From Ornithinimicrobium sufpigmenti (lineage in GTDB: Bacteria > Actinomycetota > Actinomycetes > Actinomycetales > Dermatophilaceae): a stretch of DNA of 64,000 nucleotides. The translations under genes were made by a program, and so were the position numbers. The stretch's first letter is position 1. Each line of letters begins with the position of its first letter. The stretch is from positions 2,666,001-2,730,000 of the forward strand of contig NZ_CP036403.1 of assembly GCF_004322775.1 (NCBI RefSeq), read 5' to 3'. Positions 1 through 64,000 of the stretch are shown piece by piece. The notes beneath the pieces are model-generated. The model was given only the letters and a program-made list of their open reading frames with translations. It made no database searches and had not been told where the DNA came from.

Positions 1-51
1 CGTCGTGCACGGCCAGCAGCGGGGTGCCCTGACCTGAGCTCTGCAGGGCGC

Positions 52-831
52 TCACGACAGCCACCGCTTGCGGCGCTTGTAGTGCTTGACGTCGCGCAGC
101 GAGGCGGTCTGCCCCAGGCCCAGGTAGAACTCCTGGATGTCCTCGTCGGCGCGCAGCGTGTCGGCGGGCGCGTCCATCACCGTGATGCCGTTCTCCATCA
201 CGTAACCGTGATGGGCGATCGACAGCGCCATCGCCGCGTTCTGCTCGATGAGCAGCACCCCGGTGCCGGCGGCGTTGATGTCGACGATGAGGTCGCGGAT
301 CTGCTCGACCAGCTTGGGCGCCAGGCCGAGGCTCGGCTCGTCCAGCAGCAGGAAGCGCGGCTGCGCCATCAGCGCCCGGCCGATCGCCAGCATCTGCTGC
401 TCGCCGCCGGAGAGGTAGCCGGCCCTGGCGCCGCGCCGGTCCGCGAGGACGGGGAACATCGCGAAGATGCGCTCCAGGTTCGCCGTCACGTCGGCCGTGG
501 AGCCGGTGTGACCCCCGATCCGGAGGTTCTCCTCCACGGTGAACTCCACGAACACCCGGCGGCCCTCCATCACCTGGGAGACGCCGGCCCTGACCACCGA
601 GGCGGCGCGGCGGGTGTCGAGCGGAGTGCCGTCGAGGGTGACCTGACCGCGGGTGATCTTGCCGCGGTGCACGTCCAGCAGCCCGGTCATCGCGCGCAGC
701 AGCGTGGTCTTGCCCGCACCGTTGGCACCGAGCACCGCGACGATACGGTCCGGAGCCACGGCCAGGCTCGCCCCGCGCAGGGACCGCAGGACACCCTCGT
801 AGACCACCTCGAGGTTGTGCACGGCGAGCAT
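52..831 (-). CDS. Branched-chain amino-acid type ABC transporter ATP-binding protein (LivF-like)
   Basis: Cytoplasmic ATPase subunit of an ABC importer, 259 aa, closest in pattern to LivF of the hydrophobic amino-acid family. Walker A is GANGAGKTT, the Q-loop region contains VSQVMEGRRVF, the signature is LSGGEQQ and Walker B is FLLLDEPSLGL, followed by LLIEQN with the switch region. The basic tail ending HYKRRKRWLS is common in actinobacterial LivF proteins. I start at the ATG at 831 because the family begins with a short MLxVxNLEVxY strand; upstream in-frame residues are repetitive and low complexity. A GAGG lies 9 nt before that ATG. It is divergent from the S9 peptidase, so it is the first gene of a unit that continues beyond the left edge, where permease or ligase genes would be expected. 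The actual substrate cannot be read from the ATPase alone. Confidence 0.88.
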   Translation of the reverse strand: MLAVHNLEVVYEGVLRSLRGASLAVAPDRIVAVLGANGAGKTTLLRAMTGLLDVHRGKITRGQVTLDGTPLDTRRAASVVRAGVSQVMEGRRVFVEFTVEENLRIGGHTGSTADVTANLERIFAMFPVLADRRGARAGYLSGGEQQMLAIGRALMAQPRFLLLDEPSLGLAPKLVEQIRDLIVDINAAGTGVLLIEQNAAMALSIAHHGYVMENGITVMDAPADTLRADEDIQEFYLGLGQTASLRDVKHYKRRKRWLS

Positions 832-895
832 CAGGTCGGACCTCACGTCTTCGTCAAGGTTCGGGGGGAACGGCAGTCGGCGAGGGCGCCGTCGG

Positions 896-931
896 GATGA
901 CCAGTCGGATGAGCAGTCGGATGAGCAGTCG
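896..931. repeat. 12-bp direct tandem repeat (3 copies) upstream of livF
   Basis: Three head-to-tail copies, gatgaccagtcg then gatgagcagtcg twice, lie in the gap between the two divergent genes. The repeat would read as Ser/Asp/Cys if the livF frame were extended upstream, which is one reason that extension was not accepted. No function is evident. Confidence 0.7.
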
Positions 932-1034
932 GGTAGGCACTGGGGTGGCAGGGAGAACAGCGATGCCCGAGGACCACCGTTGGTCCTGGGCGAACGAGAC
1001 GACATCCACGGGAAAGCAGTGACCGAAACGTAGC

Positions 1035-1088
1035 GGTCACCGCCCCATTGCGGCATAGATCACACCGGATCGTTACCGACCGGTGACC
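1035..1088. promoter_or_regulatory. Inverted repeats in the livF/S9-peptidase divergent intergenic region
   Basis: GGTCACCG at 1035-1042 is the exact reverse complement of CGGTGACC at 1081-1088, and a shorter CACCGG/CCGGTG pair (1063-1068, 1080-1085) sits inside the same span. The position just before the S9 peptidase start and upstream of livF fits an operator for a dimeric regulator, but no regulator gene lies beside it. Confidence 0.3.
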
Positions 1089-1111
1089 TTGCCCGTGATG
1101 GGGTGGAGCCC

Positions 1112-3343
1112 ATGAGCACCGATGTGGACCCGTGGATCTGGCTGGAGGACGTCGAGGGTGACCGGGCGATGGGGTGGGTCCGCGAGCGCAGCGCCGCGGC
1201 TGAGGAGGCGCTCACCGGGCACCCTCTCTACCCGGACCTGCACGCCGGGATCCAGGACGCCTTGGAGGCACCGGACCGCATCCCGCTGGTCGGGCAGGCC
1301 GGCGAGCACCTCTACGGCTTCTGGACCGACGCAGAGCACCCGCGCGGGGTATGGCGTCGCACCAGCTGGGCGTCCTACCGCACCGAGGAGCCGCAGTGGG
1401 AGGTGCTGGTCGACGTGGACGCCCTCGCCCGGGAGGAGGACGTGCCCTGGGTGTGGCAGGGGGCCCAGCTGCTGCGGCCGCAGATGGACCGGGCACTGGT
1501 GCACCTGTCCCGGGGCGGGGCCGACGCCGGCACCACCCGGGAGCTGGACCTGACCACCGGGCGGTGGGTGTCCGCCCCCGAGGGTTTCGCCAAGCCCGAG
1601 GCCAAGGGCCGGCTGGTCTGGCGTGACCGCGACCACGTCTACCTCACCACCGCCGACGACCCCACCGGCGCGACCCGGTCCGGCTACCCGCGCACGGTGC
1701 GCCTCTGGCGCCGTGGCACGCCGCTCGCGGACGCGGCCGTGGTGCACACCATTCCCGAGGAGGACCTCGGGCTCTTCGTCGGCCACGACCAGCGCAGCGG
1801 CCGGACCGTGCTGCACCGCGGGCTGGCCTTCTACCGTGGCCAGACCCTGGTCCTGGACGACGCGAGCGAGCAGATCGAGGACGGGCAGGGCGAGGACGGC
1901 CAGGGCGAGGACAGCCAGGGCGAGGACAGCCAGGGTGGGGACGGTCGGGGCTCAGCCGCTCAGGGCGAGTCCCCAACGGGGCGGCCGGGGACAGTCCGGG
2001 CCCTCGACCTCCCCGTGACGGCGGAGGTCGACGTCCACCGCGACCACGTCGCCGTGCGGCTGCGGCACCCGTGGTCGCCGACGTCGGCGTCCTCGCCGTC
2101 CTCGCCGACGTCGTCGTCCCCCTCCCCCGACGGTCCCGAGCACCCAGCCGGCAGCCTGCTCGTCGCGCCGCTGTCCGCAGTGCTCGAGGACCCGGCGACG
2201 GCGGGATGGACCGCGGTGTTCACCCCGGACGACCGCTCCGCGCTGGTCGACCTCACCTGGACCAAGGACCGGCTGGTGACGACCGAGCTGGTGGACGTGC
2301 GGCATACCGTGCGCGTCCACGAGCGGGAGCCGGACGGCACCGGCTGGGTGAGCCGTGACCTGACCGAACTGCTCGACGTGGGCCTGCGCACGGTGAGCGT
2401 CTCGGCGGTCGACGACGACGAGAACGACGACCTGTGGCTGGTCACGACCGGCTTCCTCGACCCGATGACACTGTCCGTCGCCCGGCTCACCGACGGCGAC
2501 AGCAACACTGTCGACGTCGAGACCCTGAAGGCGGCGCCGGCGCGGTTCGAGGCCGAGGGCCTGGTGGTCACCCAGCAGTGGGCCGTCTCGGCCGACGGCA
2601 CCCGCGTCCCCTACTGGCAGGTCGGGCCGGCCGACCTGCCGATGGACGGCTCCACCCCCACCGCGGTCCATGGCTACGGCGGTTTCGAGCAGGCCCTGAC
2701 CCCTGCCTACGACCCGATCGTCGGCCGTTCCTGGCTCGCGCACCGGCACGTCCACGTGGTCGCCGGCATCCGCGGAGGCGGTGAGTTCGGGCCGCGGTGG
2801 CACCAGGCTGCGCTGCAGGAGGAGCGGCACCGGGCCTATGAGGACTTCGTCGCCGTGGCACGCGACCTGGTCGCCCGGGGCGTGACCTCGGTGGCCCGCC
2901 TGGGCTGCACCGGCCGGTCCAACGGTGGCCTGCTGGTCGGCAACATGATCACCGGCTACCCCGAGGACTTCGCGGCCGTCGTCTGCCAGGTGCCGCTGCT
3001 GGACATGCAGCGCTACCACCTGCTGCTCGCCGGGGCCTCGTGGATGGCCGAGTACGGCGACCCGGACGACCCCGAGCAGTGGGCCTCCCTGCAGACCTTC
3101 TCCCCCTACCAGCGCTTCGACCCCGACCGCCCCACGCCGGCGGTCTACCTGGCCACCTCCACGCGCGACGACCGCGTGCACCCGGGGCATGCCCGCAAGA
3201 TGGCGGCGCTGCTGACCGAGCACGACCGGGACGTCACCTACTGGGAGAACACCGAGGGCGGCCACGGCGGCGCCTCGACCCCCGAGCAGTGGGCCACCTG
3301 GCACGCGCTGGCCTGGGCGTTCCTGCACCACCGGCTGACCTGA
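1112..3343 (+). CDS. S9 family peptidase (prolyl oligopeptidase-like serine peptidase)
   Basis: A two-domain serine peptidase of 743 aa that would cleave short peptides, probably in the cytoplasm because no signal peptide is seen. The N-terminal part has the POP-type opening DPWIWLEDVEGD and a propeller region; the C-terminal alpha/beta-hydrolase domain starts near residue 500. The nucleophile elbow is GRSNGG (Ser603), the acid is in DDRVHPGH (Asp686/687) and the base is in GGHGG (His718). Two low-complexity insertions lie in the propeller: five 5-residue acidic units (residues 256-280) and a Ser/Pro-rich stretch near 320-342. The ATG at 1112 was chosen; a GTG at 1103 in the same frame is an alternative. 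The gene is monocistronic and ends before a strong terminator. Family assignment is secure, substrate is not. Confidence 0.9.
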   Translation: MSTDVDPWIWLEDVEGDRAMGWVRERSAAAEEALTGHPLYPDLHAGIQDALEAPDRIPLVGQAGEHLYGFWTDAEHPRGVWRRTSWASYRTEEPQWEVLVDVDALAREEDVPWVWQGAQLLRPQMDRALVHLSRGGADAGTTRELDLTTGRWVSAPEGFAKPEAKGRLVWRDRDHVYLTTADDPTGATRSGYPRTVRLWRRGTPLADAAVVHTIPEEDLGLFVGHDQRSGRTVLHRGLAFYRGQTLVLDDASEQIEDGQGEDGQGEDSQGEDSQGGDGRGSAAQGESPTGRPGTVRALDLPVTAEVDVHRDHVAVRLRHPWSPTSASSPSSPTSSSPSPDGPEHPAGSLLVAPLSAVLEDPATAGWTAVFTPDDRSALVDLTWTKDRLVTTELVDVRHTVRVHEREPDGTGWVSRDLTELLDVGLRTVSVSAVDDDENDDLWLVTTGFLDPMTLSVARLTDGDSNTVDVETLKAAPARFEAEGLVVTQQWAVSADGTRVPYWQVGPADLPMDGSTPTAVHGYGGFEQALTPAYDPIVGRSWLAHRHVHVVAGIRGGGEFGPRWHQAALQEERHRAYEDFVAVARDLVARGVTSVARLGCTGRSNGGLLVGNMITGYPEDFAAVVCQVPLLDMQRYHLLLAGASWMAEYGDPDDPEQWASLQTFSPYQRFDPDRPTPAVYLATSTRDDRVHPGHARKMAALLTEHDRDVTYWENTEGGHGGASTPEQWATWHALAWAFLHHRLT
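1877..1951 (+). repeat. 15-bp in-frame tandem repeat in the S9 peptidase gene
   Basis: Five 15-bp units encode EDGQG, EDGQG, EDSQG, EDSQG and GDGRG. They keep the reading frame and lie in a propeller loop, so copy-number change would alter loop length without breaking the enzyme. Confidence 0.75.
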
Positions 3344-3384
3344 CGGCACCAGCGGTCACGCCAGCCCCACCTGCAGCCCACTGG

Positions 3385-3420
3385 TCATGCGTGAGCCGGG
3401 AAGAACCGGCTCACGCATGA
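3385..3420. terminator. Bidirectional intrinsic terminator hairpin
   Basis: A perfect 15-bp inverted repeat (3385-3399 and 3406-3420) with a 6-nt gaagaa loop lies between the convergent S9 peptidase and GNAT genes. It has no long T tract, as is usual in high-GC actinobacteria. Confidence 0.85.
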
Positions 3421-3469
3421 CGAGGCGGCTCAGGGTGTGCTCAGGGTGTGGCTGCTGCGAGCGGTGCAG

Positions 3470-4312
3470 CTAGAGCAGGACGGTGGCGAAGGTGCCGGTC
3501 TGCTCCATACCGACCCGCCGGTAGGTGGCGACCGCGCGCTCGTTGAAGTCGTTGACGTAGAGGGTCACCACCGGCGCGACGTGGGCGATGGTGTGCTCGA
3601 CCACGGCCGCCATCGCCGGGGCCGCCAGCCCCTCTCCCCGCCGGTCCGGGTGCACCCAGACGCCCTGCACCTGGGCCACGCCGAGGGCGACGGAGCCGAG
3701 GTCGGCCTTGAAGACGACCTGGCCGTCCTCGACGCGGACGAGGGAGTGGCCCTGCTCGACCAGGGCGGCCACGCCTCGGCGGTATGCCGTGCCGTTGCCG
3801 CGGTAAGGGGGGTAGCCGATCTCCTCGGTGAACATCGCTGCCGCCGCGGGCACCAGCAGGTCCAGGTCGTCCATCGTCGCCACCCGCACGGCCGGGTCCA
3901 CGGGCATGCCCGCCGTCGAGGGCGGGATCCTGGTGGTCATCACCAGCTGCCTGGCCCGCACCTCCCGCGGCTGGCCCCAGTGCCGCTCGAGCCGGCCCCA
4001 CAGGTCCAGCACCTGGTCGGCCGGGCCGAAGACCGAGCTGGCGGTCGCCCGGCGCTTGACCACCTTGGCCGCCAGCGCCCCCATCGCCTTGGGGCTCGCC
4101 TGGACCGGCACCACGTTGGCCGAGCACCACACCAGCGCCTGGTCCTCCCCGGAGGTGTAGGCGAAGAGCGGGCCGCGGGTGCCGACCAGACCGGACTCCA
4201 GGATCCGCGCGGCCACGAAGACGTTGTTGACGGGGTCCTGCGCACAGATCTCCAGGGCGCGCTCGACGTCTGCCGGCCCGTAGGCCCGCACCGGACCCAG
4301 GCTGCGCAGCAT
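3470..4312 (-). CDS. GNAT family N-acetyltransferase with DUF4081 N-terminal domain
   Basis: Predicted cytoplasmic acyl-CoA-dependent N-acetyltransferase of 280 aa; the acceptor is unknown. The N-terminal half (DVERALEICAQDPVNNVFVAARI) is typical of the DUF4081 domain found before a GNAT domain in actinobacteria, and the C-terminal half has the acetyl-CoA signature VWVHPDRRGEGLAAPAM followed by LYVNDFNERAVATYRRVGM. From memory, the M. tuberculosis homologue Rv2867c lies next to ispG; here it is about 7 kb away, split off by the glp and other genes. The ATG at 4312 was chosen over a GTG at 4363 because CAGGCT lies 6 nt before it, matching the leaderless pattern seen elsewhere. It is convergent with the S9 peptidase. 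Confidence 0.85.
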   Translation of the reverse strand: MLRSLGPVRAYGPADVERALEICAQDPVNNVFVAARILESGLVGTRGPLFAYTSGEDQALVWCSANVVPVQASPKAMGALAAKVVKRRATASSVFGPADQVLDLWGRLERHWGQPREVRARQLVMTTRIPPSTAGMPVDPAVRVATMDDLDLLVPAAAAMFTEEIGYPPYRGNGTAYRRGVAALVEQGHSLVRVEDGQVVFKADLGSVALGVAQVQGVWVHPDRRGEGLAAPAMAAVVEHTIAHVAPVVTLYVNDFNERAVATYRRVGMEQTGTFATVLL

Positions 4313-4459
4313 GTGCCCAGCCTGCCGCACCCCCCGCACCGCGGCCACACCGGGACGCCCCACCAGCGCAGGCTCTGGGGTGGCGCCGCCGACAGCCCCT
4401 GCTCTCGCGCGTCAGCCGTGCATGCACAAGGATGTGGGCAGCGAGAGGAAGGGGTGGCC

Positions 4460-6202
4460 ATGCAGCCACGCGCGCTGACCGGCCGCAGCCGGGACGAGGC
4501 CCTGCGCATCCTGCGGGAGAGCGCGGCGGGCGGCGAGCCGGTCGACGTGCTCGTCGTCGGCGGCGGGGTGACCGGCGCGGGGGTCGCGCTCGACGCCACG
4601 ACGCGGGGCCTGACCACCGTGCTGGTCGAGGCGGAGGACTGGGGCGCGGGCACCTCGCAGTGGTCCACCAAGCTGGTGCACGGGGGCTTGCGCTACCTGC
4701 AGATGCTCGACTTCAAGCTGGTGCACGAGGCGCTGACCGAGCGCGGCCTGCTGCTCAACACGCTGGCCCCGCACCTGGTCAAGCCGATGCCCTTTCTCAT
4801 CCCGCTGGAACACCGGCTGTGGCAGCGCGCCTACTACGGGGCCGGTGTCACCCTCTACGACGTGCTGGCCAACCTCATGCCGGGCCGGCGGGCCCTGCCC
4901 ATCCACCAGCACCGCACCCGCGCGGGGCTGCAGCGCGAGTTCCCGGCCCTGCGCCACCGCACCGCGATCGGGGCGGTGAAGTACTGGGACGCCACCGTCG
5001 ACGACGCCCGCCTGGTCGCCACGCTCGTGCGCACCGCCCACTCCTACGGTGCCCACCCCGCCAGCCGGACCCGCGTGACCGAGCTGGTCAAGGACGAGGA
5101 CGGCCGGGTCGTGGGCGCCCGGCTGCTGGACCGGGAGTCGGGCGAGGAGCTGGAGTGCCGCGCCCGGCACGTCGTGGCCGCCGCCGGCGTCTGGACCGAC
5201 GACGTCCCGAAGCTCGCGGACGTCGAGGGCGGGCTGCGGGTGCTGGCCTCCAAGGGTGTCCATCTCGTCGTGCCGAGGGAGAAGATCGACGGCTCCAGCG
5301 GGCTGTTCCTGCAGACGGAGCGCTCGGTGCTCTTCTTCATCCCCTGGGCCCGGTACTGGATCATCGGCACGACCGACACCCCGTGGGGTCTGGACCGCCG
5401 CAACCCCGTGGCCACCGCCGCCGACGTCGACTACCTGCTCGAGCAGGCGAACGCCGTGCTGACCACCCGGCTCACCCGGGACGACCTGGTCGGCTGGTAT
5501 GCCGGGCTGCGTCCGCTGCTGCAGCCGGGCACCAGGGAGGGGACGGACTCGGCGAAGGTGAGCCGGGAGCACACGGTGGCCAGCCCGGCGCCGGGCCTCA
5601 CCGTCATCGGCGGCGGCAAGCTGACCACCTACCGCGTCATGGCCAAGGACGCCGTGGACTTCGCGCTGGCCGACGAGCCCGGGGCGCTGGGCAGCATCAC
5701 CGACCAGATCCCGCTGGTGGGAGCCGTCGGGGAGACGGCGATGCGCCGCCGCATGCCTGCGCTGCGACGCCAGTTCGGCTGGAGCGAGCAGCTGACCGAC
5801 CACCTGCTGCACCGCTACGGCTCGCTGATCGAGGAGCTGCTCGAGCTCATCGAGGAAGACCCCTCGCTCGCCCGCCCGCTGCAGCACGCCCCGGCCTACC
5901 TGCGGGCCGAGATCGCCTACGCCTGCATCAGCGAGGGGGTCCTGCACCTGGAGGACCTGCTCATGCGGCGCACCCGGCTCGTCTACGAGGCACCCGACCA
6001 GGGCCGTTCCGCCGTGCCGGAGATCGCCGAGATCGCGGAGCAGTGGCTGGGGTGGGACCACGACCGTCTCGCGCACGAGATCGAGGCCTACACGGGGTGG
6101 GTCCGCGGTGTGTGCGCCGCGGCCGAGGAGGACACCGACGAGGCCGCGCTCGCGGCCTTCCACGCCGAGCAGGGCGCGGAGACGACGCAGAGCAGACGGT
6201 GA
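4460..6202 (+). CDS. glpD: Glycerol-3-phosphate dehydrogenase, FAD-dependent
   Basis: Oxidises sn-glycerol 3-phosphate to dihydroxyacetone phosphate and passes electrons to the quinone pool at the inner face of the membrane. The 580-aa protein has the FAD-binding VLVVGGGVTGAG near residue 30, the family sequence WSTKLVHGGLRYLQ, WIIGTTDTPW in the middle, and a C-terminal GlpO-type helical domain. The ATG at 4460 follows a good ribosome binding site (AGGAAGGGG). glpK follows on the same strand after an 80-nt gap of tandem repeats, forming a glycerol-use pair: glpK makes the substrate of glpD. No glpF or glpR is visible here. Confidence 0.93.
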   Translation: MQPRALTGRSRDEALRILRESAAGGEPVDVLVVGGGVTGAGVALDATTRGLTTVLVEAEDWGAGTSQWSTKLVHGGLRYLQMLDFKLVHEALTERGLLLNTLAPHLVKPMPFLIPLEHRLWQRAYYGAGVTLYDVLANLMPGRRALPIHQHRTRAGLQREFPALRHRTAIGAVKYWDATVDDARLVATLVRTAHSYGAHPASRTRVTELVKDEDGRVVGARLLDRESGEELECRARHVVAAAGVWTDDVPKLADVEGGLRVLASKGVHLVVPREKIDGSSGLFLQTERSVLFFIPWARYWIIGTTDTPWGLDRRNPVATAADVDYLLEQANAVLTTRLTRDDLVGWYAGLRPLLQPGTREGTDSAKVSREHTVASPAPGLTVIGGGKLTTYRVMAKDAVDFALADEPGALGSITDQIPLVGAVGETAMRRRMPALRRQFGWSEQLTDHLLHRYGSLIEELLELIEEDPSLARPLQHAPAYLRAEIAYACISEGVLHLEDLLMRRTRLVYEAPDQGRSAVPEIAEIAEQWLGWDHDRLAHEIEAYTGWVRGVCAAAEEDTDEAALAAFHAEQGAETTQSRR

Positions 6203-6282
6203 GCAGCCGGCAGTGAGCAGCCGGCAGTGACCAGCAGACCGTGACCAGCAGACCGTGACCAGCAGTGGGTGAGGAGCAGAGG
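6199..6282 (+). repeat. 14-bp tandem repeat array filling the glpD-glpK junction
   Basis: Units starting GTGA: gtgagcagccggca at 6199-6212 and 6213-6226, gtgaccagcagacc at 6227-6240 and 6241-6254, an 11-nt partial copy at 6255-6265, and a related gtgaggagcagagg at 6269-6282. The last unit carries the GAGGAG ribosome binding site of glpK, and the first overlaps the glpD stop codon. Confidence 0.85.
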
Positions 6283-7845
6283 GTGAGCGAGCAGTACGTC
6301 CTGGCCATCGACCAGGGGACCACCAGCACCCGGGCGATCGTCTTCGACCGACGGGGCCGGATCCGCTCCGTGGGCCAGCGGGAGCACGAGCAGATCTTCC
6401 CGCGGGCGGGCTGGGTCGAGCACGACCCCGTGGAGATCTGGGACAACACCCGGGAGGTGATCGGCCTGGCCCTGGGCCGGGCCAACGTCACGGGCGGCGG
6501 CCTGGCCGCGATCGGCATCACCAACCAGCGCGAGACCACCGTGGTCTGGGACCGCAGCACCGGGGAGCCGGTGCACCACGCGATCGTCTGGCAGGACACG
6601 CGCACCTCCGACCTGGTCGCCGAGCTGGGCGGGGAGCACGGGCCGGACCGGTTCAAGCCGGTCTGCGGGCTGCCGCTCGCCACCTACTTCGCCGGGCCGA
6701 AGGCCCGCTGGATCCTGGACCACGTCGAGGGTGCCCGGGAGCGGGCCGAGGCCGGCGAGCTGCTCTTCGGCACCATCGACTCCTGGCTGGTGTGGAACCT
6801 CACCGGCGGACCCGAGGGCGGCATCCACGTCACCGACGTCACCAACGCCTCCCGGACGATGCTCATGGACCTGCGCACCCTGTCCTGGTCGCCGGAGCTG
6901 TGCGAGGCGATCGGGGTCCCGCAGGCGATGCTGCCCGAGATCCGGTCCAGCTCGGAGGTCTACGGCCACAGCGACAAGCTGGACGTGCCCATCGCCGGGA
7001 TGCTCGGCGACCAGCACGCCGCCACCTTCGGCCAGGCCTGCTTCGAGCGTGGGATGTCCAAGAACACCTACGGCACCGGCAACTTCATGCTGCTCAACAC
7101 CGGCACGGAGATCGTGCCCAGCGAGAACGGCCTGATCACCACCGTCTGCTACCAGCTCGGCGACCAGGACCCGGTCTACGCCCTGGAGGGCTCGATCGCC
7201 GTCACCGGCTCGCTCGTGCAGTGGTTGCGGGACAACCTCGGTCTCATCTCCGACGCGGCCGAGGTCGAGGAGCTGGCCGCGCAGGTCGACGACAACGGTG
7301 GCTGCTACATCGTGCCCGCGTTCTCCGGGCTGTTCGCGCCCTACTGGCGCGACGACGCACGCGGCGCGGTGGTCGGGCTGACCCGCTACGTCAACAAGCA
7401 CCACATCGCCCGCGCCGCCCTGGAGGCCACCGCCTACCAGACCCGTGAGGTCCTGGACGCGATGCGGGCCGACTCCGGCGTGCAGATCACCGAGCTGCGG
7501 GTCGACGGCGGCATGGTCGCCAACGAGCTGCTCATGCAGTTCCAGGCCGACCTCCTCGACCTGGACGTCGTGCGCCCCGAGGTGGTCGAGACCACGGCCC
7601 TCGGCGCGGCCTACGCCGCCGGGATCGCGGTCGGCTTCTGGGAGGGTCAGGAAGAGCTGACCGAGCACTGGTCCGTCGACCGTCGCTGGAGCCCGCAAAT
7701 GCGCACGGAGGAGCGCGAGCGGCTCTACCGGACCTGGAAGAAGGCGGTCACCCGCACCTTCGCGTGGGTCGACGAGGACACCGCGGCGGTCGAGGAGGAG
7801 GTCGCCGAGCAGGCGGCGGCCGAGCAGCAGGACGCCGCCGGCTGA
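6283..7845 (+). CDS. glpK: Glycerol kinase
   Basis: Phosphorylates glycerol with ATP to sn-glycerol 3-phosphate, trapping it in the cytoplasm. It is a full-length FGGY kinase (520 aa) with the N-terminal phosphate loop [27 protein letters not shown], the glycerol-contacting WQDTRT region, [16 protein letters not shown], the family signature near [12 protein letters not shown] and the ATP-side [17 protein letters not shown]. The GTG at 6283 was chosen because GAGGAG lies 6 nt before it; a GTG at 6265 inside the repeat array would add six residues not typical of the family. It is co-directional with glpD and probably co-transcribed. The tail after residue 490 is rich in Glu/Ala. Confidence 0.95.
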
Positions 7846-7856
7846 CGACCTCCGGC

Positions 7857-8330
7857 CTACCCGGCCTCGACCAGCGCCTTGAGCCGGCGCAATCCCTTCT
7901 CCAGCTCCCGGCCGACGAGCCGGTCCATCGGCAGCACGCGCGCCAGCGTCCGCATCAACCCCGTGGGCACCCCGGTCACCGTCCAGGACACCACGCAGGC
8001 CCGCCCCCCGCTCTCCGGGTCGAGGTCGAAACGGAGGTGGTTCTCCGCCGGGAACGGCTCGTGGAAGTGCAGGTCCAGCTCGACCCGCGACCCCTGGTCG
8101 AGGGCGACCATCACGCTGCCGGCCCCCGAGTCCTTGTTCCCCGACCACGCGTAGCCGGCGCCGACCCCGCGGTCCGGTCCGGTGTAGCTGCGCTCCAGGT
8201 GGTGGTCGTCGTCGCTGCCCTCCCAGGGCGACCAGTCGGCCCAGCGGCGCAGCTCCGTCACGTGGGGGTGGACCGCGGCGGGCGGGGCCTCGATCCGGAT
8301 CGTGCGGGAGACACGGTATGACGTGTACAT
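7857..8330 (-). CDS. SRPBCC family protein (polyketide cyclase/lipid-binding-like fold)
   Basis: A 157-aa protein of the START/SRPBCC superfamily, which bind hydrophobic ligands or act as cyclases; the ligand is unknown. The pattern is typical: an opening beta strand with IRIEAPPAAVHPHVTELRRW, then WSPWEG, a central YAWSGNKDSGAGS turn and the long C-terminal helix MDRLVGRELEKGLRRLKALVE. The ATG at 8330 is preferred because the upstream residues MRRVSR add nothing to the fold. The stop lies 12 bp from the convergent glpK stop. It is transcribed apart from the kinase at 8387, with a 56-nt gap. Confidence 0.8.
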   Translation of the reverse strand: MYTSYRVSRTIRIEAPPAAVHPHVTELRRWADWSPWEGSDDDHHLERSYTGPDRGVGAGYAWSGNKDSGAGSVMVALDQGSRVELDLHFHEPFPAENHLRFDLDPESGGRACVVSWTVTGVPTGLMRTLARVLPMDRLVGRELEKGLRRLKALVEAG

Positions 8331-8386
8331 GCGTGACACGCGCCTCATTCTCCCACCCCCAGCGACCGAGGATCAGCCCGCACGCG

Positions 8387-9109
8387 TCACTGGTCGAACC
8401 ACTGCGGCTCGTCGGGGTCGGGCACGATGAGCTCGGGCCGGGACAGGTCCGTGTTGTCCACGATCCAGGTCGGCGCCCAGGTGCGGGCCTGGAGCCGGTA
8501 GAGCCGCTGCCCCTCGACATACCGGGCGTTGGAGGGGTGCTCGGGGTCGTCCTCCCCGGCCATCCGTCCCCGTTCCCGCCCCTGCCCCTGCCCCTGCCGC
8601 GCGTTGCCCCGCGCCACCGTGACCTCCAGCGGGGCGGTGACCAGGCAGGTCGCGTCCCACTCCCCCCGCAGCTCGGGGCGGCGCAGGAAGATGCCCTCCA
8701 CCAGCAGGAGCGCATCCTCGGGCAGCTCGACAGGGTCCGGCTGCAGCCGCTGGTCGGTGTCGACGTCGTGGACCGCCGGGACGATCTCACGCCCGGCCCG
8801 GAAGGGACGCAGCACCTTGCTGCGGAGGGCCTCGTAGTCGTAGGAGTCGGCGTAGAAGGTCTCCCCGGTGCTCCCCCGGGCGTGCCGCACGACCCGTGGG
8901 TGGTGGAATCCGTCCACCGACACGGAGTGCACCGCGCGACCCGCCACGTGCGGCGCCAGGGCGACCAGCTCGCCCACGAGCCGGGTCTTGCCCACCCCGT
9001 CCGGCCCGTCGACGGCGATCACCGCCCGCTCCCCGGGGTGGACCGCGACCATGAGGGAGAGCAGGTCGACCAGCACCAGCTGGCGGACGGGCAGGAATCC
9101 GGCGCTCAT
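8387..9109 (-). CDS. P-loop NTPase, uridine kinase-like
   Basis: A 240-aa cytoplasmic nucleoside or phosphosugar-type kinase. Walker A is GPDGVGKT at residues 35-42, followed by SVDGFHHPR, the substrate-loop pattern of uridine/pantothenate/phosphoribulokinase-like enzymes, and LLVEGIFLRRPEL at the Walker B strand. The C-terminal YVEGQRLYRLQARTW and IVDNTD patterns are shared with many actinobacterial uridine kinase-like proteins. The exact substrate is not established. The ATG at 9109 overlaps the stop of the cupin-GNAT gene (ATGA), so the two are translationally coupled. A Gln/Gly/Arg-rich stretch follows TVARGNA. Confidence 0.78.
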   Translation of the reverse strand: MSAGFLPVRQLVLVDLLSLMVAVHPGERAVIAVDGPDGVGKTRLVGELVALAPHVAGRAVHSVSVDGFHHPRVVRHARGSTGETFYADSYDYEALRSKVLRPFRAGREIVPAVHDVDTDQRLQPDPVELPEDALLLVEGIFLRRPELRGEWDATCLVTAPLEVTVARGNARQGQGQGRERGRMAGEDDPEHPSNARYVEGQRLYRLQARTWAPTWIVDNTDLSRPELIVPDPDEPQWFDQ

Positions 9110-9969
9110 CGGGCCAGGGTAGGCGCCTGCCCCGACCACTCCAGGTAGACCCCGTCCTCGAGCAGGGTCACGTCGGCCGGCGTCGGTTTCTCCACGAAGC
9201 CCATCGACCGGTAGAGGCTGCGGGCCCCCGTGTTGTCCGCACTCACGTCGAGCCACACCCGCCGGACCTCGGGGCTGGCGAGGGCGTGCTCCAGCAGCTG
9301 ACGCAGCAGGAGTCGACCCAGGCCCTGGCCCCGCCCCTCCGGGGCGACGACCATGCGGCGGATCTCCACGGTGTCCGGTCGGGACAGCCCGGCCAGGATG
9401 CCGAAGGCCACCACCCGGTCGAGCCGGTCGACGAGCACCCAGTGCTCCATGTCGGGGTCGGTCAGGGCGCGCTCGTGCCAGTCCTGGCCACCCTGGCCGA
9501 GGAAGGGCTGCGTGTCCGGCTCCTGCTCGAAGGAGACCACCGCCTTCAGGTCGCCGTGGCGGGTACGGCGCAGGTGGCTGCCGACCACCGGACCGGACCG
9601 GTCGCGCGCGAGGGGGCGTGAGCCTCGGCGACGGCCCGAGTCGGCCACCCGCGGGGAGCTGACCACCAGCAGACGCAGCTCCTCGCGCCCGTCGTTACGC
9701 ACCTGGTGCCTGGTGCCGGCCGGGACCTCCACCCCGCTGCCCTCCGTGACCCGCACCTCGCGCGGCCCCAGGACCATGGTCGCCTCCCCGGCCAGGACGT
9801 AGAAGAACTCCCGGGAACGTGCGTGCTGGTGCGGCCTCCCGCCGGCGCCAGGGGGCACGACCTCCTCGACGACACCGAGGTCGGTACGGTCCACCAGGTG
9901 GTAGGCGTCACAGACGTCGTCCCAGACGGAGTGCCGTGCCGTGCTGCGGCCGATCGGATCCGGGCTCAT
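9106..9969 (-). CDS. Fusion protein: cupin domain plus GNAT acetyltransferase domain
   Basis: A 287-aa protein with two recognisable halves. Residues about 20-110 form a small cupin barrel (GGRPHQHARSREFFYVLAGE, then EVPAGTRHQVRN) whose His residues could bind a metal. Residues about 140-285 form a GNAT domain with RRMVVAPEGRGQGLGRLLL (acetyl-CoA loop) and VSADNTGARSLYRSMGFVE. The ATG at 9969 is preceded by TAACGT at a 6-nt distance, a leaderless-type arrangement. It is coupled by ATGA to the downstream kinase. A metal-binding sensor or small-molecule cupin tied to acetylation is possible, but the substrate is unknown. A sequencing-error fusion is unlikely because the frame is continuous through a linker of about 30 residues. 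Confidence 0.8.
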   Translation of the reverse strand: MSPDPIGRSTARHSVWDDVCDAYHLVDRTDLGVVEEVVPPGAGGRPHQHARSREFFYVLAGEATMVLGPREVRVTEGSGVEVPAGTRHQVRNDGREELRLLVVSSPRVADSGRRRGSRPLARDRSGPVVGSHLRRTRHGDLKAVVSFEQEPDTQPFLGQGGQDWHERALTDPDMEHWVLVDRLDRVVAFGILAGLSRPDTVEIRRMVVAPEGRGQGLGRLLLRQLLEHALASPEVRRVWLDVSADNTGARSLYRSMGFVEKPTPADVTLLEDGVYLEWSGQAPTLAR

Positions 9970-10048
9970 GTGCTGACGTTACCGGGCGGCATCCGCTCAG
10001 GCCGTGCTGCGCCATACCGGGCTCCGGCGTGCCGCTAGGGTTCCTCCG

Positions 10049-11410
10049 ATGGGGCACGCTTCTTTCCGCCGACCACCGTCCTCGAGGCTCTCGCCGGCCG
10101 CGGCCGCAGCGGCGCTCGTGGCGGTGGGTGTGCTGGGTGTCCTCCCCGCGTGCAGCCAGACCTCAGCGAGCACGACGCCCGACCCCTCGACGGCCGGGAC
10201 TGCGACCGATCCCGCTGCCGCCAGCGCGACGACGGACGCACCCACCACGAGCACGGCACCGCGCCCGGACGACCAGTGCCGCGAGACCGTGGACTCACTC
10301 ACCCGCCCCACCCGGCTGACCGACAGCGGTCCGGGGTGCGACTACGCCGTCGAGGGGCGGCTCGACGTCTCCGCGGGCCTGGTCATCGAGGCTGGCACCG
10401 AGATCCGTTTCGCGCCCGACGCCCGGCTGCGGATCGGGCCGGAGGGCAGCATCGTCGCGCGCGGCACCGCGCAGGACCGGATCGTCCTGCGTGGCATGGC
10501 CGAGGGGCACGGGACCTGGGTGGGTCTGTGCTTCGACGGCAGCGGGGAGAGCGTGCTGGACCACGTCGACCTGCTGCACGCCGGGCGGCTCGAGACCAGC
10601 ACGGCCGTCAGCCACCCCGGAGGGCCGGTCTGCCAGGCCGCCATCGGCCACGCGGTCAACCCGACCGAGCCGATCCACATCACCCACACCCGTGTCGTCG
10701 GGTCGGCCACCTCCGGGCTCGACGCCACCGAGCTGACCCTCGGTGAGTTCACCGGCAACGTCTTCGCGGACAACATGGAGTATGGCGTTCGCACGTCCGT
10801 CATCAACGCCACCCGGCTGGATCGCGGCAGCGACTACCTCGGCCAGGACTCCACGGAGACCTGGCCGGCCAACGGGCTGCCGTTCGTCTACCTCGGCGGC
10901 GAGGTCACCGACGGCCAGGAGCACCGGGTCCCTGACCTGGGGGTGCCGTACCGCAACGGCGGCGACGAGTACCCCTACCCGCGCAACATCTACGTCGACG
11001 GCGGCAGCACCCTGCGCATCGAGGCCGGCACGCAGATCTTCTTCGGGCAGGAGGGCGGGATCGACGCCTTCGCCGGCTCCAGGGTCGTGGCCGCCGGCAC
11101 GGAGAGCACACCGGTGCTGCTCACCGGGGTCGAGGAGAACCCAGGGTCCTGGGACGGCCTGCACCTGACCGACTCCTCGCTGGACCTGGCTCACACCACC
11201 GTCGCGTATGCGGGCGCCGAGCGGGCGACCAGGATCGACAAGGGAGCTGTCGTCCTCGGCGGCACCGAGCCGCACGAGGTGGCGCTGACCCACGTGCTCA
11301 TCCGGGACAGCCAGACGTGCGCGGTGCGCGGCAACGCCTACACCACGGGGAGGTTCGAGGCCGTCGACCTGCGGGACAACGCCGAGAACCTCTGCGGGTT
11401 GGGCGGCTAG
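10049..11410 (+). CDS. Secreted lipoprotein with predicted right-handed beta-helix
   Basis: A 453-aa exported protein of unknown function. The N-terminus is basic then hydrophobic and ends in the lipobox VLPAC (Cys35), so it should be acylated and held on the outer face of the membrane. A Ser/Thr/Ala-rich linker follows (about residues 36-70). The body carries repeated short strands such as EAGTEIRFAPDARLRIGPEG, IVARGTAQDRIVLRG and RIEAGTQIFFGQEGGIDAF, a periodicity typical of parallel beta-helix proteins. Paired Cys residues could form disulphides. TAGGGT lies 7 nt before the ATG, suggesting a leaderless transcript. It is convergent with ispG. No catalytic motif was recognised. Confidence 0.72.
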   Translation: MGHASFRRPPSSRLSPAAAAAALVAVGVLGVLPACSQTSASTTPDPSTAGTATDPAAASATTDAPTTSTAPRPDDQCRETVDSLTRPTRLTDSGPGCDYAVEGRLDVSAGLVIEAGTEIRFAPDARLRIGPEGSIVARGTAQDRIVLRGMAEGHGTWVGLCFDGSGESVLDHVDLLHAGRLETSTAVSHPGGPVCQAAIGHAVNPTEPIHITHTRVVGSATSGLDATELTLGEFTGNVFADNMEYGVRTSVINATRLDRGSDYLGQDSTETWPANGLPFVYLGGEVTDGQEHRVPDLGVPYRNGGDEYPYPRNIYVDGGSTLRIEAGTQIFFGQEGGIDAFAGSRVVAAGTESTPVLLTGVEENPGSWDGLHLTDSSLDLAHTTVAYAGAERATRIDKGAVVLGGTEPHEVALTHVLIRDSQTCAVRGNAYTTGRFEAVDLRDNAENLCGLGG

Positions 11411-11414
11411 CCCA

Positions 11415-11481
11415 GGCTGAGCGAGCTGCGTGCGGAGGCAGGGCGTCGTACCAGCGACGTCACAGCCGTGAGCTCTCAGCC
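11415..11481. terminator. Possible terminator structure between the beta-helix lipoprotein gene and ispG
   Basis: GGCTGAG-CG-AGCT (11415-11427) pairs with AGCTCTCAGCC (11471-11481) with a 2-nt bulge, enclosing a small CGTCG/CGACG hairpin (11444-11459). The right arm overlaps the ispG stop codon. The stem is weaker than the other terminators in this window. Confidence 0.35.
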
Positions 11482-12648
11482 GACGGTGACGCTGGGGCTG
11501 CCGGCCGGCTGACCGTCGACGGGCTCGCCCATCTCCTCGGCGATGCGCATGGCCTCCTCGATGAGGGTCTCGACGATCTGGCTCTCGGGGACGGTCTTGA
11601 TGACCTCGCCCTTGACGAAGATCTGCCCCTTGCCGTTGCCGGAGGCGACGCCGAGGTCGGCCTCGCGGGCCTCGCCCGGGCCGTTGACCACGCAACCCAT
11701 GACTGCCACGCGCAGCGGCACCTCCATGCCCTCGAGCCCGGCGGTGACCTCCTCGGCCAGGGTGTAGACGTCCACCTGGGCACGGCCGCAGGAGGGGCAG
11801 GAGACGATCTCCAGCTTGCGCGGCTTGAGGTTGAGGCTCTGCAGGATCTGGTTGCCGACCTTGATCTCCTCCACCGGCGGGGCGGAGAGCGAGACGCGGA
11901 TCGTGTCGCCGATCCCCTTGGACAGCAGCGCACCGAAGGCGACCGAGGACTTGATCGTGCCCTGGAAGGCCGGCCCGGCCTCGGTCACGCCCAGGTGCAG
12001 CGGCCAGTCGCCACGCTCGGCGAGCAGCTCGTAGGCCTTGACCATGACGACCGGGTCGTTGTGCTTGACCGAGATCTTGAAGTCGTGGAAGTCGTGCTCC
12101 TCGAACAGGCTCGCCTCCCAGACCGCCGACTCGACGAGGGCCTCGGCGGTGGGCTTGCCGTACTTCGCCAGCAGCCGCTTGTCCAGCGAGCCGGCGTTGA
12201 CGCCGATGCGCAACGAGACGCCGGCGTCCTTGGCCGCCCGGGCGATCTCCCCGACCTTGTCGTCGAACTTCTTGATGTTGCCGGGATTGACCCGGACCGC
12301 GGCGCAGCCCGCGTCGATCGCGGCGAAGACGTACTTGGGCTGGAAGTGGATGTCGGCGATGACCGGGATCTGCGACTTCCTGGCGATGATCGGCAGGGCG
12401 TCGGCGTCGTCCTGGGTCGGGCAGGCGACCCGGACGATGTCGCACCCGGTCGCGGTGAGCTCGGCGATCTGCTGCAGCGTGCCGTTGATGTCGGTCGTCT
12501 GCGTCGTGGTCATCGACTGGACCGAGATGGGGGCGTCACCACCGACCTCGACCTTGCCGACGCGGATCTTGCGGCTCTGCCGCCTCGGCGCCAGCACGGG
12601 CGGCGGGGCGGACGGCATACCGAGCGAGATGGGGACACCAGCAGTCAT
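11476..12648 (-). CDS. ispG: Flavodoxin/ferredoxin-dependent 4-hydroxy-3-methylbut-2-enyl diphosphate synthase
   Basis: Penultimate enzyme of the MEP isoprenoid pathway: reduces methylerythritol cyclodiphosphate to HMBPP using a [4Fe-4S] cluster. The 390-aa protein shows the TIM-barrel opening [22 protein letters not shown] sequence and the C-terminal cluster ligands SCPSCG (Cys284, Cys287) and GCVVNGPGE (Cys319 plus the conserved Glu). The ATG at 12648 was chosen; one three codons upstream is possible. GACAAT lies 7 nt before the chosen start. It is the last gene of a minus-strand series dxr, rip1, ispG, the same order as in M. tuberculosis, and about 90 nt separate it from rip1, so it may also have its own promoter. 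Confidence 0.95.
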
Positions 12649-12741
12649 GCCGACCATTGTCGCACCCGGGTCTGGGTGCGACCTGCGGGAGCCGACCAGG
12701 GGTCGCCGCGCAGACCGTCGAGGTCGCGGAGGGCCGGGGGG

Positions 12742-14058
12742 TCAGGTGATGCGGATCGGCTTGACGATGTCGGCGTAGATCAGCAGGGCGCTCATCGCCA
12801 GCAGCCCGATGGCCACCGCGTAGGCCACGGGCAAGGCCTTGGCGGTATCGACCGGGCCGGGGTCGGGACGCCCGCGGAACCGGGCCGCGGTGCGCTTGAG
12901 CCCCTCCCAGAGGGCGCCGGCGATGTGGCCGCCGTCCAGCGGGAGCAGAGGGATGAGGTTGAAGACGAACAGCGCCATGTTCAGGGAGGCGATGAGCGAG
13001 ACCAGCCACCACAGCTTGTCGGTGGTGGTGTCCCCGGGCATCAGGCCGGACTGGCTCACGTCCCCGGCCACGCGGCCGGCGCCGACGACCGACATCGGGC
13101 CCTCGACATCGCGCTCGTCGGGGCCGAAGGCCGCGTTGGCCACGTTGACCAGGTGCACCGGGAGGGTCACCACGATGCCCGCGGTGCGCTTGAACATGTC
13201 GTACACCACACCGGGGACCTCGCTGACCGGCTGGCGCTCGTAGAGGACCGAGCCGGAGGCGCCCAGGAAGGACAGCTCCCGCATCACCGGCTCCCCCGCC
13301 TCGTCCAGCTCCACCGAGCCGTCGGCCCCGATGACGGGCCGCTCCCGCACGACCAGGTCGGCGGTCAGCGTCTCCTGCTGCCCGTCCCGGTCGATCACGA
13401 AGGTCGCCCGGTCGCCGGCGTTCTGGATCGCGTAGCTGGCCTCGGACCAGGTCGTGACCTCCTCGCCGTTCACGGACAGGATGCGATCCCCGACCTGCAG
13501 ACCCGCGGCCAGGGCCGGCGAGGGCGGCTGGCTCTCGCAGCTGACGTCGGTGACGTCGTCGTTGACGCAGGCCTGCACGTTGCTCAGAGTGGGGGTCAGG
13601 TCCGAGGGCACGCCGTGCACGGTCAGGACCAGGCCCATCAGGCCGGCGGCCAGCACCAGGTTCATCACCGGTCCGCCGGCCATGATGACCAGCCGCTTCC
13701 AGACCGGCAGCCGGTAGAACACCCGGTCGTCGTCGTCGGGGCCGACCTCCTCCAGTGAGTCGGCCCGCGCCTGCTCGACCATCTGGTGGAAGGGGTTGGA
13801 GCTGCTCGCCCGGACGCGACCGTCCCGACCGGGCGGGAACATCCCGATCATCCGGACGTAGCCGCCCAGCGGGACGGCCTTGATGCCGTACTCCGTCTCC
13901 CCTCGGCGGGTGGACCACAGGGTCCGGCCGAAGCCCACCATGTACTGGGTGCACCGGACCCGGAAGGCCTTGGCCGGCAGCAGGTGGCCGATCTCGTGCA
14001 GCGCGATGGAGACGGCGATGCCGAGCACCATGATGAGCACACCGATGAGGTAGAGCAT
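12742..14058 (-). CDS. rip1: Site-2 intramembrane metalloprotease (Rip1/RseP family)
   Basis: Membrane zinc protease that cleaves anti-sigma factors and other single-pass proteins within the membrane. The 438-aa protein has the HEIGH active-site motif in the first transmembrane helix (about residues 22-26), a PDZ-like region in the middle (AAGLQVGDRILSVNGEEV), and the third zinc ligand motif LPLDGGH near residue 390 with flanking helices. The ATG at 14058 has a GGAGG ribosome binding site. It lies 12 nt after dxr, so the two are co-transcribed. In mycobacteria the same neighbours are kept. Its substrates here cannot be told from the sequence. Confidence 0.93.
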   Translation of the reverse strand: MLYLIGVLIMVLGIAVSIALHEIGHLLPAKAFRVRCTQYMVGFGRTLWSTRRGETEYGIKAVPLGGYVRMIGMFPPGRDGRVRASSSNPFHQMVEQARADSLEEVGPDDDDRVFYRLPVWKRLVIMAGGPVMNLVLAAGLMGLVLTVHGVPSDLTPTLSNVQACVNDDVTDVSCESQPPSPALAAGLQVGDRILSVNGEEVTTWSEASYAIQNAGDRATFVIDRDGQQETLTADLVVRERPVIGADGSVELDEAGEPVMRELSFLGASGSVLYERQPVSEVPGVVYDMFKRTAGIVVTLPVHLVNVANAAFGPDERDVEGPMSVVGAGRVAGDVSQSGLMPGDTTTDKLWWLVSLIASLNMALFVFNLIPLLPLDGGHIAGALWEGLKRTAARFRGRPDPGPVDTAKALPVAYAVAIGLLAMSALLIYADIVKPIRIT

Positions 14059-14070
14059 GGCCCCTCCTGG

Positions 14071-15279
14071 TCAGGTCCTGCGCGCGTGGGTGATGCGGGA
14101 GGCCGCGGCCTCGCGGGCCCAGGCGTCGGCCGCGAGCACCTGGTCCACGTCAAGGTCAACCGACGAGGACGACGTGGGGTTCCCCGCGTGCTCCTCGACC
14201 ACGGCGGCGACGGTGTCGACGATGCCGGTGAAGGGCAGCCGCCCGTCGTGAAAGGCGTCGACGCAGACCTCGTTGGCCGCGTTGTAGACGGCCGGGTAGG
14301 TGCCGCCCTCCCGCCCGACCTGCTCGGCCAGGCGCACCGCCGGGAACGCCTCGTCGTCGAGGGGGTAGAACTCCCAGGTCGAGGCCTGGCTCCAGTCGCA
14401 GGCGGGGGCGACGTCGGTGAGCCGGTCCGGCCAGGACAGGCCCAGCCCGATCGGGATGTGCATGGTCGGCGGGGAGGCCTGCAGGATCGTCGACCCGTCG
14501 TGGAACTCCACCATGGAGTGCACGACCGACTGCGGGTGGACCACCACCTCGATGGCCTCGAAGGGGACGTCGAAGAGCAGGTGGGCCTCGATCACCTCCA
14601 GGCCCTTGTTGACCAGGGTCGCCGAGTTCGTGGTGACGACCCGTCCCATGTCCCAGGTGGGGTGGGCAAGGGCCTGCCGGGGCGTGACGTCATGCAGCTG
14701 GTCTCGGGTCATCCCCCTGAACGGTCCCCCGCTGGCGGTGACGACGAGGCGGCGCACCTCCTCGCGCCGGCCCCCGCGCAGGCTCTGTGCGATCGCGCTG
14801 TGCTCGGAGTCGACAGGCACGATCTGGCCGGGTGCGGCGGCGCGACGCACGACCGGGCCCCCCACGATGAGCGACTCCTTGTTGGCCAGCGCCAGAGAGC
14901 TGCCCGCGGCCAGGGCCGCCAGGGTAGGGCGCAGCCCGATGCTGCCGGTGATGCCGTTGAGCACCACGTCGGCGCCGTTCCCGGCGACCTCCGACACCGC
15001 CTCCGGGCCGCTGCGCACCTCGGGCCGGTATGCCGTGCGCCCCGCCTCCCGCGCCGCCTCCCCGATGGCCTCGGTCAGCTCCTCCGCAGCGTCGTCGCGG
15101 GCCACCGCCACGACCTCGACCTGCAGCTGCACCGCCTGTCGCGCCAACAACCCCAGGTCACCGCCCCCGGCGGCCAGGGCGCGCACCACGAACCGGTCCG
15201 GGTGGTTCTCGATCACCTCGACGGCCTGGGTGCCGATCGAGCCGGTCGAGCCGAGCAGGGTCAGGGTACGGACACTCAC
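14071..15279 (-). CDS. dxr: 1-deoxy-D-xylulose 5-phosphate reductoisomerase
   Basis: Converts DXP to 2-C-methyl-D-erythritol 4-phosphate with NADPH and a divalent metal, the first committed step of the MEP pathway. The 402-aa protein has the NADPH-binding LLGSTGSIGTQAVEVI at its N-terminus, LANKESLIVGG, the metal ligand region PVDSEHSAI, ASGGPFRG, and ANEVCVDAF in the C-terminal helical domain. It starts with GTG at 15279 in a GTGA overlap with the stop of the EspG-like gene upstream, which places isoprenoid synthesis under the same transcript as the secretion-like module. rip1 follows after 12 nt. Confidence 0.95.
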   Translation of the reverse strand: MSVRTLTLLGSTGSIGTQAVEVIENHPDRFVVRALAAGGGDLGLLARQAVQLQVEVVAVARDDAAEELTEAIGEAAREAGRTAYRPEVRSGPEAVSEVAGNGADVVLNGITGSIGLRPTLAALAAGSSLALANKESLIVGGPVVRRAAAPGQIVPVDSEHSAIAQSLRGGRREEVRRLVVTASGGPFRGMTRDQLHDVTPRQALAHPTWDMGRVVTTNSATLVNKGLEVIEAHLLFDVPFEAIEVVVHPQSVVHSMVEFHDGSTILQASPPTMHIPIGLGLSWPDRLTDVAPACDWSQASTWEFYPLDDEAFPAVRLAEQVGREGGTYPAVYNAANEVCVDAFHDGRLPFTGIVDTVAAVVEEHAGNPTSSSSVDLDVDQVLAADAWAREAAASRITHARRT

Positions 15280-16196
15280 CCCGCCATTGTGCCCCCTCCC
15301 GGGACGCCCACCACGTCCTGCACCCAGGAGGTCGCCACCTCACCGACCCATCCCGGCCCGACCGGTGAGAGCCGCAGCAGTCCCAGGCCGGACGGTGTCG
15401 GCCCCGCCCAGCAGCCCCCAGGGCCGAGCGCCACCAGGTGGCCGGTCGCCTCGTGCTGCGGGCGCACCATCGTCAGCTCGGCCAGGACCGTCGGGTGGTG
15501 CAGCAGCGCCGGCAGCAGCACGGACGCGTCGGCCGCGCCGGGCCGGGCAGCCGCGCCCGCCAGGTCGGCGGTCACCTCCGGGCCGTCGCCGGCCCTGGCG
15601 TCCGCCGGGACCAGCATCTCGGTCACGGCGGCGACCAGGCGGTCCGCGCTCAGCATGAGGTCGAGGCCGTGCAGCCCCTCCGGATGGACGTCCTCGACGA
15701 CCCCGCCCTGAGGTACCAGGTGCAGCAGCCGCACGTCCCGTCGGCCGTCCCCCACGAGCCGCTCGACCACGACCAGGGCCGCCGCTGCCAACCGCACGTC
15801 CAGGAGGGTCTGCAGGAGCCGCCCGAGGTCGGTGTCCTCGGGCAGTCCGCCGTCCGTGGTGAGCAGTCCGCGAGCGACGAGGGACCACCGTGCCTGGCTC
15901 CATCCCGCGTCGTTCGGCTCCGCACCCGTCGGTCCCGCGTCCACCGGTCCGGTGTCGGGGACCTCCTCGCTGCCCGTGAAGCCCGGCGCGCTGGCCTGCG
16001 CGGACAGACCGCGGGCGTGAGCCTCCTCGAGCACCGTGAGCTCCACGGCCGTGAGCACGAGCGCCGGGCCGAGCGATCGGTGCTGGGCCGTTCCCGCCAG
16101 GTGCCCGTCGGCCGCACCCGCTCTGGTGCGGTCGACCTCGTCCGCGTCCTGGATTTCCTCCTTCTCGACCTCGCGGTCCTGGGCGTCGTCGCTCAC
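15276..16196 (-). CDS. EspG-like protein (possible ESX/type VII secretion chaperone)
   Basis: A 306-aa protein with no signal peptide. After an acidic, disordered first 40 residues, LVLTAVELTVLEEAHARGL and ARWSLVARGLLTTDGGLPED resemble the opening of EspG-family cytosolic chaperones, which escort PPE/WXG substrates to ESX machines; LLQTLLDVRLAAAALVVVERL matches the following helix. The C-terminal beta-rich part (HEATGHLVALGPGGCWAG) also fits. Similarity is judged by eye and is modest. The gene is joined by GTGA overlaps to a WXG-type gene upstream and to dxr downstream. No ESX core component (EccB, C, D, E or MycP) is in the window. Confidence 0.55.
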   Translation of the reverse strand: MSDDAQDREVEKEEIQDADEVDRTRAGAADGHLAGTAQHRSLGPALVLTAVELTVLEEAHARGLSAQASAPGFTGSEEVPDTGPVDAGPTGAEPNDAGWSQARWSLVARGLLTTDGGLPEDTDLGRLLQTLLDVRLAAAALVVVERLVGDGRRDVRLLHLVPQGGVVEDVHPEGLHGLDLMLSADRLVAAVTEMLVPADARAGDGPEVTADLAGAAARPGAADASVLLPALLHHPTVLAELTMVRPQHEATGHLVALGPGGCWAGPTPSGLGLLRLSPVGPGWVGEVATSWVQDVVGVPGGGTMAG

Positions 16197-17584
16197 GGGA
16201 TCCCCGGCAGCCGCGGCCAGGTGCCCACCCGTAGCGGCGGCAGGATCGGAGGCAGCGGCACCGCGGGCAGGCGGACGGGCTCACCGACCTGGCGCCATCG
16301 TTCGCGCAGCCACTCGATGTCCGGGAGCCGCTCCAGGACGGGGCCGAGGGTGTCCAGCACATCGATCCGTGGCCGGGGGCCGCTCGGGGTCACCTGCCAG
16401 GTCCGGGCCTCGCGCAGCATGGTGAGGTGCTCGGCCACCCGGAGGTACGCGCGGGCGCGCAGCTCGTCCAGCTTGCGGTCGACCAGGACCGCTCCCTCCG
16501 CCGCCTGCCGGGCGTAGCGCAGCACGGCGCCCCGGTTGTCCCAGACCAGGTTGCCAGCCGTCCACGCCTGGTAGGCGGAGACGGCGGTGATGCCGGCGAG
16601 ACCCAGCGGTGGCAGGGCCAGACCGAGCACCATGAGTGGACCGCCCACGAGGGCGCCGCCCGCGAGGAACCGGGTGACGTCGCCGCGCCAGCCGGGGTAG
16701 CCGCCACCGGTACGCACGTCGTCCAGTGCCCCCAGGTAGGTCAGCACCCATCCCACCGGGCCGGGGACGAACTTGGCCTTGCGCACCAGCGTCCAGTCCT
16801 TGCCGCGCCCGGGCTTGCCGGTCGTCAGCTGACGCAACCAGACCCGGGCCCGTCGCAGCGCCAGGTCACGCAGTGGTGCCGAACGCTGCCACCGTGCCCG
16901 GGCCAGGGCGATCGCGGTCGCGGTGGTGAGCCCGGCGGAGCGCACGCTCGTCCAGGCCTTCGTCGCCGCCTGCAGAACGGGCTGCAGCACCTGTCGGGCC
17001 TGCTCCAGCTCGGTGACCACCGACCACGCCGTCGAGACGACGGCGACGACGTCCTGCTCGGCGGCCCGCCACTCCTGCTCGGCCTCCCCCACCAGGCACT
17101 GGGCCAGGACCAGCTCCTGCTCGACCTGCTGCAGCCGGCGTCGCCACACCTGCTCCAGGTGCGGCTCGGGCGGGGGGCCGGCTGCCCGCAGCGCGGTCAG
17201 CTCTGCGCGGCAGTCGTCCACCCGGCGTGTCCAGGCGCGCACGCGGTCCCCAGCTGACGCTGCCACCTCGGCCGCGCGGTCCAGCGCGTCCGCCGCTGCC
17301 CGACCGGGGCGTGCGGTCACTCGCACCAGCTCGCGCACGACGGCGGCCCGGGACTGCTGCTCCAGGGCGGCCAGCCCGGTCCACGTCTGGCCCAGGTCGG
17401 CCACCTCCTGCCGAGCCCGGTCGGCGAGCTCCTCCACCTGCTCCCCGACCCCACGCAGCAACCGACCCGCCTGGCGCAGCTCGTCGGGTCGCACGAGCAG
17501 CACCGGGCTCAGCCCGCCGGCCGCCGGGACGGCGGCGGCCGTAGCGCCAGCACCGCCTGAGGCCGCCCCGTGGTCCAGGCTCAC
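16193..17584 (-). CDS. Large WXG-type coiled-coil protein with C-terminal hydrophobic segment (putative type VII-like substrate)
   Basis: A 463-aa protein, function unknown. Residues about 30-130 are helical with a central W-T-G (near residue 68), the hallmark of WXG/LXG substrate N-termini; residues 150-230 are rich in Glu/Gln/Ala and predicted coiled coil. A hydrophobic glycine-rich segment (FLAGGALVGGPLMVLGLALP, about residues 315-335) could be a membrane hairpin, followed by an Arg/Leu-rich helix and a proline-rich end. No toxin catalytic motif was recognised. It starts with GTG in a 4-nt overlap with the small WXG gene and ends in a 4-nt overlap with the EspG-like gene, so stoichiometric expression of the three is likely. 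Confidence 0.6.
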   Translation of the reverse strand: MSLDHGAASGGAGATAAAVPAAGGLSPVLLVRPDELRQAGRLLRGVGEQVEELADRARQEVADLGQTWTGLAALEQQSRAAVVRELVRVTARPGRAAADALDRAAEVAASAGDRVRAWTRRVDDCRAELTALRAAGPPPEPHLEQVWRRRLQQVEQELVLAQCLVGEAEQEWRAAEQDVVAVVSTAWSVVTELEQARQVLQPVLQAATKAWTSVRSAGLTTATAIALARARWQRSAPLRDLALRRARVWLRQLTTGKPGRGKDWTLVRKAKFVPGPVGWVLTYLGALDDVRTGGGYPGWRGDVTRFLAGGALVGGPLMVLGLALPPLGLAGITAVSAYQAWTAGNLVWDNRGAVLRYARQAAEGAVLVDRKLDELRARAYLRVAEHLTMLREARTWQVTPSGPRPRIDVLDTLGPVLERLPDIEWLRERWRQVGEPVRLPAVPLPPILPPLRVGTWPRLPGIP

Positions 17585-17898
17585 GGCGCACCCCCGCCCA
17601 CCGGCAGGCGGAACGCCCGGGCCGTCAGCAGCTCAGCCGTCCGGTAGAGCTCGGCGGCCTCCAGCGTCGCCCGCGCCAGGTCGCGCCCGTGCAGGGCGAC
17701 CCTGACCATCCCGCCCTGCCACTGGCGGGCAGCCGCCTCGGCCGTCACGGCCAACGTCCCTCGGCCCGCCGCATCGGCCGCGGCTCGAAGCGCCTGCGCC
17801 AGGGCACCGCCGGCCCGCTCCAGGTCGTCGTGCAGAGCGCTCAGCTGCGTCGCGGCGGCGGCCACCCGGTCTGCGTCCACGCGCACGGCATACCCCAT
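17581..17898 (-). CDS. WXG100-like small helical protein
   Basis: A 105-aa protein of the size and layout of ESAT-6/WXG100 proteins: a helix, a central W-Q-G turn in ARQWQGGM (about residue 60), a second helix, and a C-terminal LYRTAE matching the YxxxD/E secretion signal. It is the first gene of the module that runs into dxr-rip1-ispG. The ATG at 17898 follows GAGGGGGATCCG, a strong ribosome binding site. The start region contains one copy of the dispersed GGTATGCC word, read as Gly-Tyr-Ala-Val. Such proteins normally work as dimers exported by ESX systems; the partner here is probably the next gene. Confidence 0.65.
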   Translation of the reverse strand: MGYAVRVDADRVAAAATQLSALHDDLERAGGALAQALRAAADAAGRGTLAVTAEAAARQWQGGMVRVALHGRDLARATLEAAELYRTAELLTARAFRLPVGGGAP

Positions 17899-18001
17899 CG
17901 GATCCCCCTCGGGTCGGGCCGGACGCACCACGCGCCCGGCTCACCCCGACAGTAGGCACCCGGCCGCGACCCTGCTGGGGGTTATCCACAGGAGACGGGG
18001 T

Positions 18002-19915
18002 TCAGCCGCGCCGCAGCACCTGCTCCAGGGCGTCGAGCACCGAGCGATCCTCGATCGTGGACGGGACCATCGCCTCCTGACCGTCCGCCATCTGCCGCAT
18101 CGTCTTGCGCAGGATCTTGCCGGAGCGGGTCTTCGGCAGGGCGTCGACGACGTCCACCTGGCGCAGCGCGGCGACGGCCCCGACCTCGTCGCGCACCCGC
18201 TGCACGAGCTCGGCCTGCAGCTGTTCCCTGCCCGCGTCGTCGAGGTCGATCCCGGCCTTGAGCACGACGAGCGCCCGCGGCACCTGCCCCTTGAGGGGGT
18301 CGTTGACCCCGATCACGGCACACTCGGCGACCGCAGGGTGCCCGGAGAGCGCCTCCTCCAGCGAGCCGGTGGACAGGCGGTGACCGGCGACGTTCAGCAC
18401 GTCGTCGGTCCGGCCCATGACGTAGACGTAGCCGTCCTCGTCGACGAAACCTCCGTCACCGGACAGGTAGTAGCCGTCGAAGGCCGACAGGTAGGAGGAC
18501 ACGTAGCGGTCGTCGTCCTGCCACAGCGTGGGCAGGGTGCCCGGCGGCAGGGGAAGCCGCAGGCAGATGGCGCCCTCGGTGCCGGCCGGCACCGGGTCGC
18601 CCTTCTCGTCCAGGACCTGCACGTCATAGCCGGCCGTGGGCAGGGTCGGGCTGCCGGGCTTGATCTCGAAGGTCGCCCCCTCCGGGCCGAGCGGGTTGAT
18701 CGCGATCGGCCACCCGGTCTCGGTCTGCCACCAGTTGTCGATGACCGGCACCCTGAGGTGCTCGGTGGCCCACTGCCAGGTGTCCGGGTCGAGGCGCTCG
18801 CCGGCCAGGAAGAGCGCCCGCAGCGAGCTCAGGTCGTGGTCGCCGATGAGCTCCCCACGCGGGTCCTGCTTCTTGATCGCGCGGATCGCCGTGGGTGCGG
18901 TGAACGCCGCCACCACGCCGTGCTCCTGGATCATCCGCCAGTACACCCCGGCGTCCGGGGTCCCGACCGGCTTGCCCTCGAACAGGACCGTGGTGGCGCC
19001 GGTCAGCAGCGGCGCGTAGACGATGTAGGAGTGGCCGACCACCCAGCCGACGTCCGAGCCGCACAACCAGGTGTCTCCCGGCTGCACGCCGTAGAGGTTG
19101 GTCATCGACCAGCGCAGGGCGACGGCATATCCGCCGCTGTCGCGGACGATCCCCTTGGGCTTCCCGGTCGTGCCTGAGGTGTAGAGGATGTAGAGGGGGT
19201 GGGTCGCCTCGACGGGGACCACCCCCGCCGGTGCGACGGCGTCCGGGTGCATGACCTGCTTCCAGTCCAGGTCCCGCTCGCCCAGCTCGGCGATCAGCTG
19301 CTCCCGCTGCAGGATCACGCAGTGGTCCGGCTTGTGCGCCGAACGCTCGATCGCCTCGTCCAGCATGGGCTTGTAGGGCACCACCCGGCTGGGCTCGACC
19401 CCGCAGCTGGCCGAGACGACGACCTTGGGGGCGGCGTCCTCGATCCGGGCGGCCAGCTCGGCCGGCGCGAAGCCGCCGAAGACCACGGAGTGCACCGCCC
19501 CGATGCGGGCAGCGGCCAGCATGGCGATGACGGCCTCCGGCACCATCGGCATGTAGATGACCACGCGGTCGCCCTTGGTGACGCCCAGGTCGCGCAGCAC
19601 GCCGGCGAACCGGGCGACGAGGTCCAGCAGCTCGGCATAGGTGTAGCTCCTCTTGCTGCCGGTGACCGGGCTGTCGTAGATGAGCGCGAGCTGGTCCGCA
19701 CGGCCGTGCACGACGTGCCGGTCGAGAGCGTTGAAGCAGACGTTGAGGCGGCCCCCGGTGAACCATCGGTAGAAGGGCGGGTTCGTCTCGTCCAGCACCT
19801 GGGTCGGGCGGGTGACCCAGTCGACGAGACCTGCTGCCTCCCCCCAGAACGCGCTCGGGTCGGCCAACGACTGGGCCATGGTGTCGCGGTAGCTCTTCTG
19901 GGCGTCGGTGCTCAT
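18002..19915 (-). CDS. prpE: Propionyl-CoA/acetyl-CoA synthetase (AMP-forming), PrpE-like
   Basis: Activates propionate (or acetate) with ATP and CoA through an acyl-adenylate. The 637-aa protein opens with the ACS N-terminal domain (DPSAFWGEAAGLVDW, FYRWFTGGRLNVCFNALDRH), has the P-loop YTSGTTGKPKG, the WWQTETGWP substrate region and the C-terminal catalytic lysine region RSGKILRK. The LNVCFNALDRHV and LIYDSPVTG patterns and the tail MVPSTIEDRSVLD favour PrpE over acetyl-CoA synthetase. The ATG at 19915 was chosen; longer in-frame extensions run antisense through the LOG gene and are not coding. It stands alone and is divergent from the LOG gene. With aceA/aceB it fits growth on short-chain acids. 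Confidence 0.88.
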   Translation of the reverse strand: MSTDAQKSYRDTMAQSLADPSAFWGEAAGLVDWVTRPTQVLDETNPPFYRWFTGGRLNVCFNALDRHVVHGRADQLALIYDSPVTGSKRSYTYAELLDLVARFAGVLRDLGVTKGDRVVIYMPMVPEAVIAMLAAARIGAVHSVVFGGFAPAELAARIEDAAPKVVVSASCGVEPSRVVPYKPMLDEAIERSAHKPDHCVILQREQLIAELGERDLDWKQVMHPDAVAPAGVVPVEATHPLYILYTSGTTGKPKGIVRDSGGYAVALRWSMTNLYGVQPGDTWLCGSDVGWVVGHSYIVYAPLLTGATTVLFEGKPVGTPDAGVYWRMIQEHGVVAAFTAPTAIRAIKKQDPRGELIGDHDLSSLRALFLAGERLDPDTWQWATEHLRVPVIDNWWQTETGWPIAINPLGPEGATFEIKPGSPTLPTAGYDVQVLDEKGDPVPAGTEGAICLRLPLPPGTLPTLWQDDDRYVSSYLSAFDGYYLSGDGGFVDEDGYVYVMGRTDDVLNVAGHRLSTGSLEEALSGHPAVAECAVIGVNDPLKGQVPRALVVLKAGIDLDDAGREQLQAELVQRVRDEVGAVAALRQVDVVDALPKTRSGKILRKTMRQMADGQEAMVPSTIEDRSVLDALEQVLRRG

Positions 19916-20062
19916 GGCTCCATCCAACACCCGGCCCCGAACGTGCGGAAGAGGGGTCCGGTGAGGCTCGCCGGGCGGCACGGGTCGCGCGCCGGACGGC
20001 CCCGCCGGCCCGTCGGTCGGGGGGCGAGCAGTTCGAGGACCGACGGTGTCTAGGGTCGGTGT

Positions 20063-21361
20063 ATGCCGCACGCCGAGCACCCCGTGTCCGATCGCTACTC
20101 CCGTGCACGGGTCGGGTCGTCCGGCGCACGCGGCGACGAGGTGCGCTACTACCGGGTCGAGCCGACCGGCCCTGCGGCGGGCCGGGAGGTGGAGGACGGC
20201 ACGACCTGGCGGCGCCTGCTCGACTCCCCGGAGCCGCTGCACAACCTCCGGTTGCAGGGCCTGGACCTGACCCGCGACAAGGAGCTGCTGCTGACCAGGG
20301 ACGACCTCACCGACATCGTCGTCCTCGGCGGGACCCTGGACCAGGAGGTGGAGGAGCACCTGCGCCGGCACGGCGCCATCGTCTTCCCTGCGGCGCCGCT
20401 GGCCCCCGTCGACCCCTACCGGGCCCGGCTCTACACCGCCCAGGAGCTGTATGCCGGGTTGGCCGAGGAGGGGTATGCCGCCACCCCCGACGCCCGGGCC
20501 TACCGCTGGTTCGAGGACGCGACGGTCAGGCACGACGCCTACGTGACCGTGCTGCGCGCCATTCACGACGACGCGATGTCCGACGCGCTCACCGCGACGG
20601 TGGAGGGCCGCAGGGTGGTCGGCGTGATGGGCGGGCACGCGCTGCGCCGGGGTACCGAGGAGTTCGCCGCAGCCGCCGTGCTGGGCCACCGTCTGGCCGC
20701 GGCAGGGTTCCTGGTCGTCACCGGTGGCGGGCCGGGCGCGATGGAGGCCGCCAACCTGGGCGCCTGGGCTCCCGACGAGGACGTCCTGGCCGACGCCCTG
20801 GTCAGGGTCGCCGAGGTGCCGGACTTCGCCCCGGACATCGCCGCCTGGGCGCGCCCGGCCCTCGACCTGCGGACGGGTGAGGGCCGGCCGGCCGGTCCGC
20901 GTCGGGTGCGCAGCCTCGGCATCCCGACCTGGTACTACGGGCACGAGCCGCCGAACGCCTTCGCCCAGCTCATCGCCAAGTTCTTCTCCAACGCACTGCG
21001 CGAGGACCTGTTGCTGGCGCACTCCAGGGACGGTCTGGTCGTGCTCCCCGGCGCGGCCGGCACCGTCCAGGAGGTCTTCCAGATGGCGACCCGGCTCTAC
21101 TACGAGGTAGGTGCGGCTGAACGGACCCAGACGGCCCAGACGACGCAGAGGGCCCAGACGACGCAGACGACCCAGACGACTCTGCCCATGGCCCCTCTTG
21201 TCCTGGTCGGCCGCGACCACTGGACGAGGAAGCTCCCCGTCTGGCCCCTGCTGCAGGCGCTCGGTCAGGGCCGCCGGATGGAAGGGGCGCTGCACCTGGT
21301 CGACACCGTCGACGAGGCCGCGGCCCTGCTGCACGAGGTCCGTGCAGATGACGCACGGTAA
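20063..21361 (+). CDS. LOG family Rossmann-fold protein
   Basis: A 432-aa cytoplasmic protein related to nucleotide 5'-monophosphate nucleosidases. The LOG core has VVGVMGGHALRRGTEEF, VTGGGPGAMEAANLGAW and a variant of the PGGxGTxxE motif, LPGAAGTVQEVFQ, in which the second Gly is Ala. A family-specific N-terminal extension of about 180 residues precedes it. A Thr/Gln repeat (about residues 356-373) interrupts the C-terminal part before LVLVGRDHW. TAGGGT lies 6 nt before the ATG at 20063, indicating leaderless transcription. Whether it acts as nucleosidase or phosphoribohydrolase is unclear; the altered PGG motif is worth noting. It is divergent from prpE. Confidence 0.8.
   Translation: MPHAEHPVSDRYSRARVGSSGARGDEVRYYRVEPTGPAAGREVEDGTTWRRLLDSPEPLHNLRLQGLDLTRDKELLLTRDDLTDIVVLGGTLDQEVEEHLRRHGAIVFPAAPLAPVDPYRARLYTAQELYAGLAEEGYAATPDARAYRWFEDATVRHDAYVTVLRAIHDDAMSDALTATVEGRRVVGVMGGHALRRGTEEFAAAAVLGHRLAAAGFLVVTGGGPGAMEAANLGAWAPDEDVLADALVRVAEVPDFAPDIAAWARPALDLRTGEGRPAGPRRVRSLGIPTWYYGHEPPNAFAQLIAKFFSNALREDLLLAHSRDGLVVLPGAAGTVQEVFQMATRLYYEVGAAERTQTAQTTQRAQTTQTTQTTLPMAPLVLVGRDHWTRKLPVWPLLQALGQGRRMEGALHLVDTVDEAAALLHEVRADDAR
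21128..21181 (+). repeat. 9-bp in-frame tandem repeat in the LOG gene
   Basis: Six copies of a cagacgacg-type unit encode QTA, QTT, QRA, QTT, QTT, QTT. Two alternating third-position variants suggest that the array grew by duplication of 18-bp pairs. Confidence 0.8.
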
Positions 21362-21377
21362 GCGAATCGCTCATGCG

Positions 21378-21412
21378 AATCTATTGACTTTCGATAGATT
21401 CCTGTCGACACT
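21378..21412 (+). promoter_or_regulatory. Promoter with overlapping inverted repeat for the DUF2975-XRE pair
   Basis: A TTGACT -35 box (21384-21389) and a GACACT -10 box (21407-21412) are 17 nt apart; the -10 ends 6 nt before the ATG, so the transcript should be leaderless. An AATCTAT/ATAGATT inverted repeat (21378-21384, 21394-21400) overlaps the -35 box and could be the operator of the XRE protein encoded in the same unit. The stretch is AT-rich for this genome. Confidence 0.55.
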
Positions 21413-21418
21413 GGTCGT

Positions 21419-21898
21419 ATGAGCCACCGAGTCGTCATCACTGTCCTGCGCGTGCTCCTCGGGGTGGCCGTGGTGGTGATCCTCCTCCTGCAGGCCGTGT
21501 TCCTGCCCTGGCTCTCCGGCGAGATGGCCCGAGACCTTCCCGCGGAGGCGCACCTGCGCTGGCCCATCCTCACCCTTGCCGTCTTGGGCCTCGTCTGTGT
21601 CCAGGCCGTGATCGTGTGCACCATCAGGTTGCTGGGCTTCGTCCGCGACGGGAGGGTATTCACTCCTGGGGCACTGCGTTGGGTGGACGGCATCATCGGA
21701 GCCTTCGCGGCCGGTGGTCTGGTCTGCCTGGTGACGATCACCTACCAGTCGATGACGATCGCCGGTCCGCCGCTGTGGATGCTTGCCCTGTGGGCAGGGG
21801 TGCTCGCCGGAGCCGGTCTGGCGTTGCTGGTCTGGGTCATGCGTGCGCTGCTGGTGCAGGCCACGACGTTGCGGAGCGAGATGGAGATGGTGATCTGA
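21419..21898 (+). CDS. DUF2975 family membrane protein
   Basis: A 159-aa integral membrane protein with four predicted helices (about residues 7-30, 48-70, 88-108, 118-145) and a short basic/acidic end. DUF2975 proteins are commonly encoded directly before a small XRE-type regulator, as in Bacillus yoaS/yozG, and the same arrangement is seen here. Its biochemical role is unknown; regulation of the partner HTH protein at the membrane is possible. The stop overlaps the next start as TGATG. Confidence 0.8.
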   Translation: MSHRVVITVLRVLLGVAVVVILLLQAVFLPWLSGEMARDLPAEAHLRWPILTLAVLGLVCVQAVIVCTIRLLGFVRDGRVFTPGALRWVDGIIGAFAAGGLVCLVTITYQSMTIAGPPLWMLALWAGVLAGAGLALLVWVMRALLVQATTLRSEMEMVI

Positions 21899-22128
21899 TG
21901 CCCATCGTCGTGCGCATCGACGTGGAGCTGGCCAGGCGGAAGATGTCTGTCGGGGAGTTCGCCGAGCGTGTCGGCATCACCCCGGCCAACGTGGCGGTCC
22001 TGAAGAACGGACGCGCCAAAGCGGTGCGCTTCACCACGCTGGAGAGGATGTGCGAGGTGCTGGGCTGTCAGCCCGGGGACCTTCTCGAGTGGGTGCCCGG
22101 CGACGCCGGCCACCAGGACCCCAGCTGA
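21898..22128 (+). CDS. Small XRE/Cro-CI family transcriptional regulator
   Basis: A 76-aa DNA-binding protein made almost only of a helix-turn-helix: MSVGEFAERVGITPANVAVLKNG forms the two HTH helices and FTTLERMCEVLGCQPGDLLEW the rest of the five-helix bundle. The size matches the YozG-like class paired with DUF2975 proteins. The ATG at 21898 overlaps the stop of the membrane protein, so it is translated after it. Autoregulation through the AATCTAT/ATAGATT repeat at 21378-21400 is likely but unproved. Confidence 0.85.
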   Translation: MPIVVRIDVELARRKMSVGEFAERVGITPANVAVLKNGRAKAVRFTTLERMCEVLGCQPGDLLEWVPGDAGHQDPS

Positions 22129-22288
22129 ACGCGGGAGACCACCCGAGAGGGCGAACGGGTCGGACTCACCAGCACCTGACGCGGACGCGACCTGTCCGTG
22201 GCCGCACCTGCGCGGGCAGACGCGGCGCGTGCACCAGCACTAGCGTGACGTGGACCGCAGACCCGGTCGTCACTCTCAGGAGGCCACA

Positions 22289-22885
22289 GTGAGCACCGAC
22301 ATGAGCACCGACATGAGCACCGACATCGGCACCGGCCAGCCCGCGTGGGAGCCACCGTTGGCCGGCACGGACACGGAGCACGTGTTCGCGACGCTGGAGC
22401 GGCTGCGGGCGACCTTCCGGTGGAAGGCGGACGGTCTGGACGCCGAACAGCTGAAGGCGCGGGCCATCCCTACGTCCGAGCTGACCGTGGGCGGTCTGCT
22501 CAAGCACCTGGCCGTCTGCGAGGACGACGTCTTCTGCTGGCGGACCTCCGGCCGCCCGCCGGTCACCTGGCTGTCGGTGCCGGAGGAGGAGGCGGCGCAC
22601 TGGCAGTTCACCGTCGGTGACGGGGAGACCGCCGAGCAGGTCTACGAGCTCTGGGCCGCAGCCGTGGGCCGATCCCGTGCCCGCCAGCAGGAGCTGCTGG
22701 ACGGGGGCGGTCTGGACCTGCCCGGCCACCTCGAGTTCGGTGGGACCCGACCGAGCATCCGGCGCCACCTGCACGACCTCATCGAGGAGTACGGTCGGCA
22801 CACCGGCCACATGGACCTGCTGCGCGAGGCCCTCGACGGCCGCGTCGGCGAGGACCCGCCGGCCGACTGGCCGATGCTGCCCTAG
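22289..22885 (+). CDS. DinB/DUF664 family protein
   Basis: A 198-aa protein of the DinB four-helix bundle superfamily, whose members often bind a divalent metal and may be thiol-dependent (mycothiol or bacillithiol) transferases. His residues in LLKHLAVCED and in EYGRHTGHMDLLREAL give the expected metal triad. The GTG at 22289 has AGGAGG 5 nt upstream. The first codons are a 12-bp repeat (STDM, STDM, STDI), which leaves ATG codons at 22301 and 22313 as alternative starts. TAGCGT at 22242-22247 is a plausible -10 box. It is convergent with rlmN. Function is inferred from the family only. Confidence 0.82.
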   Translation: MSTDMSTDMSTDIGTGQPAWEPPLAGTDTEHVFATLERLRATFRWKADGLDAEQLKARAIPTSELTVGGLLKHLAVCEDDVFCWRTSGRPPVTWLSVPEEEAAHWQFTVGDGETAEQVYELWAAAVGRSRARQQELLDGGGLDLPGHLEFGGTRPSIRRHLHDLIEEYGRHTGHMDLLREALDGRVGEDPPADWPMLP

Positions 22886-22912
22886 CCGACCCGGAGCGAC
22901 CGGGCCGGGCCG

Positions 22913-24160
22913 CTAGACGGTGGCAGCCAGCTGCCCGCAGGCGCCGTCGATCTCCGAGCCACGGGTGTCGCGGACGGTGGTCGGGATGCCGTGGGCGAGC
23001 AGCCGCTCGACGAACTGCTGCTCGACCCCGCGCCGGGAGGCGGTCCACTTCGATCCGGGGGTCGGGTTCAGCGGGATGGGGTTGACGTGCACCCAGCCCC
23101 GGCCGCGGGCGTTCAGCTTCTCGCCCAGCAGGTCAGCCCGCCAGGCGTGGTCGTTGATGTCCCGGATGAGGGCGTACTCGATGGAGACGCGTCGACCGGT
23201 GGTGTCGAAGTAGCGTCGCGCCGCGTCCAGCGCCTCGTCGACCTTCCACCGGGTGTTGATCGGCACCAGCTCGTCGCGCAGCTCGTCGTCCGGGGCGTGC
23301 AGGGACAGCGCCAGGGTGACCGGGATGCCCTCCCGGCCCAGCTTGTCGATCGCCGGGACCAACCCGACGGTAGACATCGTCACCCCGCGGGCCGACATCC
23401 CGAGCCCCTCGGGCGAGGGGTCCACCAGGCGACGGATGGCGCCGATGGCCGCCTTGTAGTTCGCCAGCGCCTCGCCCATCCCCATGAAGACCACGTTGGA
23501 GACCCGCAGCGCCTCACGGGCATCACCTACACCGTGCCCGTCCACCTGCAGGCCGGGTCCGTCCTGCTGCTCGGGGGGCGCACCCAGCTCACCGGCCGGT
23601 GCGGCATCCTCCCCCGGTGCCTCGGCGAGGTCACCGTGCCGCAGCGTGCGCGCGGCGGCGACGACCTGTTCCACGATCTCGGCGGTGGACAGGTTGCGGG
23701 TGAGCCCGGCCTGGCCGGTCGCGCAGAACGGGCAGTTCATCCCGCAGCCGGCCTGGCTGGAGATGCACATCGTCACCCGTCCGGTGTACCGCATCAGCAC
23801 CGACTCGACCATCGCGCCGTCGTGCAGCCGGTGCACCTGCTTGATGGTGGCGCCACCGTCGGCGGTCAGGGTGCGGACCGGGGTGAGCAGGGTGGGCAGG
23901 AGCCCGGAGACCAGCTCCTCACGGCCTGCCTTGGGCAGGTCGGTCATCTGGGCGGGGTCGGCGACTAGGCGCTCGAAGTAGTGCCGGCTGACCTGGTCGG
24001 CGCGAAAGCCCGGGATGCCCAGCTCCTGGGCCCAGGCCTTGCGTCCGGCCAGGTCGAGGTCGGCCAGGTGCTGGGGCGCCTTGCCCCGGCGGGGCGCGGT
24101 GAAGGTCAGCGCGCCGGGTGCCGGTCGGCTGCTGCTGGGGGCGGGCAGGTCGGTAGTCAT
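22913..24160 (-). CDS. rlmN: 23S rRNA (adenine-C2) methyltransferase, dual-specificity RlmN
   Basis: Radical-SAM enzyme that methylates C2 of A2503 in 23S rRNA and A37 in some tRNAs. The 415-aa protein has the cluster motif CGMNC-PFC (Cys139, Cys143, Cys146) and two further Cys at 132 and 408 in the positions of the catalytic pair. An insertion of about 45 Gly/Pro/Glu/Asp-rich residues (about 174-218) lies between the [11 protein letters not shown] helix and [11 protein letters not shown]; most RlmN proteins lack it. It follows cdsA by 14 nt and is probably co-transcribed. The ATG at 24160 was chosen; a GTG directly before it is an alternative. Confidence 0.94.
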
Positions 24161-24174
24161 CACCGACCAGTCTC

Positions 24175-25065
24175 TCAGACCAGGACGTGCAGCAGCGCCC
24201 AGCAGACGGTGGCGGTGATGAGCAGCGAGTCCAGCCGGTCCATGATCCCGCCGTGGCCGGGCAGCAGGCTGCCCATGTCCTTAATGCCCAGGTCGCGCTT
24301 GATCGACGACTCGGCCAGGTCGCCGATGGTGGCGAAGACGGCGGCGAACGCCCCCACGACCAGCCCGGCCCACCAGGCGCCGTCGAGCAGCAGCGCCACG
24401 CACGCCGCACCCACCACCGCGCTGGTCGCGACGGACCCGGAGAACCCCTCCCAGGACTTCTTCGGCGACAGCGACGGCGCCATGGGGGTCCGTCCCTTGA
24501 ACACCCCGACGGCATACCCCCCGGTGTCGGAGGCGACGGTGACGAGGATGAAGGTGATGATGCGGCCGACGCCGTCCGGCTCGGCGAGCATCAGCGAGGT
24601 GATCGCCGCCAGCAGCGGCACGTAGGCGATGATGAAGACCCCGCCGGCGATGTCCCGCACGGCACCCTCGGGCGGACCGACCGCGCGCCACAGCAGGACT
24701 AGGGCGGCCGCCGCAGCGAAGCCCAGACCGAGCGCGTCCGCACCGCCCCAGAAGGCGAGCGGCACCAGTGCCGTCGACAGCAGCAGCGGCGGCAGGGGCG
24801 GGTGCACGCGTCCGTGGCGGATCGCGGCGGACAGCTCCCAGACCCCGACGACGGCGGCCGCGGTCACCACCAGGACGAAGGCCGGCTTCCAGAAGGCCAG
24901 GCTTGCCCCGATGAGCAGCAGCAGCGCCACCGCGACGGCGATGGCCGCCGGCAGGTTGCGCCCGGCCCGGGGTGTCCGCGCGGGCGCGGGGTCGGCGGGC
25001 CTGGGGGCAGGACGAGAGGCCGGGGACGCGTGCGCCACCGGCCTCTGTGTCTGGTCGTCCGTCAT
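24175..25065 (-). CDS. cdsA: Phosphatidate cytidylyltransferase
   Basis: Integral membrane enzyme making CDP-diacylglycerol from CTP and phosphatidate, the branch point to all phospholipids. The 296-aa protein has a proline/alanine-rich cytoplasmic N-terminus of about 35 residues, then eight predicted helices. The signature near the C-terminus spans [16 protein letters not shown] and [24 protein letters not shown] precedes it. It lies 29 nt after frr in the standard actinobacterial order pyrH-frr-cdsA-rlmN. Confidence 0.94.
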
Positions 25066-25094
25066 ACCCGGACCGCCGCCACCGGGAGAGCCGC

Positions 25095-25661
25095 TCAGAC
25101 CTCGAGCAGCTCGGCCTCCTTGACCTTGAGAATCTCATCGATCGCATCGACGCGGCTCTTGGTCAGCGCCTCGAGCTCCTTCTCCGCGCGGGTGCCCTCG
25201 TCCTCGCCGATCTCACCGTCCTTGACGGCCTTGTCGATCTGGTCCTTCGCGTGCCGCCGCACGTGCCGCACCGAGATCTTGGCGTCCTCACCCTTGGTGT
25301 GCGCGAGCTTGATGTACTCCTTGCGCCGCTCCTCCGTCAGCTGCGGCATGACGATCCGGATCGCGTTGCCGTCGTTGCTGGGGTTGGCCCCGAGGTCGGA
25401 GTCGCGCAGCGTCTTCTCGATCTCCCGCAGCGAGCCCTTGTCGTAGGGCGTGATGAGCAGCGTGCGCGCGTCCTGGACGGTGAAGCTGGCCAGCTGCTGC
25501 AGCGGGGTCGCCGCGCCGTAGTAGTCGACCTCGAGCCGGCTGAACATGCCGGGGTGGGCCCGGCCGGTGCGGATCGAGGACATGTCCTCCCGCGCCACCT
25601 CCAGCGCCTTGTCCATCTTCTCCTCGGCCTCCATGAGGGCCATCTCGACGACCTCGGACAT
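25095..25661 (-). CDS. frr: Ribosome recycling factor
   Basis: Cytoplasmic factor that splits post-termination ribosomes together with EF-G. The 188-aa protein has the three-helix-bundle pattern and the highly conserved [39 protein letters not shown] and [13 protein letters not shown]. The ATG at 25661 follows AAGGAG at 7 nt. It sits 73 nt downstream of pyrH. Confidence 0.96.
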
Positions 25662-25734
25662 GGTGGTGCTCCTTCGTGGGTATGCAGTGGTACGCGGTCC
25701 TGCGGGGTCTGCGTCCTGGACGCCTGCGGGCTTG

Positions 25735-26514
25735 TCAGCCGGCGGTGACCAGTGTCCCGATCTTCTCACCCTTGATCGCCTGGGTGATCGAGTCCTCGCC
25801 GTCGATGCCGAAGACCAGCATCGGCAGCTCGTTGTCCATGCACAGGCTGAACGCCGCGGCGTCGACCACGCGCAGGTTGCTGCTCAGCGCCTCGCTGAAG
25901 GTCAGCTCGTCGAGCTTGACCGCCTGGGGGTCGGCGTGGGGGTCGCCGGTGTAGACACCGTCCACCCCGTGCTTGCTCATCAGGACCGCGTCGCACTTGA
26001 TCTCCAGGGCGCGCTGCGCCGAGACGGTGTCGGTGGAGAAGTACGGCATGCCGGCCCCTGCGCCGAAGATGACCACCCGTCCCTTCTCCAGGTGCCGGAT
26101 GGCCTTGCGCGGGATGTAGGGCTCGGCAACCTGGCCCATGGTGATGGCGGTCTGGACGCGGGTGTCCACGCCCTCCTTCTCCAGGTAGTCCTGCAGCGCC
26201 AGGCAGTTCATCACGGTGCCCAGCATGCCCATGTAGTCGGCGCGTGAGCGCTCCATGCCCCGTTGCTGCAGCTGGGCGCCACGGAAGAAGTTGCCACCGC
26301 CCATGACGACCGCGATCTCCACACCCTCCGCGTGCGCCTTCGCGATCTGGCGCGCGATCCCTCTGACGACGTCCGGGTCCACTCCGACCTTGCCGCCGCC
26401 GAAGGCCTCGCCCGACAGCTTCAGCAGCACCCGGCGCCGCGAGTGGGGCGTGTCCGTGGCCGGGGGTGAGGTCGGGGAGTGCAGGGCGGCGGGTGCGGGC
26501 ACGGTCGAGGTCAT
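25735..26514 (-). CDS. pyrH: UMP kinase
   Basis: Phosphorylates UMP to UDP with ATP in pyrimidine nucleotide synthesis; hexameric in bacteria and allosterically controlled by GTP and UTP. The 259-aa protein has [26 protein letters not shown], the [14 protein letters not shown] segment, [14 protein letters not shown] and VDGVYTGDP, all typical. A 25-residue Pro/Ala/Ser-rich N-terminal extension precedes the fold. The ATG at 26514 has GGAGG 7 nt upstream. A strong terminator (26629-26668) separates it from tsf, so it has its own promoter. Confidence 0.96.
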
Positions 26515-26628
26515 GCTGAGGGCCTCCAGGTGAGGGGTGCGGTCGCTCGATCCTGCCACACACCGTGCCCCGGACGGGCATCCGAGGAACCGGTCCGGCG
26601 ACGGCTCGGGGACTGCTCCCGGGGACGC

Positions 26629-26668
26629 GGCAGGGCCCGCCGCAGCCGAGGCTGCGACGGGCCCTGCC
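26629..26668 (-). terminator. Intrinsic terminator downstream of tsf
   Basis: An 18-bp inverted repeat with one mismatch (26629-26646 and 26651-26668) and a 4-nt loop, GGCAGGGCCCG and its complement at the base, sits about 30 nt past the tsf stop. It ends the rpsB-tsf transcript. Confidence 0.85.
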
Positions 26669-26699
26669 GGACCTGCTGTCAGTCAGTCGTGCGACGCGC

Positions 26700-27530
<831 letters not shown>

Positions 27531-27565
27531 GTGTGGTGTCTCGCTCCTTGGGGTGCGGCGGGTGG

Positions 27566-28549
27566 TCAGGACTTGGTCGGCTCGGCGACCTGGGTGTCAC
27601 CGTCGGCGTCGATCGCGGGGGCGGCGTCGGCACCCGGGGTGGCAGCACCCTCGGCCGGGCCCTCGGCGGGCGCCTCGACCGGCGCGTCGACGACGGACTC
27701 GACGGCCTCGGCGGCCGGCTGCTCCTCGGTCGCGGCCTCGGCCGGGGTGGCGGTGACGTCGCCGCTCTGCTCGGGCTCGCCGCCGGCGAGGAGCTCGCGC
27801 TCCCACTCGGCCATCGGCTCGGCCGCAGCGCCCTCGGCGCTGGACTCGGAGCCACCGCCGGCGCGGGCCATCAGGCCCTCGGCGACGCCGTCGGCCACCA
27901 CGCGGGTCAGCAGGGCGACGGAGCGGATCGCGTCGTCGTTGCCGGGGATCTTGTAGTCGACCTCGTCCGGGTCGCAGTTGGTGTCGAGGATCGCGATGAC
28001 CGGCAGGCCTAGCTTGCGGGCCTCGGTGACGGCGAGGTGCTCCTTCTTGGTGTCGACGACCCAGACGGCCGAGGGCACCTTCTGCATGTCCCGGATGCCG
28101 CCCAGCGTCTTGCTCAGCTTGTCGAACTCGCGACGCATCATGAGCAGCTCCTTCTTCGTGTGCATGCTGCCCGCCACGTCGTCGAAGTCGATCTCCTCCA
28201 GCTCCTTCATGCGCGTGAGGCGCTTGGAGACGGTCTGGAAGTTGGTGAGCATGCCACCGAGCCAGCGGTGGTTCACGTAGGGCATCCCGACCCGGGTCGC
28301 CTGCTCCGCGATGGCCTCCTGGGCCTGCTTCTTGGTGCCGACGAAGAGGATGCTGCCGCCGTGGGCGACGGTCTGCTTGACGAAGTCGTAGGCCTCGTTG
28401 AGGTAGGTCAGCGACTGCTGCAGGTCGATGATGTAGATGCCGTTGCGCTCGGTCATGATGAAGCGCTTCATCTTGGGGTTCCACCGACGGGTCTGGTGCC
28501 CGAAGTGGACGCCGCTCTCCAGGAGCTGGCGCATGGTGACGACGGCCAT
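27566..28549 (-). CDS. rpsB: 30S ribosomal protein S2
   Basis: Structural protein of the small subunit. The core (residues 1-230) contains [45 protein letters not shown] and [19 protein letters not shown] 95-residue C-terminal tail rich in Glu, Ala and Pro follows ([20 protein letters not shown]), making it 327 aa instead of the usual 240-270; such tails are frequent in actinobacterial S2. The ATG at 28549 lacks a strong ribosome binding site. The leader upstream is long. Confidence 0.97.
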
Positions 28550-28923
28550 GCCGAGGTCTCGCTTTCTTGTCGAGGTGCAGTTGGTCCTGGCCCGGGGACG
28601 CTCCCCACCCGTGCAGCAGATGTGGGTATGCCGTGCGGGACCGCGGGGTGCGCCGTCGTCAGTGACCTGGTCCGAGTCGGAGCTCGGGGTGTGTCGACCG
28701 CGCCCGGGCGCGAATTCGTGCGGCGTAAGACACACCGCACGTGCCCTCCATCCTACCGGACCAGCGGCGATGCTCCGACCGCTGCCGGCTCGACCTGGGC
28801 CCCGCGGTACCCCAGCCCTGCCACCCTGTCTGGCTACCGTCTCTGCGGCCATCGTCTTTCGGGCCCGTCTCTCGGGCCCCCTCTCGTCCCGACTCTCGTC
28901 CCGGCTCTCGTTACGGTGGGGCC
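28550..28923. promoter_or_regulatory. Intergenic region between divergent rpsB and dapC
   Basis: This 374-nt gap holds no gene I can support. A TAGGAT box on the minus strand (complement of 28750-28755) is a candidate -10 for rpsB, which would give a leader of about 200 nt, long enough for autogenous control by S2; no conserved leader fold was recognised. One copy of the dispersed word GGTATGCC lies at 28625-28632. On the plus strand three 12-bp units ctctcgtcccga-like (28881-28916) end in TACGGT, the -10 box of dapC, 6 nt before its ATG. Confidence 0.45.
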
Positions 28924-30090
28924 ATGACCTCGGACCGGCTCGTCCAGCGCCTTCGCCCCTTCGGCACGTCGGTCTTCGCCGAGATGACCCAACGGGCCCT
29001 GCGGTTCGACGCGGTCAACCTCGGCCAGGGCTTCCCCGACACCGAGGGGCCGCGGGAGATGGTGCAGGTGGCGCACGAGTCGCTCCTGGGCGGTCAGAAC
29101 CAGTACGCCCCGGCCCGCGGCCTGCCCGTCCTGCGCGAAGCCGTGGCCGCGCACCAGGAGCGGTTCTACGGCATACCCGTGGACCCGGATCGGCAGGTGC
29201 TGGTCACCGTCGGCGCGACGGAGGCGATCGCGGCGGCGCTCATCGCGCTGGTCGAGCCGGGCGAGGAGGTGCTGATGGTCGAGCCCTACTACGACTCCTA
29301 CGCCGCCTGCGTGGGGATGGCCGGCGGGGTCCGCCGGACGGTCCAGCTGCGCTTCCCCGACCTCACGCTGGACGTCGACGCGCTCCGGGCCGCCGTGACC
29401 GGGCGGACGCGGGTGCTGCTGCTCAACACCCCGCACAACCCGACGGGCAAGGTCTTCTCCCGTGCCGAGCTGGAGGCGGTGGCCGCCCTCGCGATCGAGC
29501 ACGACCTCATCGTGATCTCCGACGAGGTCTACGAGCACCTCGTCTTCGACGAGCTCACGCATGTGCCGATCGCGACGCTGCCGGGGATGACCGAGCGCAC
29601 GCTGACCATCTCCTCGGTCGGCAAGACCTTCTCCTTCACCGGCTGGAAGACGGGCTGGGTCACCGGGCCCGCCGACCTGATCGACGCGGTCGCGGCGGTC
29701 AAGCAGTTCCTCACCTTCGTCGGCGTTACCCACCTGCAGCCGGCGGTCGCCCACGGGCTGTCGATGCCGGACGACTTCTTCACCGGCTTCGCCGCCGAGC
29801 TGCAGGCGAAGCGCGACCTGGTCGTGACCGCGCTCACCGAGGTCGGGGTGCCGGTCAGCCCGTGCCAGGGCACCTACTTCGTCATCGCCGACTTCGCCGG
29901 GCACGGTGTCGAGGACGCGGTCGACTTCTGCCGGCGGATGCCCGAGGAGCTGGGCGTGGTCGGTGTCCCGGTCTCGGTCTTCTGCGACGACCCCGCCCCG
30001 GTGGCGTCCCTGGTGCGGTTCGCCTTCTGCAAGCGCGAGGACGTGCTGCGCGAGGCGGCGCGCCGTCTCCACCGGCTGCCCCGTCCCTGA
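28924..30090 (+). CDS. dapC: Aminotransferase class I/II, probable N-succinyldiaminopimelate aminotransferase
   Basis: PLP-dependent aminotransferase, 388 aa, most similar by eye to mycobacterial DapC (Rv0858c) of the lysine/diaminopimelate pathway: [82 protein letters not shown], the PLP lysine in [16 protein letters not shown] and a C-terminal [12 protein letters not shown] role as kynurenine or glutamine-type transaminase cannot be excluded. The ATG at 28924 is preceded by TACGGT at 6 nt, so the mRNA is probably leaderless. The RDD gene follows after 13 nt. Confidence 0.85.
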
Positions 30091-30103
30091 CAGGCTGGAC
30101 GGT

Positions 30104-30682
30104 ATGCCGTCCATCTCCGCCATCTCTCCGCCTGCGCCATCCCTCCGGCCCGGGGCGGTCGCGCGGGTGCGGTCCTGGCTGCTCGACTGGCTGGTGGTGG
30201 GTGCCTGGCTGGGTGCCCTCACCGTGCTGGGTCTCATCCTGCGACCGCTGCTCCCCGCGGGCGACCCGGGCGCGACGACGCTGCGCGACCTGCTCACGGC
30301 AGACGTGCTCATCACGGTCGCCACGGTGCTGCCGTACCTGCTCTACCTCGTCCTCACCGAGGCCTCCTCGCGGCACGCGACCCTGGGCAAGCGCTGGGCC
30401 GGCCTGCGCGTCGCGAGGGTTGACGGGTCCGCACCGACCGTCGGCGCGGTCTGGGTGCGCAACCTGGTCAAGGTCCTGGCCTGGCAGCTGGGCCACATGG
30501 GCTTCACCCGGGGCATGTTCGAGATCCAGGTCGGACTCGGCATCGGGTTCGGCATCGTGGGCACCCTGCTGGGTCTGGCCTGCGCCCTGCCCGCGCTGGT
30601 CGGTGGCCGCGGCATCCACGACCGGATCGCCGGGACGCGGGTGGAGGGCGGCACAGCTCCCCCGCGCAGGAGCGGCTCGTGA
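30104..30682 (+). CDS. RDD family membrane protein
   Basis: A 192-aa integral membrane protein with three to four helices. The family Arg/Asp/Asp pattern is seen in [17 protein letters not shown], then [16 protein letters not shown] and [13 protein letters not shown] near the end. RDD proteins have been linked to transport, but the role is unknown. The start ATG at 30104 lies inside a copy of the dispersed GGTATGCCGT word (30101-30110). It follows dapC closely and overlaps xerC by GTGA, so the three genes form one transcript. Confidence 0.85.
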
Positions 30683-31695
30683 CGCCCGCCACCCCGCCCA
30701 CTCGCGCCACGTCCTCCACGCCGTCCGCCGGTGCCCGGTCTGCCCCCGCCACCCCATCCATCCGTGGCATCCAGCCGGGATGCGCGGCCGTTCTGACCCC
30801 CAAGGTCGTCGATGCGTTCGAGCAGCACCTGCGGGTGGAGAAGGGGCGTTCGGACCACACGGTCCGTGCCTACCTCGCCGACCTGCGCGACCTGGACGCC
30901 CACCTGATCACGCAGGGGCTGACCGATCTCGACGAGGTACGCCTGGCCGACCTGCGCTCCTGGCTGGGCAGGTTGGGAGCCGATGGCGCGGCGCGGTCCA
31001 CGGTCTCCCGGCGCGCCGCGGCGGCCAAGACCTTCTTCCGCTGGGCCCACCGTGACGGCCGGGTCGGCCAGGACCCCTCGCTGCGGCTCCTCGCGCCGGG
31101 CAGGGACAAGCACCTGCCTGCCGTGCTACGAGCACCTCAGGCCGGGGAGCTGATGGACCTGGCCGGTGTCGCCGCGGACGACGACGACCCGGTGCACCAG
31201 CGCAACCGGGCCATGCTGGAGCTGCTCTACGCCTCGGGCATGCGGGTCGGCGAGCTGACCGGTCTCGACGTGGACGACGTCGACCTGCAGGCCGGCACTG
31301 CCAGGGTGCTGGGCAAGGGGGCCAAGGAGCGGATCGTGCCGTTCGGCGCCCCGGCCGCCGATGCACTGCAGGTGTGGCTGGCCGCGGGGCGGCCCCGGCT
31401 GGCGACCGACGCCTCCGGTCCAGCGCTCTTCCTGGGTCGCCGCGGGCGTCGGGTGGACCAGCGGCAGGTCCGTTCGTCGCTGCAGGAGCTGCTGCGCCAC
31501 CTGCCCGACACCCCGGCCATGGGTCCGCACGGACTGCGGCACAGCGCCGCCACCCACCTGCTCGAGGGCGGCGCCGACCTGCGCACGGTCCAGGAGCTGC
31601 TGGGGCACGCCAGCCTGGCCACGACACAGATCTATACCCACGTCTCGGTCGACCGACTGCGGGCCGCGTACCAGCAGGCCCACCCCCGCGCCTGA
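30679..31695 (+). CDS. xerC: Site-specific tyrosine recombinase XerC
   Basis: Chromosome dimer resolution recombinase acting at dif with XerD. The 338-aa protein has an N-terminal SAM-like core-binding domain ([20 protein letters not shown]) after a Pro/Thr/Ala-rich lead of about 40 residues, and the catalytic domain with Arg189 (SGMRVGEL), a Lys in GKGAKER, His284/Arg287 ([12 protein letters not shown]), the HASLATT region and nucleophile Tyr319 (IYTHVS). It starts with GTG overlapping the RDD stop. The setting beside dprA and comM matches the chromosomal xerC locus of actinobacteria, not a phage integrase. The usual start of XerC would be near residue 35-40, so a shorter start is possible. 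Confidence 0.9.
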
Positions 31696-31754
31696 CGCAC
31701 AGGGCTCAGCACGGCGCCTGTCCCGCCCGAGCCCACCAGTCCCCCAGCACGGTC

Positions 31755-31826
31755 ACCCGTCTCATCGGTGCCTGCGACACCCGTCTCATCGGTGCCTGCG
31801 ACATCCCTCTGACCGGTGCCGCCGAT
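31755..31826. repeat. 24-bp tandem repeat between xerC and the M23 peptidase gene
   Basis: Two exact copies (31755-31778, 31779-31802) and a third with six changes (31803-31826) of acccgtctcatcggtgcctg plus cgac. They lie in the convergent gap and hold no open frame worth calling; a CCGGTG/CACCGG pair in and after the third copy may help termination. Confidence 0.75.
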
Positions 31827-31837
31827 CCGCCCCCGTG

Positions 31838-32578
31838 TCACGGTGCCACCGGGAGCAGGGCGAGCTCCGCACCGAGCAGCAGGAGCAGGGGATCGACGTA
31901 GGCGTCCCGTCCTCGCACGGCTCCCAGGTGCAGGCAGTCCTCGGACACGCAGTGGCTGCCGGTGGCACCCAGCACACCGAGGCGCTGCCCCCGCCCGACC
32001 CGGTCGTCCCGAGGCTCCCGCTCCTCCACCGGTTGGTAGGTGCTGCGCAGCCCGCTCTCGTGGGTCACGCTGACCATTCCCACCCCGGCGATCGTGCCGC
32101 TGAAGGTGATGACCCCCGCGTCGACGGCCAGCACCTGCTCGCCCGCGACCCCGACCAGGTCGAGACCGCGATGGCCGGGGAGCCAGCGCTGCTCCGGCAG
32201 GTCGAAGGCCCGGGCGACGGGCGGGACGCCGACCAGGGGCCAGTCCCACGGCGCGGTCCGGGTGCGGTCCGGCGCGACCTCGGATGATCCTCGCCCGGCT
32301 GGCTCGCGCACCCCCAGCACCTGCGAGACCACCAGGCCCGTCGATGACGGCCGACGCTGCGCGGCTGCGGCCACCCTGTCGGTGACCGCGCCCTCGTCTT
32401 CGACGGCGACCATCCCGCGGTCTGCGGCGCCCATCACGGCATCGACCGGCCCCAGCACGTCACCCACCAGGGCCGCGGCGCCGGGCAGCGACGTCGTGCC
32501 CGGCAGCAGGGCCTGCACCACCACCACCGCCATGAACATCAGCAGAGCCGTCGGCCGAGACCGACCGCGCGTGCTCAT
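31838..32578 (-). CDS. M23/LytM family secreted metallopeptidase-like protein
   Basis: A 246-aa exported protein with an N-terminal signal sequence (LLMFMAVVVVQALLPG) and a C-terminal LytM domain about residues 120-235. The first zinc motif is HRGLDLVG; in the second the usual HxH is CLHLGA, so the first His is Cys. Many actinobacterial homologues at this locus share this change; zinc might be bound by the Cys, or the protein may be a non-catalytic activator. The ATGA overlap with dprA couples the two. The M. tuberculosis counterpart (Rv2891) lies in the same region. Confidence 0.85.
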   Translation of the reverse strand: MSTRGRSRPTALLMFMAVVVVQALLPGTTSLPGAAALVGDVLGPVDAVMGAADRGMVAVEDEGAVTDRVAAAAQRRPSSTGLVVSQVLGVREPAGRGSSEVAPDRTRTAPWDWPLVGVPPVARAFDLPEQRWLPGHRGLDLVGVAGEQVLAVDAGVITFSGTIAGVGMVSVTHESGLRSTYQPVEEREPRDDRVGRGQRLGVLGATGSHCVSEDCLHLGAVRGRDAYVDPLLLLLGAELALLPVAP

Positions 32579-33708
32579 CGCGGCGACCTGCGACGCCAGC
32601 CGTCGAGCAGATGCTCAGCCAGGCCAAGCTCCTCCAGGTCCCCCAGCGCGGTCAGGACCTCCGCCATCGACAGACCGGACCGGACCATGACCTCGTCGAC
32701 CGACGACGACCTGCGTGGACGCAGCCACTGCCAGACACGCCGCAGCCCGTCGTCGAGGCCGTCCTCCTCCCGGACCGCACCCTGCTTGACCGGTGCCAGG
32801 TCCAGACCGATCCGGCCCACCAGCTCGATCACCTCTGCGGCATCGGTCACCAGGGTGGCTCCCATCCGGATCTCGGCGTGACACCCCGCGGACATGGCGC
32901 TCTCCACCGGGCCGGGCACGGCCATGAGGTGCCGCCCGAGGTCACGGGCGTTCTTGGCGGTGGAGCGAGCGCCGGAGCGGAGACCGGCCTCGACGACGAG
33001 GGTGCCGGTCGCGAGCGCCGCGATGACCCGGTTGCGGGCCAGGAAGCGCATCCGGGCCGGGGCCCCACCCGGTGGCGTCTCGCTGACCAGTGCGCCCACC
33101 TGCCCGATCCGGGCGATGAGGTCGGCGTTGGTGCGGGGGTAGGGCACGTCCACTCCCCCGGCGAGCACGGCCAGGGTCGTCCCGCCCACAGCCAGGGCGG
33201 CCCGGTGGGCCGCGGCGTCGATGCCGTAGGCGGCACCGGAGACGATGGCGAAACCCCGCTCGGCGAGGTCCATGCACAGTCGCGTCGCCTGGTGCTCGCC
33301 GTAGGCGGTGCTGGCCCGGGCCCCGACCACTGCGACGCTGCGCTGCGGCACCTCGTCCAGGCGCACCGGTCCGCGCACCCACAGGCACCAGGGCGCCCAC
33401 GGCAGCTCGTCCAGCGCGGCGGGCCACTCCTCATCTCCCGGGACCAGCACGCGCAGCCCCAGCGCGCGGGCGATGTGGTCGTCGTCTGCGGCGAGCGCAC
33501 GCTCCCGCCGCCCCAGCAGCCGCCCCAGACCGGTGCCGTCCGGAGTGTGTCCGTCGCGCAGTGCGTAGCCGACCAGGTCGAGGACGCCATACTCCGCTAC
33601 CAGCCCCTGGACGAACTCGTCGTAGGGCTCCCCCAGGCGCGAGAGCAGCAACCGCGCAGCGCGCTCGTCCAGCCCCGGCGCGCACGTCCCCGCGCTCCAG
33701 CCGCTCAT
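32575..33708 (-). CDS. dprA: DNA-processing protein DprA
   Basis: Protects incoming single-stranded DNA in natural transformation and loads RecA. The 377-aa protein has an N-terminal SAM-like region (ERAARLLLSRLGEPYDEFV), a Rossmann domain with SVAVVGARASTAYGEH, FAIVSGAAYGIDAAAHRAAL, ARMRFLARNRVIAALA and VEAGLRSGARSTAKNAR, and a C-terminal winged helix. The ATG at 33708 overlaps the comM stop. dprA, comM and the M23 gene form a coupled unit. DprA is widely kept even where competence is not known. Confidence 0.94.
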   Translation of the reverse strand: MSGWSAGTCAPGLDERAARLLLSRLGEPYDEFVQGLVAEYGVLDLVGYALRDGHTPDGTGLGRLLGRRERALAADDDHIARALGLRVLVPGDEEWPAALDELPWAPWCLWVRGPVRLDEVPQRSVAVVGARASTAYGEHQATRLCMDLAERGFAIVSGAAYGIDAAAHRAALAVGGTTLAVLAGGVDVPYPRTNADLIARIGQVGALVSETPPGGAPARMRFLARNRVIAALATGTLVVEAGLRSGARSTAKNARDLGRHLMAVPGPVESAMSAGCHAEIRMGATLVTDAAEVIELVGRIGLDLAPVKQGAVREEDGLDDGLRRVWQWLRPRRSSSVDEVMVRSGLSMAEVLTALGDLEELGLAEHLLDGWRRRSPR

Positions 33709-35234
33709 GCGACCTTCGCCTCCGCCGGGGTGCGCAGGTCGAGGGCCAGCTGCACCTGCGCGCGGCGCGGCCGGTCCAGGGCCTGGAGGTCGGCGATCGT
33801 CCACGCGACCCGCAGAGCCCGGTCCATCCCGCGCAGGGTGAGGGTGCCGCGGTCCATGGCCCGGTCCAGCGGCTGGCGGTCGGCCGCCGGCAGCTGCCAG
33901 GGACCGCGACGGAGCACCGCCCCGGGGACCTGGCTGTTGAGCAGGTACGGCGTGCCGGTCCAGCGCTCACGCTGGCGCTCCCTGGCCTCCAGCACCCTGG
34001 TCGCGACCACCTCGCTGGGCTCGCCGCGGGGCAGGGTCAGGTCGGCCCTGGTGACGGCGCTGACCGACAGCTTCAGGTCGACCCGGTCCAGCAGGGGCCC
34101 GGAGAGCCGGGACAGATAGCCGCGGCGCCGGAACGGCGGGCACACGCACCGGGCGCCCGGGCTCCCGCACGGGCAGGGGTTGGCGGCCAGGATGAGCTGG
34201 AAGCGGGCAGGCAGGCGCACGTGCCGGTCGGCGCGGGCGATGACCACCTCTCCCGACTCCAGCGGCTGCCTCAGGGCGTCGAGGACGTCGCGGCGGAACT
34301 CCGGCGCCTCGTCGAGGAAGAGCACCCCGTGGTGCGCCCGCGAGACCGCGCCGGGGTGGATGGCCCGGGATCCCCCACCGATGACCGCCGCGGTCGACGC
34401 GCTGTGGTGCGGCGCCACGAACGGGGGGTGCGTGACGAGCTCTCCGCCGCCTGGGAGCACTCCCAGGACCGAGTGGATCGCGGTGACCGCGAGCGCCTGC
34501 TCCTCGGTCAGGGGAGGCAGGATCCCGGGCAGCCGCTCGGCCAGCATGGTCTTGCCCGCCCCGGGTGGGCCGACCAGCAGCAGGTGGTGGCCACCAGCGG
34601 CGCAGATCTCCAGCGCCGCCCTGGCCGTCGCCTGCCCGACCACGTCGGAGAGGTCGAGCCGGCGCACGGTGCGGGCAGGCACCTCAGGCGGCGGTGGCAG
34701 CAGGTAGGTGACCCCAGCGGCCCTGGCCTTGTAGAACTCCTGCACCTCACCCAGGTGACGGACCGGGTGCACGGTCACCCCCGCGACGAGCGCCGCCTCC
34801 CGAGCGGCGTCGGCCGCGACCAGCACCTCGCGCACGCCGTCCGCCGCTGCGGCCACCACCATCGGCAGCACGCCCGGGACGGTGCGCACCTCCCCCGCCA
34901 GCCCGATCTCGCCGATGTGCGCCGGGCCGCGGACCGCGGCGGCCGGCACGTGGTCCTGGGCGGCCATCATCGCCACCGCGATGCCGAGGTCCAGGCCGGA
35001 CCCGGTCTTCGGCACCCCGGCCGGCGAGAGGTTGATGGTCCACCGGGCCGGCGGGATCGGCATGCCGCAGTTGGCCAATGCCGGGCGGACCCGGTCGGGC
35101 GCCTGCTTGCACGCCTTGTCGGCCAGACCGGTCATGACCGTGGCCGGCAGTCCGTCGGCGCCCTGCGCCTCCACCGTCACGAGGTGCCCCTCGACGCCGG
35201 TGAGCGTGACGGCGTGCGTCCTGGCCAGCCCCAT
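33705..35234 (-). CDS. comM: YifB/ComM family Mg chelatase-like AAA+ ATPase
   Basis: Hexameric DNA helicase that aids branch migration during integration of transforming DNA (ComM in Vibrio and Haemophilus). The 509-aa protein has the N-terminal Lon-like S5 fold domain (VTLTGVEGHLVTVEAQGADG, INLSPAGVPKTGSGLDLGIA), Walker A GPPGAGKT, Walker B GVLFLDEAPEF, a zinc-type CPCGSPGARCVCPP and a C-terminal Mg-chelatase domain. It is joined to yraN by TGATG and to dprA by ATGA. The AAA module is intact, so the protein should be active. Confidence 0.92.
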   Translation of the reverse strand: MGLARTHAVTLTGVEGHLVTVEAQGADGLPATVMTGLADKACKQAPDRVRPALANCGMPIPPARWTINLSPAGVPKTGSGLDLGIAVAMMAAQDHVPAAAVRGPAHIGEIGLAGEVRTVPGVLPMVVAAAADGVREVLVAADAAREAALVAGVTVHPVRHLGEVQEFYKARAAGVTYLLPPPPEVPARTVRRLDLSDVVGQATARAALEICAAGGHHLLLVGPPGAGKTMLAERLPGILPPLTEEQALAVTAIHSVLGVLPGGGELVTHPPFVAPHHSASTAAVIGGGSRAIHPGAVSRAHHGVLFLDEAPEFRRDVLDALRQPLESGEVVIARADRHVRLPARFQLILAANPCPCGSPGARCVCPPFRRRGYLSRLSGPLLDRVDLKLSVSAVTRADLTLPRGEPSEVVATRVLEARERQRERWTGTPYLLNSQVPGAVLRRGPWQLPAADRQPLDRAMDRGTLTLRGMDRALRVAWTIADLQALDRPRRAQVQLALDLRTPAEAKVA

Positions 35235-35611
35235 CAGGCCACACCCTGCAGGTGCTGGATCTGCGCCGGCGCGCCGGCGGGGCAGAGCACGCCGACGACA
35301 TCGATCCGGAAGGCTTCGCCCCTGCGTCCGTGCTCGGCGAGCCACGCCCACGCCAGTCGGCGCAAGCGGCGCGCCTTCTGCTCGTCCACCGCCTCGAGCG
35401 GGCTGCCGAACCGGGTCGACCTACGGGTCTTGACCTCGCAGAAGACCAGCAGCCCATCTTCGTCGGCGACCACGTCCAGCTCACCCTGGGGGCACCGCCA
35501 GTTGCGCGCCACCACCTGCCAGCCCAGGCCCTGCAGGTGCGCGCAGGCCAGCTCCTCCCCGTGGTCGCCCACCGCCCTGGCTCGCGCCCACGGCATCCCC
35601 GGTCCGCCCAT
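35234..35611 (-). CDS. YraN family (UPF0102) putative nuclease-fold protein
   Basis: A 125-aa protein with a restriction-endonuclease-like fold: GDHGEELACAHLQGLGWQVV, then the acidic cluster GELDVVADEDGLLVFCEVKTR that gives the E/D-ExK residues, and a C-terminal RIDVVGV. The biochemical role is unknown but it is nearly always beside dprA/comM or rnhB. The ATG at 35611 follows a GAGGAGGGG ribosome binding site. It overlaps comM by one nucleotide (TGATG), the first gene of this competence-like unit. Confidence 0.88.
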   Translation of the reverse strand: MGGPGMPWARARAVGDHGEELACAHLQGLGWQVVARNWRCPQGELDVVADEDGLLVFCEVKTRRSTRFGSPLEAVDEQKARRLRRLAWAWLAEHGRRGEAFRIDVVGVLCPAGAPAQIQHLQGVA

Positions 35612-35854
35612 GTCCCCTCCTCGCCTCACGCCGCGCCTGCGGCTGCACCCCCATGGCAGCCTGCCGACCCCGCCCGGGCAAGCGGCGGCACGGCGACTGT
35701 GGACATCCCGGCGCTCGGCGGGAGGATGTGGACGGCCCGCTGTCAGCGCCCCTCGCTGACGGGAGGGCTCACCGGTCCAGGCACTCCCAGGTGCCGTTCA
35801 GCCGTGCGGCGTGGTTCTCATGAATCTTTCATCTGCAGGTGCCATAGTGGTACT

Positions 35855-35980
35855 CGGCGACTCGTCACGGGTGTCGCCCGGGGTGGGGCCCCCTGTACCC
35901 ACCCCCCACCGCGAGAAGGATCTCCTTCTTGCGAAGGGCGCCTCCGGCCACCCCCCTGCGGCCGGAGGCGCCGTCCTTCG
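35855..35980 (+). ncRNA. Probable 6C small RNA
   Basis: The 387-nt gap between yraN and DUF2469 has no gene but a structured plus-strand stretch. Two runs of exactly six C occur (35902-35907 and 35951-35956), both in the context CACCCCCC. The second is in the loop of a perfect 13-bp hairpin (35937-35949 with 35960-35972). Between them CGCGAGAAGGA pairs with TCCTTCTTGCG (35910-35933), and GGGGTGGG can pair with CCCACCCC before the first run. The actinobacterial 6C RNA is defined by two hairpins with loops of at least six C. CATAGT at 35843-35848 is a possible -10 box. Ends are estimates; on the minus strand the same hairpin can serve as terminator for DUF2469. Confidence 0.55.
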
Positions 35981-35998
35981 TCCGCGGCCTCCTGCGGC

Positions 35999-36325
35999 TC
36001 ACTTGCCGAAGGGGCTCCCGCCGTCCGGGATCTGCAGGTCGCTCTTGGCCAGCTCCTCGACGTTGACGTCCTTGAAGGTGATGACCCGGGCCTTCTTGAT
36101 GAACCGCGCGGGGCGGTACACGTCCCAGACCCAGGCGTCGGCCATCGTCACCTCGAACCACGTCTCGCCGCCCCCGGTCCGCACCTGGACGTCGACCTCG
36201 TTGGCCAGGTAGAAGCGCCGCTCGGTCTCGACCACGTGGCTGAACAGACCGACGACGTCGCGGTACTCCCGGTAGAGCGCCAGCTCCATGTCGGTCTCGT
36301 AGCGCTCCAGGTCCTCGGCGCTCAT
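35999..36325 (-). CDS. DUF2469 family protein
   Basis: A 108-aa conserved actinobacterial protein of unknown function (M. tuberculosis Rv2901c family). It is recognised by [47 protein letters not shown] and the C-terminal [13 protein letters not shown]. It follows rnhB with an ATGA overlap, as in many actinobacteria, and ends before the hairpin at 35937-35972. Confidence 0.92.
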
Positions 36326-37080
36326 CCTGCGCTCCCTTCGTCATCGATGTGCGGCGGTCCCGTCAGCCGCCAGCTGCGCCGGTGCCAGTCGCTGGGGCCC
36401 AGCTCGCGCAACGCGTCCAGGTGCTCCGCCGCGGCATACCCCTTGTTCTGCTCCCACCGATAGGGGGTATGCCGTTCCTCTCCGGCAGCCTGCACCATGA
36501 GCGTGTCGCGGGCGACCTTGGCCAGCACCGAGGCTGCGGCGACCGAGGAGCAACGCAGGTCGGCCTTGATCATGGTCCGCACGGGCGGGAGAGGGGGTGT
36601 CTCGTCCACGAGCCCGAGCAGCCCGACCCGGTGCGGGTCGGTGAGCCAGTCGTGGTTGCCGTCGAGCAGCACCAGGTCGGGCATGATCCCCTCCAGCTGG
36701 GCCAGGGCACGCTCCCCCGCCAGGCGCAGCGCGGCCATGATGCCGATCGCGTCGATCTCCTCGGGCCAGGCGTGCCCCACGCCGTGGCCCAGGCACCAGC
36801 GGTGGATCCGTGGCACGAGCCGCTCCCTGGCCGCGGGCGTGAGCAGCTTGGAGTCCTTGACCCCCTGCGGCGCACTGCGGCACTCGGCGTCGATGGCCAC
36901 CACGCCGACCGACACCGGCCCGGCCAGCGCCCCCCGACCGACCTCGTCCATGCCCACGAGCACGGCATACCCCTCGCGCTGCAGCGTCCGCTCGACCCGC
37001 AGGCTGGGCCGGCGGGGGCCGTCGGCGCGGCGTGGCGCCGGGGTGCGGGTGGCACTTGCGGTGCGGCTGGTGGTGGTCAC
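36322..37080 (-). CDS. rnhB: Ribonuclease HII
   Basis: Cleaves RNA in RNA-DNA hybrids and starts removal of single ribonucleotides from DNA. The 252-aa protein has [15 protein letters not shown] with the first catalytic Asp-Glu, [11 protein letters not shown], the Asp in LVLLDGNHD and the [20 protein letters not shown] segment with the last catalytic Asp. It starts with GTG in a GTGA overlap with lepB; the first 40 residues are Thr/Arg/Ala-rich and could be shortened. Three copies of GGTATGCC lie in this gene (36433, 36466, 36964), the first two in opposite orientations. Confidence 0.94.
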
Positions 37081-37862
37081 GGTGTCGTGGTCTCCGGGAC
37101 GCTGGCGTAGGTGTCGGGCGTGCTGAACCAGGTGAAGTTGCTGAACGGGTAGATGAGCACGAACGCCTTGCCCACGATGTTGTCCGTGGGCACCGAGCCC
37201 TCGCTGCCGGTGCCGTCGTCGTTGGCCCGGGAGTCGCGCGAGTTCGAGCGGTGGTCGCCGAGCAGCCACACGTGGTCCTCCGGCACGGTGATCTCGAAGG
37301 GCACCGTGCTGGGGGCGTCCCCGGGGTAGAGGTAGTCGCTCTCGTCCAGCGGCTGCCCGTTGACGCTGAGGCGGTCCTCGTCGTCGCAGCACACCACGGT
37401 GTCACCCGGCATCCCGACGATCCGCTTGATCAGGTGGTTGCCCTGCGAGGACGGCACGATGCCGACGAACTCCAGCCCGGAGAAGACGGCGTCCATCAGC
37501 GGTCCCCGGTCCGGACGCTGCACGGCGGGCAGCCAGCCGCCCGGGTCCTCGAAGACGACGATGTCGCCGCGCTCGACCGACATGGGGCCGGCCTGGATCT
37601 TGCTCACCATGACCCGGTCGCCGTAGACCAGCGTGTCCTCCATGCTGCCGGAGGGGATCCAGAAGGCCTGCATGACGAAGGTCTTGATGAGGAAGGAGAT
37701 CAGCAGCGCGGTCACCGCGATCACGGCCAGCTCACGCAGACCGTGCCAGAAGCCGCCCCCACGACGCCGCTCTCGCCGCGTCGCCGGCTCCTCCCCGGCG
37801 TGCGCACCCTCGTCGGGCACCTCGCCGCCGCCGGTGGGGTCCTCGCGGGTCCGGTCGCTCAC
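37077..37862 (-). CDS. lepB: Signal peptidase I
   Basis: Membrane serine protease that removes signal peptides from Sec and Tat substrates. The 261-aa protein has a 40-residue charged cytoplasmic N-terminus, one transmembrane segment ([20 protein letters not shown]), the catalytic Ser73 in [11 protein letters not shown], catalytic Lys146 in [12 protein letters not shown] and box E in [13 protein letters not shown]. The GTG at 37862 was chosen; the frame stays open upstream only through antisense sequence of rplS. It is the first gene of the lepB-rnhB-DUF2469 unit and follows the rplS terminator. Confidence 0.94.
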
Positions 37863-37993
37863 CTGCTGCCGTCCTTGCTCGTGCGTTGTGGAGCTCGTTC
37901 GATGGGCCTGCGATGCGGGCCGGCCCGGTCGGGGCTGCTCCGATCGGGTCGGTCTGGCCCTGCCAGACCCTAACCCGGCCGGCTGGACAGACG

Positions 37994-38029
37994 CCGATCC
38001 CCCGCCGGAGGTCCCGGGCGGGGGATCGG
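37994..38029 (-). terminator. Intrinsic terminator downstream of rplS
   Basis: A perfect 13-bp inverted repeat (37994-38006 and 38017-38029) around a 10-nt loop follows the rplS stop on the minus strand and precedes lepB. Confidence 0.8.
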
Positions 38030-38100
38030 TCCGCGTGCTGCGCGCATGTCGTGCGCGCGCTCGTGCGGGTATGCCGTGCGCGTGCGTCGTGCAGGTCCGC

Positions 38101-38526
38101 TCAGGCGTCCTGCGGGGTGCCCTCGGTGGCCGCTGCGGCGGGAGCGGACTTCGCGGCGGAAGCAGCCTTGGCCGAGGGGGTGCTGTCGCGACGCTCGCGG
38201 ATCTTGGCGGCCTTGCCGCGCAGGTCGCGCAGGTAGTACAGCTTGGCGCGCCGGACGACACCGCGGGAGACGACCTCGATCTTCTCCACGTTCGGGGAGT
38301 GCAGCGGGAAGGTGCGCTCCACGCCGACGCCGAAGGAGACCTTGCGGACGGTGTAGGTCTCGCCGATCCCGCCTCCGTGGCGGCGGATGACGACACCCTT
38401 GAAGATCTGGATACGCGAGCGGGTGCCCTCGATGACCTTCACGTGGACGTCGACGGTGTCACCCGCACGGAAGTCCGGGATGTCGGTCCGCAGGCTGGCT
38501 GCGTCGAGCTCGTCGAGCTTGTGCAT
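38101..38526 (-). CDS. rplS: 50S ribosomal protein L19
   Basis: Large-subunit protein at the subunit interface. The 141-aa protein has [55 protein letters not shown] and [18 protein letters not shown]. An Ala/Ser/Thr-rich tail of about 25 residues is added, as in many actinobacteria. The ATG at 38526 is preceded by GTAGGAGAAG. It appears monocistronic: a TTGACA-like -35 (complement of 38626-38631) lies upstream and the terminator at 37994-38029 downstream. Confidence 0.97.
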
Positions 38527-38761
38527 GATGCTTCTCCTACCGGTGGTGCCACAGGTCACCCTCGGCGCTTCGGTGCAGGCGGCAGGGCTGTCGGCTGCAC
38601 GGTCGTCGTGGGGTTCGGTCCCCGGTGTCAACCCCTCGCGCGCTCCCCCTGTGGCAGGGGCGCGAGCCCTGGTCGATCAGCCGGGACGCAAGGGTCGATT
38701 CTGCCAGACCGAACCACCACGGACAAACGCGGCACGGTGCGCAGTCGGCCCGGGAGCAGGG

Positions 38762-39075
38762 TCAGCCCGCCCGGGGGAACACCGGGAGCAGGGGTGGTGG
38801 TGGCCGGTAGCTCTCCGGCGGCGGGTGCAGCTGTCGCGGGCGTTCTCGGGACAGGTTGCACCGGGCGCACAGGCCCCGGCCGTTGCGCTCGCTGGTGCTG
38901 CCCTGGTCGGCGAACCGTTGGATGTGGTCCACGTGCCGGACCGGGGCTCCGCACCAGGCGCTCCGGCAGGTCTGGTCCCCGCGATGACCAGGTCGCGCAG
39001 CGCCCCGGTGAAGAGCCGCTTGCGGCTGTCGCGCGAGAGGAGCCGTCCCGTGGCCGCGGCACCCGCCCGGGCGTC
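38762..39075 (-). pseudogene. Decayed DUF222/HNH endonuclease gene, frameshifted 3' fragment
   Basis: The 727-nt gap between rplS and serB holds a broken gene. One frame reads DSRKRLFTGALRDLVIA (about 39030-38980), the next continues as DQTCRSAWCGAPVRHVDHI, then QGSTSERNGRGLCARCNLSRE and a stop at 38762. Together these match the C-terminal HNH domain of the large DUF222-HNH family, normally 400-550 aa, in which RDLVIARDQTCR is continuous; a small indel near 38985 splits it. Upstream no DUF222 domain is left. The HNH core itself (Cys-Cys, His-Val-Asp-His, Cys-x2-Cys) is unspoiled. These genes are multi-copy in many Micrococcales and may spread by recombination. Confidence 0.75.
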
Positions 39076-39141
39076 ATCAACGTGCTCACCCTGCGTCGAT
39101 GCGCCTCGCGCCACTCCACACACCCCCTCCGGCGCGTCTCC

Positions 39142-39253
39142 GTCCAGTTCTTTACTGGACCGTCCCCTGCCCTCAATCCCGTACGCACATACGAGAGGAG
39201 CGGACCGACATACTCGATCATGTGTCCACAACGTGTCACGTTAGGCTCCCCGC
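39142..39253 (+). promoter_or_regulatory. serB promoter region
   Basis: An AT-richer stretch upstream of serB contains the inverted repeat GTCCAG/CTGGAC (39142-39147, 39155-39160) around an AT-rich loop, and TAGGCT (39242-39247) placed 6 nt before the GTG start, a leaderless-type -10 box. Confidence 0.5.
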
Positions 39254-40132
39254 GTGCTTACCCTCACCGTGCTCGCGGCTCCTGACCGGGCGGACCTGAC
39301 AGCGGCCGCGGTTCACGAGCTGGGCCGGCAGTGGACGCTCGGCGAGGACCGCTGGCTGGCCCCCGGGGTGGCCTACGAGGCGGACCTGCACGGCATGCCG
39401 GAGGATCGGTGGGAGGTCTGGGAGCACTGGCAGGACCGCGGGTTCGACCTCGTCATCCAACCCGCTGAGGGTCGGCGCAAGCGGGTCCTCCTCGCGGACA
39501 TGGACTCGACGATGATCGAGCAGGAGTGCATCGACGAGCTGGCCGCGCACGCCGGCGTGGGCGACCACGTCGCCGAGATCACGGCGCGGGCCATGAACGG
39601 CGAGCTCGACTTCGCCGCGGCGCTGCGGGCCCGGGTCGCGCTCCTCGCGGGCCTGCCGACATCGGTGGTCGACACGGTGCTGACCGAGCGGGTGACGCTC
39701 ACGCCCGGCGGCCCCGAGCTGATCGCCACCATGCGGGAGCACGGGGCCCACACTGCGCTCGTCTCCGGGGGCTTCACCCACTTCACCTCCCCGGTCGCCA
39801 CGCGGCTGGGCTTCGACGAGCACCGCGCCAACACCCTGGCCGTGGAGGACGAGCACTTCACCGGCACCGTCCTCGAGCCGGTCTTCGGCAGCGCGGCGAA
39901 GGTGGCCGCGCTGCGGGAGATCACCGCCGGGCTGGGGCTGACCCCCCTGGGCGCCATCGCGGTGGGTGACGGCGCCAACGATCTCGACATGCTCACCCTG
40001 GCCGGCACCGGCGTTGCGCTGCACGCCAAGCCGGCGGTCGCTGCGCGGTCCGAGGTGCGGGTCAACCACGGTGACCTCACCGCGGTGCTCTACCTGCAGG
40101 GGTATGCGGCGCAGGAGTTCGTGCACCCCTGA
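39254..40132 (+). CDS. serB: Phosphoserine phosphatase
   Basis: HAD-family enzyme for the last step of serine synthesis. The 292-aa protein has an N-terminal region of about 75 residues in the place of an ACT domain, then motif I LLADMDSTMIEQE with Asp82 nucleophile and Asp84, motif II region LVSGGFTHFTSP, a conserved Lys in FGSAAKVAAL, and motif III/IV GDGANDLDML. The GTG at 39254 is preceded by TAGGCT at 6 nt (leaderless). It faces trmD convergently. This gene interrupts the rplS-trmD stretch that is tight in other actinobacteria. Confidence 0.93.
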   Translation: MLTLTVLAAPDRADLTAAAVHELGRQWTLGEDRWLAPGVAYEADLHGMPEDRWEVWEHWQDRGFDLVIQPAEGRRKRVLLADMDSTMIEQECIDELAAHAGVGDHVAEITARAMNGELDFAAALRARVALLAGLPTSVVDTVLTERVTLTPGGPELIATMREHGAHTALVSGGFTHFTSPVATRLGFDEHRANTLAVEDEHFTGTVLEPVFGSAAKVAALREITAGLGLTPLGAIAVGDGANDLDMLTLAGTGVALHAKPAVAARSEVRVNHGDLTAVLYLQGYAAQEFVHP

Positions 40133-40167
40133 CCCGGGAGCCTCCGCTCACCGGACGAATTCTGCGG

Positions 40168-40896
40168 TCAGCGGTCCTGGCCGAGGCGCTCCATGAGGTC
40201 CGGACGCCTGGCGGCGGTGCGCTCCAGCCGCTGCTCGTGCCGCCAGGCGGCGACCTTGCCGTGGTCGCCGGAGAGCAGGACGGGTGGCACCTCGCGGCCG
40301 CGCCAGAGCGCGGGCTTGGTGTAGACCGGGTACTCGAGCAGGCCGTCCTCGTGGGACTCCTCCACCAGCGACTCGGCGTTGCCGACCACGCCGGGCACCA
40401 GGCGCCCGATCGCCTCCGTCATCGCCAGGACGGCGACCTCACCGCCGTTGAGGACGTAGTCGCCGAGGGAGAGCACGCTGACAGGCAGCCGATCGGCATA
40501 CTCCTCGTAGACCCGCTCGTCGATCCCCTCGTAGCGCCCGCAGGCGAAGACCAACCAGTCTTTTTGGGCCAGTTCCCGCGCCCGGGCCTGCGTGAACGGT
40601 GTGCCGCCGGGCCCCGGGAGGATCAGGTGCGGGCTCGCGCCGTCCGCGCCCGAGCCCAGGACGTCGTCCAGCGCCTCGCCCCACGGCTCCGGACGCATCA
40701 CCATCCCGGCGCCGCCCCCGTAGGGGGTGTCGTCGACGGTGCGGTGACGGTCGTGGGTCCACTCCCGCAGGTCGTGCACCCGCACGTCGAGCAGTCCGCG
40801 TTCGCGGGCACGCCCCAGCAGGGACAGCTCCAGCGGCGCCAGGTAGTCCGGGAAGATCGTGATGACGTCGATGCGGAGACCGGCCACGTGGCTCAC
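40168..40896 (-). CDS. trmD: tRNA (guanine37-N1)-methyltransferase
   Basis: Knotted SPOUT enzyme methylating G37 next to the anticodon to prevent frameshifting. The 242-aa protein has [50 protein letters not shown], the knot [17 protein letters not shown] and the C-terminal [19 protein letters not shown]. It starts with GTG in a GTGA overlap with rimM. Confidence 0.96.
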
Positions 40897-41420
40897 TGCT
40901 CCTCCCCCAGCTCCAGCAGGCCAGGTGGGGGGTCCAGGACGACCCGGCGGGCGTCCTCGTCGATCTCGGGCACCAGCTCCTCCACGAACGGCACCAGCAG
41001 GTCCCGGCCGTCGGGGGTGCGGACCTCCAGCAGGTCCTGCACCTCGCGCAGGTGCAGGGCGGCAACCTCGCCGACAGTGCTGCCGTCGGTGAGGACCACC
41101 CCCATGCCCAGCAGGTCCTCCTCGCGCCACGCGTCCTCGTCGTCGGGCTCGTCGGCGTCCGGTGCCAGCAGGCGAGTGCCGCGCAGCGCCTCGGCGGCGT
41201 TGCGGTCGGTGTGCCCGACGAAGCCGAGCAGATAGGTGCCCTGATGCACCCGGACCGTCGCCAGCTCCAGCGGGCCGGCGCCCTCCGGCTCGGTGGCGAA
41301 GACGGCCCCGGTCACGAACCGGCGCTCGGGCTCGTCGGTGTGCACCTGCACGGTGACCTCACCGCGCAGCCCGTGCGGCTTGCCCACACGGGCCACGACG
41401 TAGGTGTCGGGCTGGCTCAT
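40893..41420 (-). CDS. rimM: 16S rRNA maturation factor RimM
   Basis: Assembly factor binding S19 in the 30S head. The 175-aa protein has an N-terminal RimM barrel ([24 protein letters not shown]) and a C-terminal PRC barrel ([32 protein letters not shown]). The ATG at 41420 follows a GAAGT-type site. Overlaps trmD, and is separated from khpA by a strong hairpin (41471-41510). Confidence 0.95.
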
Positions 41421-41470
41421 CTGACTTCCTTGCGGTCGGGGACGGGTCGAGGTATGACGCGGGGAGATGA

Positions 41471-41510
41471 CGACGGCCCGCCCTGCGCGGGTGCGCGGGG
41501 CGGGCCGTCG
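41471..41510 (-). terminator. Terminator or attenuator between khpA and rimM
   Basis: A perfect 13-bp GC stem (41471-41483 and 41498-41510) with a 14-nt loop lies after khpA. Three gtcagcggac copies (near 41526, 41573 and 41584) flank the khpA stop, an additional small repeat. Confidence 0.7.
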
Positions 41511-41584
41511 GGAGGTGTTGGCGCCGGTCAGCGGACGGTCACCGTGGAGCTCGGCGGAGAGCCCAACGGCCAGTCAGCGGACAG

Positions 41585-41827
41585 TCAGCGGACCCGGTCG
41601 GTGTCGACGATGTCGACCCGGACCTTCTGACCACCGGCCAGGGCCCCGACCACCGTGCGCAACGCGCTGGCGGTGCGGCCGCGGCGACCGATGACCCGGC
41701 CGAGGTCGTCGGGGTGGACCCGGACCTCGAGGATGTCGCCGTAGCGCGCGTTCTTGCTGCGCACGGACACATCACCGTCGTGGTCGACGATGCCCTTGAC
41801 CAGGTGCTCCAAGGCCTCCTCGATCAC
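41585..41827 (-). CDS. khpA: KH-domain RNA-binding protein KhpA
   Basis: An 80-aa RNA chaperone made of a single type II KH domain, with GxxG-type loop in GRVIGRRGRTASALR after the VRVHPDDL strand. KhpA partners with KhpB (Jag) in other bacteria. It starts with GTG and lies 2 nt after the rpsP stop; the rpsP-khpA-rimM-trmD order is the standard one. Confidence 0.93.
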   Translation of the reverse strand: MIEEALEHLVKGIVDHDGDVSVRSKNARYGDILEVRVHPDDLGRVIGRRGRTASALRTVVGALAGGQKVRVDIVDTDRVR

Positions 41828-41829
41828 GG

Positions 41830-42324
41830 TCAGGCCTCGGCCTTGTCGGTCTGGGTCTCCTCGGCAGCCGCGTCACCGCTGCTCTCGGCGGGCGTCTCCT
41901 CAGCCTTGGGCTCCTCGGCCTTGGGCTCCTCGGCCTTGGGCTTGCGGCGACGGGTCTCGGGCGCGTTACCGCCGTCCTCCTTGTCCGCAGCGGCGAGCGC
42001 GGCCTCGTAGAGGGCACGCTTGTCCGGCTTGGGCTCCTTGTGCTTCAGGGTGCCCTCGGCACCGGGCTCACCCTTGTACTTCTGCCAGTCACCGGTGACC
42101 TTCAGCAGCGCGGCGACCTGCTCGGTGGGCTGGGCGCCGACGCCGAGCCAGTACTGCACCCGCTCGGAGTCGATGTCGATGAGCGAGGGCTCCTCGGTGG
42201 GGTGGTACTTGCCGATCTCCTCGATCGCCCGGCCGTCCCGCTTGGTGCGGGAGTCCATGACGACGACGCGGTAGTACGGTGCACGGATCTTGCCCATGCG
42301 CTTCAGGCGAATCTTGACAGCCAC
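41830..42324 (-). CDS. rpsP: 30S ribosomal protein S16
   Basis: Small-subunit protein. The conserved core is residues 1-85 ([54 protein letters not shown]). A 70-residue Lys/Glu/Pro-rich tail follows with three EEPKA units encoded by a 15-bp tandem repeat (about 41895-41945). It begins with GTG at 42324. The 132-nt gap upstream to the RamB gene stop must hold its promoter, but no clear boxes were found. Confidence 0.95.
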
Positions 42325-42456
42325 GTGTGCGGTGTCTCCTCATTCTTGGTCTGGTGTGTGCGACCCTGCGGTCCGCGTGGGGAACACGCGCGGCGGCCGG
42401 GTCGCCGTGGACACATCCGGGCAGGTGAGAGGGACCGACCGCAGATGGGTACAGGA

Positions 42457-43983
42457 TCATTGTGCCAGATCCTCGGCGCCCTCCCAACCGGGCGCCTGCT
42501 CGGCGACGAACCGCAGGACCTCCGTGTCGTCCACCCCGGGGAAGACCCCGGGCGGCATGACGGCGAGCAGGTGGGAGTGCGCGCGGGCGCTGGGCCAGAC
42601 CTTGCCCGCCCACTGCCGAGCCAGCTCCGCCGGTGGCTGCGTGCAGCACCGGGGGTCGGGGCAGCGCGAGACGCGTCGCTGCGTCGTCTCCCGGCCTCTC
42701 ATCCACCGCACCTGCTCGAAGGGCACCCCGAGGCTGACCGAGAAGACCCCCGCGGGGGTGTGCTCGGCGACGGCGGTGCACCAGAAGGTGCCGCGGCCGG
42801 TGTCGGTGTACTGGGCGTAGGCCGAGCCCACTGGCTGCTCGAAGACGACGCGGGCCGTCCAGGCACGGCATACCCGGGCCCCCTCGATCGCCCCGGAGGC
42901 GTCCATCGGGAAGCGCACGCCGTCGTTCTCGTAGGCCTTGTAGATCACACCGTCTGCGCTGATGCGCATGAAGTGCACCCGCAGGTCCAGGTGCCGCGTG
43001 GCCAGGTTGCAGAAGCGGTGGGCGGCGGTCTCGTAGGACACGCCGTAGGCGTCGCGGAGGTCCTCCAGGGCGATGTCCCGCTCTGCCTTGGCCCGTTGGA
43101 GGAAGGGCACCGCGGTCAGCTCGGGCACGAGCACGGCGGCCGCGAAGTAGTTGATCTCCACGCGCTGGGCGAGGAACTCGGCGTAGTCCCGTGGCGGCTC
43201 GTGCTCCAGCACGACGTGCGCCAGGGCCTGCAGCGCGGCGGCCCGGGTGTCATGAGCGCCGCGGGCCGGCAGGTAGATCCGCCGGTGCTCCAGGTCGGTG
43301 ACCGTCCGGGTCGAGGCCGGGACGTCCGGGACGACCTGCAGCTCGAACCCGACGTGCCGGGCCATCCGGTTGACCGCCTCCCGCGTGATGGGTCCGTGAC
43401 CGTGCTCGACTGCGCGGACCAGCTCGGCGGCCCGCGCCTCGATCTCCGGGAAGTAGTTGTCCGCCTCACGCATCAGTGCGCGCAGCTCCGCGTTGGCCAG
43501 GCGCGCGAACTCGGGCGTGGCCGCACGCTGCTGCTGCAAACCCACCACCGTCTCGTAGAGCCCCACCAACGCCTCGAGCGCGTCGTCCGGCAGGCCCGCG
43601 CCGGTGCGGACCGGAGGTATGCCGAGGGTCGCGAACCCCTCGGAGCGCTGGGCGCGCTCCCAGCGCACCTCCAGCGCGTCCCGGCGCGTCGGCGGCCCGC
43701 CGGACAGCAGCGCAGCGGTGTCCACCCCCAGCGCCGCAGCCAGCGCCCCGAGCGTCGACACCCGAGGCTCCCGACGGCCGTTCTCGATGAGCGACAGCGC
43801 GGATGGCGACAGGCCGACCTCGGTCGCCACGTCGGCCAGGGTCAGCCCGCGACGCCTGCGGTGGTGCCGGATGCGTCGCCCGACCGCCACGGGGTCGGCC
43901 TGGCCTGCCCGCGTCTCGTCCCCGACCCCCTCGAGGCGGGTGGAGGGGCGGAAGGGGAGAACCCGGGCGTGAGAACTCGTCAT
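42457..43983 (-). CDS. ramB: RamB-like transcriptional regulator (XRE HTH plus ImmA/IrrE-like domain)
   Basis: Likely regulator of acetate and glyoxylate metabolism. The 508-aa protein has an N-terminal HTH (RRRGLTLADVATEVGLSPSALSLIENGRREP), an IrrE-like region (ALAHVVLEHEPP, QRVEINYFAAAVLVP) without a full HExxH, and a C-terminal short-chain acyl-regulator domain (RWMRGRETTQRRVSRCPDPRC). In Corynebacterium RamB controls aceA and aceB and its own gene; here it is divergent from aceA. The ATG at 43983 is preceded by TAAGGT at 6 nt (leaderless). A TTAGCGAAAG sequence at 43993-44002 overlapping that -10 box resembles RamB sites (TTTGCAAA type). Confidence 0.82.
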   Translation of the reverse strand: MTSSHARVLPFRPSTRLEGVGDETRAGQADPVAVGRRIRHHRRRRGLTLADVATEVGLSPSALSLIENGRREPRVSTLGALAAALGVDTAALLSGGPPTRRDALEVRWERAQRSEGFATLGIPPVRTGAGLPDDALEALVGLYETVVGLQQQRAATPEFARLANAELRALMREADNYFPEIEARAAELVRAVEHGHGPITREAVNRMARHVGFELQVVPDVPASTRTVTDLEHRRIYLPARGAHDTRAAALQALAHVVLEHEPPRDYAEFLAQRVEINYFAAAVLVPELTAVPFLQRAKAERDIALEDLRDAYGVSYETAAHRFCNLATRHLDLRVHFMRISADGVIYKAYENDGVRFPMDASGAIEGARVCRAWTARVVFEQPVGSAYAQYTDTGRGTFWCTAVAEHTPAGVFSVSLGVPFEQVRWMRGRETTQRRVSRCPDPRCCTQPPAELARQWAGKVWPSARAHSHLLAVMPPGVFPGVDDTEVLRFVAEQAPGWEGAEDLAQ

Positions 43984-44104
43984 ACCTGCACCTTAGCGAA
44001 AGAATCGACCTTCTTGACAGCACCTGGCCGCCCCAAGGCCCTCCAAGTGCGAGCAGACTCGTGGCATCAGCCCGCTTTACCCCTTCACCCCACGGGAGCC
44101 GACG
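43984..44104. promoter_or_regulatory. Divergent ramB/aceA control region
   Basis: Holds TAAGGT (complement of 43990-43995), the ramB -10 box; a RamB-site-like TTAGCGAAAG (43993-44002) overlapping it; and TTGACA (44014-44019) as a -35 for aceA, whose -10 is not clear. An aceA Shine-Dalgarno-like GGGAG precedes the ATG. Confidence 0.5.
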
Positions 44105-45418
44105 ATGACGACCACCACCCCAGGTACCGCCACCGAGCAGACCCCCTTCGCGCAGCAGGCTCAGGAGATCGAGCACGACTGGGCGAGCAACCCCAGATGG
44201 AACGGCGTCGAGCGCCGCTACACCGCCGAGGATGTCGTGCGGCTGCGCGGCTCTGTGGTCGAGGAGCACACCCTGGCCCGGCGGGGCGCCGAGCGCCTCT
44301 GGGAGGCCCTGCAGACCAAGCCCTTCACCCGCGCCCTGGGCGCATTGACCGGCAACCAGGCCGTGCAGATGGTCAAGGGCGGGCTGGAGGCCATCTACCT
44401 CTCCGGCTGGCAGGTGGCCGCCGACGCCAACCTGGCTGGCGAGACCTACCCCGACCAGAGCCTCTACCCCGCCAACTCGGTGCCGGCCGTGGTCCGCCGG
44501 ATCAACAACGCGCTCAAGCGCGCCGACCAGATCGCGTGGATGAACGGCGAGACCGACGTCGACTACTTCGCGCCCATCGTCGCGGACGCCGAAGCCGGCT
44601 TCGGTGGTCCGCTCAACGTCTTCGAGCTGATGAAGTCGATGATCGCCGCCGGGGCCGCCGGCGTGCACTGGGAGGACCAGCTGGCCTCGGAGAAGAAGTG
44701 CGGCCACCTGGGCGGCAAGGTGCTGGTGCCGACCTCCCAGCACGTGCGCACCCTGAACTCCGCCCGCCTCGCGGCCGACGTGCTCGGGGTCCCCTCGATC
44801 GTCATCGCCCGCACCGACGCCCTGGCCGCGGACCTGCTGACCAGCGACGTGGACGAGATCGACCAGGAGTTCACCACCGGCGAGCGCACCCCCGAGGGCT
44901 TCTTCCGGGTCCGCAACGGCATCGAGCCGGTGCTGGCGCGGGCCAAGGCCTACGCGCCCTACGCCGACCTCATCTGGGTCGAGACCGGCACTCCGGACCT
45001 GGGCCTGGCGCGGGAGTTCGCCCAGGAGCTGCACAAGGACTTCCCGGGGCAGCAGCTGGCCTACAACTGCAGCCCCTCCTTCAACTGGAAGTCGGCGCTG
45101 TCCGACACCGAGATCGCCGAGTTCCAGGACAAGCTGGGCGAGCTGGGTTACGCCTTCCAGTTCATCACCCTGGCCGGCTTCCACTCCCTCAACCACGGCA
45201 TGTTCCACCTGGCGCACGGGTACTCCCGCCGGGGCATGAGCGCCTACGTGGAGCTGCAGGAGGCCGAGTTCGCCGACGCCGAGCGCGGCTACACCGCCGT
45301 GCGGCACCAGGCGGAGGTCGGCACCGGCTACTTCGACGCCGTGAGCACCGCGGTCAACCCGGAGTCCTCCACCACCGCGCTGTCCGGCTCCACCGAGACC
45401 GAGCAGTTCCACCACTGA
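44105..45418 (+). CDS. aceA: Isocitrate lyase
   Basis: First glyoxylate-shunt enzyme, cleaving isocitrate to succinate and glyoxylate for growth on acetate or fatty acids. The 437-aa protein has the opening [16 protein letters not shown], the catalytic signature KKCGH (Cys199), [14 protein letters not shown] metal/substrate loop ([20 protein letters not shown]) and the C-terminal NCSPSFNWK. Length matches the short actinobacterial class. The gene is divergent from the RamB-like regulator and precedes aceB by 125 nt on the same strand. Confidence 0.97.
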
Positions 45419-45543
45419 CCGTCCGGCACCGCTCGACGGCACCCGGGACGCGTCATGGCCTGTCCCGGGTGCCGCGGCATACCCTGGGTTTCCACCCGGT
45501 GCCGGCGGCACGGCCCCCACGACGCACGCAGGACGAGGACACG

Positions 45544-47112
45544 ATGGACCAGTACCCCACCGCACTGCTCGACGAGACCGCCGTCGAGGCGTTGCGCACG
45601 CTGGAGCGGGAGACGCGCACCGAGCTGCAGGCGCTCATCGCCGCCCGCAAGGACCTGTCGCGGACGATCCGCGAGGGTGCCGAGCTCGAGGTGCCGGCCG
45701 CGGCCAGCCACGCCCGCGACGACGACGCCTGGCGGGTGCGACCGCACCCGGCAGACCTGACCTACCGGCTCGTGGAGCTGGCCACCCCAGCTACCCCGGA
45801 GCACGCCAAGGGTGCCCTGGCCTCGGGGGCCGATGTGTGGGTGGCCGACCTGGAGGACATGCTCGTCCCGACCCAGGCGCGACTGGTGGAGGCCCACCGG
45901 GTCATCCAGGAGGTCGCGGCCACCCGGAGCGGCAACCCCGAACCCGGCGTTCCCACGCTCATGGTCCGCCCCCGCGGGCTGCACCTGCACGAGGCGCACT
46001 TGCCCGTCGACGACGCGCCGGCGAGCGCCGCGCTCATCGACACCTTCACCTTCCTGGCCCGGTGCGGGGCGACGCTGCAGGAGAACGGCACGGGCCCGTA
46101 CCTCTACCTGCCCAAGCTGGAGACGGCGGCGGAGGCGCACTGGTGGGACCGCACCCTGACCCGGATGGAGGAGCTGCTCGGCCTACCCCAGGGCTGCACC
46201 CGCGTCAGCGTGCTCGTGGAGACGGTGCAGGCCGTCTACCAGCTGGAGGACATCGTCCACGAGCTGCGGGAGAGGGTGACCGGGCTGGCCGCCGGACGGT
46301 GGGACTACGTCTTCTCCCACCTGCGCACCTACGGCGACCGGCCCGATCACGTGCTGCCTGACCGGGACGCTTTCACGATGAACACCCGGTTCCTGCGGAC
46401 CTACTCGGACGCGATCGTGCGGGTCTGCCGCCGCCGCGGCGTTCAGGCCATCGGCGGCCCGATCGCCCTGGCCGCCGGCGGCCCGTTCGACGAGTCGGTG
46501 TCGATGACCCATGCCCGGGTGCACCGTGACAAGGCCCGGGAGGCCGGCGAGGGCTTCGACGGCGCCTGGGTCCTGCACCCGGCGCTGGTGCCCGTGGCCC
46601 GCGCGCCGTTCGAGGAGCGCCACCGGCGCCGGGAGAAAGAAGACCTGCCCGAGCCGGACCGTCCCTCCGGGGCGATCGACCCGGCGGCCCTCCGGGACGT
46701 CAGCTCCCTGGCCGGCTCGGCCACCCTCACCGGGGTCCGCACCGCGCTGCGTTCCTCGCTGGCCTACCTGACCGCCTGGCTCGCCGGGGAGGGCACCGTC
46801 ACCCTGGCTGGTCACGTCGAGGACTTCGGCACCGTGGAGCTGAACCGGATGCAGCTGTGGCAGTGGCTCCTGCACGGCACCCGCCTGGCCGAGGGACCGA
46901 CGATGTCGGAGCGGCTGCTGGACCGGATGCTGGAGGACGAGGTCGCCCTGCTGCGCCGGCGCGGAGCCAAGGAGGACCTGCTGCGGCTGGCGGTCACCCT
47001 GCTCCGCGACTCGGTGGTCGTCGAGGAGCCGCCGGCCTTCCTGTACCAGCAGGCCTACGATGCCCTGCTGTCCGTGGAGCTGAACGGGGACGGCGACGTC
47101 GCGGTGGCGTGA
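45544..47112 (+). CDS. aceB: Malate synthase A
   Basis: Second glyoxylate-shunt enzyme, joining glyoxylate and acetyl-CoA to malate. The 522-aa protein is of the A type: VWVADLEDMLVPT, LMVRPRGLHLHEAHLPVD, the substrate region YLPKLETAAEAHWW, VSVLVETVQAVYQLEDI and DYVFSHLRTYGDRPDHVLPD, with a C-terminal helical plug. The ATG at 45544 follows AGGACGAGGA. An upstream copy of GGTATGCC lies in the aceA-aceB gap. Upstream in-frame extension runs antisense through rpsP and ramB and is not coding. Confidence 0.96.
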   Translation: MDQYPTALLDETAVEALRTLERETRTELQALIAARKDLSRTIREGAELEVPAAASHARDDDAWRVRPHPADLTYRLVELATPATPEHAKGALASGADVWVADLEDMLVPTQARLVEAHRVIQEVAATRSGNPEPGVPTLMVRPRGLHLHEAHLPVDDAPASAALIDTFTFLARCGATLQENGTGPYLYLPKLETAAEAHWWDRTLTRMEELLGLPQGCTRVSVLVETVQAVYQLEDIVHELRERVTGLAAGRWDYVFSHLRTYGDRPDHVLPDRDAFTMNTRFLRTYSDAIVRVCRRRGVQAIGGPIALAAGGPFDESVSMTHARVHRDKAREAGEGFDGAWVLHPALVPVARAPFEERHRRREKEDLPEPDRPSGAIDPAALRDVSSLAGSATLTGVRTALRSSLAYLTAWLAGEGTVTLAGHVEDFGTVELNRMQLWQWLLHGTRLAEGPTMSERLLDRMLEDEVALLRRRGAKEDLLRLAVTLLRDSVVVEEPPAFLYQQAYDALLSVELNGDGDVAVA

Positions 47113-47137
47113 CCGGACGGCCTGAGCAGAGCCCGCT

Positions 47138-48220
47138 CTAGTAGAGGTGCCCGCGCAGGATCACCCGGTGCGGGTCGGCCATGGTCCGCACGTCCTCGCG
47201 CGGGTCGTCGCGGTAGACCACGATGTCGGCCGACTCGCCCTCGGCGATGCCGGGCCGGCCCAGCCACTCCCGCGCCGTCCAGGTGGCCGCCCCGATCGCC
47301 TCGAGGTTCGACATACCCGTCCTGGTCAGCGCCTCGACCTCCCGGGCCACCAGCCCGTGCGGCAGCTGACCACCGGCGTCGGTGCCCACGTAGACCGGGA
47401 CCCCGGCCTCGCGCGCCTTGGCCACGGTCTCGTACCGGCGCTCGTACAGGTCCATCATGTGGTCGGCGTACGTGGGGAACTTGCTCCGCCCCGCCTCGGC
47501 GAAGGCGGGAAAGTTGTCGATGTTGACCAGCGTCGGGACGATCGCGATCTGCTGGGCGGCGAAGGTGTCGATCGTCTCGTCGGTCAACCCCGTCGCATGC
47601 TCGATGCAGTCGGTCCCGGCCGCCGCGAAGTCGACCAGCGACTGCTCACCGAAGCAGTGCGCGGTCACCCGCGCCCCCTCCTCGTGCGCGGCAGCGATCG
47701 CCTCGGTGAGGATGTCCACCGGCCAGCAGATCCCGAGGTCGCCGGTCTCGCGGTCGATCCAGTCACCGACCAGCTTGACCCAGCCGTCCCCGTTGCGGGC
47801 CTCCTGACGCACGTACTCCACCAGGTCCTCCGGCTCGATCTCCCAGGCGAAGTTGCGCAGGTAGCGCCTGGTGCGGGCGATGTGACGCCCGGCGCGGATC
47901 AGCCGCGGGAGGTCCTCCCGCTCCTGCACCCACCGGGTGTCGGCGGGGCTGCCGGCGTCCCGCAGCAGCAGCGCGCCTGCCTCCCGGTCGGCGAGGGCAT
48001 GCTCCTCCGCGCGGGCGTCGTCGACCGCCCCGTGCGCCTCCAGCCCGACGTGGCAGTGGGCGTCGACCAGCCCGGGCACGGCATACCCCTGCACGGTCTG
48101 CACCTCCCCCGACGTGGGCGGGGTGAGGCTGACCACCCCGTCGATGACCCAGACCTCGTCCAGGACCTCCTCGGGACCGACCAGGACCTGGCCCTGGATG
48201 TGCAGCGCCGGTGCGCTCAT
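47138..48220 (-). CDS. Amidohydrolase family protein (imidazolonepropionase-like)
   Basis: A 360-aa metal-dependent hydrolase of the ureohydrolase/prolidase-like superfamily; substrate unknown. Metal ligands are seen as DAHCHVGLE after strand 1, VTAHCFGE and IEHATGL in the middle, and GTDAGGQLPHGL with the catalytic Asp near the end, then AIGAATWTAREWLG typical of imidazolonepropionase-like enzymes. The carboxylated Lys position is probably in WVKLVGDWID. The ATG at 48220 follows AGGAGG. It is convergent with aceB and divergent from the GNAT gene. Confidence 0.87.
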   Translation of the reverse strand: MSAPALHIQGQVLVGPEEVLDEVWVIDGVVSLTPPTSGEVQTVQGYAVPGLVDAHCHVGLEAHGAVDDARAEEHALADREAGALLLRDAGSPADTRWVQEREDLPRLIRAGRHIARTRRYLRNFAWEIEPEDLVEYVRQEARNGDGWVKLVGDWIDRETGDLGICWPVDILTEAIAAAHEEGARVTAHCFGEQSLVDFAAAGTDCIEHATGLTDETIDTFAAQQIAIVPTLVNIDNFPAFAEAGRSKFPTYADHMMDLYERRYETVAKAREAGVPVYVGTDAGGQLPHGLVAREVEALTRTGMSNLEAIGAATWTAREWLGRPGIAEGESADIVVYRDDPREDVRTMADPHRVILRGHLY

Positions 48221-48274
48221 CTCGCCTCCTTGCGGGTATGCCGTCCGCTCAGGCTAGCGAGTAGGTTCTGCCCT

Positions 48275-49009
48275 GTGCTCATGGACCGGGTCGATCTCGC
48301 CGCGCTGCTGCACGCGGCGGCCGACGGGCGGTTCCCGCCGGTCGACGGCGGGGTCTCCCGGGCGCGGCCCTGGCGGGACGGGGTCGAGGCCGCGGTGGCC
48401 TTCACCGGGCACGCGGTGCTGGCCGTCGGTGGCGACGTGGACGACCAGGCGCTGCTGCTGCTCGGTGCACACGGCTACGGCGTTGTCCACGACCCGCGGC
48501 TGGTGACCGCGCTGGCGGGTCGGGGTGAGATCGGGGTGCTGGACGTGCTGCTGGTCGCGCACGGCACGGGGAAGGACGGCACCGGAGCGGGCCCCACCGG
48601 GGCGGGCGGCGCCGGACCGAGCAGTGCTGTCCCCGTGGGGCCCCTCGTGCCTCGCCCCGACCTGTCCGGTGCGGCGCGCGCCCGCCATGCCAGCCTCTGG
48701 CGCGACGAGGTGCGGGTCCTCGGGCTGCCGGACCCCGCAGCGACGGGGCTGACCACGCTGTCCCGCGGCATCGCGGGTCTGACCGAGGTGGGGCTGCAGG
48801 ACGAGGACGGGACCGCTGAGGCGCTGCTCGCCGGGGCGCTGGCCCAGGTGCCCCGCGGCGAGCTGGTGGTGGCGTCGGTCACGCCAGGCAACGCCCGCTC
48901 GCTGCGGTTCTTCCTGCGCCGCGGCTTCGTCCCGGTCGGCTCGGTCCAGCAGTGGCGCCCCTCAGACCGCGACCCGTCACGCATCGTGGTGGACAGCGCC
49001 CCCCACTGA
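48275..49009 (+). CDS. GNAT-like N-acetyltransferase family protein
   Basis: A 244-aa protein, probably an acetyltransferase. The C-terminal third has SVTPGNARSLRFFLRRGFVPVGSVQQW, the usual end of GNAT folds; the acetyl-CoA loop is not typical, so the substrate and even activity are unclear. A Gly/Ala/Pro-rich linker (about residues 100-125) splits the protein. The GTG at 48275 is preceded by TAGGTT at 7 nt (leaderless); an ATG two codons later is an alternative. It is convergent with the glycosylase gene. Confidence 0.65.
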   Translation: MLMDRVDLAALLHAAADGRFPPVDGGVSRARPWRDGVEAAVAFTGHAVLAVGGDVDDQALLLLGAHGYGVVHDPRLVTALAGRGEIGVLDVLLVAHGTGKDGTGAGPTGAGGAGPSSAVPVGPLVPRPDLSGAARARHASLWRDEVRVLGLPDPAATGLTTLSRGIAGLTEVGLQDEDGTAEALLAGALAQVPRGELVVASVTPGNARSLRFFLRRGFVPVGSVQQWRPSDRDPSRIVVDSAPH

Positions 49010-49054
49010 CCTTCGGCCCCGGGCGCGCGGCCCGGCAGCGGGCAGCAGGGCGGG

Positions 49055-49642
49055 TCAGGGCGTGAGCACGCCCGCCTCTCGGGCCGGCTCGGCGTAGGCC
49101 GCCGCCAGGGAGTCGACGGTCTCGTGCGCGTTGAGACCGCTCGGGTTGGGCACCACCCAGAGCACCGCGCCCTCCAGCGGCTCGGGCTGGCGTCCGGCTG
49201 CGGCGGCGCGCACCCCGAAGGCGCTGCGGTATGCCGTGATCCCCGCCACCGCGACCACGCGCGGCCGCACCCTGCGCACGGTCCCGCGGAGCCGCTGGCC
49301 GCCCTGGTGCAGCTCCTCCCTGGACAGCTCGTCGGCGCGGGCCGTGGCGCGTGGCACCAGATTGGTGATCCCGATCCCCCGGCCGAGCAGGTGGGTGCGG
49401 TCCTCGTCGGTCATGCCGGCGGCGGGGTCGATGGCGTGCTCGATGATGCCGGCGCGCAGCAGCGCGGGATAGAAGCGGTTGACCGGATGGGCGAAGTGGG
49501 TCTGGGTGGCCGCGGTCCACAGCCCGGGGTTGATGCCGACGAAGAGCAGCCGCAGGGTAGACCCGTCGGCGGGCAGCAGGTCGGGCACCTCCCTGTCCCG
49601 GAAGGACTCCAGCTCGGCTCGGGTGAATCGTCGGGTCGCCAC
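49055..49642 (-). CDS. mug: Mismatch-specific uracil/thymine-DNA glycosylase (MUG/TDG family)
   Basis: Base-excision enzyme removing U or T mispaired with G. The 195-aa protein has LLFVGINPGLWTAATQTHFA with the MUG active-site Asn, HPVNRFYPALLRAGII, GIGITNLVPRATARADELS and the wedge motif VVPNPSGLNAHE. The GTG at 49642 was chosen because TAGGCT lies 7 nt before it and the fold begins there; upstream in-frame sequence is antisense-like and overlaps the M4 gene. It is probably monocistronic. Confidence 0.9.
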   Translation of the reverse strand: MATRRFTRAELESFRDREVPDLLPADGSTLRLLFVGINPGLWTAATQTHFAHPVNRFYPALLRAGIIEHAIDPAAGMTDEDRTHLLGRGIGITNLVPRATARADELSREELHQGGQRLRGTVRRVRPRVVAVAGITAYRSAFGVRAAAAGRQPEPLEGAVLWVVPNPSGLNAHETVDSLAAAYAEPAREAGVLTP

Positions 49643-49701
49643 GCGGCCGAGCCTACGGGGCGGCGCGGGCTGCAGCGCGCCCCTCCCGGGGATCCCGAGA
49701 C

Positions 49702-50907
49702 TCAGGTGGACAGCGACCCCGGCCCGGCCTCCGCCGGCCGCAGCCCCACCTGGTCCCAGGCCGAGAGCAGCGCCTGCTCCTCCTCCGAGCCCACGCCGTA
49801 CCGGGCGGCGGCCACCTGCAGGGTGACCCGGGCGAAGGTGGCGAAGTCGCAGTCGCGCGGGATCAGCCCCCGCGTCGTCATCGTGTCGAACCACACGAGC
49901 CCGGCCCGCTCCCACGACCGGCCGCCGAGGGCCGTCGCGTAGAGGTGGAAGGCCTTGTTGGGGATGCCGGAGTTGATGTGCACGCCGCCGTTGTCGTGGT
50001 CGGCGTCGTGCGGGAGGACGACGTAGTCGTCCATGTGCCCCGGTTGTGGGTCGGTACCGAGCACGGGGTCGTCGTAGGCCGTCCCCGGCGCGGCCATCGA
50101 CCGCAGCGCGACCCCCTGGACCCGGTCGGTGAACAGGTCGGCACCGATCAGCCAGTCGGCCTCCTCGACGGTCTCGTCCCGCACCCACTGGCGCACCATG
50201 GACCCCCAGACGTCCGATGCCGACTCGTTGAGAGCCCCGGACTGGCCGACGTAGGTCAGGCCGGCGGTGTACTGGGTCATCCCGTGCGCCAGCTCGTGCG
50301 CGATGACGTCGACGCTGCCGGTGAAGCGCTGGAAGTAGACCCCGTCCCCGTCGCCGAACACCATCTGCCGTCCGTCCCAGAAGGCGTTGGCGTAGTTGCG
50401 CGCGTAGTGGACGGTGGCGACCAGCGGCATTCCCTGGCCGTCCAGCGAGTCCCAGCCGTAGACGCGGGCCAGCACCTCCCAGGTCGCGCCCAACCCGTCG
50501 AAGGCCTCCTCGACGGCCGGCTCCCAGGGGCCGTCGTCGGTCTCCGTGCGCACCAGCCGGCCCGGGAGCAGTGTGCCGTGCTCGGCGTCGTGCACCTGCC
50601 GGTCCGGGGCTGCGTCCTCAGGCAGGGGCGCGTGGTCGGGAAGCGTGGGCAGCTGCCCAGGCGGGACGTCCGCGCGCCGCACCGGAGGCACCATGAGCCG
50701 CCCCTGCAAGGGTGCGTGGCCGCCGGGCCAGCGCGTGCCCAGCATCTCCCTGCGCCCCCGGGTGGCCTCACCGTCCCGCAGCGCGAACTCCAGTGCGGGC
50801 GCCAGCTCGGGCTCCGCCTGGGCGATGCGGCGCAGCAGGTAGCCGGGAACGATCTGGCAGCGTGCGCGCGACCGACGGGTGCTCTGGGTGCTCTGGGTTC
50901 CCTCCAT
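49702..50907 (-). CDS. M4 family (thermolysin-like) metallopeptidase
   Basis: A 401-aa zinc endopeptidase. The zinc site is HELAH (His204, Glu205, His208) with the third ligand Glu228 in NESASDVWG, and the catalytic His region HINSGIPNKAFHLYA follows. No signal peptide is apparent; the N-terminus (CQIVPGYLLRRIA) is the typical short protealysin-type propeptide, so export by a non-classical route or an intracellular role is possible. A small STQ repeat lies at the N-terminus. The ATG at 50907 was chosen. It is followed by the glycosylase gene after about 60 nt. Confidence 0.9.
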   Translation of the reverse strand: MEGTQSTQSTRRSRARCQIVPGYLLRRIAQAEPELAPALEFALRDGEATRGRREMLGTRWPGGHAPLQGRLMVPPVRRADVPPGQLPTLPDHAPLPEDAAPDRQVHDAEHGTLLPGRLVRTETDDGPWEPAVEEAFDGLGATWEVLARVYGWDSLDGQGMPLVATVHYARNYANAFWDGRQMVFGDGDGVYFQRFTGSVDVIAHELAHGMTQYTAGLTYVGQSGALNESASDVWGSMVRQWVRDETVEEADWLIGADLFTDRVQGVALRSMAAPGTAYDDPVLGTDPQPGHMDDYVVLPHDADHDNGGVHINSGIPNKAFHLYATALGGRSWERAGLVWFDTMTTRGLIPRDCDFATFARVTLQVAAARYGVGSEEEQALLSAWDQVGLRPAEAGPGSLST

Positions 50908-50946
50908 GACCCGACTCTGCCACGCGGGGCCGACAGACCTCGCGGT

Positions 50947-51975
50947 TCAGTCGCCCAGCAGCTCGCGCACCCGCGGGATGACCTGGGTGCCGTAGAGCTC
51001 GATCGACGTCATCAGCTGGCTGTGCGGCATGGGGCCGTTGGCGTACTTGAGGTCGAAGCGGTCCAGCTTCAGCGCCCGTACGGTCGCGGCTATCTTCTGC
51101 GCGACGGTCTCCGGGGAGCCGACGTAGAGGGCTCCGTGGGTGACCTCCGAGTGGTACTCGTCGAGGGCCATCGGCCCCCACCCGCGCTCGGCACCGATGC
51201 GGTCCCGGTTGGCCTTGAAGTGGGGGTACAGCTGCTCGCGCGCCAGCTCGTCGGTCTCGGCGACGTGACCGGGCGAGTGCACCGCCACCGGCAGCTGCGG
51301 GGCACCGGACTCCTCCAGCACGCGCCGGTAGAGGTCGGCGTAGGGCGCGAAACGCTGCGCGGGGCCGCCGATGATCGCCAGCATCAGGGGTATCCGGTAT
51401 GACGCAGCGCGCACCACGCTCTGCGGGGAGCCGCCGACCGCGATCCAGGTCGTGAGCCGGCCGGACTCGGTCTTGGGCCAGACCTCCTGGTCGACCAGCG
51501 GGGAGCGATAGCTCCCCTGCCAGGTGACGGGACCCTCCTCGAGGACCTTGGCAAAGAGGTCGAGCTTCTCGGCGAAGAGCGTCTCGTAGTCGCGCAGGTC
51601 GAAGCCGAACAGCGGGAAGGACTCGGTGAAGGAGCCACGCCCGAGCACCACCTCGGCCCGTCCGTTGCTCAGGGCGTCGATGGTGGAGAACCGCTCGAAG
51701 ACCCGGACGGGGTCATCGGAGCTGAGCACCGTGACGGCCGAGCCGAGCCGGATCCGCTCGGTGCGCGTGGCCATACCCGCGAGCACCACGTCCGGCGCGC
51801 TCACCGCGAAGTCGGAGCGGTGGTGCTCCCCCACCCCGATGAAGTCGACGCCGACCTGGTCGGCCAGCACCGCCTGGTCCACCAGGTCACGGATGACCTG
51901 AGCGCCCGTCTTCGGGCTCCCGTCGTCGCCGACGGTCATGTCCCCGAAGGTGTCCAGGCCCAGCTCTACGGTCAC
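50947..51975 (-). CDS. LLM class flavin-dependent oxidoreductase
   Basis: A 342-aa luciferase-like TIM-barrel flavoprotein (FMN or F420); substrate unknown. The family pattern VELGLDTFGDMTV opens it, then VDFIGVGEHHRSDFAVSAPD, the cofactor region IRLGSAVTVLSSDDPVRVFE and LGRGSFTESFPLFGFDL, with a C-terminal AQKIAATVRALKLDRFDLKY. The GTG at 51975 has GAGAGGA 5 nt upstream; a TTG at 51993 would add six residues. It faces away from ffh, and a palindrome overlapping a TTGACG box lies in its promoter region (52031-52044). Confidence 0.87.
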   Translation of the reverse strand: MTVELGLDTFGDMTVGDDGSPKTGAQVIRDLVDQAVLADQVGVDFIGVGEHHRSDFAVSAPDVVLAGMATRTERIRLGSAVTVLSSDDPVRVFERFSTIDALSNGRAEVVLGRGSFTESFPLFGFDLRDYETLFAEKLDLFAKVLEEGPVTWQGSYRSPLVDQEVWPKTESGRLTTWIAVGGSPQSVVRAASYRIPLMLAIIGGPAQRFAPYADLYRRVLEESGAPQLPVAVHSPGHVAETDELAREQLYPHFKANRDRIGAERGWGPMALDEYHSEVTHGALYVGSPETVAQKIAATVRALKLDRFDLKYANGPMPHSQLMTSIELYGTQVIPRVRELLGD

Positions 51976-52030
51976 GGTCGTCCTCTCGCTCAAACTGCCT
52001 GCTGCGGGTGCGGTGCTGCGTCACCCGGTT

Positions 52031-52044
52031 GTTGATACGTCAAC
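52031..52044 (-). promoter_or_regulatory. Operator-like palindrome at the promoter of the LLM oxidoreductase gene
   Basis: GTTGATACGTCAAC has perfect 5-bp arms around TACG. Read on the minus strand it contains TTGACG, a candidate -35 for the LLM gene, so a dimeric repressor (MarR or TetR type) bound here would block transcription. No regulator gene is adjacent. The 52050-52175 stretch holds imperfect gcagagcgtg/ggtcgggg repeats and no gene. Confidence 0.45.
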
Positions 52045-52175
52045 CATAGAGTCCGCACGTGAATTCCGTGCGCTCGGTCGTGAGGTGGGACCGGTGGTCG
52101 GGGGCAGAGCGTGCCGGTCCGCGAGCAGAGCGTGTCGCCGGTCGGGGCGAAGCGTGTCCCCGGTCGGGGTGGTGG

Positions 52176-53837
52176 TTACTTCTTGTCCTGGTCGCCGAGG
52201 AACTTCTCGAACCCGGCGGGCAGCTTCAGGCCGGCGAGATCACCGGGGCCGCCGTCACCGGCGCTGCCGGACGGCATACCGTCCTCACCCTGGCCCAGGG
52301 CGCCGAAGGCGCTCTCCAGCGAGGCCTCGCGCGCGGCCTGCGCCTTCTGCGCCGCCTCCTGCTCCTGCTGCGCGCGCTTGGCCGGGTTGCCGGACTTGCC
52401 CTTCTTCTTCTGCTGGGCCTTGCCGCGCTTGCCGCCGCCCGCGCCACCCATGCCCGGCATCCCCGGCATGCCGGGCATCCCCGGCATCCCGCCCTTCTTC
52501 AGCTGGCGCATCATCTTCTGCGCCTCGCCGAACCGCTCGAGGAGCTGGTTGACCTCCGAGACCGAGACACCCGAGCCGCGGGCGATACGGGCGCGGCGTG
52601 AGCCGTTGATCTGCTTGGGGTGGTTGCGCTCGAAGGGAGTCATCGAGCGGACCATCGCCTCGACCCGGTCGAACTCCTTCTCGTCCAGGGCGTCCAGCTG
52701 GGCGCGCATCTGCTGCATCCCGGGCATCATCCCGAGCATCTGCTTCAGCGAGCCCATCTTCTTGATCGCCGACATCTGCTGGAGGAAGTCGTTGAAGGTG
52801 AAGTCCTCCTCGGAGAGGAACTTGCGGGTCATCTCCTGTGCCTGGACCCGGTCGAAGGCCTTCTCGGCCTGCTCGATCAGGGTCAGCACGTCACCCATGT
52901 CCAGGATGCGCGAGGCCATCCGGTCCGGGTGGAAGAGCTCGATGTCCTTCACGCCCTCGCCCGTGGAGGCGAACATGATCGGCTGCCCGGTCACCGTCGC
53001 GACCGACAACGCGGCGCCACCGCGGGCGTCGCCGTCCAGCTTGGTCAGCACCGAGCCGGTGATGCCCACGCCGTCGGCGAAGGCCTTGGCGGTCTCCACC
53101 GCCGCCTGACCGATCATCGCGTCGATGACGAAGAGCACCTCGTGGGCGTTGGTCTCGAGCCGGATGTCGTGCGCCTGGCGCATCAGGTCCACGTCGACGG
53201 CGAGCCGGCCGGCGGTGTCGATGATGACCACGTCGTGGCCCTTGCGCCGGGCCTCCTCGACACCGTCGACGGCGACGTCGACCGGGTCGCCGAAGGAGCG
53301 GGTCCCCTCCCCCGACTCCAGGGCCGCGTCGTGACCGAAGACGTTGCCGCGCTCGGGCGCGAACACCGCGACCCCGGCCCGCTGCCCGACGACCTCGAGC
53401 TGGGTGACGGCGTTGGGCCGCTGCAGGTCGGCCGCGACGAGCAGGGGGGTATGCCCCTGGTCGGCCAGCCACCGGCCCAGCTTGCCGGCGAAGGTGGTCT
53501 TGCCCGATCCCTGCAGACCGGCCAGCATGATGACCGTCGGCGGGTTCTTCGCCAGGGTGATCCGGCGGGTCTGCCCGCCCAGGATCGAGACCAGCTCCTC
53601 GTTGACGATCTTGACGATCTGCTGCGCCGGGTTGAGCGCCTGGTGCACCTCGGCACCCAGGCCACGCTCGCGCACGGCGCCGGTGAACTCCTTGACCACC
53701 GGCAGCGCGACGTCCGCGTCCAGCAACGCCATCCGGATGTCGCGGATGGTCGCGTTGAGGTCGGACTCGGTGACGGTGCCCTTGCGCTTGAGGTTCTTGA
53801 AGGTCAGCGCGAGACGGTCGGAGAGGGAGTTGAACAC
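52176..53837 (-). CDS. ffh: Signal recognition particle protein Ffh
   Basis: SRP54 GTPase that targets membrane proteins to FtsY. The 553-aa protein has the N domain (FNSLSDRLALTFKNLKRKG), G domain with GLQGSGKTTFAGKLG, DTAGRLAVD, and TKLDGDARGG, and the Met-rich M domain ending in GGMPGMPGMPGMPGMGG, encoded by a 9-bp repeat. A C-terminal Lys/Gln/Ala-rich and Gly-rich tail of about 80 residues is added. It starts with GTG at 53837, with TATCCT 6 nt upstream (leaderless), sharing a promoter core with the MpaB gene. SRP RNA was not seen in the window. Confidence 0.95.
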   Translation of the reverse strand: MFNSLSDRLALTFKNLKRKGTVTESDLNATIRDIRMALLDADVALPVVKEFTGAVRERGLGAEVHQALNPAQQIVKIVNEELVSILGGQTRRITLAKNPPTVIMLAGLQGSGKTTFAGKLGRWLADQGHTPLLVAADLQRPNAVTQLEVVGQRAGVAVFAPERGNVFGHDAALESGEGTRSFGDPVDVAVDGVEEARRKGHDVVIIDTAGRLAVDVDLMRQAHDIRLETNAHEVLFVIDAMIGQAAVETAKAFADGVGITGSVLTKLDGDARGGAALSVATVTGQPIMFASTGEGVKDIELFHPDRMASRILDMGDVLTLIEQAEKAFDRVQAQEMTRKFLSEEDFTFNDFLQQMSAIKKMGSLKQMLGMMPGMQQMRAQLDALDEKEFDRVEAMVRSMTPFERNHPKQINGSRRARIARGSGVSVSEVNQLLERFGEAQKMMRQLKKGGMPGMPGMPGMPGMGGAGGGKRGKAQQKKKGKSGNPAKRAQQEQEAAQKAQAAREASLESAFGALGQGEDGMPSGSAGDGGPGDLAGLKLPAGFEKFLGDQDKK

Positions 53838-53843
53838 CCCGCA

Positions 53844-53853
53844 AGGATACGTT
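53844..53853. promoter_or_regulatory. Symmetric divergent promoter core shared by ffh and the MpaB gene
   Basis: The 10-nt AGGATACGTT reads as TACGTT on the plus strand (53848-53853) and TATCCT on the minus strand (53844-53849); the two -10 boxes share the TA at 53848-53849. The plus ATG is 6 nt away, the minus GTG 6 nt away, so both transcripts should be leaderless. Confidence 0.7.
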
Positions 53854-53859
53854 GGACCG

Positions 53860-54771
53860 ATGGCCGATCCCATTCGCACCGCCCGCCGCCGGCTCGCCCA
53901 GGCGCTCCGCGACCGGGTCGCCGGTCCTGACGCCGAGCGTCGGGCGCACGCGATCTGGTTGGCTCCCGGCGAGCGTCGCTTCGCCCCGGACGACCCGATC
54001 TGCCGTGTCCAGGGGCACGCCGGCATGTACGCCGGCGGCATCCGCGCCCTGCTCCTGCAGTCGCTCCACCCGCTGGCCATGGCCGGGGTCGGAGAGCACT
54101 CCGGCTTCCGTGGGGACCCCTGGGGACGGCTGCAGCGCACCAGCGAGTTCATCGCGATGACTACCTTCGGCCCGCTGGAGCAGGCCGAGAAGATCCTCGA
54201 CCGGATCAACAGGGTGCACACCACCGTGGTCGGCACCGCCCGCGACGGCCGCCCCTACGACGCCACCGACCCGCACCTGCTGCGCTGGGTGCACGTCGCC
54301 GAGATCGACAGCTTCCTGCTCGCCCACCAGCGCTACGCCCGCATCCCGCTCACCCCCGCCGAGGCGGACCGGTATGTGGAGCAGGCCGCGTGGGCGGCCG
54401 GGCGCCTCGGCATCCCCGACCCGCCGGAGACGGTGGCCGAGCTGGAGGGCCAGCTGGCGGCATACCGGCCCGAGCTCGAGACGACCCCCGGCGCCCTGGA
54501 CGTCGCCCGCTTCCTGCTGCACGAGCCACCGCTGCCGGTCGCCGCGCGCCCGGGCTTCTGGCTCCTCGCCGTGGGTGCGGTCGAGATGCTGCCGGACTAC
54601 GCCCGCGAGCTGCTCGACCTGCGGCTCCCCGGCCCGCTGCGCGCCGCGGACGAGGTGGCGCTGCGGGTGCTGGCCCGACCGCTCGGCCGCGTCGGCACCG
54701 CAGCGGTCGGGTGGGCGCTGTCCGACCCGCAGGACCCGCGCAACAGCCAGGAGAGTTCCGCCGTGGCCTGA
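53860..54771 (+). CDS. Oxygenase MpaB family protein (DUF2236)
   Basis: A 303-aa helical protein of the MpaB/Lcp-like superfamily; characterised relatives bind heme and oxidise fungal or rubber-type isoprenoids, but the substrate here is unknown. It has GHAGMYAGGIRALLLQSLHPLAMAGV, then DPWGRLQRTSEFIAMTTFG, the heme-side HLLRWVHVAEIDSFLLAHQ and a C-terminal LRVLARPLGR. TACGTT is 6 nt before the ATG at 53860. It is convergent with ftsY and ends before a strong hairpin. Confidence 0.82.
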   Translation: MADPIRTARRRLAQALRDRVAGPDAERRAHAIWLAPGERRFAPDDPICRVQGHAGMYAGGIRALLLQSLHPLAMAGVGEHSGFRGDPWGRLQRTSEFIAMTTFGPLEQAEKILDRINRVHTTVVGTARDGRPYDATDPHLLRWVHVAEIDSFLLAHQRYARIPLTPAEADRYVEQAAWAAGRLGIPDPPETVAELEGQLAAYRPELETTPGALDVARFLLHEPPLPVAARPGFWLLAVGAVEMLPDYARELLDLRLPGPLRAADEVALRVLARPLGRVGTAAVGWALSDPQDPRNSQESSAVA

Positions 54772-54792
54772 CAGGCGCATCTCGCGACGGCG

Positions 54793-54854
54793 GTGCGGGA
54801 ACGGTGTGCCACATCTGTCGTTCGGCCGACGCCTGTGACACACCGTTCCTGCAC
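54793..54854. terminator. Bidirectional terminator between the MpaB and ftsY genes
   Basis: A 16-bp inverted repeat with one mismatch, GTGCGGGAACGGTGTG (54793-54808) with CACACCGTTCCTGCAC (54839-54854), encloses CCACA...TGTG, which may pair too. It fits the ends of two convergent genes. Confidence 0.75.
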
Positions 54855-54873
54855 GTGGATGCCGCCGCGCGGG

Positions 54874-56082
54874 TCAGCCGATGATCGCGTCGACGAAGGC
54901 CTCCGGGTCGAAGGGTGCGAGGTCGTCCGGGCCCTCGCCCAGGCCGATGAGCTTGACGGGGACGCCGAGCTTGCGCTGGACGTTGACCACGATGCCGCCC
55001 TTGGCGGTGCCGTCCATCTTGGTCAGCACGATGCCGGTGATCGCGACCTCCTTGGCGAACTCCTCCGCCTGGCGCATGCCGTTCTGGCCGGTGGTGGCGT
55101 CGAGGACCAGCAGCACCTCGCCCACCGGGGCGAGCTTCTCGATGACCCGCTTGATCTTGCCCAGCTCGTCCATGAGCCCGCGCTTGGTGTGCAGACGTCC
55201 CGCGGTGTCGATGATGACGACGTCGGACTCGAGGTCGATGCCGGCCTTGACCGCCTCGTACGCCACCGAGGCCGGGTCGGCACCTTCGACCTGGGAGCGC
55301 ACCGTGGGGACGCCGACGCGCTCACCCCAGGTCGTGAGCTGGTCGGCGGCAGCGGCGCGGAAGGTGTCGGCGGCGCCGAAGACGATGTCCTTGTCCTCGG
55401 CGACGAGCACCCGGCCGAGCTTGCCGACGCTGGTCGTCTTGCCGGTGCCGTTGACGCCGACGACCAGGATGACGGCCGGGTGGTCCTCGGTCCGGCTGGC
55501 CGCGATGCGGCGGTCCATCGTGGGGTCCACCAGCCGCAGCAGGTCGGTCCGCAGCCAGGAGCGCACCAGCTCCGGGTCGCTGGTGCCCTCGATCCTGACC
55601 TGCCTGCGCAGGGCGTCGACCAGCTCGGTCGTCGCCTCCACGCCCAGGTCGGAGGCGAGCAGCGTGTCCTCGACGTCCTCCCAGTCGCTCTCGCTCAGCC
55701 CCTCGCGCGAGAGGAGCGCGAGCAGAACATTGCCCATGGCGGAGTTGGACCGGGCCAACCGAGCCCGCAGCCGCTGCAGACGGCCCCGCGCCGAGGCGGG
55801 CCGCTCCAGGGTGGCGGCCTCCTCCAGCTCGATCTCCTCGACGGCGACGCCGCCCCCGCGGTTCTCGACGTCGACGGGGCGGTCCTCGACGAGGACGTCC
55901 CCCGGCTCCTGACCGGAGGGGTCCGTGCTGACGGGCGGCAGGCGATCTCCGTCCGCGCCCGGCGGCAGGGTGGTGCTGCGTCCGCCGCGGCCCCGCACCA
56001 GCCCCACCAGCAGGGCGAGCCCCGCGAGGACGACGGCGGAGACGACGGCAAGGATCTCCCAGAGCTCATTGATCGGTCCCAC
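54874..56082 (-). CDS. ftsY: Signal recognition particle receptor FtsY
   Basis: Membrane-associated GTPase that docks SRP-ribosome complexes. The 402-aa protein has an N-terminal hydrophobic helix (LWEILAVVSAVVLAGLALLV), an acidic A domain of about 50 residues, the N domain (LLALLSREGLSESDWEDVED), and the G domain with GVNGTGKTTSVGKLG, DTAGRLHTK and TKMDGTAKGG, ending in FDPEAFVDAIIG. The GTG at 56082 was chosen; no good ribosome binding site is present and GACTGT lies 5 nt before it. The plus-strand lipoprotein gene is divergent. Confidence 0.94.
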   Translation of the reverse strand: MGPINELWEILAVVSAVVLAGLALLVGLVRGRGGRSTTLPPGADGDRLPPVSTDPSGQEPGDVLVEDRPVDVENRGGGVAVEEIELEEAATLERPASARGRLQRLRARLARSNSAMGNVLLALLSREGLSESDWEDVEDTLLASDLGVEATTELVDALRRQVRIEGTSDPELVRSWLRTDLLRLVDPTMDRRIAASRTEDHPAVILVVGVNGTGKTTSVGKLGRVLVAEDKDIVFGAADTFRAAAADQLTTWGERVGVPTVRSQVEGADPASVAYEAVKAGIDLESDVVIIDTAGRLHTKRGLMDELGKIKRVIEKLAPVGEVLLVLDATTGQNGMRQAEEFAKEVAITGIVLTKMDGTAKGGIVVNVQRKLGVPVKLIGLGEGPDDLAPFDPEAFVDAIIG

Positions 56083-56140
56083 GGCGGACAGTCTTCCAGA
56101 CGGCCCGGAACCTGCCCGCATCGTGGACCGTCCGACCCGC

Positions 56141-56704
56141 ATGAGACGGACCAGCACCGCCGCCCTCGCCCTCGCCGCCGCCCTCACCGTGGCCGCCTGC
56201 GGCACCGAGACAGACACCCCCGGCGCCGGTGCGGACGCACCGACCGGCAGCGAGGAGGCCAGCACCTCCCCCGGTGATGAGGACGCGAGCACCTCCCCCG
56301 GTGATGAGGACGCCAGCACCTCCCCCGGTGATGAGGAGGCCAGCACCTCCCCGGGTGATCCCGACCAGATGGACGACGCCGACGACAAGGTGCTGGCCGG
56401 TACCCGCGGGGGCGGTCACTTCTTCATCGACAGCCTCGCGGTGCGGCAGGCCGAGTCGGACCCGGTCCAGCTCTTCCTGGACGTGGAGGGCAACGCCCCC
56501 ACCCCCTGCCACACGGTGGCCTACGAGGTCGACCACGAGGCGGACGCCATCCTGGTCCACGTCACGACCGTCGAGGCCGAAGGGGTGGCCTGCACCCAGG
56601 TCCTGGTCCCCTACGAGCTCTCGGTGCCCCTCGGGGAGACGGACACCTTCCCGGTCACGGTCGACGTCAACGACGGTGAGCACGTCCTCACCGTCGACGC
56701 CTGA
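56141..56704 (+). CDS. Putative lipoprotein with 9-residue tandem repeats
   Basis: A 187-aa exported lipoprotein, function unknown. The signal peptide ends in the lipobox TVAAC (Cys20). Residues 38-73 are four copies of a 9-residue EDASTSPGD unit. The C-terminal domain (about 90-187) has two Cys (in APTPCHTVAY and VACTQVLVPYEL) that could form a disulphide and beta-strand patterning ending with GETDTFPVTVDVNDGEHVLTV, reminiscent of an Ig-like fold. The ATG at 56141 was chosen because it gives a complete signal peptide. Divergent from ftsY across 58 bp. Confidence 0.72.
   Translation: MRRTSTAALALAAALTVAACGTETDTPGAGADAPTGSEEASTSPGDEDASTSPGDEDASTSPGDEEASTSPGDPDQMDDADDKVLAGTRGGGHFFIDSLAVRQAESDPVQLFLDVEGNAPTPCHTVAYEVDHEADAILVHVTTVEAEGVACTQVLVPYELSVPLGETDTFPVTVDVNDGEHVLTVDA
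56252..56359 (+). repeat. 27-bp in-frame tandem repeat in the lipoprotein gene
   Basis: Four copies (56252-56278, 56279-56305, 56306-56332, 56333-56359) differ by one to three bases and encode EEASTSPGD or EDASTSPGD. In the opposite strand it also stays open, which creates a false extension of ftsY. Confidence 0.9.
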
Positions 56705-56755
56705 CCCGCATGACGCAGCCGACGGGGACCTGCCGGACAGCCAGCTGCGGAGGGG

Positions 56756-57145
56756 TCAGCTGGCTGCCCGCAGGTCCTCGTCCGACGGACCGGTGCCCGC
56801 CCCATCGGTGGGGCGGGTACGCGGGCGCTCCGACGGACTCGTCCCCGTCGCCGGGGGGCGCCCATCGGTGTGCTGGCCGGTGCGCTGGCTGGCGGTGGGC
56901 CGCTCGGGCAGCCGCTCGCGCAGCGCCTGGCCCCGCTCGACGGCGGTGCTGCCGAGCTGGGACCCCCGCTCCCTCACCTTCTCGCCGACCCTCTCGCTGG
57001 TCCGGCGGACGCCGGCGATCAGCTCCTCCCCCTCGGCGGTCCAGAACTCGCCGCGGCCCTCTCGTCGTGCCTCGAGCATCACGAAGGCCACGACGCCGGC
57101 ACCGAGAGTGACGCAGATGACCATGGCGACGACGAGAGCGAGCAT
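56756..57145 (-). CDS. Hypothetical protein with one N-terminal transmembrane helix
   Basis: A 129-aa protein of unknown function: residues 3-25 form a hydrophobic helix (VVAMVICVTLGAGVVAFVML), followed by a charged helical region (about 30-75, RTSERVGEKVRERG) and a Pro/Thr/Arg-rich disordered tail. The design resembles YtxH-like or small anchor proteins but no domain was recognised. It follows the TPR gene after 28 nt in the smc unit. Opposite the 3' end of the lipoprotein gene. Confidence 0.55.
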   Translation of the reverse strand: MLALVVAMVICVTLGAGVVAFVMLEARREGRGEFWTAEGEELIAGVRRTSERVGEKVRERGSQLGSTAVERGQALRERLPERPTASQRTGQHTDGRPPATGTSPSERPRTRPTDGAGTGPSDEDLRAAS

Positions 57146-57173
57146 GCCACCAGTGTGCCGCCCCCACGCCGTC

Positions 57174-57728
57174 TCACCTCAATCCTCGGGCGGCGTGTCC
57201 GCCGCGGTCCCCTTCCCGGCGGATCCGGGCCACGGTCTCCCGGCTGGAGGCGAGCACGCCTTCCGGCTCACCCAGTTCCTCCCGTAGCCGCAGCGCGGTG
57301 AGGGCCTGGGCCTCGGCGTCCGCCAGGCGGCCCTCGTCGAAGAGCGCCTTGGCCCGGTGCTGGCGCACGAAGGCGAGCATCCGTCCATCGGCGCCCCCGC
57401 CCTGCCCCGACGAGGCGAAGACCTCCTCGGCGGCGTTCAGCAGCTCGTGTGCCTCGGCATACTCCTCGCGCCAGTGGTGCACGTGCGCGAGCCGGACGGC
57501 CGCGGCGGCCCATCCGGGGGTCATCGGCTCCCGCTCAGCCAGGGCGCCCTCCCCCACCGCGAGCGCCTGGTCCAGCTCGCCGAGCATCCGCCAGAACGAG
57601 ACCGCGTGCGGGTCCGCTGGCGTCTCCGCCAGCCACTCGAGCGTGTCCTCCTCGGACAGCAGCTCCTCGCGCAGCGTCTCCCCGTCGATGACGTAGGCGG
57701 GAAACTCCGCGCCGCCGTAGACCTGCAT
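57174..57728 (-). CDS. TPR-like hypothetical protein coupled to smc
   Basis: A 184-aa soluble helical protein of unknown function. Helix pairs such as AAAVRLAHVHHWREEYAEAHELL and FVRQHRAKALFDEGRLADAEA have the small-large-aromatic spacing of tetratricopeptide repeats. The ATG at 57728 overlaps the smc stop (TGATG), so it is translated with SMC. It is not ScpA or ScpB, which are not in the window. A scaffolding role for the SMC complex is possible but only from context. Confidence 0.6.
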   Translation of the reverse strand: MQVYGGAEFPAYVIDGETLREELLSEEDTLEWLAETPADPHAVSFWRMLGELDQALAVGEGALAEREPMTPGWAAAAVRLAHVHHWREEYAEAHELLNAAEEVFASSGQGGGADGRMLAFVRQHRAKALFDEGRLADAEAQALTALRLREELGEPEGVLASSRETVARIRREGDRGGHAARGLR

Positions 57729-60700
57729 CAGGCTGGCTCCTTCTCCTGCTCCTGGTCCTGCTGGGGGTCCTTCTGAGGGGCGTTCTGAGGGGCCTGCTGG
57801 GGCCGGCCGCCCCGCGGGGCGACGTCGCGCACCCGTTGGCTGACGACGGTGGTGACACCGTCCCCCTGCATGGACACGCCGTACAGGGCGTCGGCGATCT
57901 CCATGGTGCGCTTCTGGTGGGTGATGACGATCAGCTGGGAGGAGTCGCGCAGCTCCTCGAAGAGGGTGATGAGCCGGCCGAGGTTGGTGTCGTCGAGGGC
58001 CGCCTCCACCTCGTCCATGATGTAGAACGGGCTGGGCCGGGCCTTGAAGATCGCCACGAGCAGGGCGACCGCGGTGAGCGAGCGCTCCCCGCCCGACAGC
58101 AGCGAGAGCCGCTTGATCTTCTTGCCCGGCGGGCGCGCCTCCACCTCGATGCCCGTCGTGAGCATGTTGGCGGGGTCGGTCAGGGTGATCCGCCCCTCGC
58201 CGCCGGGGAAGAGCCGGGAGAAGACCCGCTCGAACTGGGCGGCCGTGTCGTGGAAGGCCTCGGTGAAGACGCGCTCCACCCGCTCGTCAACCTCTCTGAC
58301 GATCTCCAGCAGGTCGACCTTGGACCGCCGCAGGTCCTCCACCTGCTCGGTGAGGAAGGTATGGCGTTCCTCCAGGGCGGCGAACTCCTCCAGGGCGAGC
58401 GGGTTGACCCGGCCCAGCTGCCCCAGGGCCCGTTCGGCCCGCCGCAGCCGCTTGTCCTGCTCCTCGCGGACGAAGGGCCGTGGCTCGGGGAAGTCGTCGG
58501 CGTCCGGGTCCTCGTCGGGGCCAGGGATGTGCGGCACGGGCAGCTGCGGGCCGTACTCCTCCACGAGGGTCTCCGGGTCGACGCCCATCTCCTCCAGGGC
58601 GCGGGCCTCGAGCGCCTCGATGCGGAGCCGCTGCTCCGCGCGGGCGATCTCGTCGGCGTGCACCGAGTCGGTGAGGTCGCGCAGCTCGTCCGCGAGGTTG
58701 CGGGCGCGGCTGCGGGCGACCGCGAGCGCCTGGTCGAGCTCGGCCTGGCCGGCCTGCGCCTGCTGCCGCACGGTGGCCGCGCTGGCCAGCGCCTGCTCGG
58801 TGAGCCCGAGCACGTACGCCGCACCCTGGCCGACAGCCTCGGCGGTGGCGCGCTCGTGCGCCCGCCGCGCCCGCCGCTGGGCTGCGCGCTCACGGGCGGC
58901 GAGCTCGTTGCGGGCAGCGGCCTCCAGCGCGTCGGCCCTCCCGGCGAGCGCCCTGGCCCGCTCCTCCTGGGTCCGGAGGGCCAGCCGCGCCTCGGTCTCG
59001 GCCGTCCGCGCCCGGGCAGCGGCTTCTGCCAGCCGCTCCCGCTGGGAGGTGTCCGGGTCCTCGGTGCCCTCCTGGGTGGCCAGCGCCTCGGCGTCGGCGA
59101 GGCGCTGCTCCAGCTCGGCCAGCTCGGTCCGGGTGGCGGCCAGGCTCTCCTCGGCCGCGGTGATCGCAGCGGTGGTCCGCTCGTGCTCGGCCCGCGCGGC
59201 CCGCATGGCCTGGCCGTGCTGGGAGAGCTGCTCGGCGACGGCGGTCATCCGCGCGTCGGAGTCGTGCAGGTCGTCCAGCGCGGCCTCGGCCTCGGCGATA
59301 GCGTGCTGCAGCACCTCCCTGGCCCCGGCGAGGGAGAAGGTCGCCGCCTGCGCCCGACGCTCCGCGGCCCGCACCCCCTCCTGCGCCTCGTCGAGGGCGG
59401 ACTGCAGCTCCAGCAGGCTCGGTGCGGCGGCCGAGCCGCCGTGCACCCAGCCCGGTCCGTAGACGTCGCCCTGGTCGGTCACGACGGTGATCCCCGGGGT
59501 CGAGCGCACCAGCGCGGCTGCGTCCTGCCCGTCCGGGACCAGCGCGACCCGGTCCAGCAGCCCGTGCACGGCTCTGGTGAGTGCCAGGTCCGGCGCGGAG
59601 ACGACGTCGGCGGCCCACACGGCATACCCGGGCAGGTCCGGCCAGTCGGCCCTGGGCTGCTCCTGCGTCCCGGCGGCGAGCTCGGGCACCAGCATCCCCG
59701 CCCGGCCCTGGTCCTGTTCCCGCAGCCAGCCCAGCGCCTGCTGGGCGGGCTCCAGCCCCTCCACGACGAGGGCCTCCCCCGCCCAGCCCAGGGCGGCGGC
59801 GATGGCCGCCTCACGGCCCGCCTCCACGGTCAGCTCGCTCGTCACGGTCCCGCGGATCCCGCTCACCGCCGACCGGTCGGCCTCGAGGAGCGCACTGGCA
59901 CCGTCGGTCCGACGCAGGGACAGGGCGAGCGCCTCGACCCGGGCCTGCAGCGCGGCCTGCTCGCCCTGGGCCTCGCGCAGCTCCGTCTGCCACCGCTGCA
60001 CCTGGGCCTCGGCGCTCTCGCGCTTCTCCTCGGCGACCTCGTAGCGGGCGTCCAGTCCCTCCTCGCCCTCCTCGACGTCCAGGACGGTGCCCTCCAGCGC
60101 CGCGAACTCCCGCTCGGCGGTGGCGGCCCGCTGCTGCACTGCGGCCGCCGTGGCCTGCAGCCGGGCGATCTCTCCCTCGCCCGCCTCGATCCGGGAGCGA
60201 CGGGCGGCGACCTGGCCGGCGAGCCGGGCCAGGCCCTCGCGGCGGTCGGCCGCGGCCCGCGCGAGCCGGTGCAGCCGGGCCTGCTCCTCGGCGTGCGCGG
60301 CCTCGGCCCGTCGACGAGTGGCCTCGGCCTCGTCAAGGGCGGTCGCCAGCTCGGCGACCTTGGCGAGCAGGGCGTCCTCCTCCGCGCGGACCTTCTCGGC
60401 CTGGGCGCGCAGCTGCTCGGGGTCGCGTCCGCCGGGACGTCCGGCGGCCTCGGCGCGCAGGTCCTCCTCCTCGGCCCCCAGCAGCCGCACCCGTTCGGCG
60501 GCCAGGTCGCGCAGGGCACGCAACCGTTCCAGGAGCGAGGACAGGGCGTACCAGTGGTCCTGGGCGGCCTGCAGCACCGGCGCCGACCGGGCCCGCTCCT
60601 CCTCCAGCTCGCCGACCTGGGCATCGGCGGCCTGGGCCGCGGCCTGCACCCGGGTGCGACGCTCGACGAGCGCCCGCTCGTCGGCCATCTCCTGCTCCAG

Positions 60701-61420
60701 CGCGCTGGTCAGCTGCACCAGGTCGTCGGCGAGGATGCGCAGCCGGGCGTCGCGCACCTCGGCCTGGATGCTGGCGGCGCGCCGGGCGGTCTCGGCCTGG
60801 CGCCCCAGGGGACCCAGCTGGCGGCGGATCTCTGCGGTCAGGTCGCCGAGGCGGGTGAGGTTGCCCTCCATCGTCTCCAGCTTGCGCAGGGCCCGCTCCT
60901 TGCGCTTGCGGTGCTTGAGGACGCCGGCGGCCTCCTCGATGAAGCCGCGCCGCTCCTCCGGCGTCGCCCGCAGCACCTGGTCCAGCTGGCCCTGCCCGAC
61001 GATGACGTGCATCTCGCGGCCGATGCCGCTGTCGGAGAGCAGCTCCTGGACGTCGAGCAGCCGGCAGCTCGTGCCGTTGATCGCGTACTCGCTGCCCCCG
61101 GAGCGGAACATGGTCCGGGTGATCGTCACCTCGGAGTAGTCGATCGGCAGGGCCCCGTCGCCGTTGTCGATCGTCATCGCGACCTCGGCGCGACCCAGCG
61201 GTGACCGGCCCGAGGTGCCGGCGAAGATGACGTCCTCCATCTTCCCGCCCCGGAGGCTCTTGGCGCCCTGTTCCCCCATCACCCAGGCGAGGGCGTCCAC
61301 GACGTTGGACTTCCCCGAGCCGTTGGGCCCCACGATGCAGGTGATGCCCGGCTCCAGGCGCAGCGTCGTCGACGAGGCGAACGACTTGAACCCCTTCAGG
61401 GTCAGGCTCTTGACGTACAC
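57728..61420 (-). CDS. smc: Chromosome segregation protein SMC
   Basis: Large ATPase that folds and separates the chromosome. The 1230-aa protein has the N-terminal head with GPNGSGKSNVVDALAWVMGE, about 370 residues of coiled coil, a hinge (about 500-650), a second coiled coil rich in Ala/Arg/Glu, and the C-terminal head with LSGGERSLTAVALLVAIF and FYIMDEVEAALDD. It starts with GTG at 61420. The acyP gene precedes it by about 115 nt and a TPR-type gene follows with TGATG. A C-terminal Gln/Lys/Glu-rich tail of about 30 residues is added after the fold. Confidence 0.97.
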   Translation of the reverse strand: MYVKSLTLKGFKSFASSTTLRLEPGITCIVGPNGSGKSNVVDALAWVMGEQGAKSLRGGKMEDVIFAGTSGRSPLGRAEVAMTIDNGDGALPIDYSEVTITRTMFRSGGSEYAINGTSCRLLDVQELLSDSGIGREMHVIVGQGQLDQVLRATPEERRGFIEEAAGVLKHRKRKERALRKLETMEGNLTRLGDLTAEIRRQLGPLGRQAETARRAASIQAEVRDARLRILADDLVQLTSALEQEMADERALVERRTRVQAAAQAADAQVGELEEERARSAPVLQAAQDHWYALSSLLERLRALRDLAAERVRLLGAEEEDLRAEAAGRPGGRDPEQLRAQAEKVRAEEDALLAKVAELATALDEAEATRRRAEAAHAEEQARLHRLARAAADRREGLARLAGQVAARRSRIEAGEGEIARLQATAAAVQQRAATAEREFAALEGTVLDVEEGEEGLDARYEVAEEKRESAEAQVQRWQTELREAQGEQAALQARVEALALSLRRTDGASALLEADRSAVSGIRGTVTSELTVEAGREAAIAAALGWAGEALVVEGLEPAQQALGWLREQDQGRAGMLVPELAAGTQEQPRADWPDLPGYAVWAADVVSAPDLALTRAVHGLLDRVALVPDGQDAAALVRSTPGITVVTDQGDVYGPGWVHGGSAAAPSLLELQSALDEAQEGVRAAERRAQAATFSLAGAREVLQHAIAEAEAALDDLHDSDARMTAVAEQLSQHGQAMRAARAEHERTTAAITAAEESLAATRTELAELEQRLADAEALATQEGTEDPDTSQRERLAEAAARARTAETEARLALRTQEERARALAGRADALEAAARNELAARERAAQRRARRAHERATAEAVGQGAAYVLGLTEQALASAATVRQQAQAGQAELDQALAVARSRARNLADELRDLTDSVHADEIARAEQRLRIEALEARALEEMGVDPETLVEEYGPQLPVPHIPGPDEDPDADDFPEPRPFVREEQDKRLRRAERALGQLGRVNPLALEEFAALEERHTFLTEQVEDLRRSKVDLLEIVREVDERVERVFTEAFHDTAAQFERVFSRLFPGGEGRITLTDPANMLTTGIEVEARPPGKKIKRLSLLSGGERSLTAVALLVAIFKARPSPFYIMDEVEAALDDTNLGRLITLFEELRDSSQLIVITHQKRTMEIADALYGVSMQGDGVTTVVSQRVRDVAPRGGRPQQAPQNAPQKDPQQDQEQEKEPA

Positions 61421-61534
61421 GGCATCTCTTCGGCTGGCTTCTCTTCTCGCGGGCGCTGGCCCCGGTCACGATACCCGCGGGGTATGCCGTGCCACCGGAG
61501 GCGGGACGGCCGCCTCCCGGCGGCGGGGGCCCTC

Positions 61535-61816
61535 TCAGCGCTCGAGGAAGCCGGCGAGCCCCTCGCGCGGCTCGTGCCACTGGGTGGTGATGCCGTCGAC
61601 CCGACCGGGCCGCGAGGTGGTCGACGGGTCCTCCTGCAGCAGGCCGATCAGCGCGTCCAGCGCGGCCCGGTCGCCCTGCGCGTTGACCTCGACCCGACCG
61701 TCGGGCAGGTTGCGGGCGTGCCCGACCAGGCCCAGCTCGAGGGCGCGGGCCCGGGTCCACCAGCGGAAGCCCACCCCCTGGACCCGCCCACGGACGAAGA
61801 TCAGCGCGCGCTCCAT
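61535..61816 (-). CDS. acyP: Acylphosphatase
   Basis: Small hydrolase of carboxyl-phosphate bonds. The 93-aa protein has the active-site loop FVRGRVQGVGFRWWTRARA with the catalytic Arg, and the Asn of HARNLPDGRVEV. The ATG at 61816 is preceded by TAGTGT at 7 nt (leaderless), in the shared promoter core with the Gfo/Idh/MocA gene. acyP next to smc is the usual arrangement in actinobacteria. Confidence 0.95.
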   Translation of the reverse strand: MERALIFVRGRVQGVGFRWWTRARALELGLVGHARNLPDGRVEVNAQGDRAALDALIGLLQEDPSTTSRPGRVDGITTQWHEPREGLAGFLER

Positions 61817-61823
61817 ACGTCTC

Positions 61824-61833
61824 ACACTACGGT
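61824..61833. promoter_or_regulatory. Symmetric divergent promoter core shared by acyP and the Gfo/Idh/MocA gene
   Basis: ACACTACGGT reads as TACGGT on the plus strand (61828-61833) and TAGTGT on the minus strand (61824-61829), sharing the TA at 61828-61829. The GTG on the plus side is 6 nt away and the ATG on the minus side 7 nt away. The same geometry is seen at 53844-53853. Confidence 0.7.
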
Positions 61834-61839
61834 GGGCGC

Positions 61840-62871
61840 GTGAGCGCACCGACCGCATACCTGCCGATCACCGACCGCCCGATCCGCTGGGGGCTCCTCG
61901 CCGCCGGCAAGATCGCCCACGCGCTGGCGCAGGCCGTGCAGGCGAGCGAGGGCGGTCAGGTGGTCGCCGTCGCGGCGCGCGAGTCCGTGCGGGCCGCGGA
62001 GTTCGCCCGCGCCCACGACATCCCCGGCTTCTACGGCAGCTACGAGGAGCTGGCCACCGACCCCGAGGTGGACGTCGTCTACATCTCCACGACCAACCCC
62101 TACCACGCCGAGCAGGCGGTGCGGTGCCTGCAGGCCGGCAAGCACGTGCTGGTGGAGAAGCCGATCGCGCTGACGGTCGCCGACGCCGAGCGCATCGTCC
62201 AGACCGCCCGCGACACCGGCCGGTTCGCGATGGAGGCGATGTGGACCCGGTGCCAGCCCCTGGTGCGCGACCTCGTCGACCGGGTGCGGGCGGGCCAGAT
62301 CGGGCAGGTGCGCAGCTTCCACGCCGCCTTCACCGTGCCGATCGAGTATGACGCCTCCCACCGCATCTTCGACCTCGCCAACGGAGGCGGGGCACTGCTC
62401 GACATCGGTGTCTACCCGGTCACGCTCGCCCACCTGCTGCTCGGGCACCCCACGGACGTCCAGGTGCTCGGCGCCGCCGCCCCGACCGGGGCCGACGCGC
62501 GGACCGCCCTGCAGTGGATGACGGCCGAGGGCGCGGTGGCGCAGGTGATCTGCGACTCCCAGAGCCACGGCTCGTCCCGGACGGTGGTCCGCGGCAGCGA
62601 GGGCTGGATCGAGGTGCACGGCCCGGTGGCCGAGCCGGAGTCGTTCACCGTCCACCGCGGCACCGACCCCGACGAGGGCGAGCACGTCACGGGCGACCGG
62701 CGAGGTTTCGTCCACCAGGTCGAGGAGGTCCACCGGTGCCTGCGCGAGGGCCTGCTGGAGTCACCCCTCGTCCCGCACGCGGACACCGTGGCGATCATGA
62801 CCATCCTGGAGTCGGCCCGCCGCGAGCTCGGCGTCCGCTACCCGCAGGAGCCCGAGCCGCTGCACAGGTGA
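61840..62871 (+). CDS. Gfo/Idh/MocA family oxidoreductase
   Basis: A 343-aa NAD(P)-dependent sugar or cyclitol dehydrogenase; substrate unknown. The Rossmann domain has IRWGLLAAGKIAHALAQA, YGSYEELATDPEVDVVYIST and the hallmark HVLVEKPIALT; the C-terminal alpha/beta domain has GGGALLDIGVYPVTLAHLLLG with the catalytic His-side DIGVYP. The GTG at 61840 is preceded by TACGGT at 6 nt. A gap of 56 nt separates it from the small membrane protein gene. Confidence 0.9.
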   Translation: MSAPTAYLPITDRPIRWGLLAAGKIAHALAQAVQASEGGQVVAVAARESVRAAEFARAHDIPGFYGSYEELATDPEVDVVYISTTNPYHAEQAVRCLQAGKHVLVEKPIALTVADAERIVQTARDTGRFAMEAMWTRCQPLVRDLVDRVRAGQIGQVRSFHAAFTVPIEYDASHRIFDLANGGGALLDIGVYPVTLAHLLLGHPTDVQVLGAAAPTGADARTALQWMTAEGAVAQVICDSQSHGSSRTVVRGSEGWIEVHGPVAEPESFTVHRGTDPDEGEHVTGDRRGFVHQVEEVHRCLREGLLESPLVPHADTVAIMTILESARRELGVRYPQEPEPLHR

Positions 62872-62927
62872 GCTCGGCACCCGCGCCGCTGCCTACCTGA
62901 CCAGCCGGGGTGAGGCAGGCTAGGGCC

Positions 62928-63257
62928 ATGACGCAGCTGCTCGTCTTCCTGCTCGGGACCCTGGTGGCCCTGATGCTGCTCGGCCACCTGGCCACCCCGC
63001 TGGGCGAGCGACAGCCGCTGCGCCGCTGGACGCCGGTCTACCTGATGGACCGGGTCCCGCACGCGATCACCCTCTTCAGGGACGCGGGTGCCCTGCAGCG
63101 CAGGCGTTTCGAGGACGCCGCGGCCGAGCGCGAGTCCCAGGTCAAGGATCAGGGACGCCGGGTCGAGGACGCCGTGGACGGTGAGGGCTCGGGGGGCTTC
63201 GACGGCCGCGAGGACAGGGGGGACCTGGAGGGCGAGGACCCCCGCGGACGCACCTGA
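62928..63257 (+). CDS. Hypothetical small membrane protein
   Basis: A 109-aa protein of unknown function with one N-terminal transmembrane helix ([19 protein letters not shown]), a short basic stretch [14 protein letters not shown], and an acidic/charged C-terminal tail. The ATG at 62928 was chosen; a GTG at 62910 is in frame. Its last 109 bp overlap the 3' end of mutM on the other strand. The tail may simply reflect the antisense reading of the longer mutM end. Confidence 0.5.
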
Positions 63258-64000
63258 CAGCGCGGGCAGAAGTGGGAGGAGCGGTTCATGAACTGCTCCC
63301 GGCGCACCGTCGACCCGCAGCGGGGGCAGGGCAGCCCGTCCTGCCCGTACACCGCGAGCGACCGGTCGAAGTATCCGCTGGCACCGTTGACGTTGACGTA
63401 GAGGGCGTCGAAGCTGGTCCCGCCCTGACCCAGCGCCTCGGTCATCACGTCGGCCGCATGGCCCAGCAGGCGGCCCAGTGCGGGCTTAGTGAGTGCCGAG
63501 GCCGGGCGCAGACCGTGCACCTGCGCCCGCCACAGGGCCTCGTCGGCATAGATGTTGCCGATGCCGCTGACCACCGTCTGGTCCAGCAGGAGCCGCTTGA
63601 CCGCGACGTCCTTGTCCTTCATCCGGCGCGCGACCCCGGCCGCGTCGAAGGCGGGCTCCAGCGGGTCCGGGGCGATGTGCAGCACGGGCTCCGGTATGCC
63701 GTGCACGTGGGCCCCCGCGTCGCCCTGCAGGTCGTCCCGCGGTGCGACCGGGACGGCATACCGGTCCTCGTGCAGGGTGGTGAGCGCCAGACCGCCGAAG
63801 GTCCGCTGGTCCACGAAGCGCAGCTGCGGCCCGTCGTCGGCGAAGTCGAAGCTGGCGTGCAGGTGCTTCTCGCGGGGGACGTCCGGCGCCTGCACGAGGA
63901 GCTGCCCGCTCATCCCGAGGTGGACGACGAGGGCGTGCGGGTCGTCGTCCGGCGGGTCCAGGACGAGCCAGAGGTACTTGCCGCGTCGGTCGGCCGCGAG
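63149..64000 (-). CDS. mutM: Formamidopyrimidine-DNA glycosylase (5' end beyond window)
   Basis: Bifunctional glycosylase/lyase excising 8-oxoguanine and formamidopyrimidines. The window shows the C-terminal 283 residues; the catalytic N-terminal Pro lies off the right edge. The frame is open to the edge with [28 protein letters not shown], the H2TH region [37 protein letters not shown] and the zinc finger CPRCG...FCPRCQ with all four Cys. After CQ a Ser/Pro/Arg-rich tail of about 35 residues continues, antisense to the gene at 62928; most MutM proteins stop within a few residues of the zinc finger. In other actinobacteria rnc lies just upstream. Confidence 0.92.

Follow-up and report, generated by a model that had tools for sequence, protein, structure and literature searches.

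Closest Described Systems

DNA uptake guided by a sequence mark is documented for the Pasteurellaceae and Neisseriaceae (PMC7811141), and a 2025 review names Neisseria as an exception to sequence-blind uptake (PMC12236230). The DUS of the Neisseriaceae is a dispersed asymmetric word of 8 to 12 bp with ∼1000 to 2000 copies and dialects around a common core. Its copies are mostly genic, form inverted pairs near terminators, are conserved above their surroundings, and are rare in recently acquired DNA (PMC3630211, PMC2397512). The USS of the Pasteurellaceae is an iterated asymmetric word on both strands without a general orientation bias, with the use of particular reading frames and inverted intergenic pairs (PMC2346458, PMC7811141). 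The word with the core GTATGCCG, found in Ornithinimicrobium sufpigmenti and its relatives, resembles both systems in these traits, although inverted pairs are seen in only some of its host genera. In contrast to the DUS, its hosts belong to an unrelated phylum of GC-rich monoderms with Tad-type pilus genes and no general type IVa system (PilM in 5 of 149 genomes), and no ComP-like receptor is known here. GTATGCCG differs from the DUS GCCGTCTGAA except for the common string ATGCCGT. Compared to the USS, the word, the phylum, and the cell envelope are different, and even spacing is only weakly seen.

Within the same phylum, transformation of Micrococcus luteus requires Flp/tad genes and ComEC, and this species shares comEA-comEC and tad clusters with the genomes considered here (PMC4322843). 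The main text of that study does not contain the term "uptake sequence." The word, by comparison, is not abundant in the other sampled families of the order, among which the family of Micrococcus is not identified by name. The cyanobacterial HIP1 is likewise an octamer highly iterated over the genome but is a palindrome tied to methyltransferases (PMC4390886), whereas the word described here is asymmetric, forms dialects, and shows inverted pairs at gene ends. Among the matches listed from the open-licence PMC literature, no title or abstract beginning reports an uptake sequence for this phylum or these genera, and no title among those listed for the 8-mer itself refers to a bacterial genome-wide word.

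Abundance of the Word in O. sufpigmenti

The window, a 64-kb stretch of the O. sufpigmenti genome, contains 28 exact copies of GGTATGCC between positions 2301 and 63762, 14 on each strand, compared to a mean of 0.72 and a maximum of 4 in 100 dinucleotide shuffles (Table 1). The longer form GGTATGCCGT occurs in 20 exact copies, 10 per strand, and the core GTATGCCG occurs in 31. An exact recount thus reproduces the numbers of the original prediction, which understated the signal genome-wide. The complete genome of 4,169,359 bp carries 1043 copies of GGTATGCC (518 forward and 525 reverse), compared to 27 copies (10 and 17) of the reversed string as a control; for GGTATGCCGT, 247 and 236 copies stand against 0 and 2. 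The window shows ∼1.75 times the genome-average density of GGTATGCC (28 per 64 kb versus 1043 per 4169 kb). The genome total of GGTATGCCG is 981 copies. Among 157 copies of GTATGCCG with full context in a 464-kb sample, a 5′ G is found in 114 and a 3′ T in 78. Shuffles and reversed-string controls rule out chance or base composition as the source of GGTATGCC. The spacing of the copies departs only marginally from random toward evenness (P of 0.02 to 0.70 in five sets); an even distribution as in Haemophilus is weak at best.

Table 1. Copies of the word and competence genes in the 64-kb window
Feature	Position	Strand	Remark
GGTATGCC (+GC)	2301..2308	-	exact match
GGTATGCC (+GT)	3781..3788	+	exact match
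GGTATGCC (+GG)	5496..5503	+	exact match
GGTATGCC (+GT)	12614..12621	-	exact match
GGTATGCC (+GT)	15027..15034	+	exact match
GGTATGCC (+GT)	17887..17894	-	exact match
core GTATGCCG without 5′ G	20061..20068	+	
core GTATGCCG without 5′ G	20449..20456	+	
GGTATGCC (+GC)	20472..20479	+	exact match
GGTATGCC (+GT)	24511..24518	-	GGTATGCCG kept here in 11/21 genomes
GGTATGCC (+GT)	28625..28632	+	exact match
GGTATGCC (+GT)	29170..29177	-	kept in 10/21 genomes
GGTATGCC (+GT)	30101..30108	+	kept in 12/21 genomes
dprA (transformation recombination mediator)	32575..33804	-	Pfam DNA_processg_A, E 6.5e-67; context, not proof
comM (Mg-chelatase-type helicase)	33705..35237	-	Pfam Mg_chelatase, E 1.5e-85; context, not proof
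GGTATGCC (+GC)	36433..36440	-	inverted relative to 36466 copy, 33 bp before it
GGTATGCC (+GT)	36466..36473	+	exact match
GGTATGCC (+GT)	36964..36971	-	kept in 10/21 genomes
GGTATGCC (+GT)	38068..38075	+	exact match
core GTATGCCG without 5′ G	40494..40501	-	
GGTATGCC (+GT)	42867..42874	-	exact match
GGTATGCC (+GA)	43616..43623	+	exact match
GGTATGCC (+GC)	45476..45483	-	exact match
GGTATGCC (+GT)	48080..48087	-	exact match
GGTATGCC (+GT)	48235..48242	+	exact match
GGTATGCC (+GT)	49228..49235	+	exact match
GGTATGCC (+GT)	52273..52280	-	exact match
GGTATGCC then CC (not 8-base core)	53448..53455	+	exact match
GGTATGCC (+GC)	54459..54466	-	exact match
core GTATGCCG without 5′ G	57455..57462	-	
GGTATGCC (+GT)	59621..59628	-	exact match
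GGTATGCC (+GT)	61481..61488	+	exact match
GGTATGCC (+GT)	63693..63700	+	exact match
GGTATGCC (+GT)	63755..63762	-	exact match

Distribution and Dialects

The comparison of related genera proposed along with the original prediction shows GTATGCCG to be abundant in many genera of one actinobacterial family and in no other sampled family. By an abundance cut, the set of 149 genomes includes 88 word-bearing and 51 wordless genomes, labels that were given before the search for dialects. The dialects vary by genus around the core, with GGTATGCCGT in O. sufpigmenti and GTATGCCGCG in other genera. One genome that is wordless by the first count (G452) carries GGATGCCG, with 27 copies compared to 3.3 expected in 31 kb of coding DNA; this form occurs 17 times on each strand and in all six frames, and the view that wordless genomes simply lost the signal is wrong for this genome. 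At least some of the other wordless genomes show no related word in the ∼20 to 140 kb searched per genome. Two further candidate dialects were rejected: GTACGGCG in G483 is partly the short palindrome GCCGTACGGC and hardly exceeds generic codon-context words, and GTACGCCG in G450 (19 copies versus 4.8) ranks no higher than the top words of signal-less genomes. A different word, CGAAGGGG, is found in G525 and in G089/G213. On the ComEC tree, at least eight changes between word-bearing and wordless genomes are required.

Conservation, Acquired DNA, and Inverted Pairs

The whole word is retained in relatives more often than its flanks, a check likewise proposed at the outset: it is kept at 668 of 1572 orthologous places, ∼2-fold the 330.5 expected from flanking 9-mers. 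In a wordless congener, it is kept at 0 of 54 such places, compared to 7.3 expected from the flanks. The per-base identity of the words in the window is only slightly above that of the flanks (0.814 versus 0.793), and placement turns over between species, with four window sites kept in 10 to 12 of 21 genomes. The word is scarce in recently acquired DNA, as seen in a 40-kb prophage with one copy of GGTATGCCG compared to 9.4 predicted from the genome mean and in GC-split stretches, of which those with low GC are poor in words.

Fifteen intergenic pairs of words in opposite orientation are found in other genera, 10 of them 14 to 38 bp behind a stop codon. Such terminator-like pairs occur in two genera (G464 and G482) and at two further loci and were not found in G476. 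The genus of the window shows no excess of hairpin pairs, with five and two close pairs compared to 4.5 and 6.5 expected.

Competence Genes and the Search for a Receptor

The original prediction pointed to comM and dprA, and Pfam confirms both genes in the window. Their presence gives no support by itself to a role of the word in uptake because wordless relatives have competence genes too. The further competence genes sought are also present: ComEC occurs in 145 of the 149 genomes and the Tad-type T2SSE ATPase occurs in 148, and ComEA adjoins ComEC in all 31 loci compared. ComEC, ComEA, and the Tad ATPases are equally common in wordless relatives, and the near universality of ComEC and the ATPases makes neither a correlate of the word. 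As for type IV pili, the check yields the Tad-type ATPases and almost none of the type IVa kind; two of the five genomes with PilM have at least 100 words, and a type IVa pilus was rejected as a correlate. The comEC gene of O. sufpigmenti (G000) is split by a prophage; therefore, this strain may at present lack competence.

The neighborhoods of comEC (17 word-bearing and 14 wordless genomes) and tad-1 (10 and 9 genomes, respectively) contain no gene that separates the two groups. Genes of the comEC loci that are absent from all 14 wordless genomes reach only 4 to 5 of the 17 word-bearing ones. A small TadE/F-like gene, seen in 5 of 10 word-bearing and 1 to 2 of 9 wordless genomes, follows the pattern of a fast-evolving protein. 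Loss of the word through a broken comEC was considered for G022, where the gene hits the end of an 8504-base contig and allows no conclusion.

Alternative Explanations

Base composition, codon-pair usage, or a frequent peptide could have produced the word as a by-product, in line with the (G/R)-Tyr-Ala frame, which holds 34 of the 87 genic copies of GGTATGCC in the sample. Synonymous shuffling within genes refutes this explanation. In 368 kb of mechanically called genes out of the 464-kb sample of the O. sufpigmenti genome, 100 shuffles leave a mean of 10.6 copies (standard deviation of 3.4; maximum of 19) compared to the 87 observed, and 2.1 copies of GGTATGCCGT compared to 39; codon usage thus fails to explain GGTATGCC, whose frequency far exceeds the codon-aware background. 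As predicted, several reading frames are used, with all six occupied, although unequally. The genic copies make up about three quarters of the 119 in the sample, and noncoding DNA carries the word too. Rare codons are indeed imposed, since the core word fully contains 53 of 190 TAT and 17 of 70 ATA codons of the genes in the sample. With the reversed string at background, an origin as a by-product has practically no probability. The proposal that the DNA word rather than the protein is selected fits both the excess over synonymous shuffling and the better retention in relatives.

A DNA methyltransferase site or another self/non-self mark, like the cyanobacterial highly iterated palindrome, would keep its density since the modification serves repair, regulation, or protection. 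This would suit an octamer that is highly iterated, strand symmetric, restricted to one family, repeatedly lost, and scarce in a prophage, and HIP1 is tied to orphan methyltransferases (PMC4390886). Nevertheless, such a mark is unlikely here, given the asymmetry of the word, dialects that shift by one base at a time, and terminator-like inverted pairs without an obvious role in methylation. Restriction sites are also usually avoided rather than enriched. Octamer length, a density of one copy per 2 to 4 kb, core-genome bias, scarcity in a prophage, and lineage-specific versions are known traits of Chi sites as well, at which a nuclease of the RecBCD, AddAB, or AdnAB type is told to stop degrading self DNA and to start recombination. 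Chi sites usually run in the direction of replication, whereas the word shows equal strands overall and no orientation bias for any placement of origin and terminus (a leading-strand share of at most 96 of 179 compared to a random mean of 101). This excludes the polarity of Chi or KOPS, as the original prediction had argued from the balanced orientation, and, together with the inverted pairs at gene ends, leaves a Chi-like site quite improbable. Binding of a nucleoid or chromosome-organizing protein, or a dispersed regulatory or terminator element, would agree with the spread over the whole genome, the conservation above the flanks, and the pairs behind genes in two genera, which could be terminators. 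However, most copies are intragenic and in all frames, replication polarity is absent, the genus of the window lacks the pairs, and placement turns over between species; such a role is highly improbable.

A Putative Uptake Sequence of the Actinobacteria

The word is probably the recognition sequence of a system for the uptake of, or preference for, self-DNA in natural transformation within one actinobacterial family, most likely analogous to the Neisseria DUS and the Pasteurellaceae USS. Uptake is favored over methylation or nucleoid binding because other genera show dialects and terminator-like pairs of inverted words. The uptake-like or other genome-wide signal originally proposed is supported by the tests on whole genomes and across relatives, and neither of the two outcomes named with that proposal as refuting it occurred. 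DNA uptake, a receptor for the word, and molecular drive belong to a mechanism that we infer. Here, a surface DNA receptor, an exported Tad/Flp-type pilin or ComEA, would bind double-stranded DNA containing GTATGCCG with lineage-specific flanks, and word-bearing DNA would be imported and recombined more often than wordless DNA. Biased import (molecular drive), selection for conspecific exchange, or both would let words accumulate and be kept in the core genome. A change of the receptor would be followed by the genome-wide word, giving rise to dialects.

On balance, the evidence leans toward a third, independently evolved uptake-sequence system beyond the Neisseriaceae and Pasteurellaceae, in a Gram-positive phylum, with a Tad/Flp-pilus or ComEA receptor, repeated loss, and dialects that have drifted one base at a time among some 30 genera of a single family. 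With at least eight switches between presence and absence of the word on the ComEC tree, a search for the receptor becomes tractable. Should Actinobacteria have arrived at this solution with another pilus, uptake sequences would count as something that evolution produces repeatedly, and genera that have the word, lack it, or use a dialect would offer a new set for telling molecular drive and selection for exchange among kin apart. Addition of the word to donor DNA might ease the laboratory transformation of such environmental bacteria.

Abundance and codon independence of the word

The genome of Ornithinimicrobium sufpigmenti (G000) is a single contig of 4,169,359 bp, with the window at positions 2,666,001 to 2,730,000. 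The word GGTATGCC occurs 28 times in the window, 14 times per strand, compared to 0.72 copies in dinucleotide shuffles, which bears out the original observation of a dispersed word balanced between the strands; 20 of these copies are the longer form GGTATGCCGT. Genome-wide, the two strands hold 518 and 525 copies of GGTATGCC (reversed string, 10 and 17) and 247 and 236 copies of GGTATGCCGT (reversed string, 0 and 2). A 464-kb sample, comprised of 20 evenly placed 20-kb stretches and the window, contains 157 copies of the core GTATGCCG, with a 5' G in 114 and a 3' T or C in 78 and 40, respectively. Among one-base variants of the core in this sample, G at the second base is the commonest (n = 76), followed by G at the fourth base (n = 48).

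The called genes of the sample contain 87 copies of GGTATGCC and 120 of GTATGCCG, compared to 10.6 and 12.2 after within-gene synonymous shuffling; the control CCGTATGG shows 3 copies against 4.7. The word thus exceeds codon expectation, which fits the proposal that the DNA word and not the protein is selected. Its suggested occurrence in several reading frames and in noncoding DNA also holds: all six frames are used, with 34 of the 87 copies in the (G/R)-Tyr-Ala frame, and 32 of 119 copies lie outside the called genes, which make up 79% of the sample. These frame counts are approximate because the genes were called mechanically from open reading frame length and GC content by codon position. 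Rare codons had likewise been noted inside the words, and 53 of 190 TAT and 17 of 70 ATA codons in the sample genes lie wholly within the core.

With origin and terminus at any pair of antipodal positions, the more populated strand class never exceeds 96 of the 179 core copies sampled, compared to a mean of 101 for random orientation. The equal strand counts and the lack of bias under any such placement argue against a KOPS- or Chi-type polarity, in agreement with the earlier reading.

Distribution and dialects

In a survey of the order (396 genomes), the 362 genomes outside the window's family, the Dermatophilaceae, have at most 14 copies of GGTATGCCGT and 22 of GTATGCCGCG, with controls up to 24. 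In a survey of the phylum (396 genomes), the 392 nonfamily genomes have at most 65 copies of GTATGCCGYG, this maximum belonging to a 7.5-Mb genome with a control of 33; family counts are 501 in G000, 1328 in G040, 226 in G057, and 8 in the wordless G073. Among 149 family genomes from 53 genera, tallied by hand, GGTATGCCG reaches at least 100 copies in 88 genomes spread over 32 genera, 35 to 99 in 10, and at most 34 in 51; the highest count is 2198 (G485), and controls are raised in some of the 88 (e.g., G409, 245 versus 118). GGTATGCCGT reaches 89 to 391 copies in five of nine named genomes (two Phycicoccus, two Knoellia, and Metallococcus carri) and 1 to 5 in the other four (Streptomyces, Serinibacter, Nocardioides, and Herbiconiux). 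A 21-kb locus of Ornithinimicrobium cerasi (L002), placed inside the genus of G000 on the ComM tree, holds 13 copies of GGTATGCC. A contig labelled as an Acidobacteria metagenome-assembled genome (L001), 11.5 kb of which hold two GGTATGCCGT, encodes a DprA 70% identical to that of the window; mis-binning of actinobacterial DNA is the probable explanation.

De novo k-mer searches in other word-bearing genera show the core with a different tail, GTATGCCGCG, in G464, G482, and G476, with GTATGCCGT in addition in G482. G040, which shares its genus with a named Phycicoccus, has 763 GTATGCCGCG and 274 GGTATGCCGT. G452 has 11 GGTATGCCG; GGATGCCG occurs 27 times in 31 kb of its coding DNA (3.3 expected) and 34 times in 40 kb overall, with 17 copies per strand, in six frames and with three +/- pairs; on the ComEC tree this genome is sister to the word-bearing G461 (support, 100/100). 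Further dialect steps may be GTACGCCG in G450 (19 versus 4.8 expected) and GTACGGCG in G483 (56 versus 17.0), neither of which clears the background of such searches. No one-base neighbor of the core stands out in G022, G400, G225, or in G524, G463, G365, G440, and G258, the last five represented by coding stretches totalling 14 to 33 kb each.

Other words in excess were also observed. CGCCGTACG is found 49 times, in all six frames, in 120 kb of G483 (L134-L138, L199), compared to 8 times over an equal length of the congener G451 and 5 times in 464 kb of G000; part of the G483 copies form the palindrome GCCGTACGGC, and the word may represent either divergence of the dialect or an independent signal. 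CGAAGGGG, unrelated in sequence to GTATGCCG, is dispersed in genes of the wordless, mutually related G525 (L139-L143, L189, L212) and G089/G213 (L129, L187, L188), with 40 versus 10.3 and 20 versus 4.0 copies by synonymous shuffling.

Conservation, turnover, and probable loss

An alignment of about 20 kb around comM compares the window with 20 congeners, of which 19 carry the word. Across the 21 genomes, GGTATGCCG marks 30 aligned positions, and the number of genomes that have it at a given position ranges from 1 to 12. When word-bearing genomes are compared in ordered pairs, the complete word is retained at 668 of 1572 places, compared to 330.5 predicted from same-phase flanking 9-mers, so that it is kept better than its flanks; no P value is attached because genome pairs share ancestry. 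Toward the wordless congener G022, nested among word-bearing species on the ComM tree, 0 of 54 words are retained (7.3 expected). Small single comparisons give 7 of 10 kept from the window to G430 (4.4 expected) and 0 of 5 to G012, and the mean per-base identity of window words differs little from that of the flanks (0.814 versus 0.793).

A ComEC tree of 18 word-bearing and 14 wordless genomes, with G452 counted as wordless, requires 9 label changes, 8 of them forced by well-supported branches. Shuffled labels require a mean of 10.7, so possession of the word is only loosely clustered. Repeated loss or dialect change fits this history best, ahead of horizontal spread.

A word-poor insertion, low-GC stretches, and inverted pairs

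The comEC gene of G000 is split roughly 30 residues into the Competence domain by ∼40 kb of phage-like genes. This insert contains 1 GGTATGCCG, compared to 9.4 predicted from the genome mean, and its 20 kb of flanks contain 6. The 20-kb stretches of G000 below 71% GC have 1, 1, 1, 0, 0, 3, and 6 words, the other sixteen 3 to 11. The break in the comEC of G017 falls at the same point and spans ∼40 kb, and ComEC matches begin at Competence domain residues 27 to 30 in G502, G519, and G468 and, in pieces, at residue 29 in G539. Across the family, the gene appears to be repeatedly targeted by insertions.

In G464 and G482, the core forms +/- pairs readable as hairpins, 12 of 13 spaced 20 to 27 bp and all 13 intergenic. 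Together with two from other genomes, intergenic pairs number 15, and 10 of these follow a stop codon at a distance of 14 to 38 bp; both G476 pairs and the single G000 pair lie inside called genes. The total of close pairs in genera other than the window's is not above chance (24 versus 22.8 expected); these pairs are ordered in spacing and orientation (15 +/-, 6 -/+, and 3 same). The window's genus shows no such pattern, with 5 and 2 close pairs compared to 4.5 and 6.5 expected, and both inverted pairs of the window lack the tight hairpin spacing of the other genera.

Coordinates of word pairs and of features in comEC and comM
Feature	Position	Strand	Remark
Inverted word pair in window	36433-36473		start to start 33 bp
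Inverted word pair in window	63693-63762		start to start 62 bp
Phage-like insert in comEC of G000	G000:C1, about 1,161,300-1,201,300 (L113:6311 to L115:6307)		
Large serine recombinase of comEC insert	L115:4835-6292	minus	
comM of congener G008	G008:C1:340732-342250		three pieces, two with in-frame stops; genome 74% complete

Competence machinery and predicted function

Both dprA and comM lie within the window, as first noted, and further competence genes are widespread in the family. Within the family, ComEC was detected in 145 of 149 genomes, and also in 20 of 22 additional congeners. ComEA is present at all 18 comEC loci of a first comparison, which included 7 wordless ones, and at 31 of 31 in a later comparison. 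T2SSE ATPases occur in 148 of 149 genomes and the type IVa marker PilM in 5 of 149. A cluster near position 446,742 of G000 encodes TadA- and TadB-type domains, followed by small open reading frames that resemble TadE/F by eye, the one tested having no Pfam match. In Micrococcus luteus, transformation requires ComEC and Flp/tad genes (PMC4322843). Nothing in the comEC and tad loci compared separates word-bearing from wordless genomes, and no receptor emerged from this comparison.

Among the articles listed in searches of open-licence PMC, none reports, judged by title and abstract start, an uptake sequence in this phylum. The neisserial AT-DUS begins with ATGCCGT (PMC3630211), which also lies inside GGTATGCCGT, both in the copy at 3781-3790 and in every other full copy of the window; this is taken as coincidence, with no homology implied. 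The main rival explanation is a methylation or self-mark site. As described in three reports, the uptake sequences of Neisseriaceae and Pasteurellaceae share with the word an asymmetric sequence, dispersal, strand symmetry, and dialects around a core, as well as scarcity in acquired DNA, better retention than the flanks, and, in some of the genera compared here, intergenic inverted pairs (PMC3630211, PMC2397512, PMC2346458). By this analogy, which suggests uptake but does not prove it, the word is predicted, with good probability, to work like a DUS in these actinobacteria.
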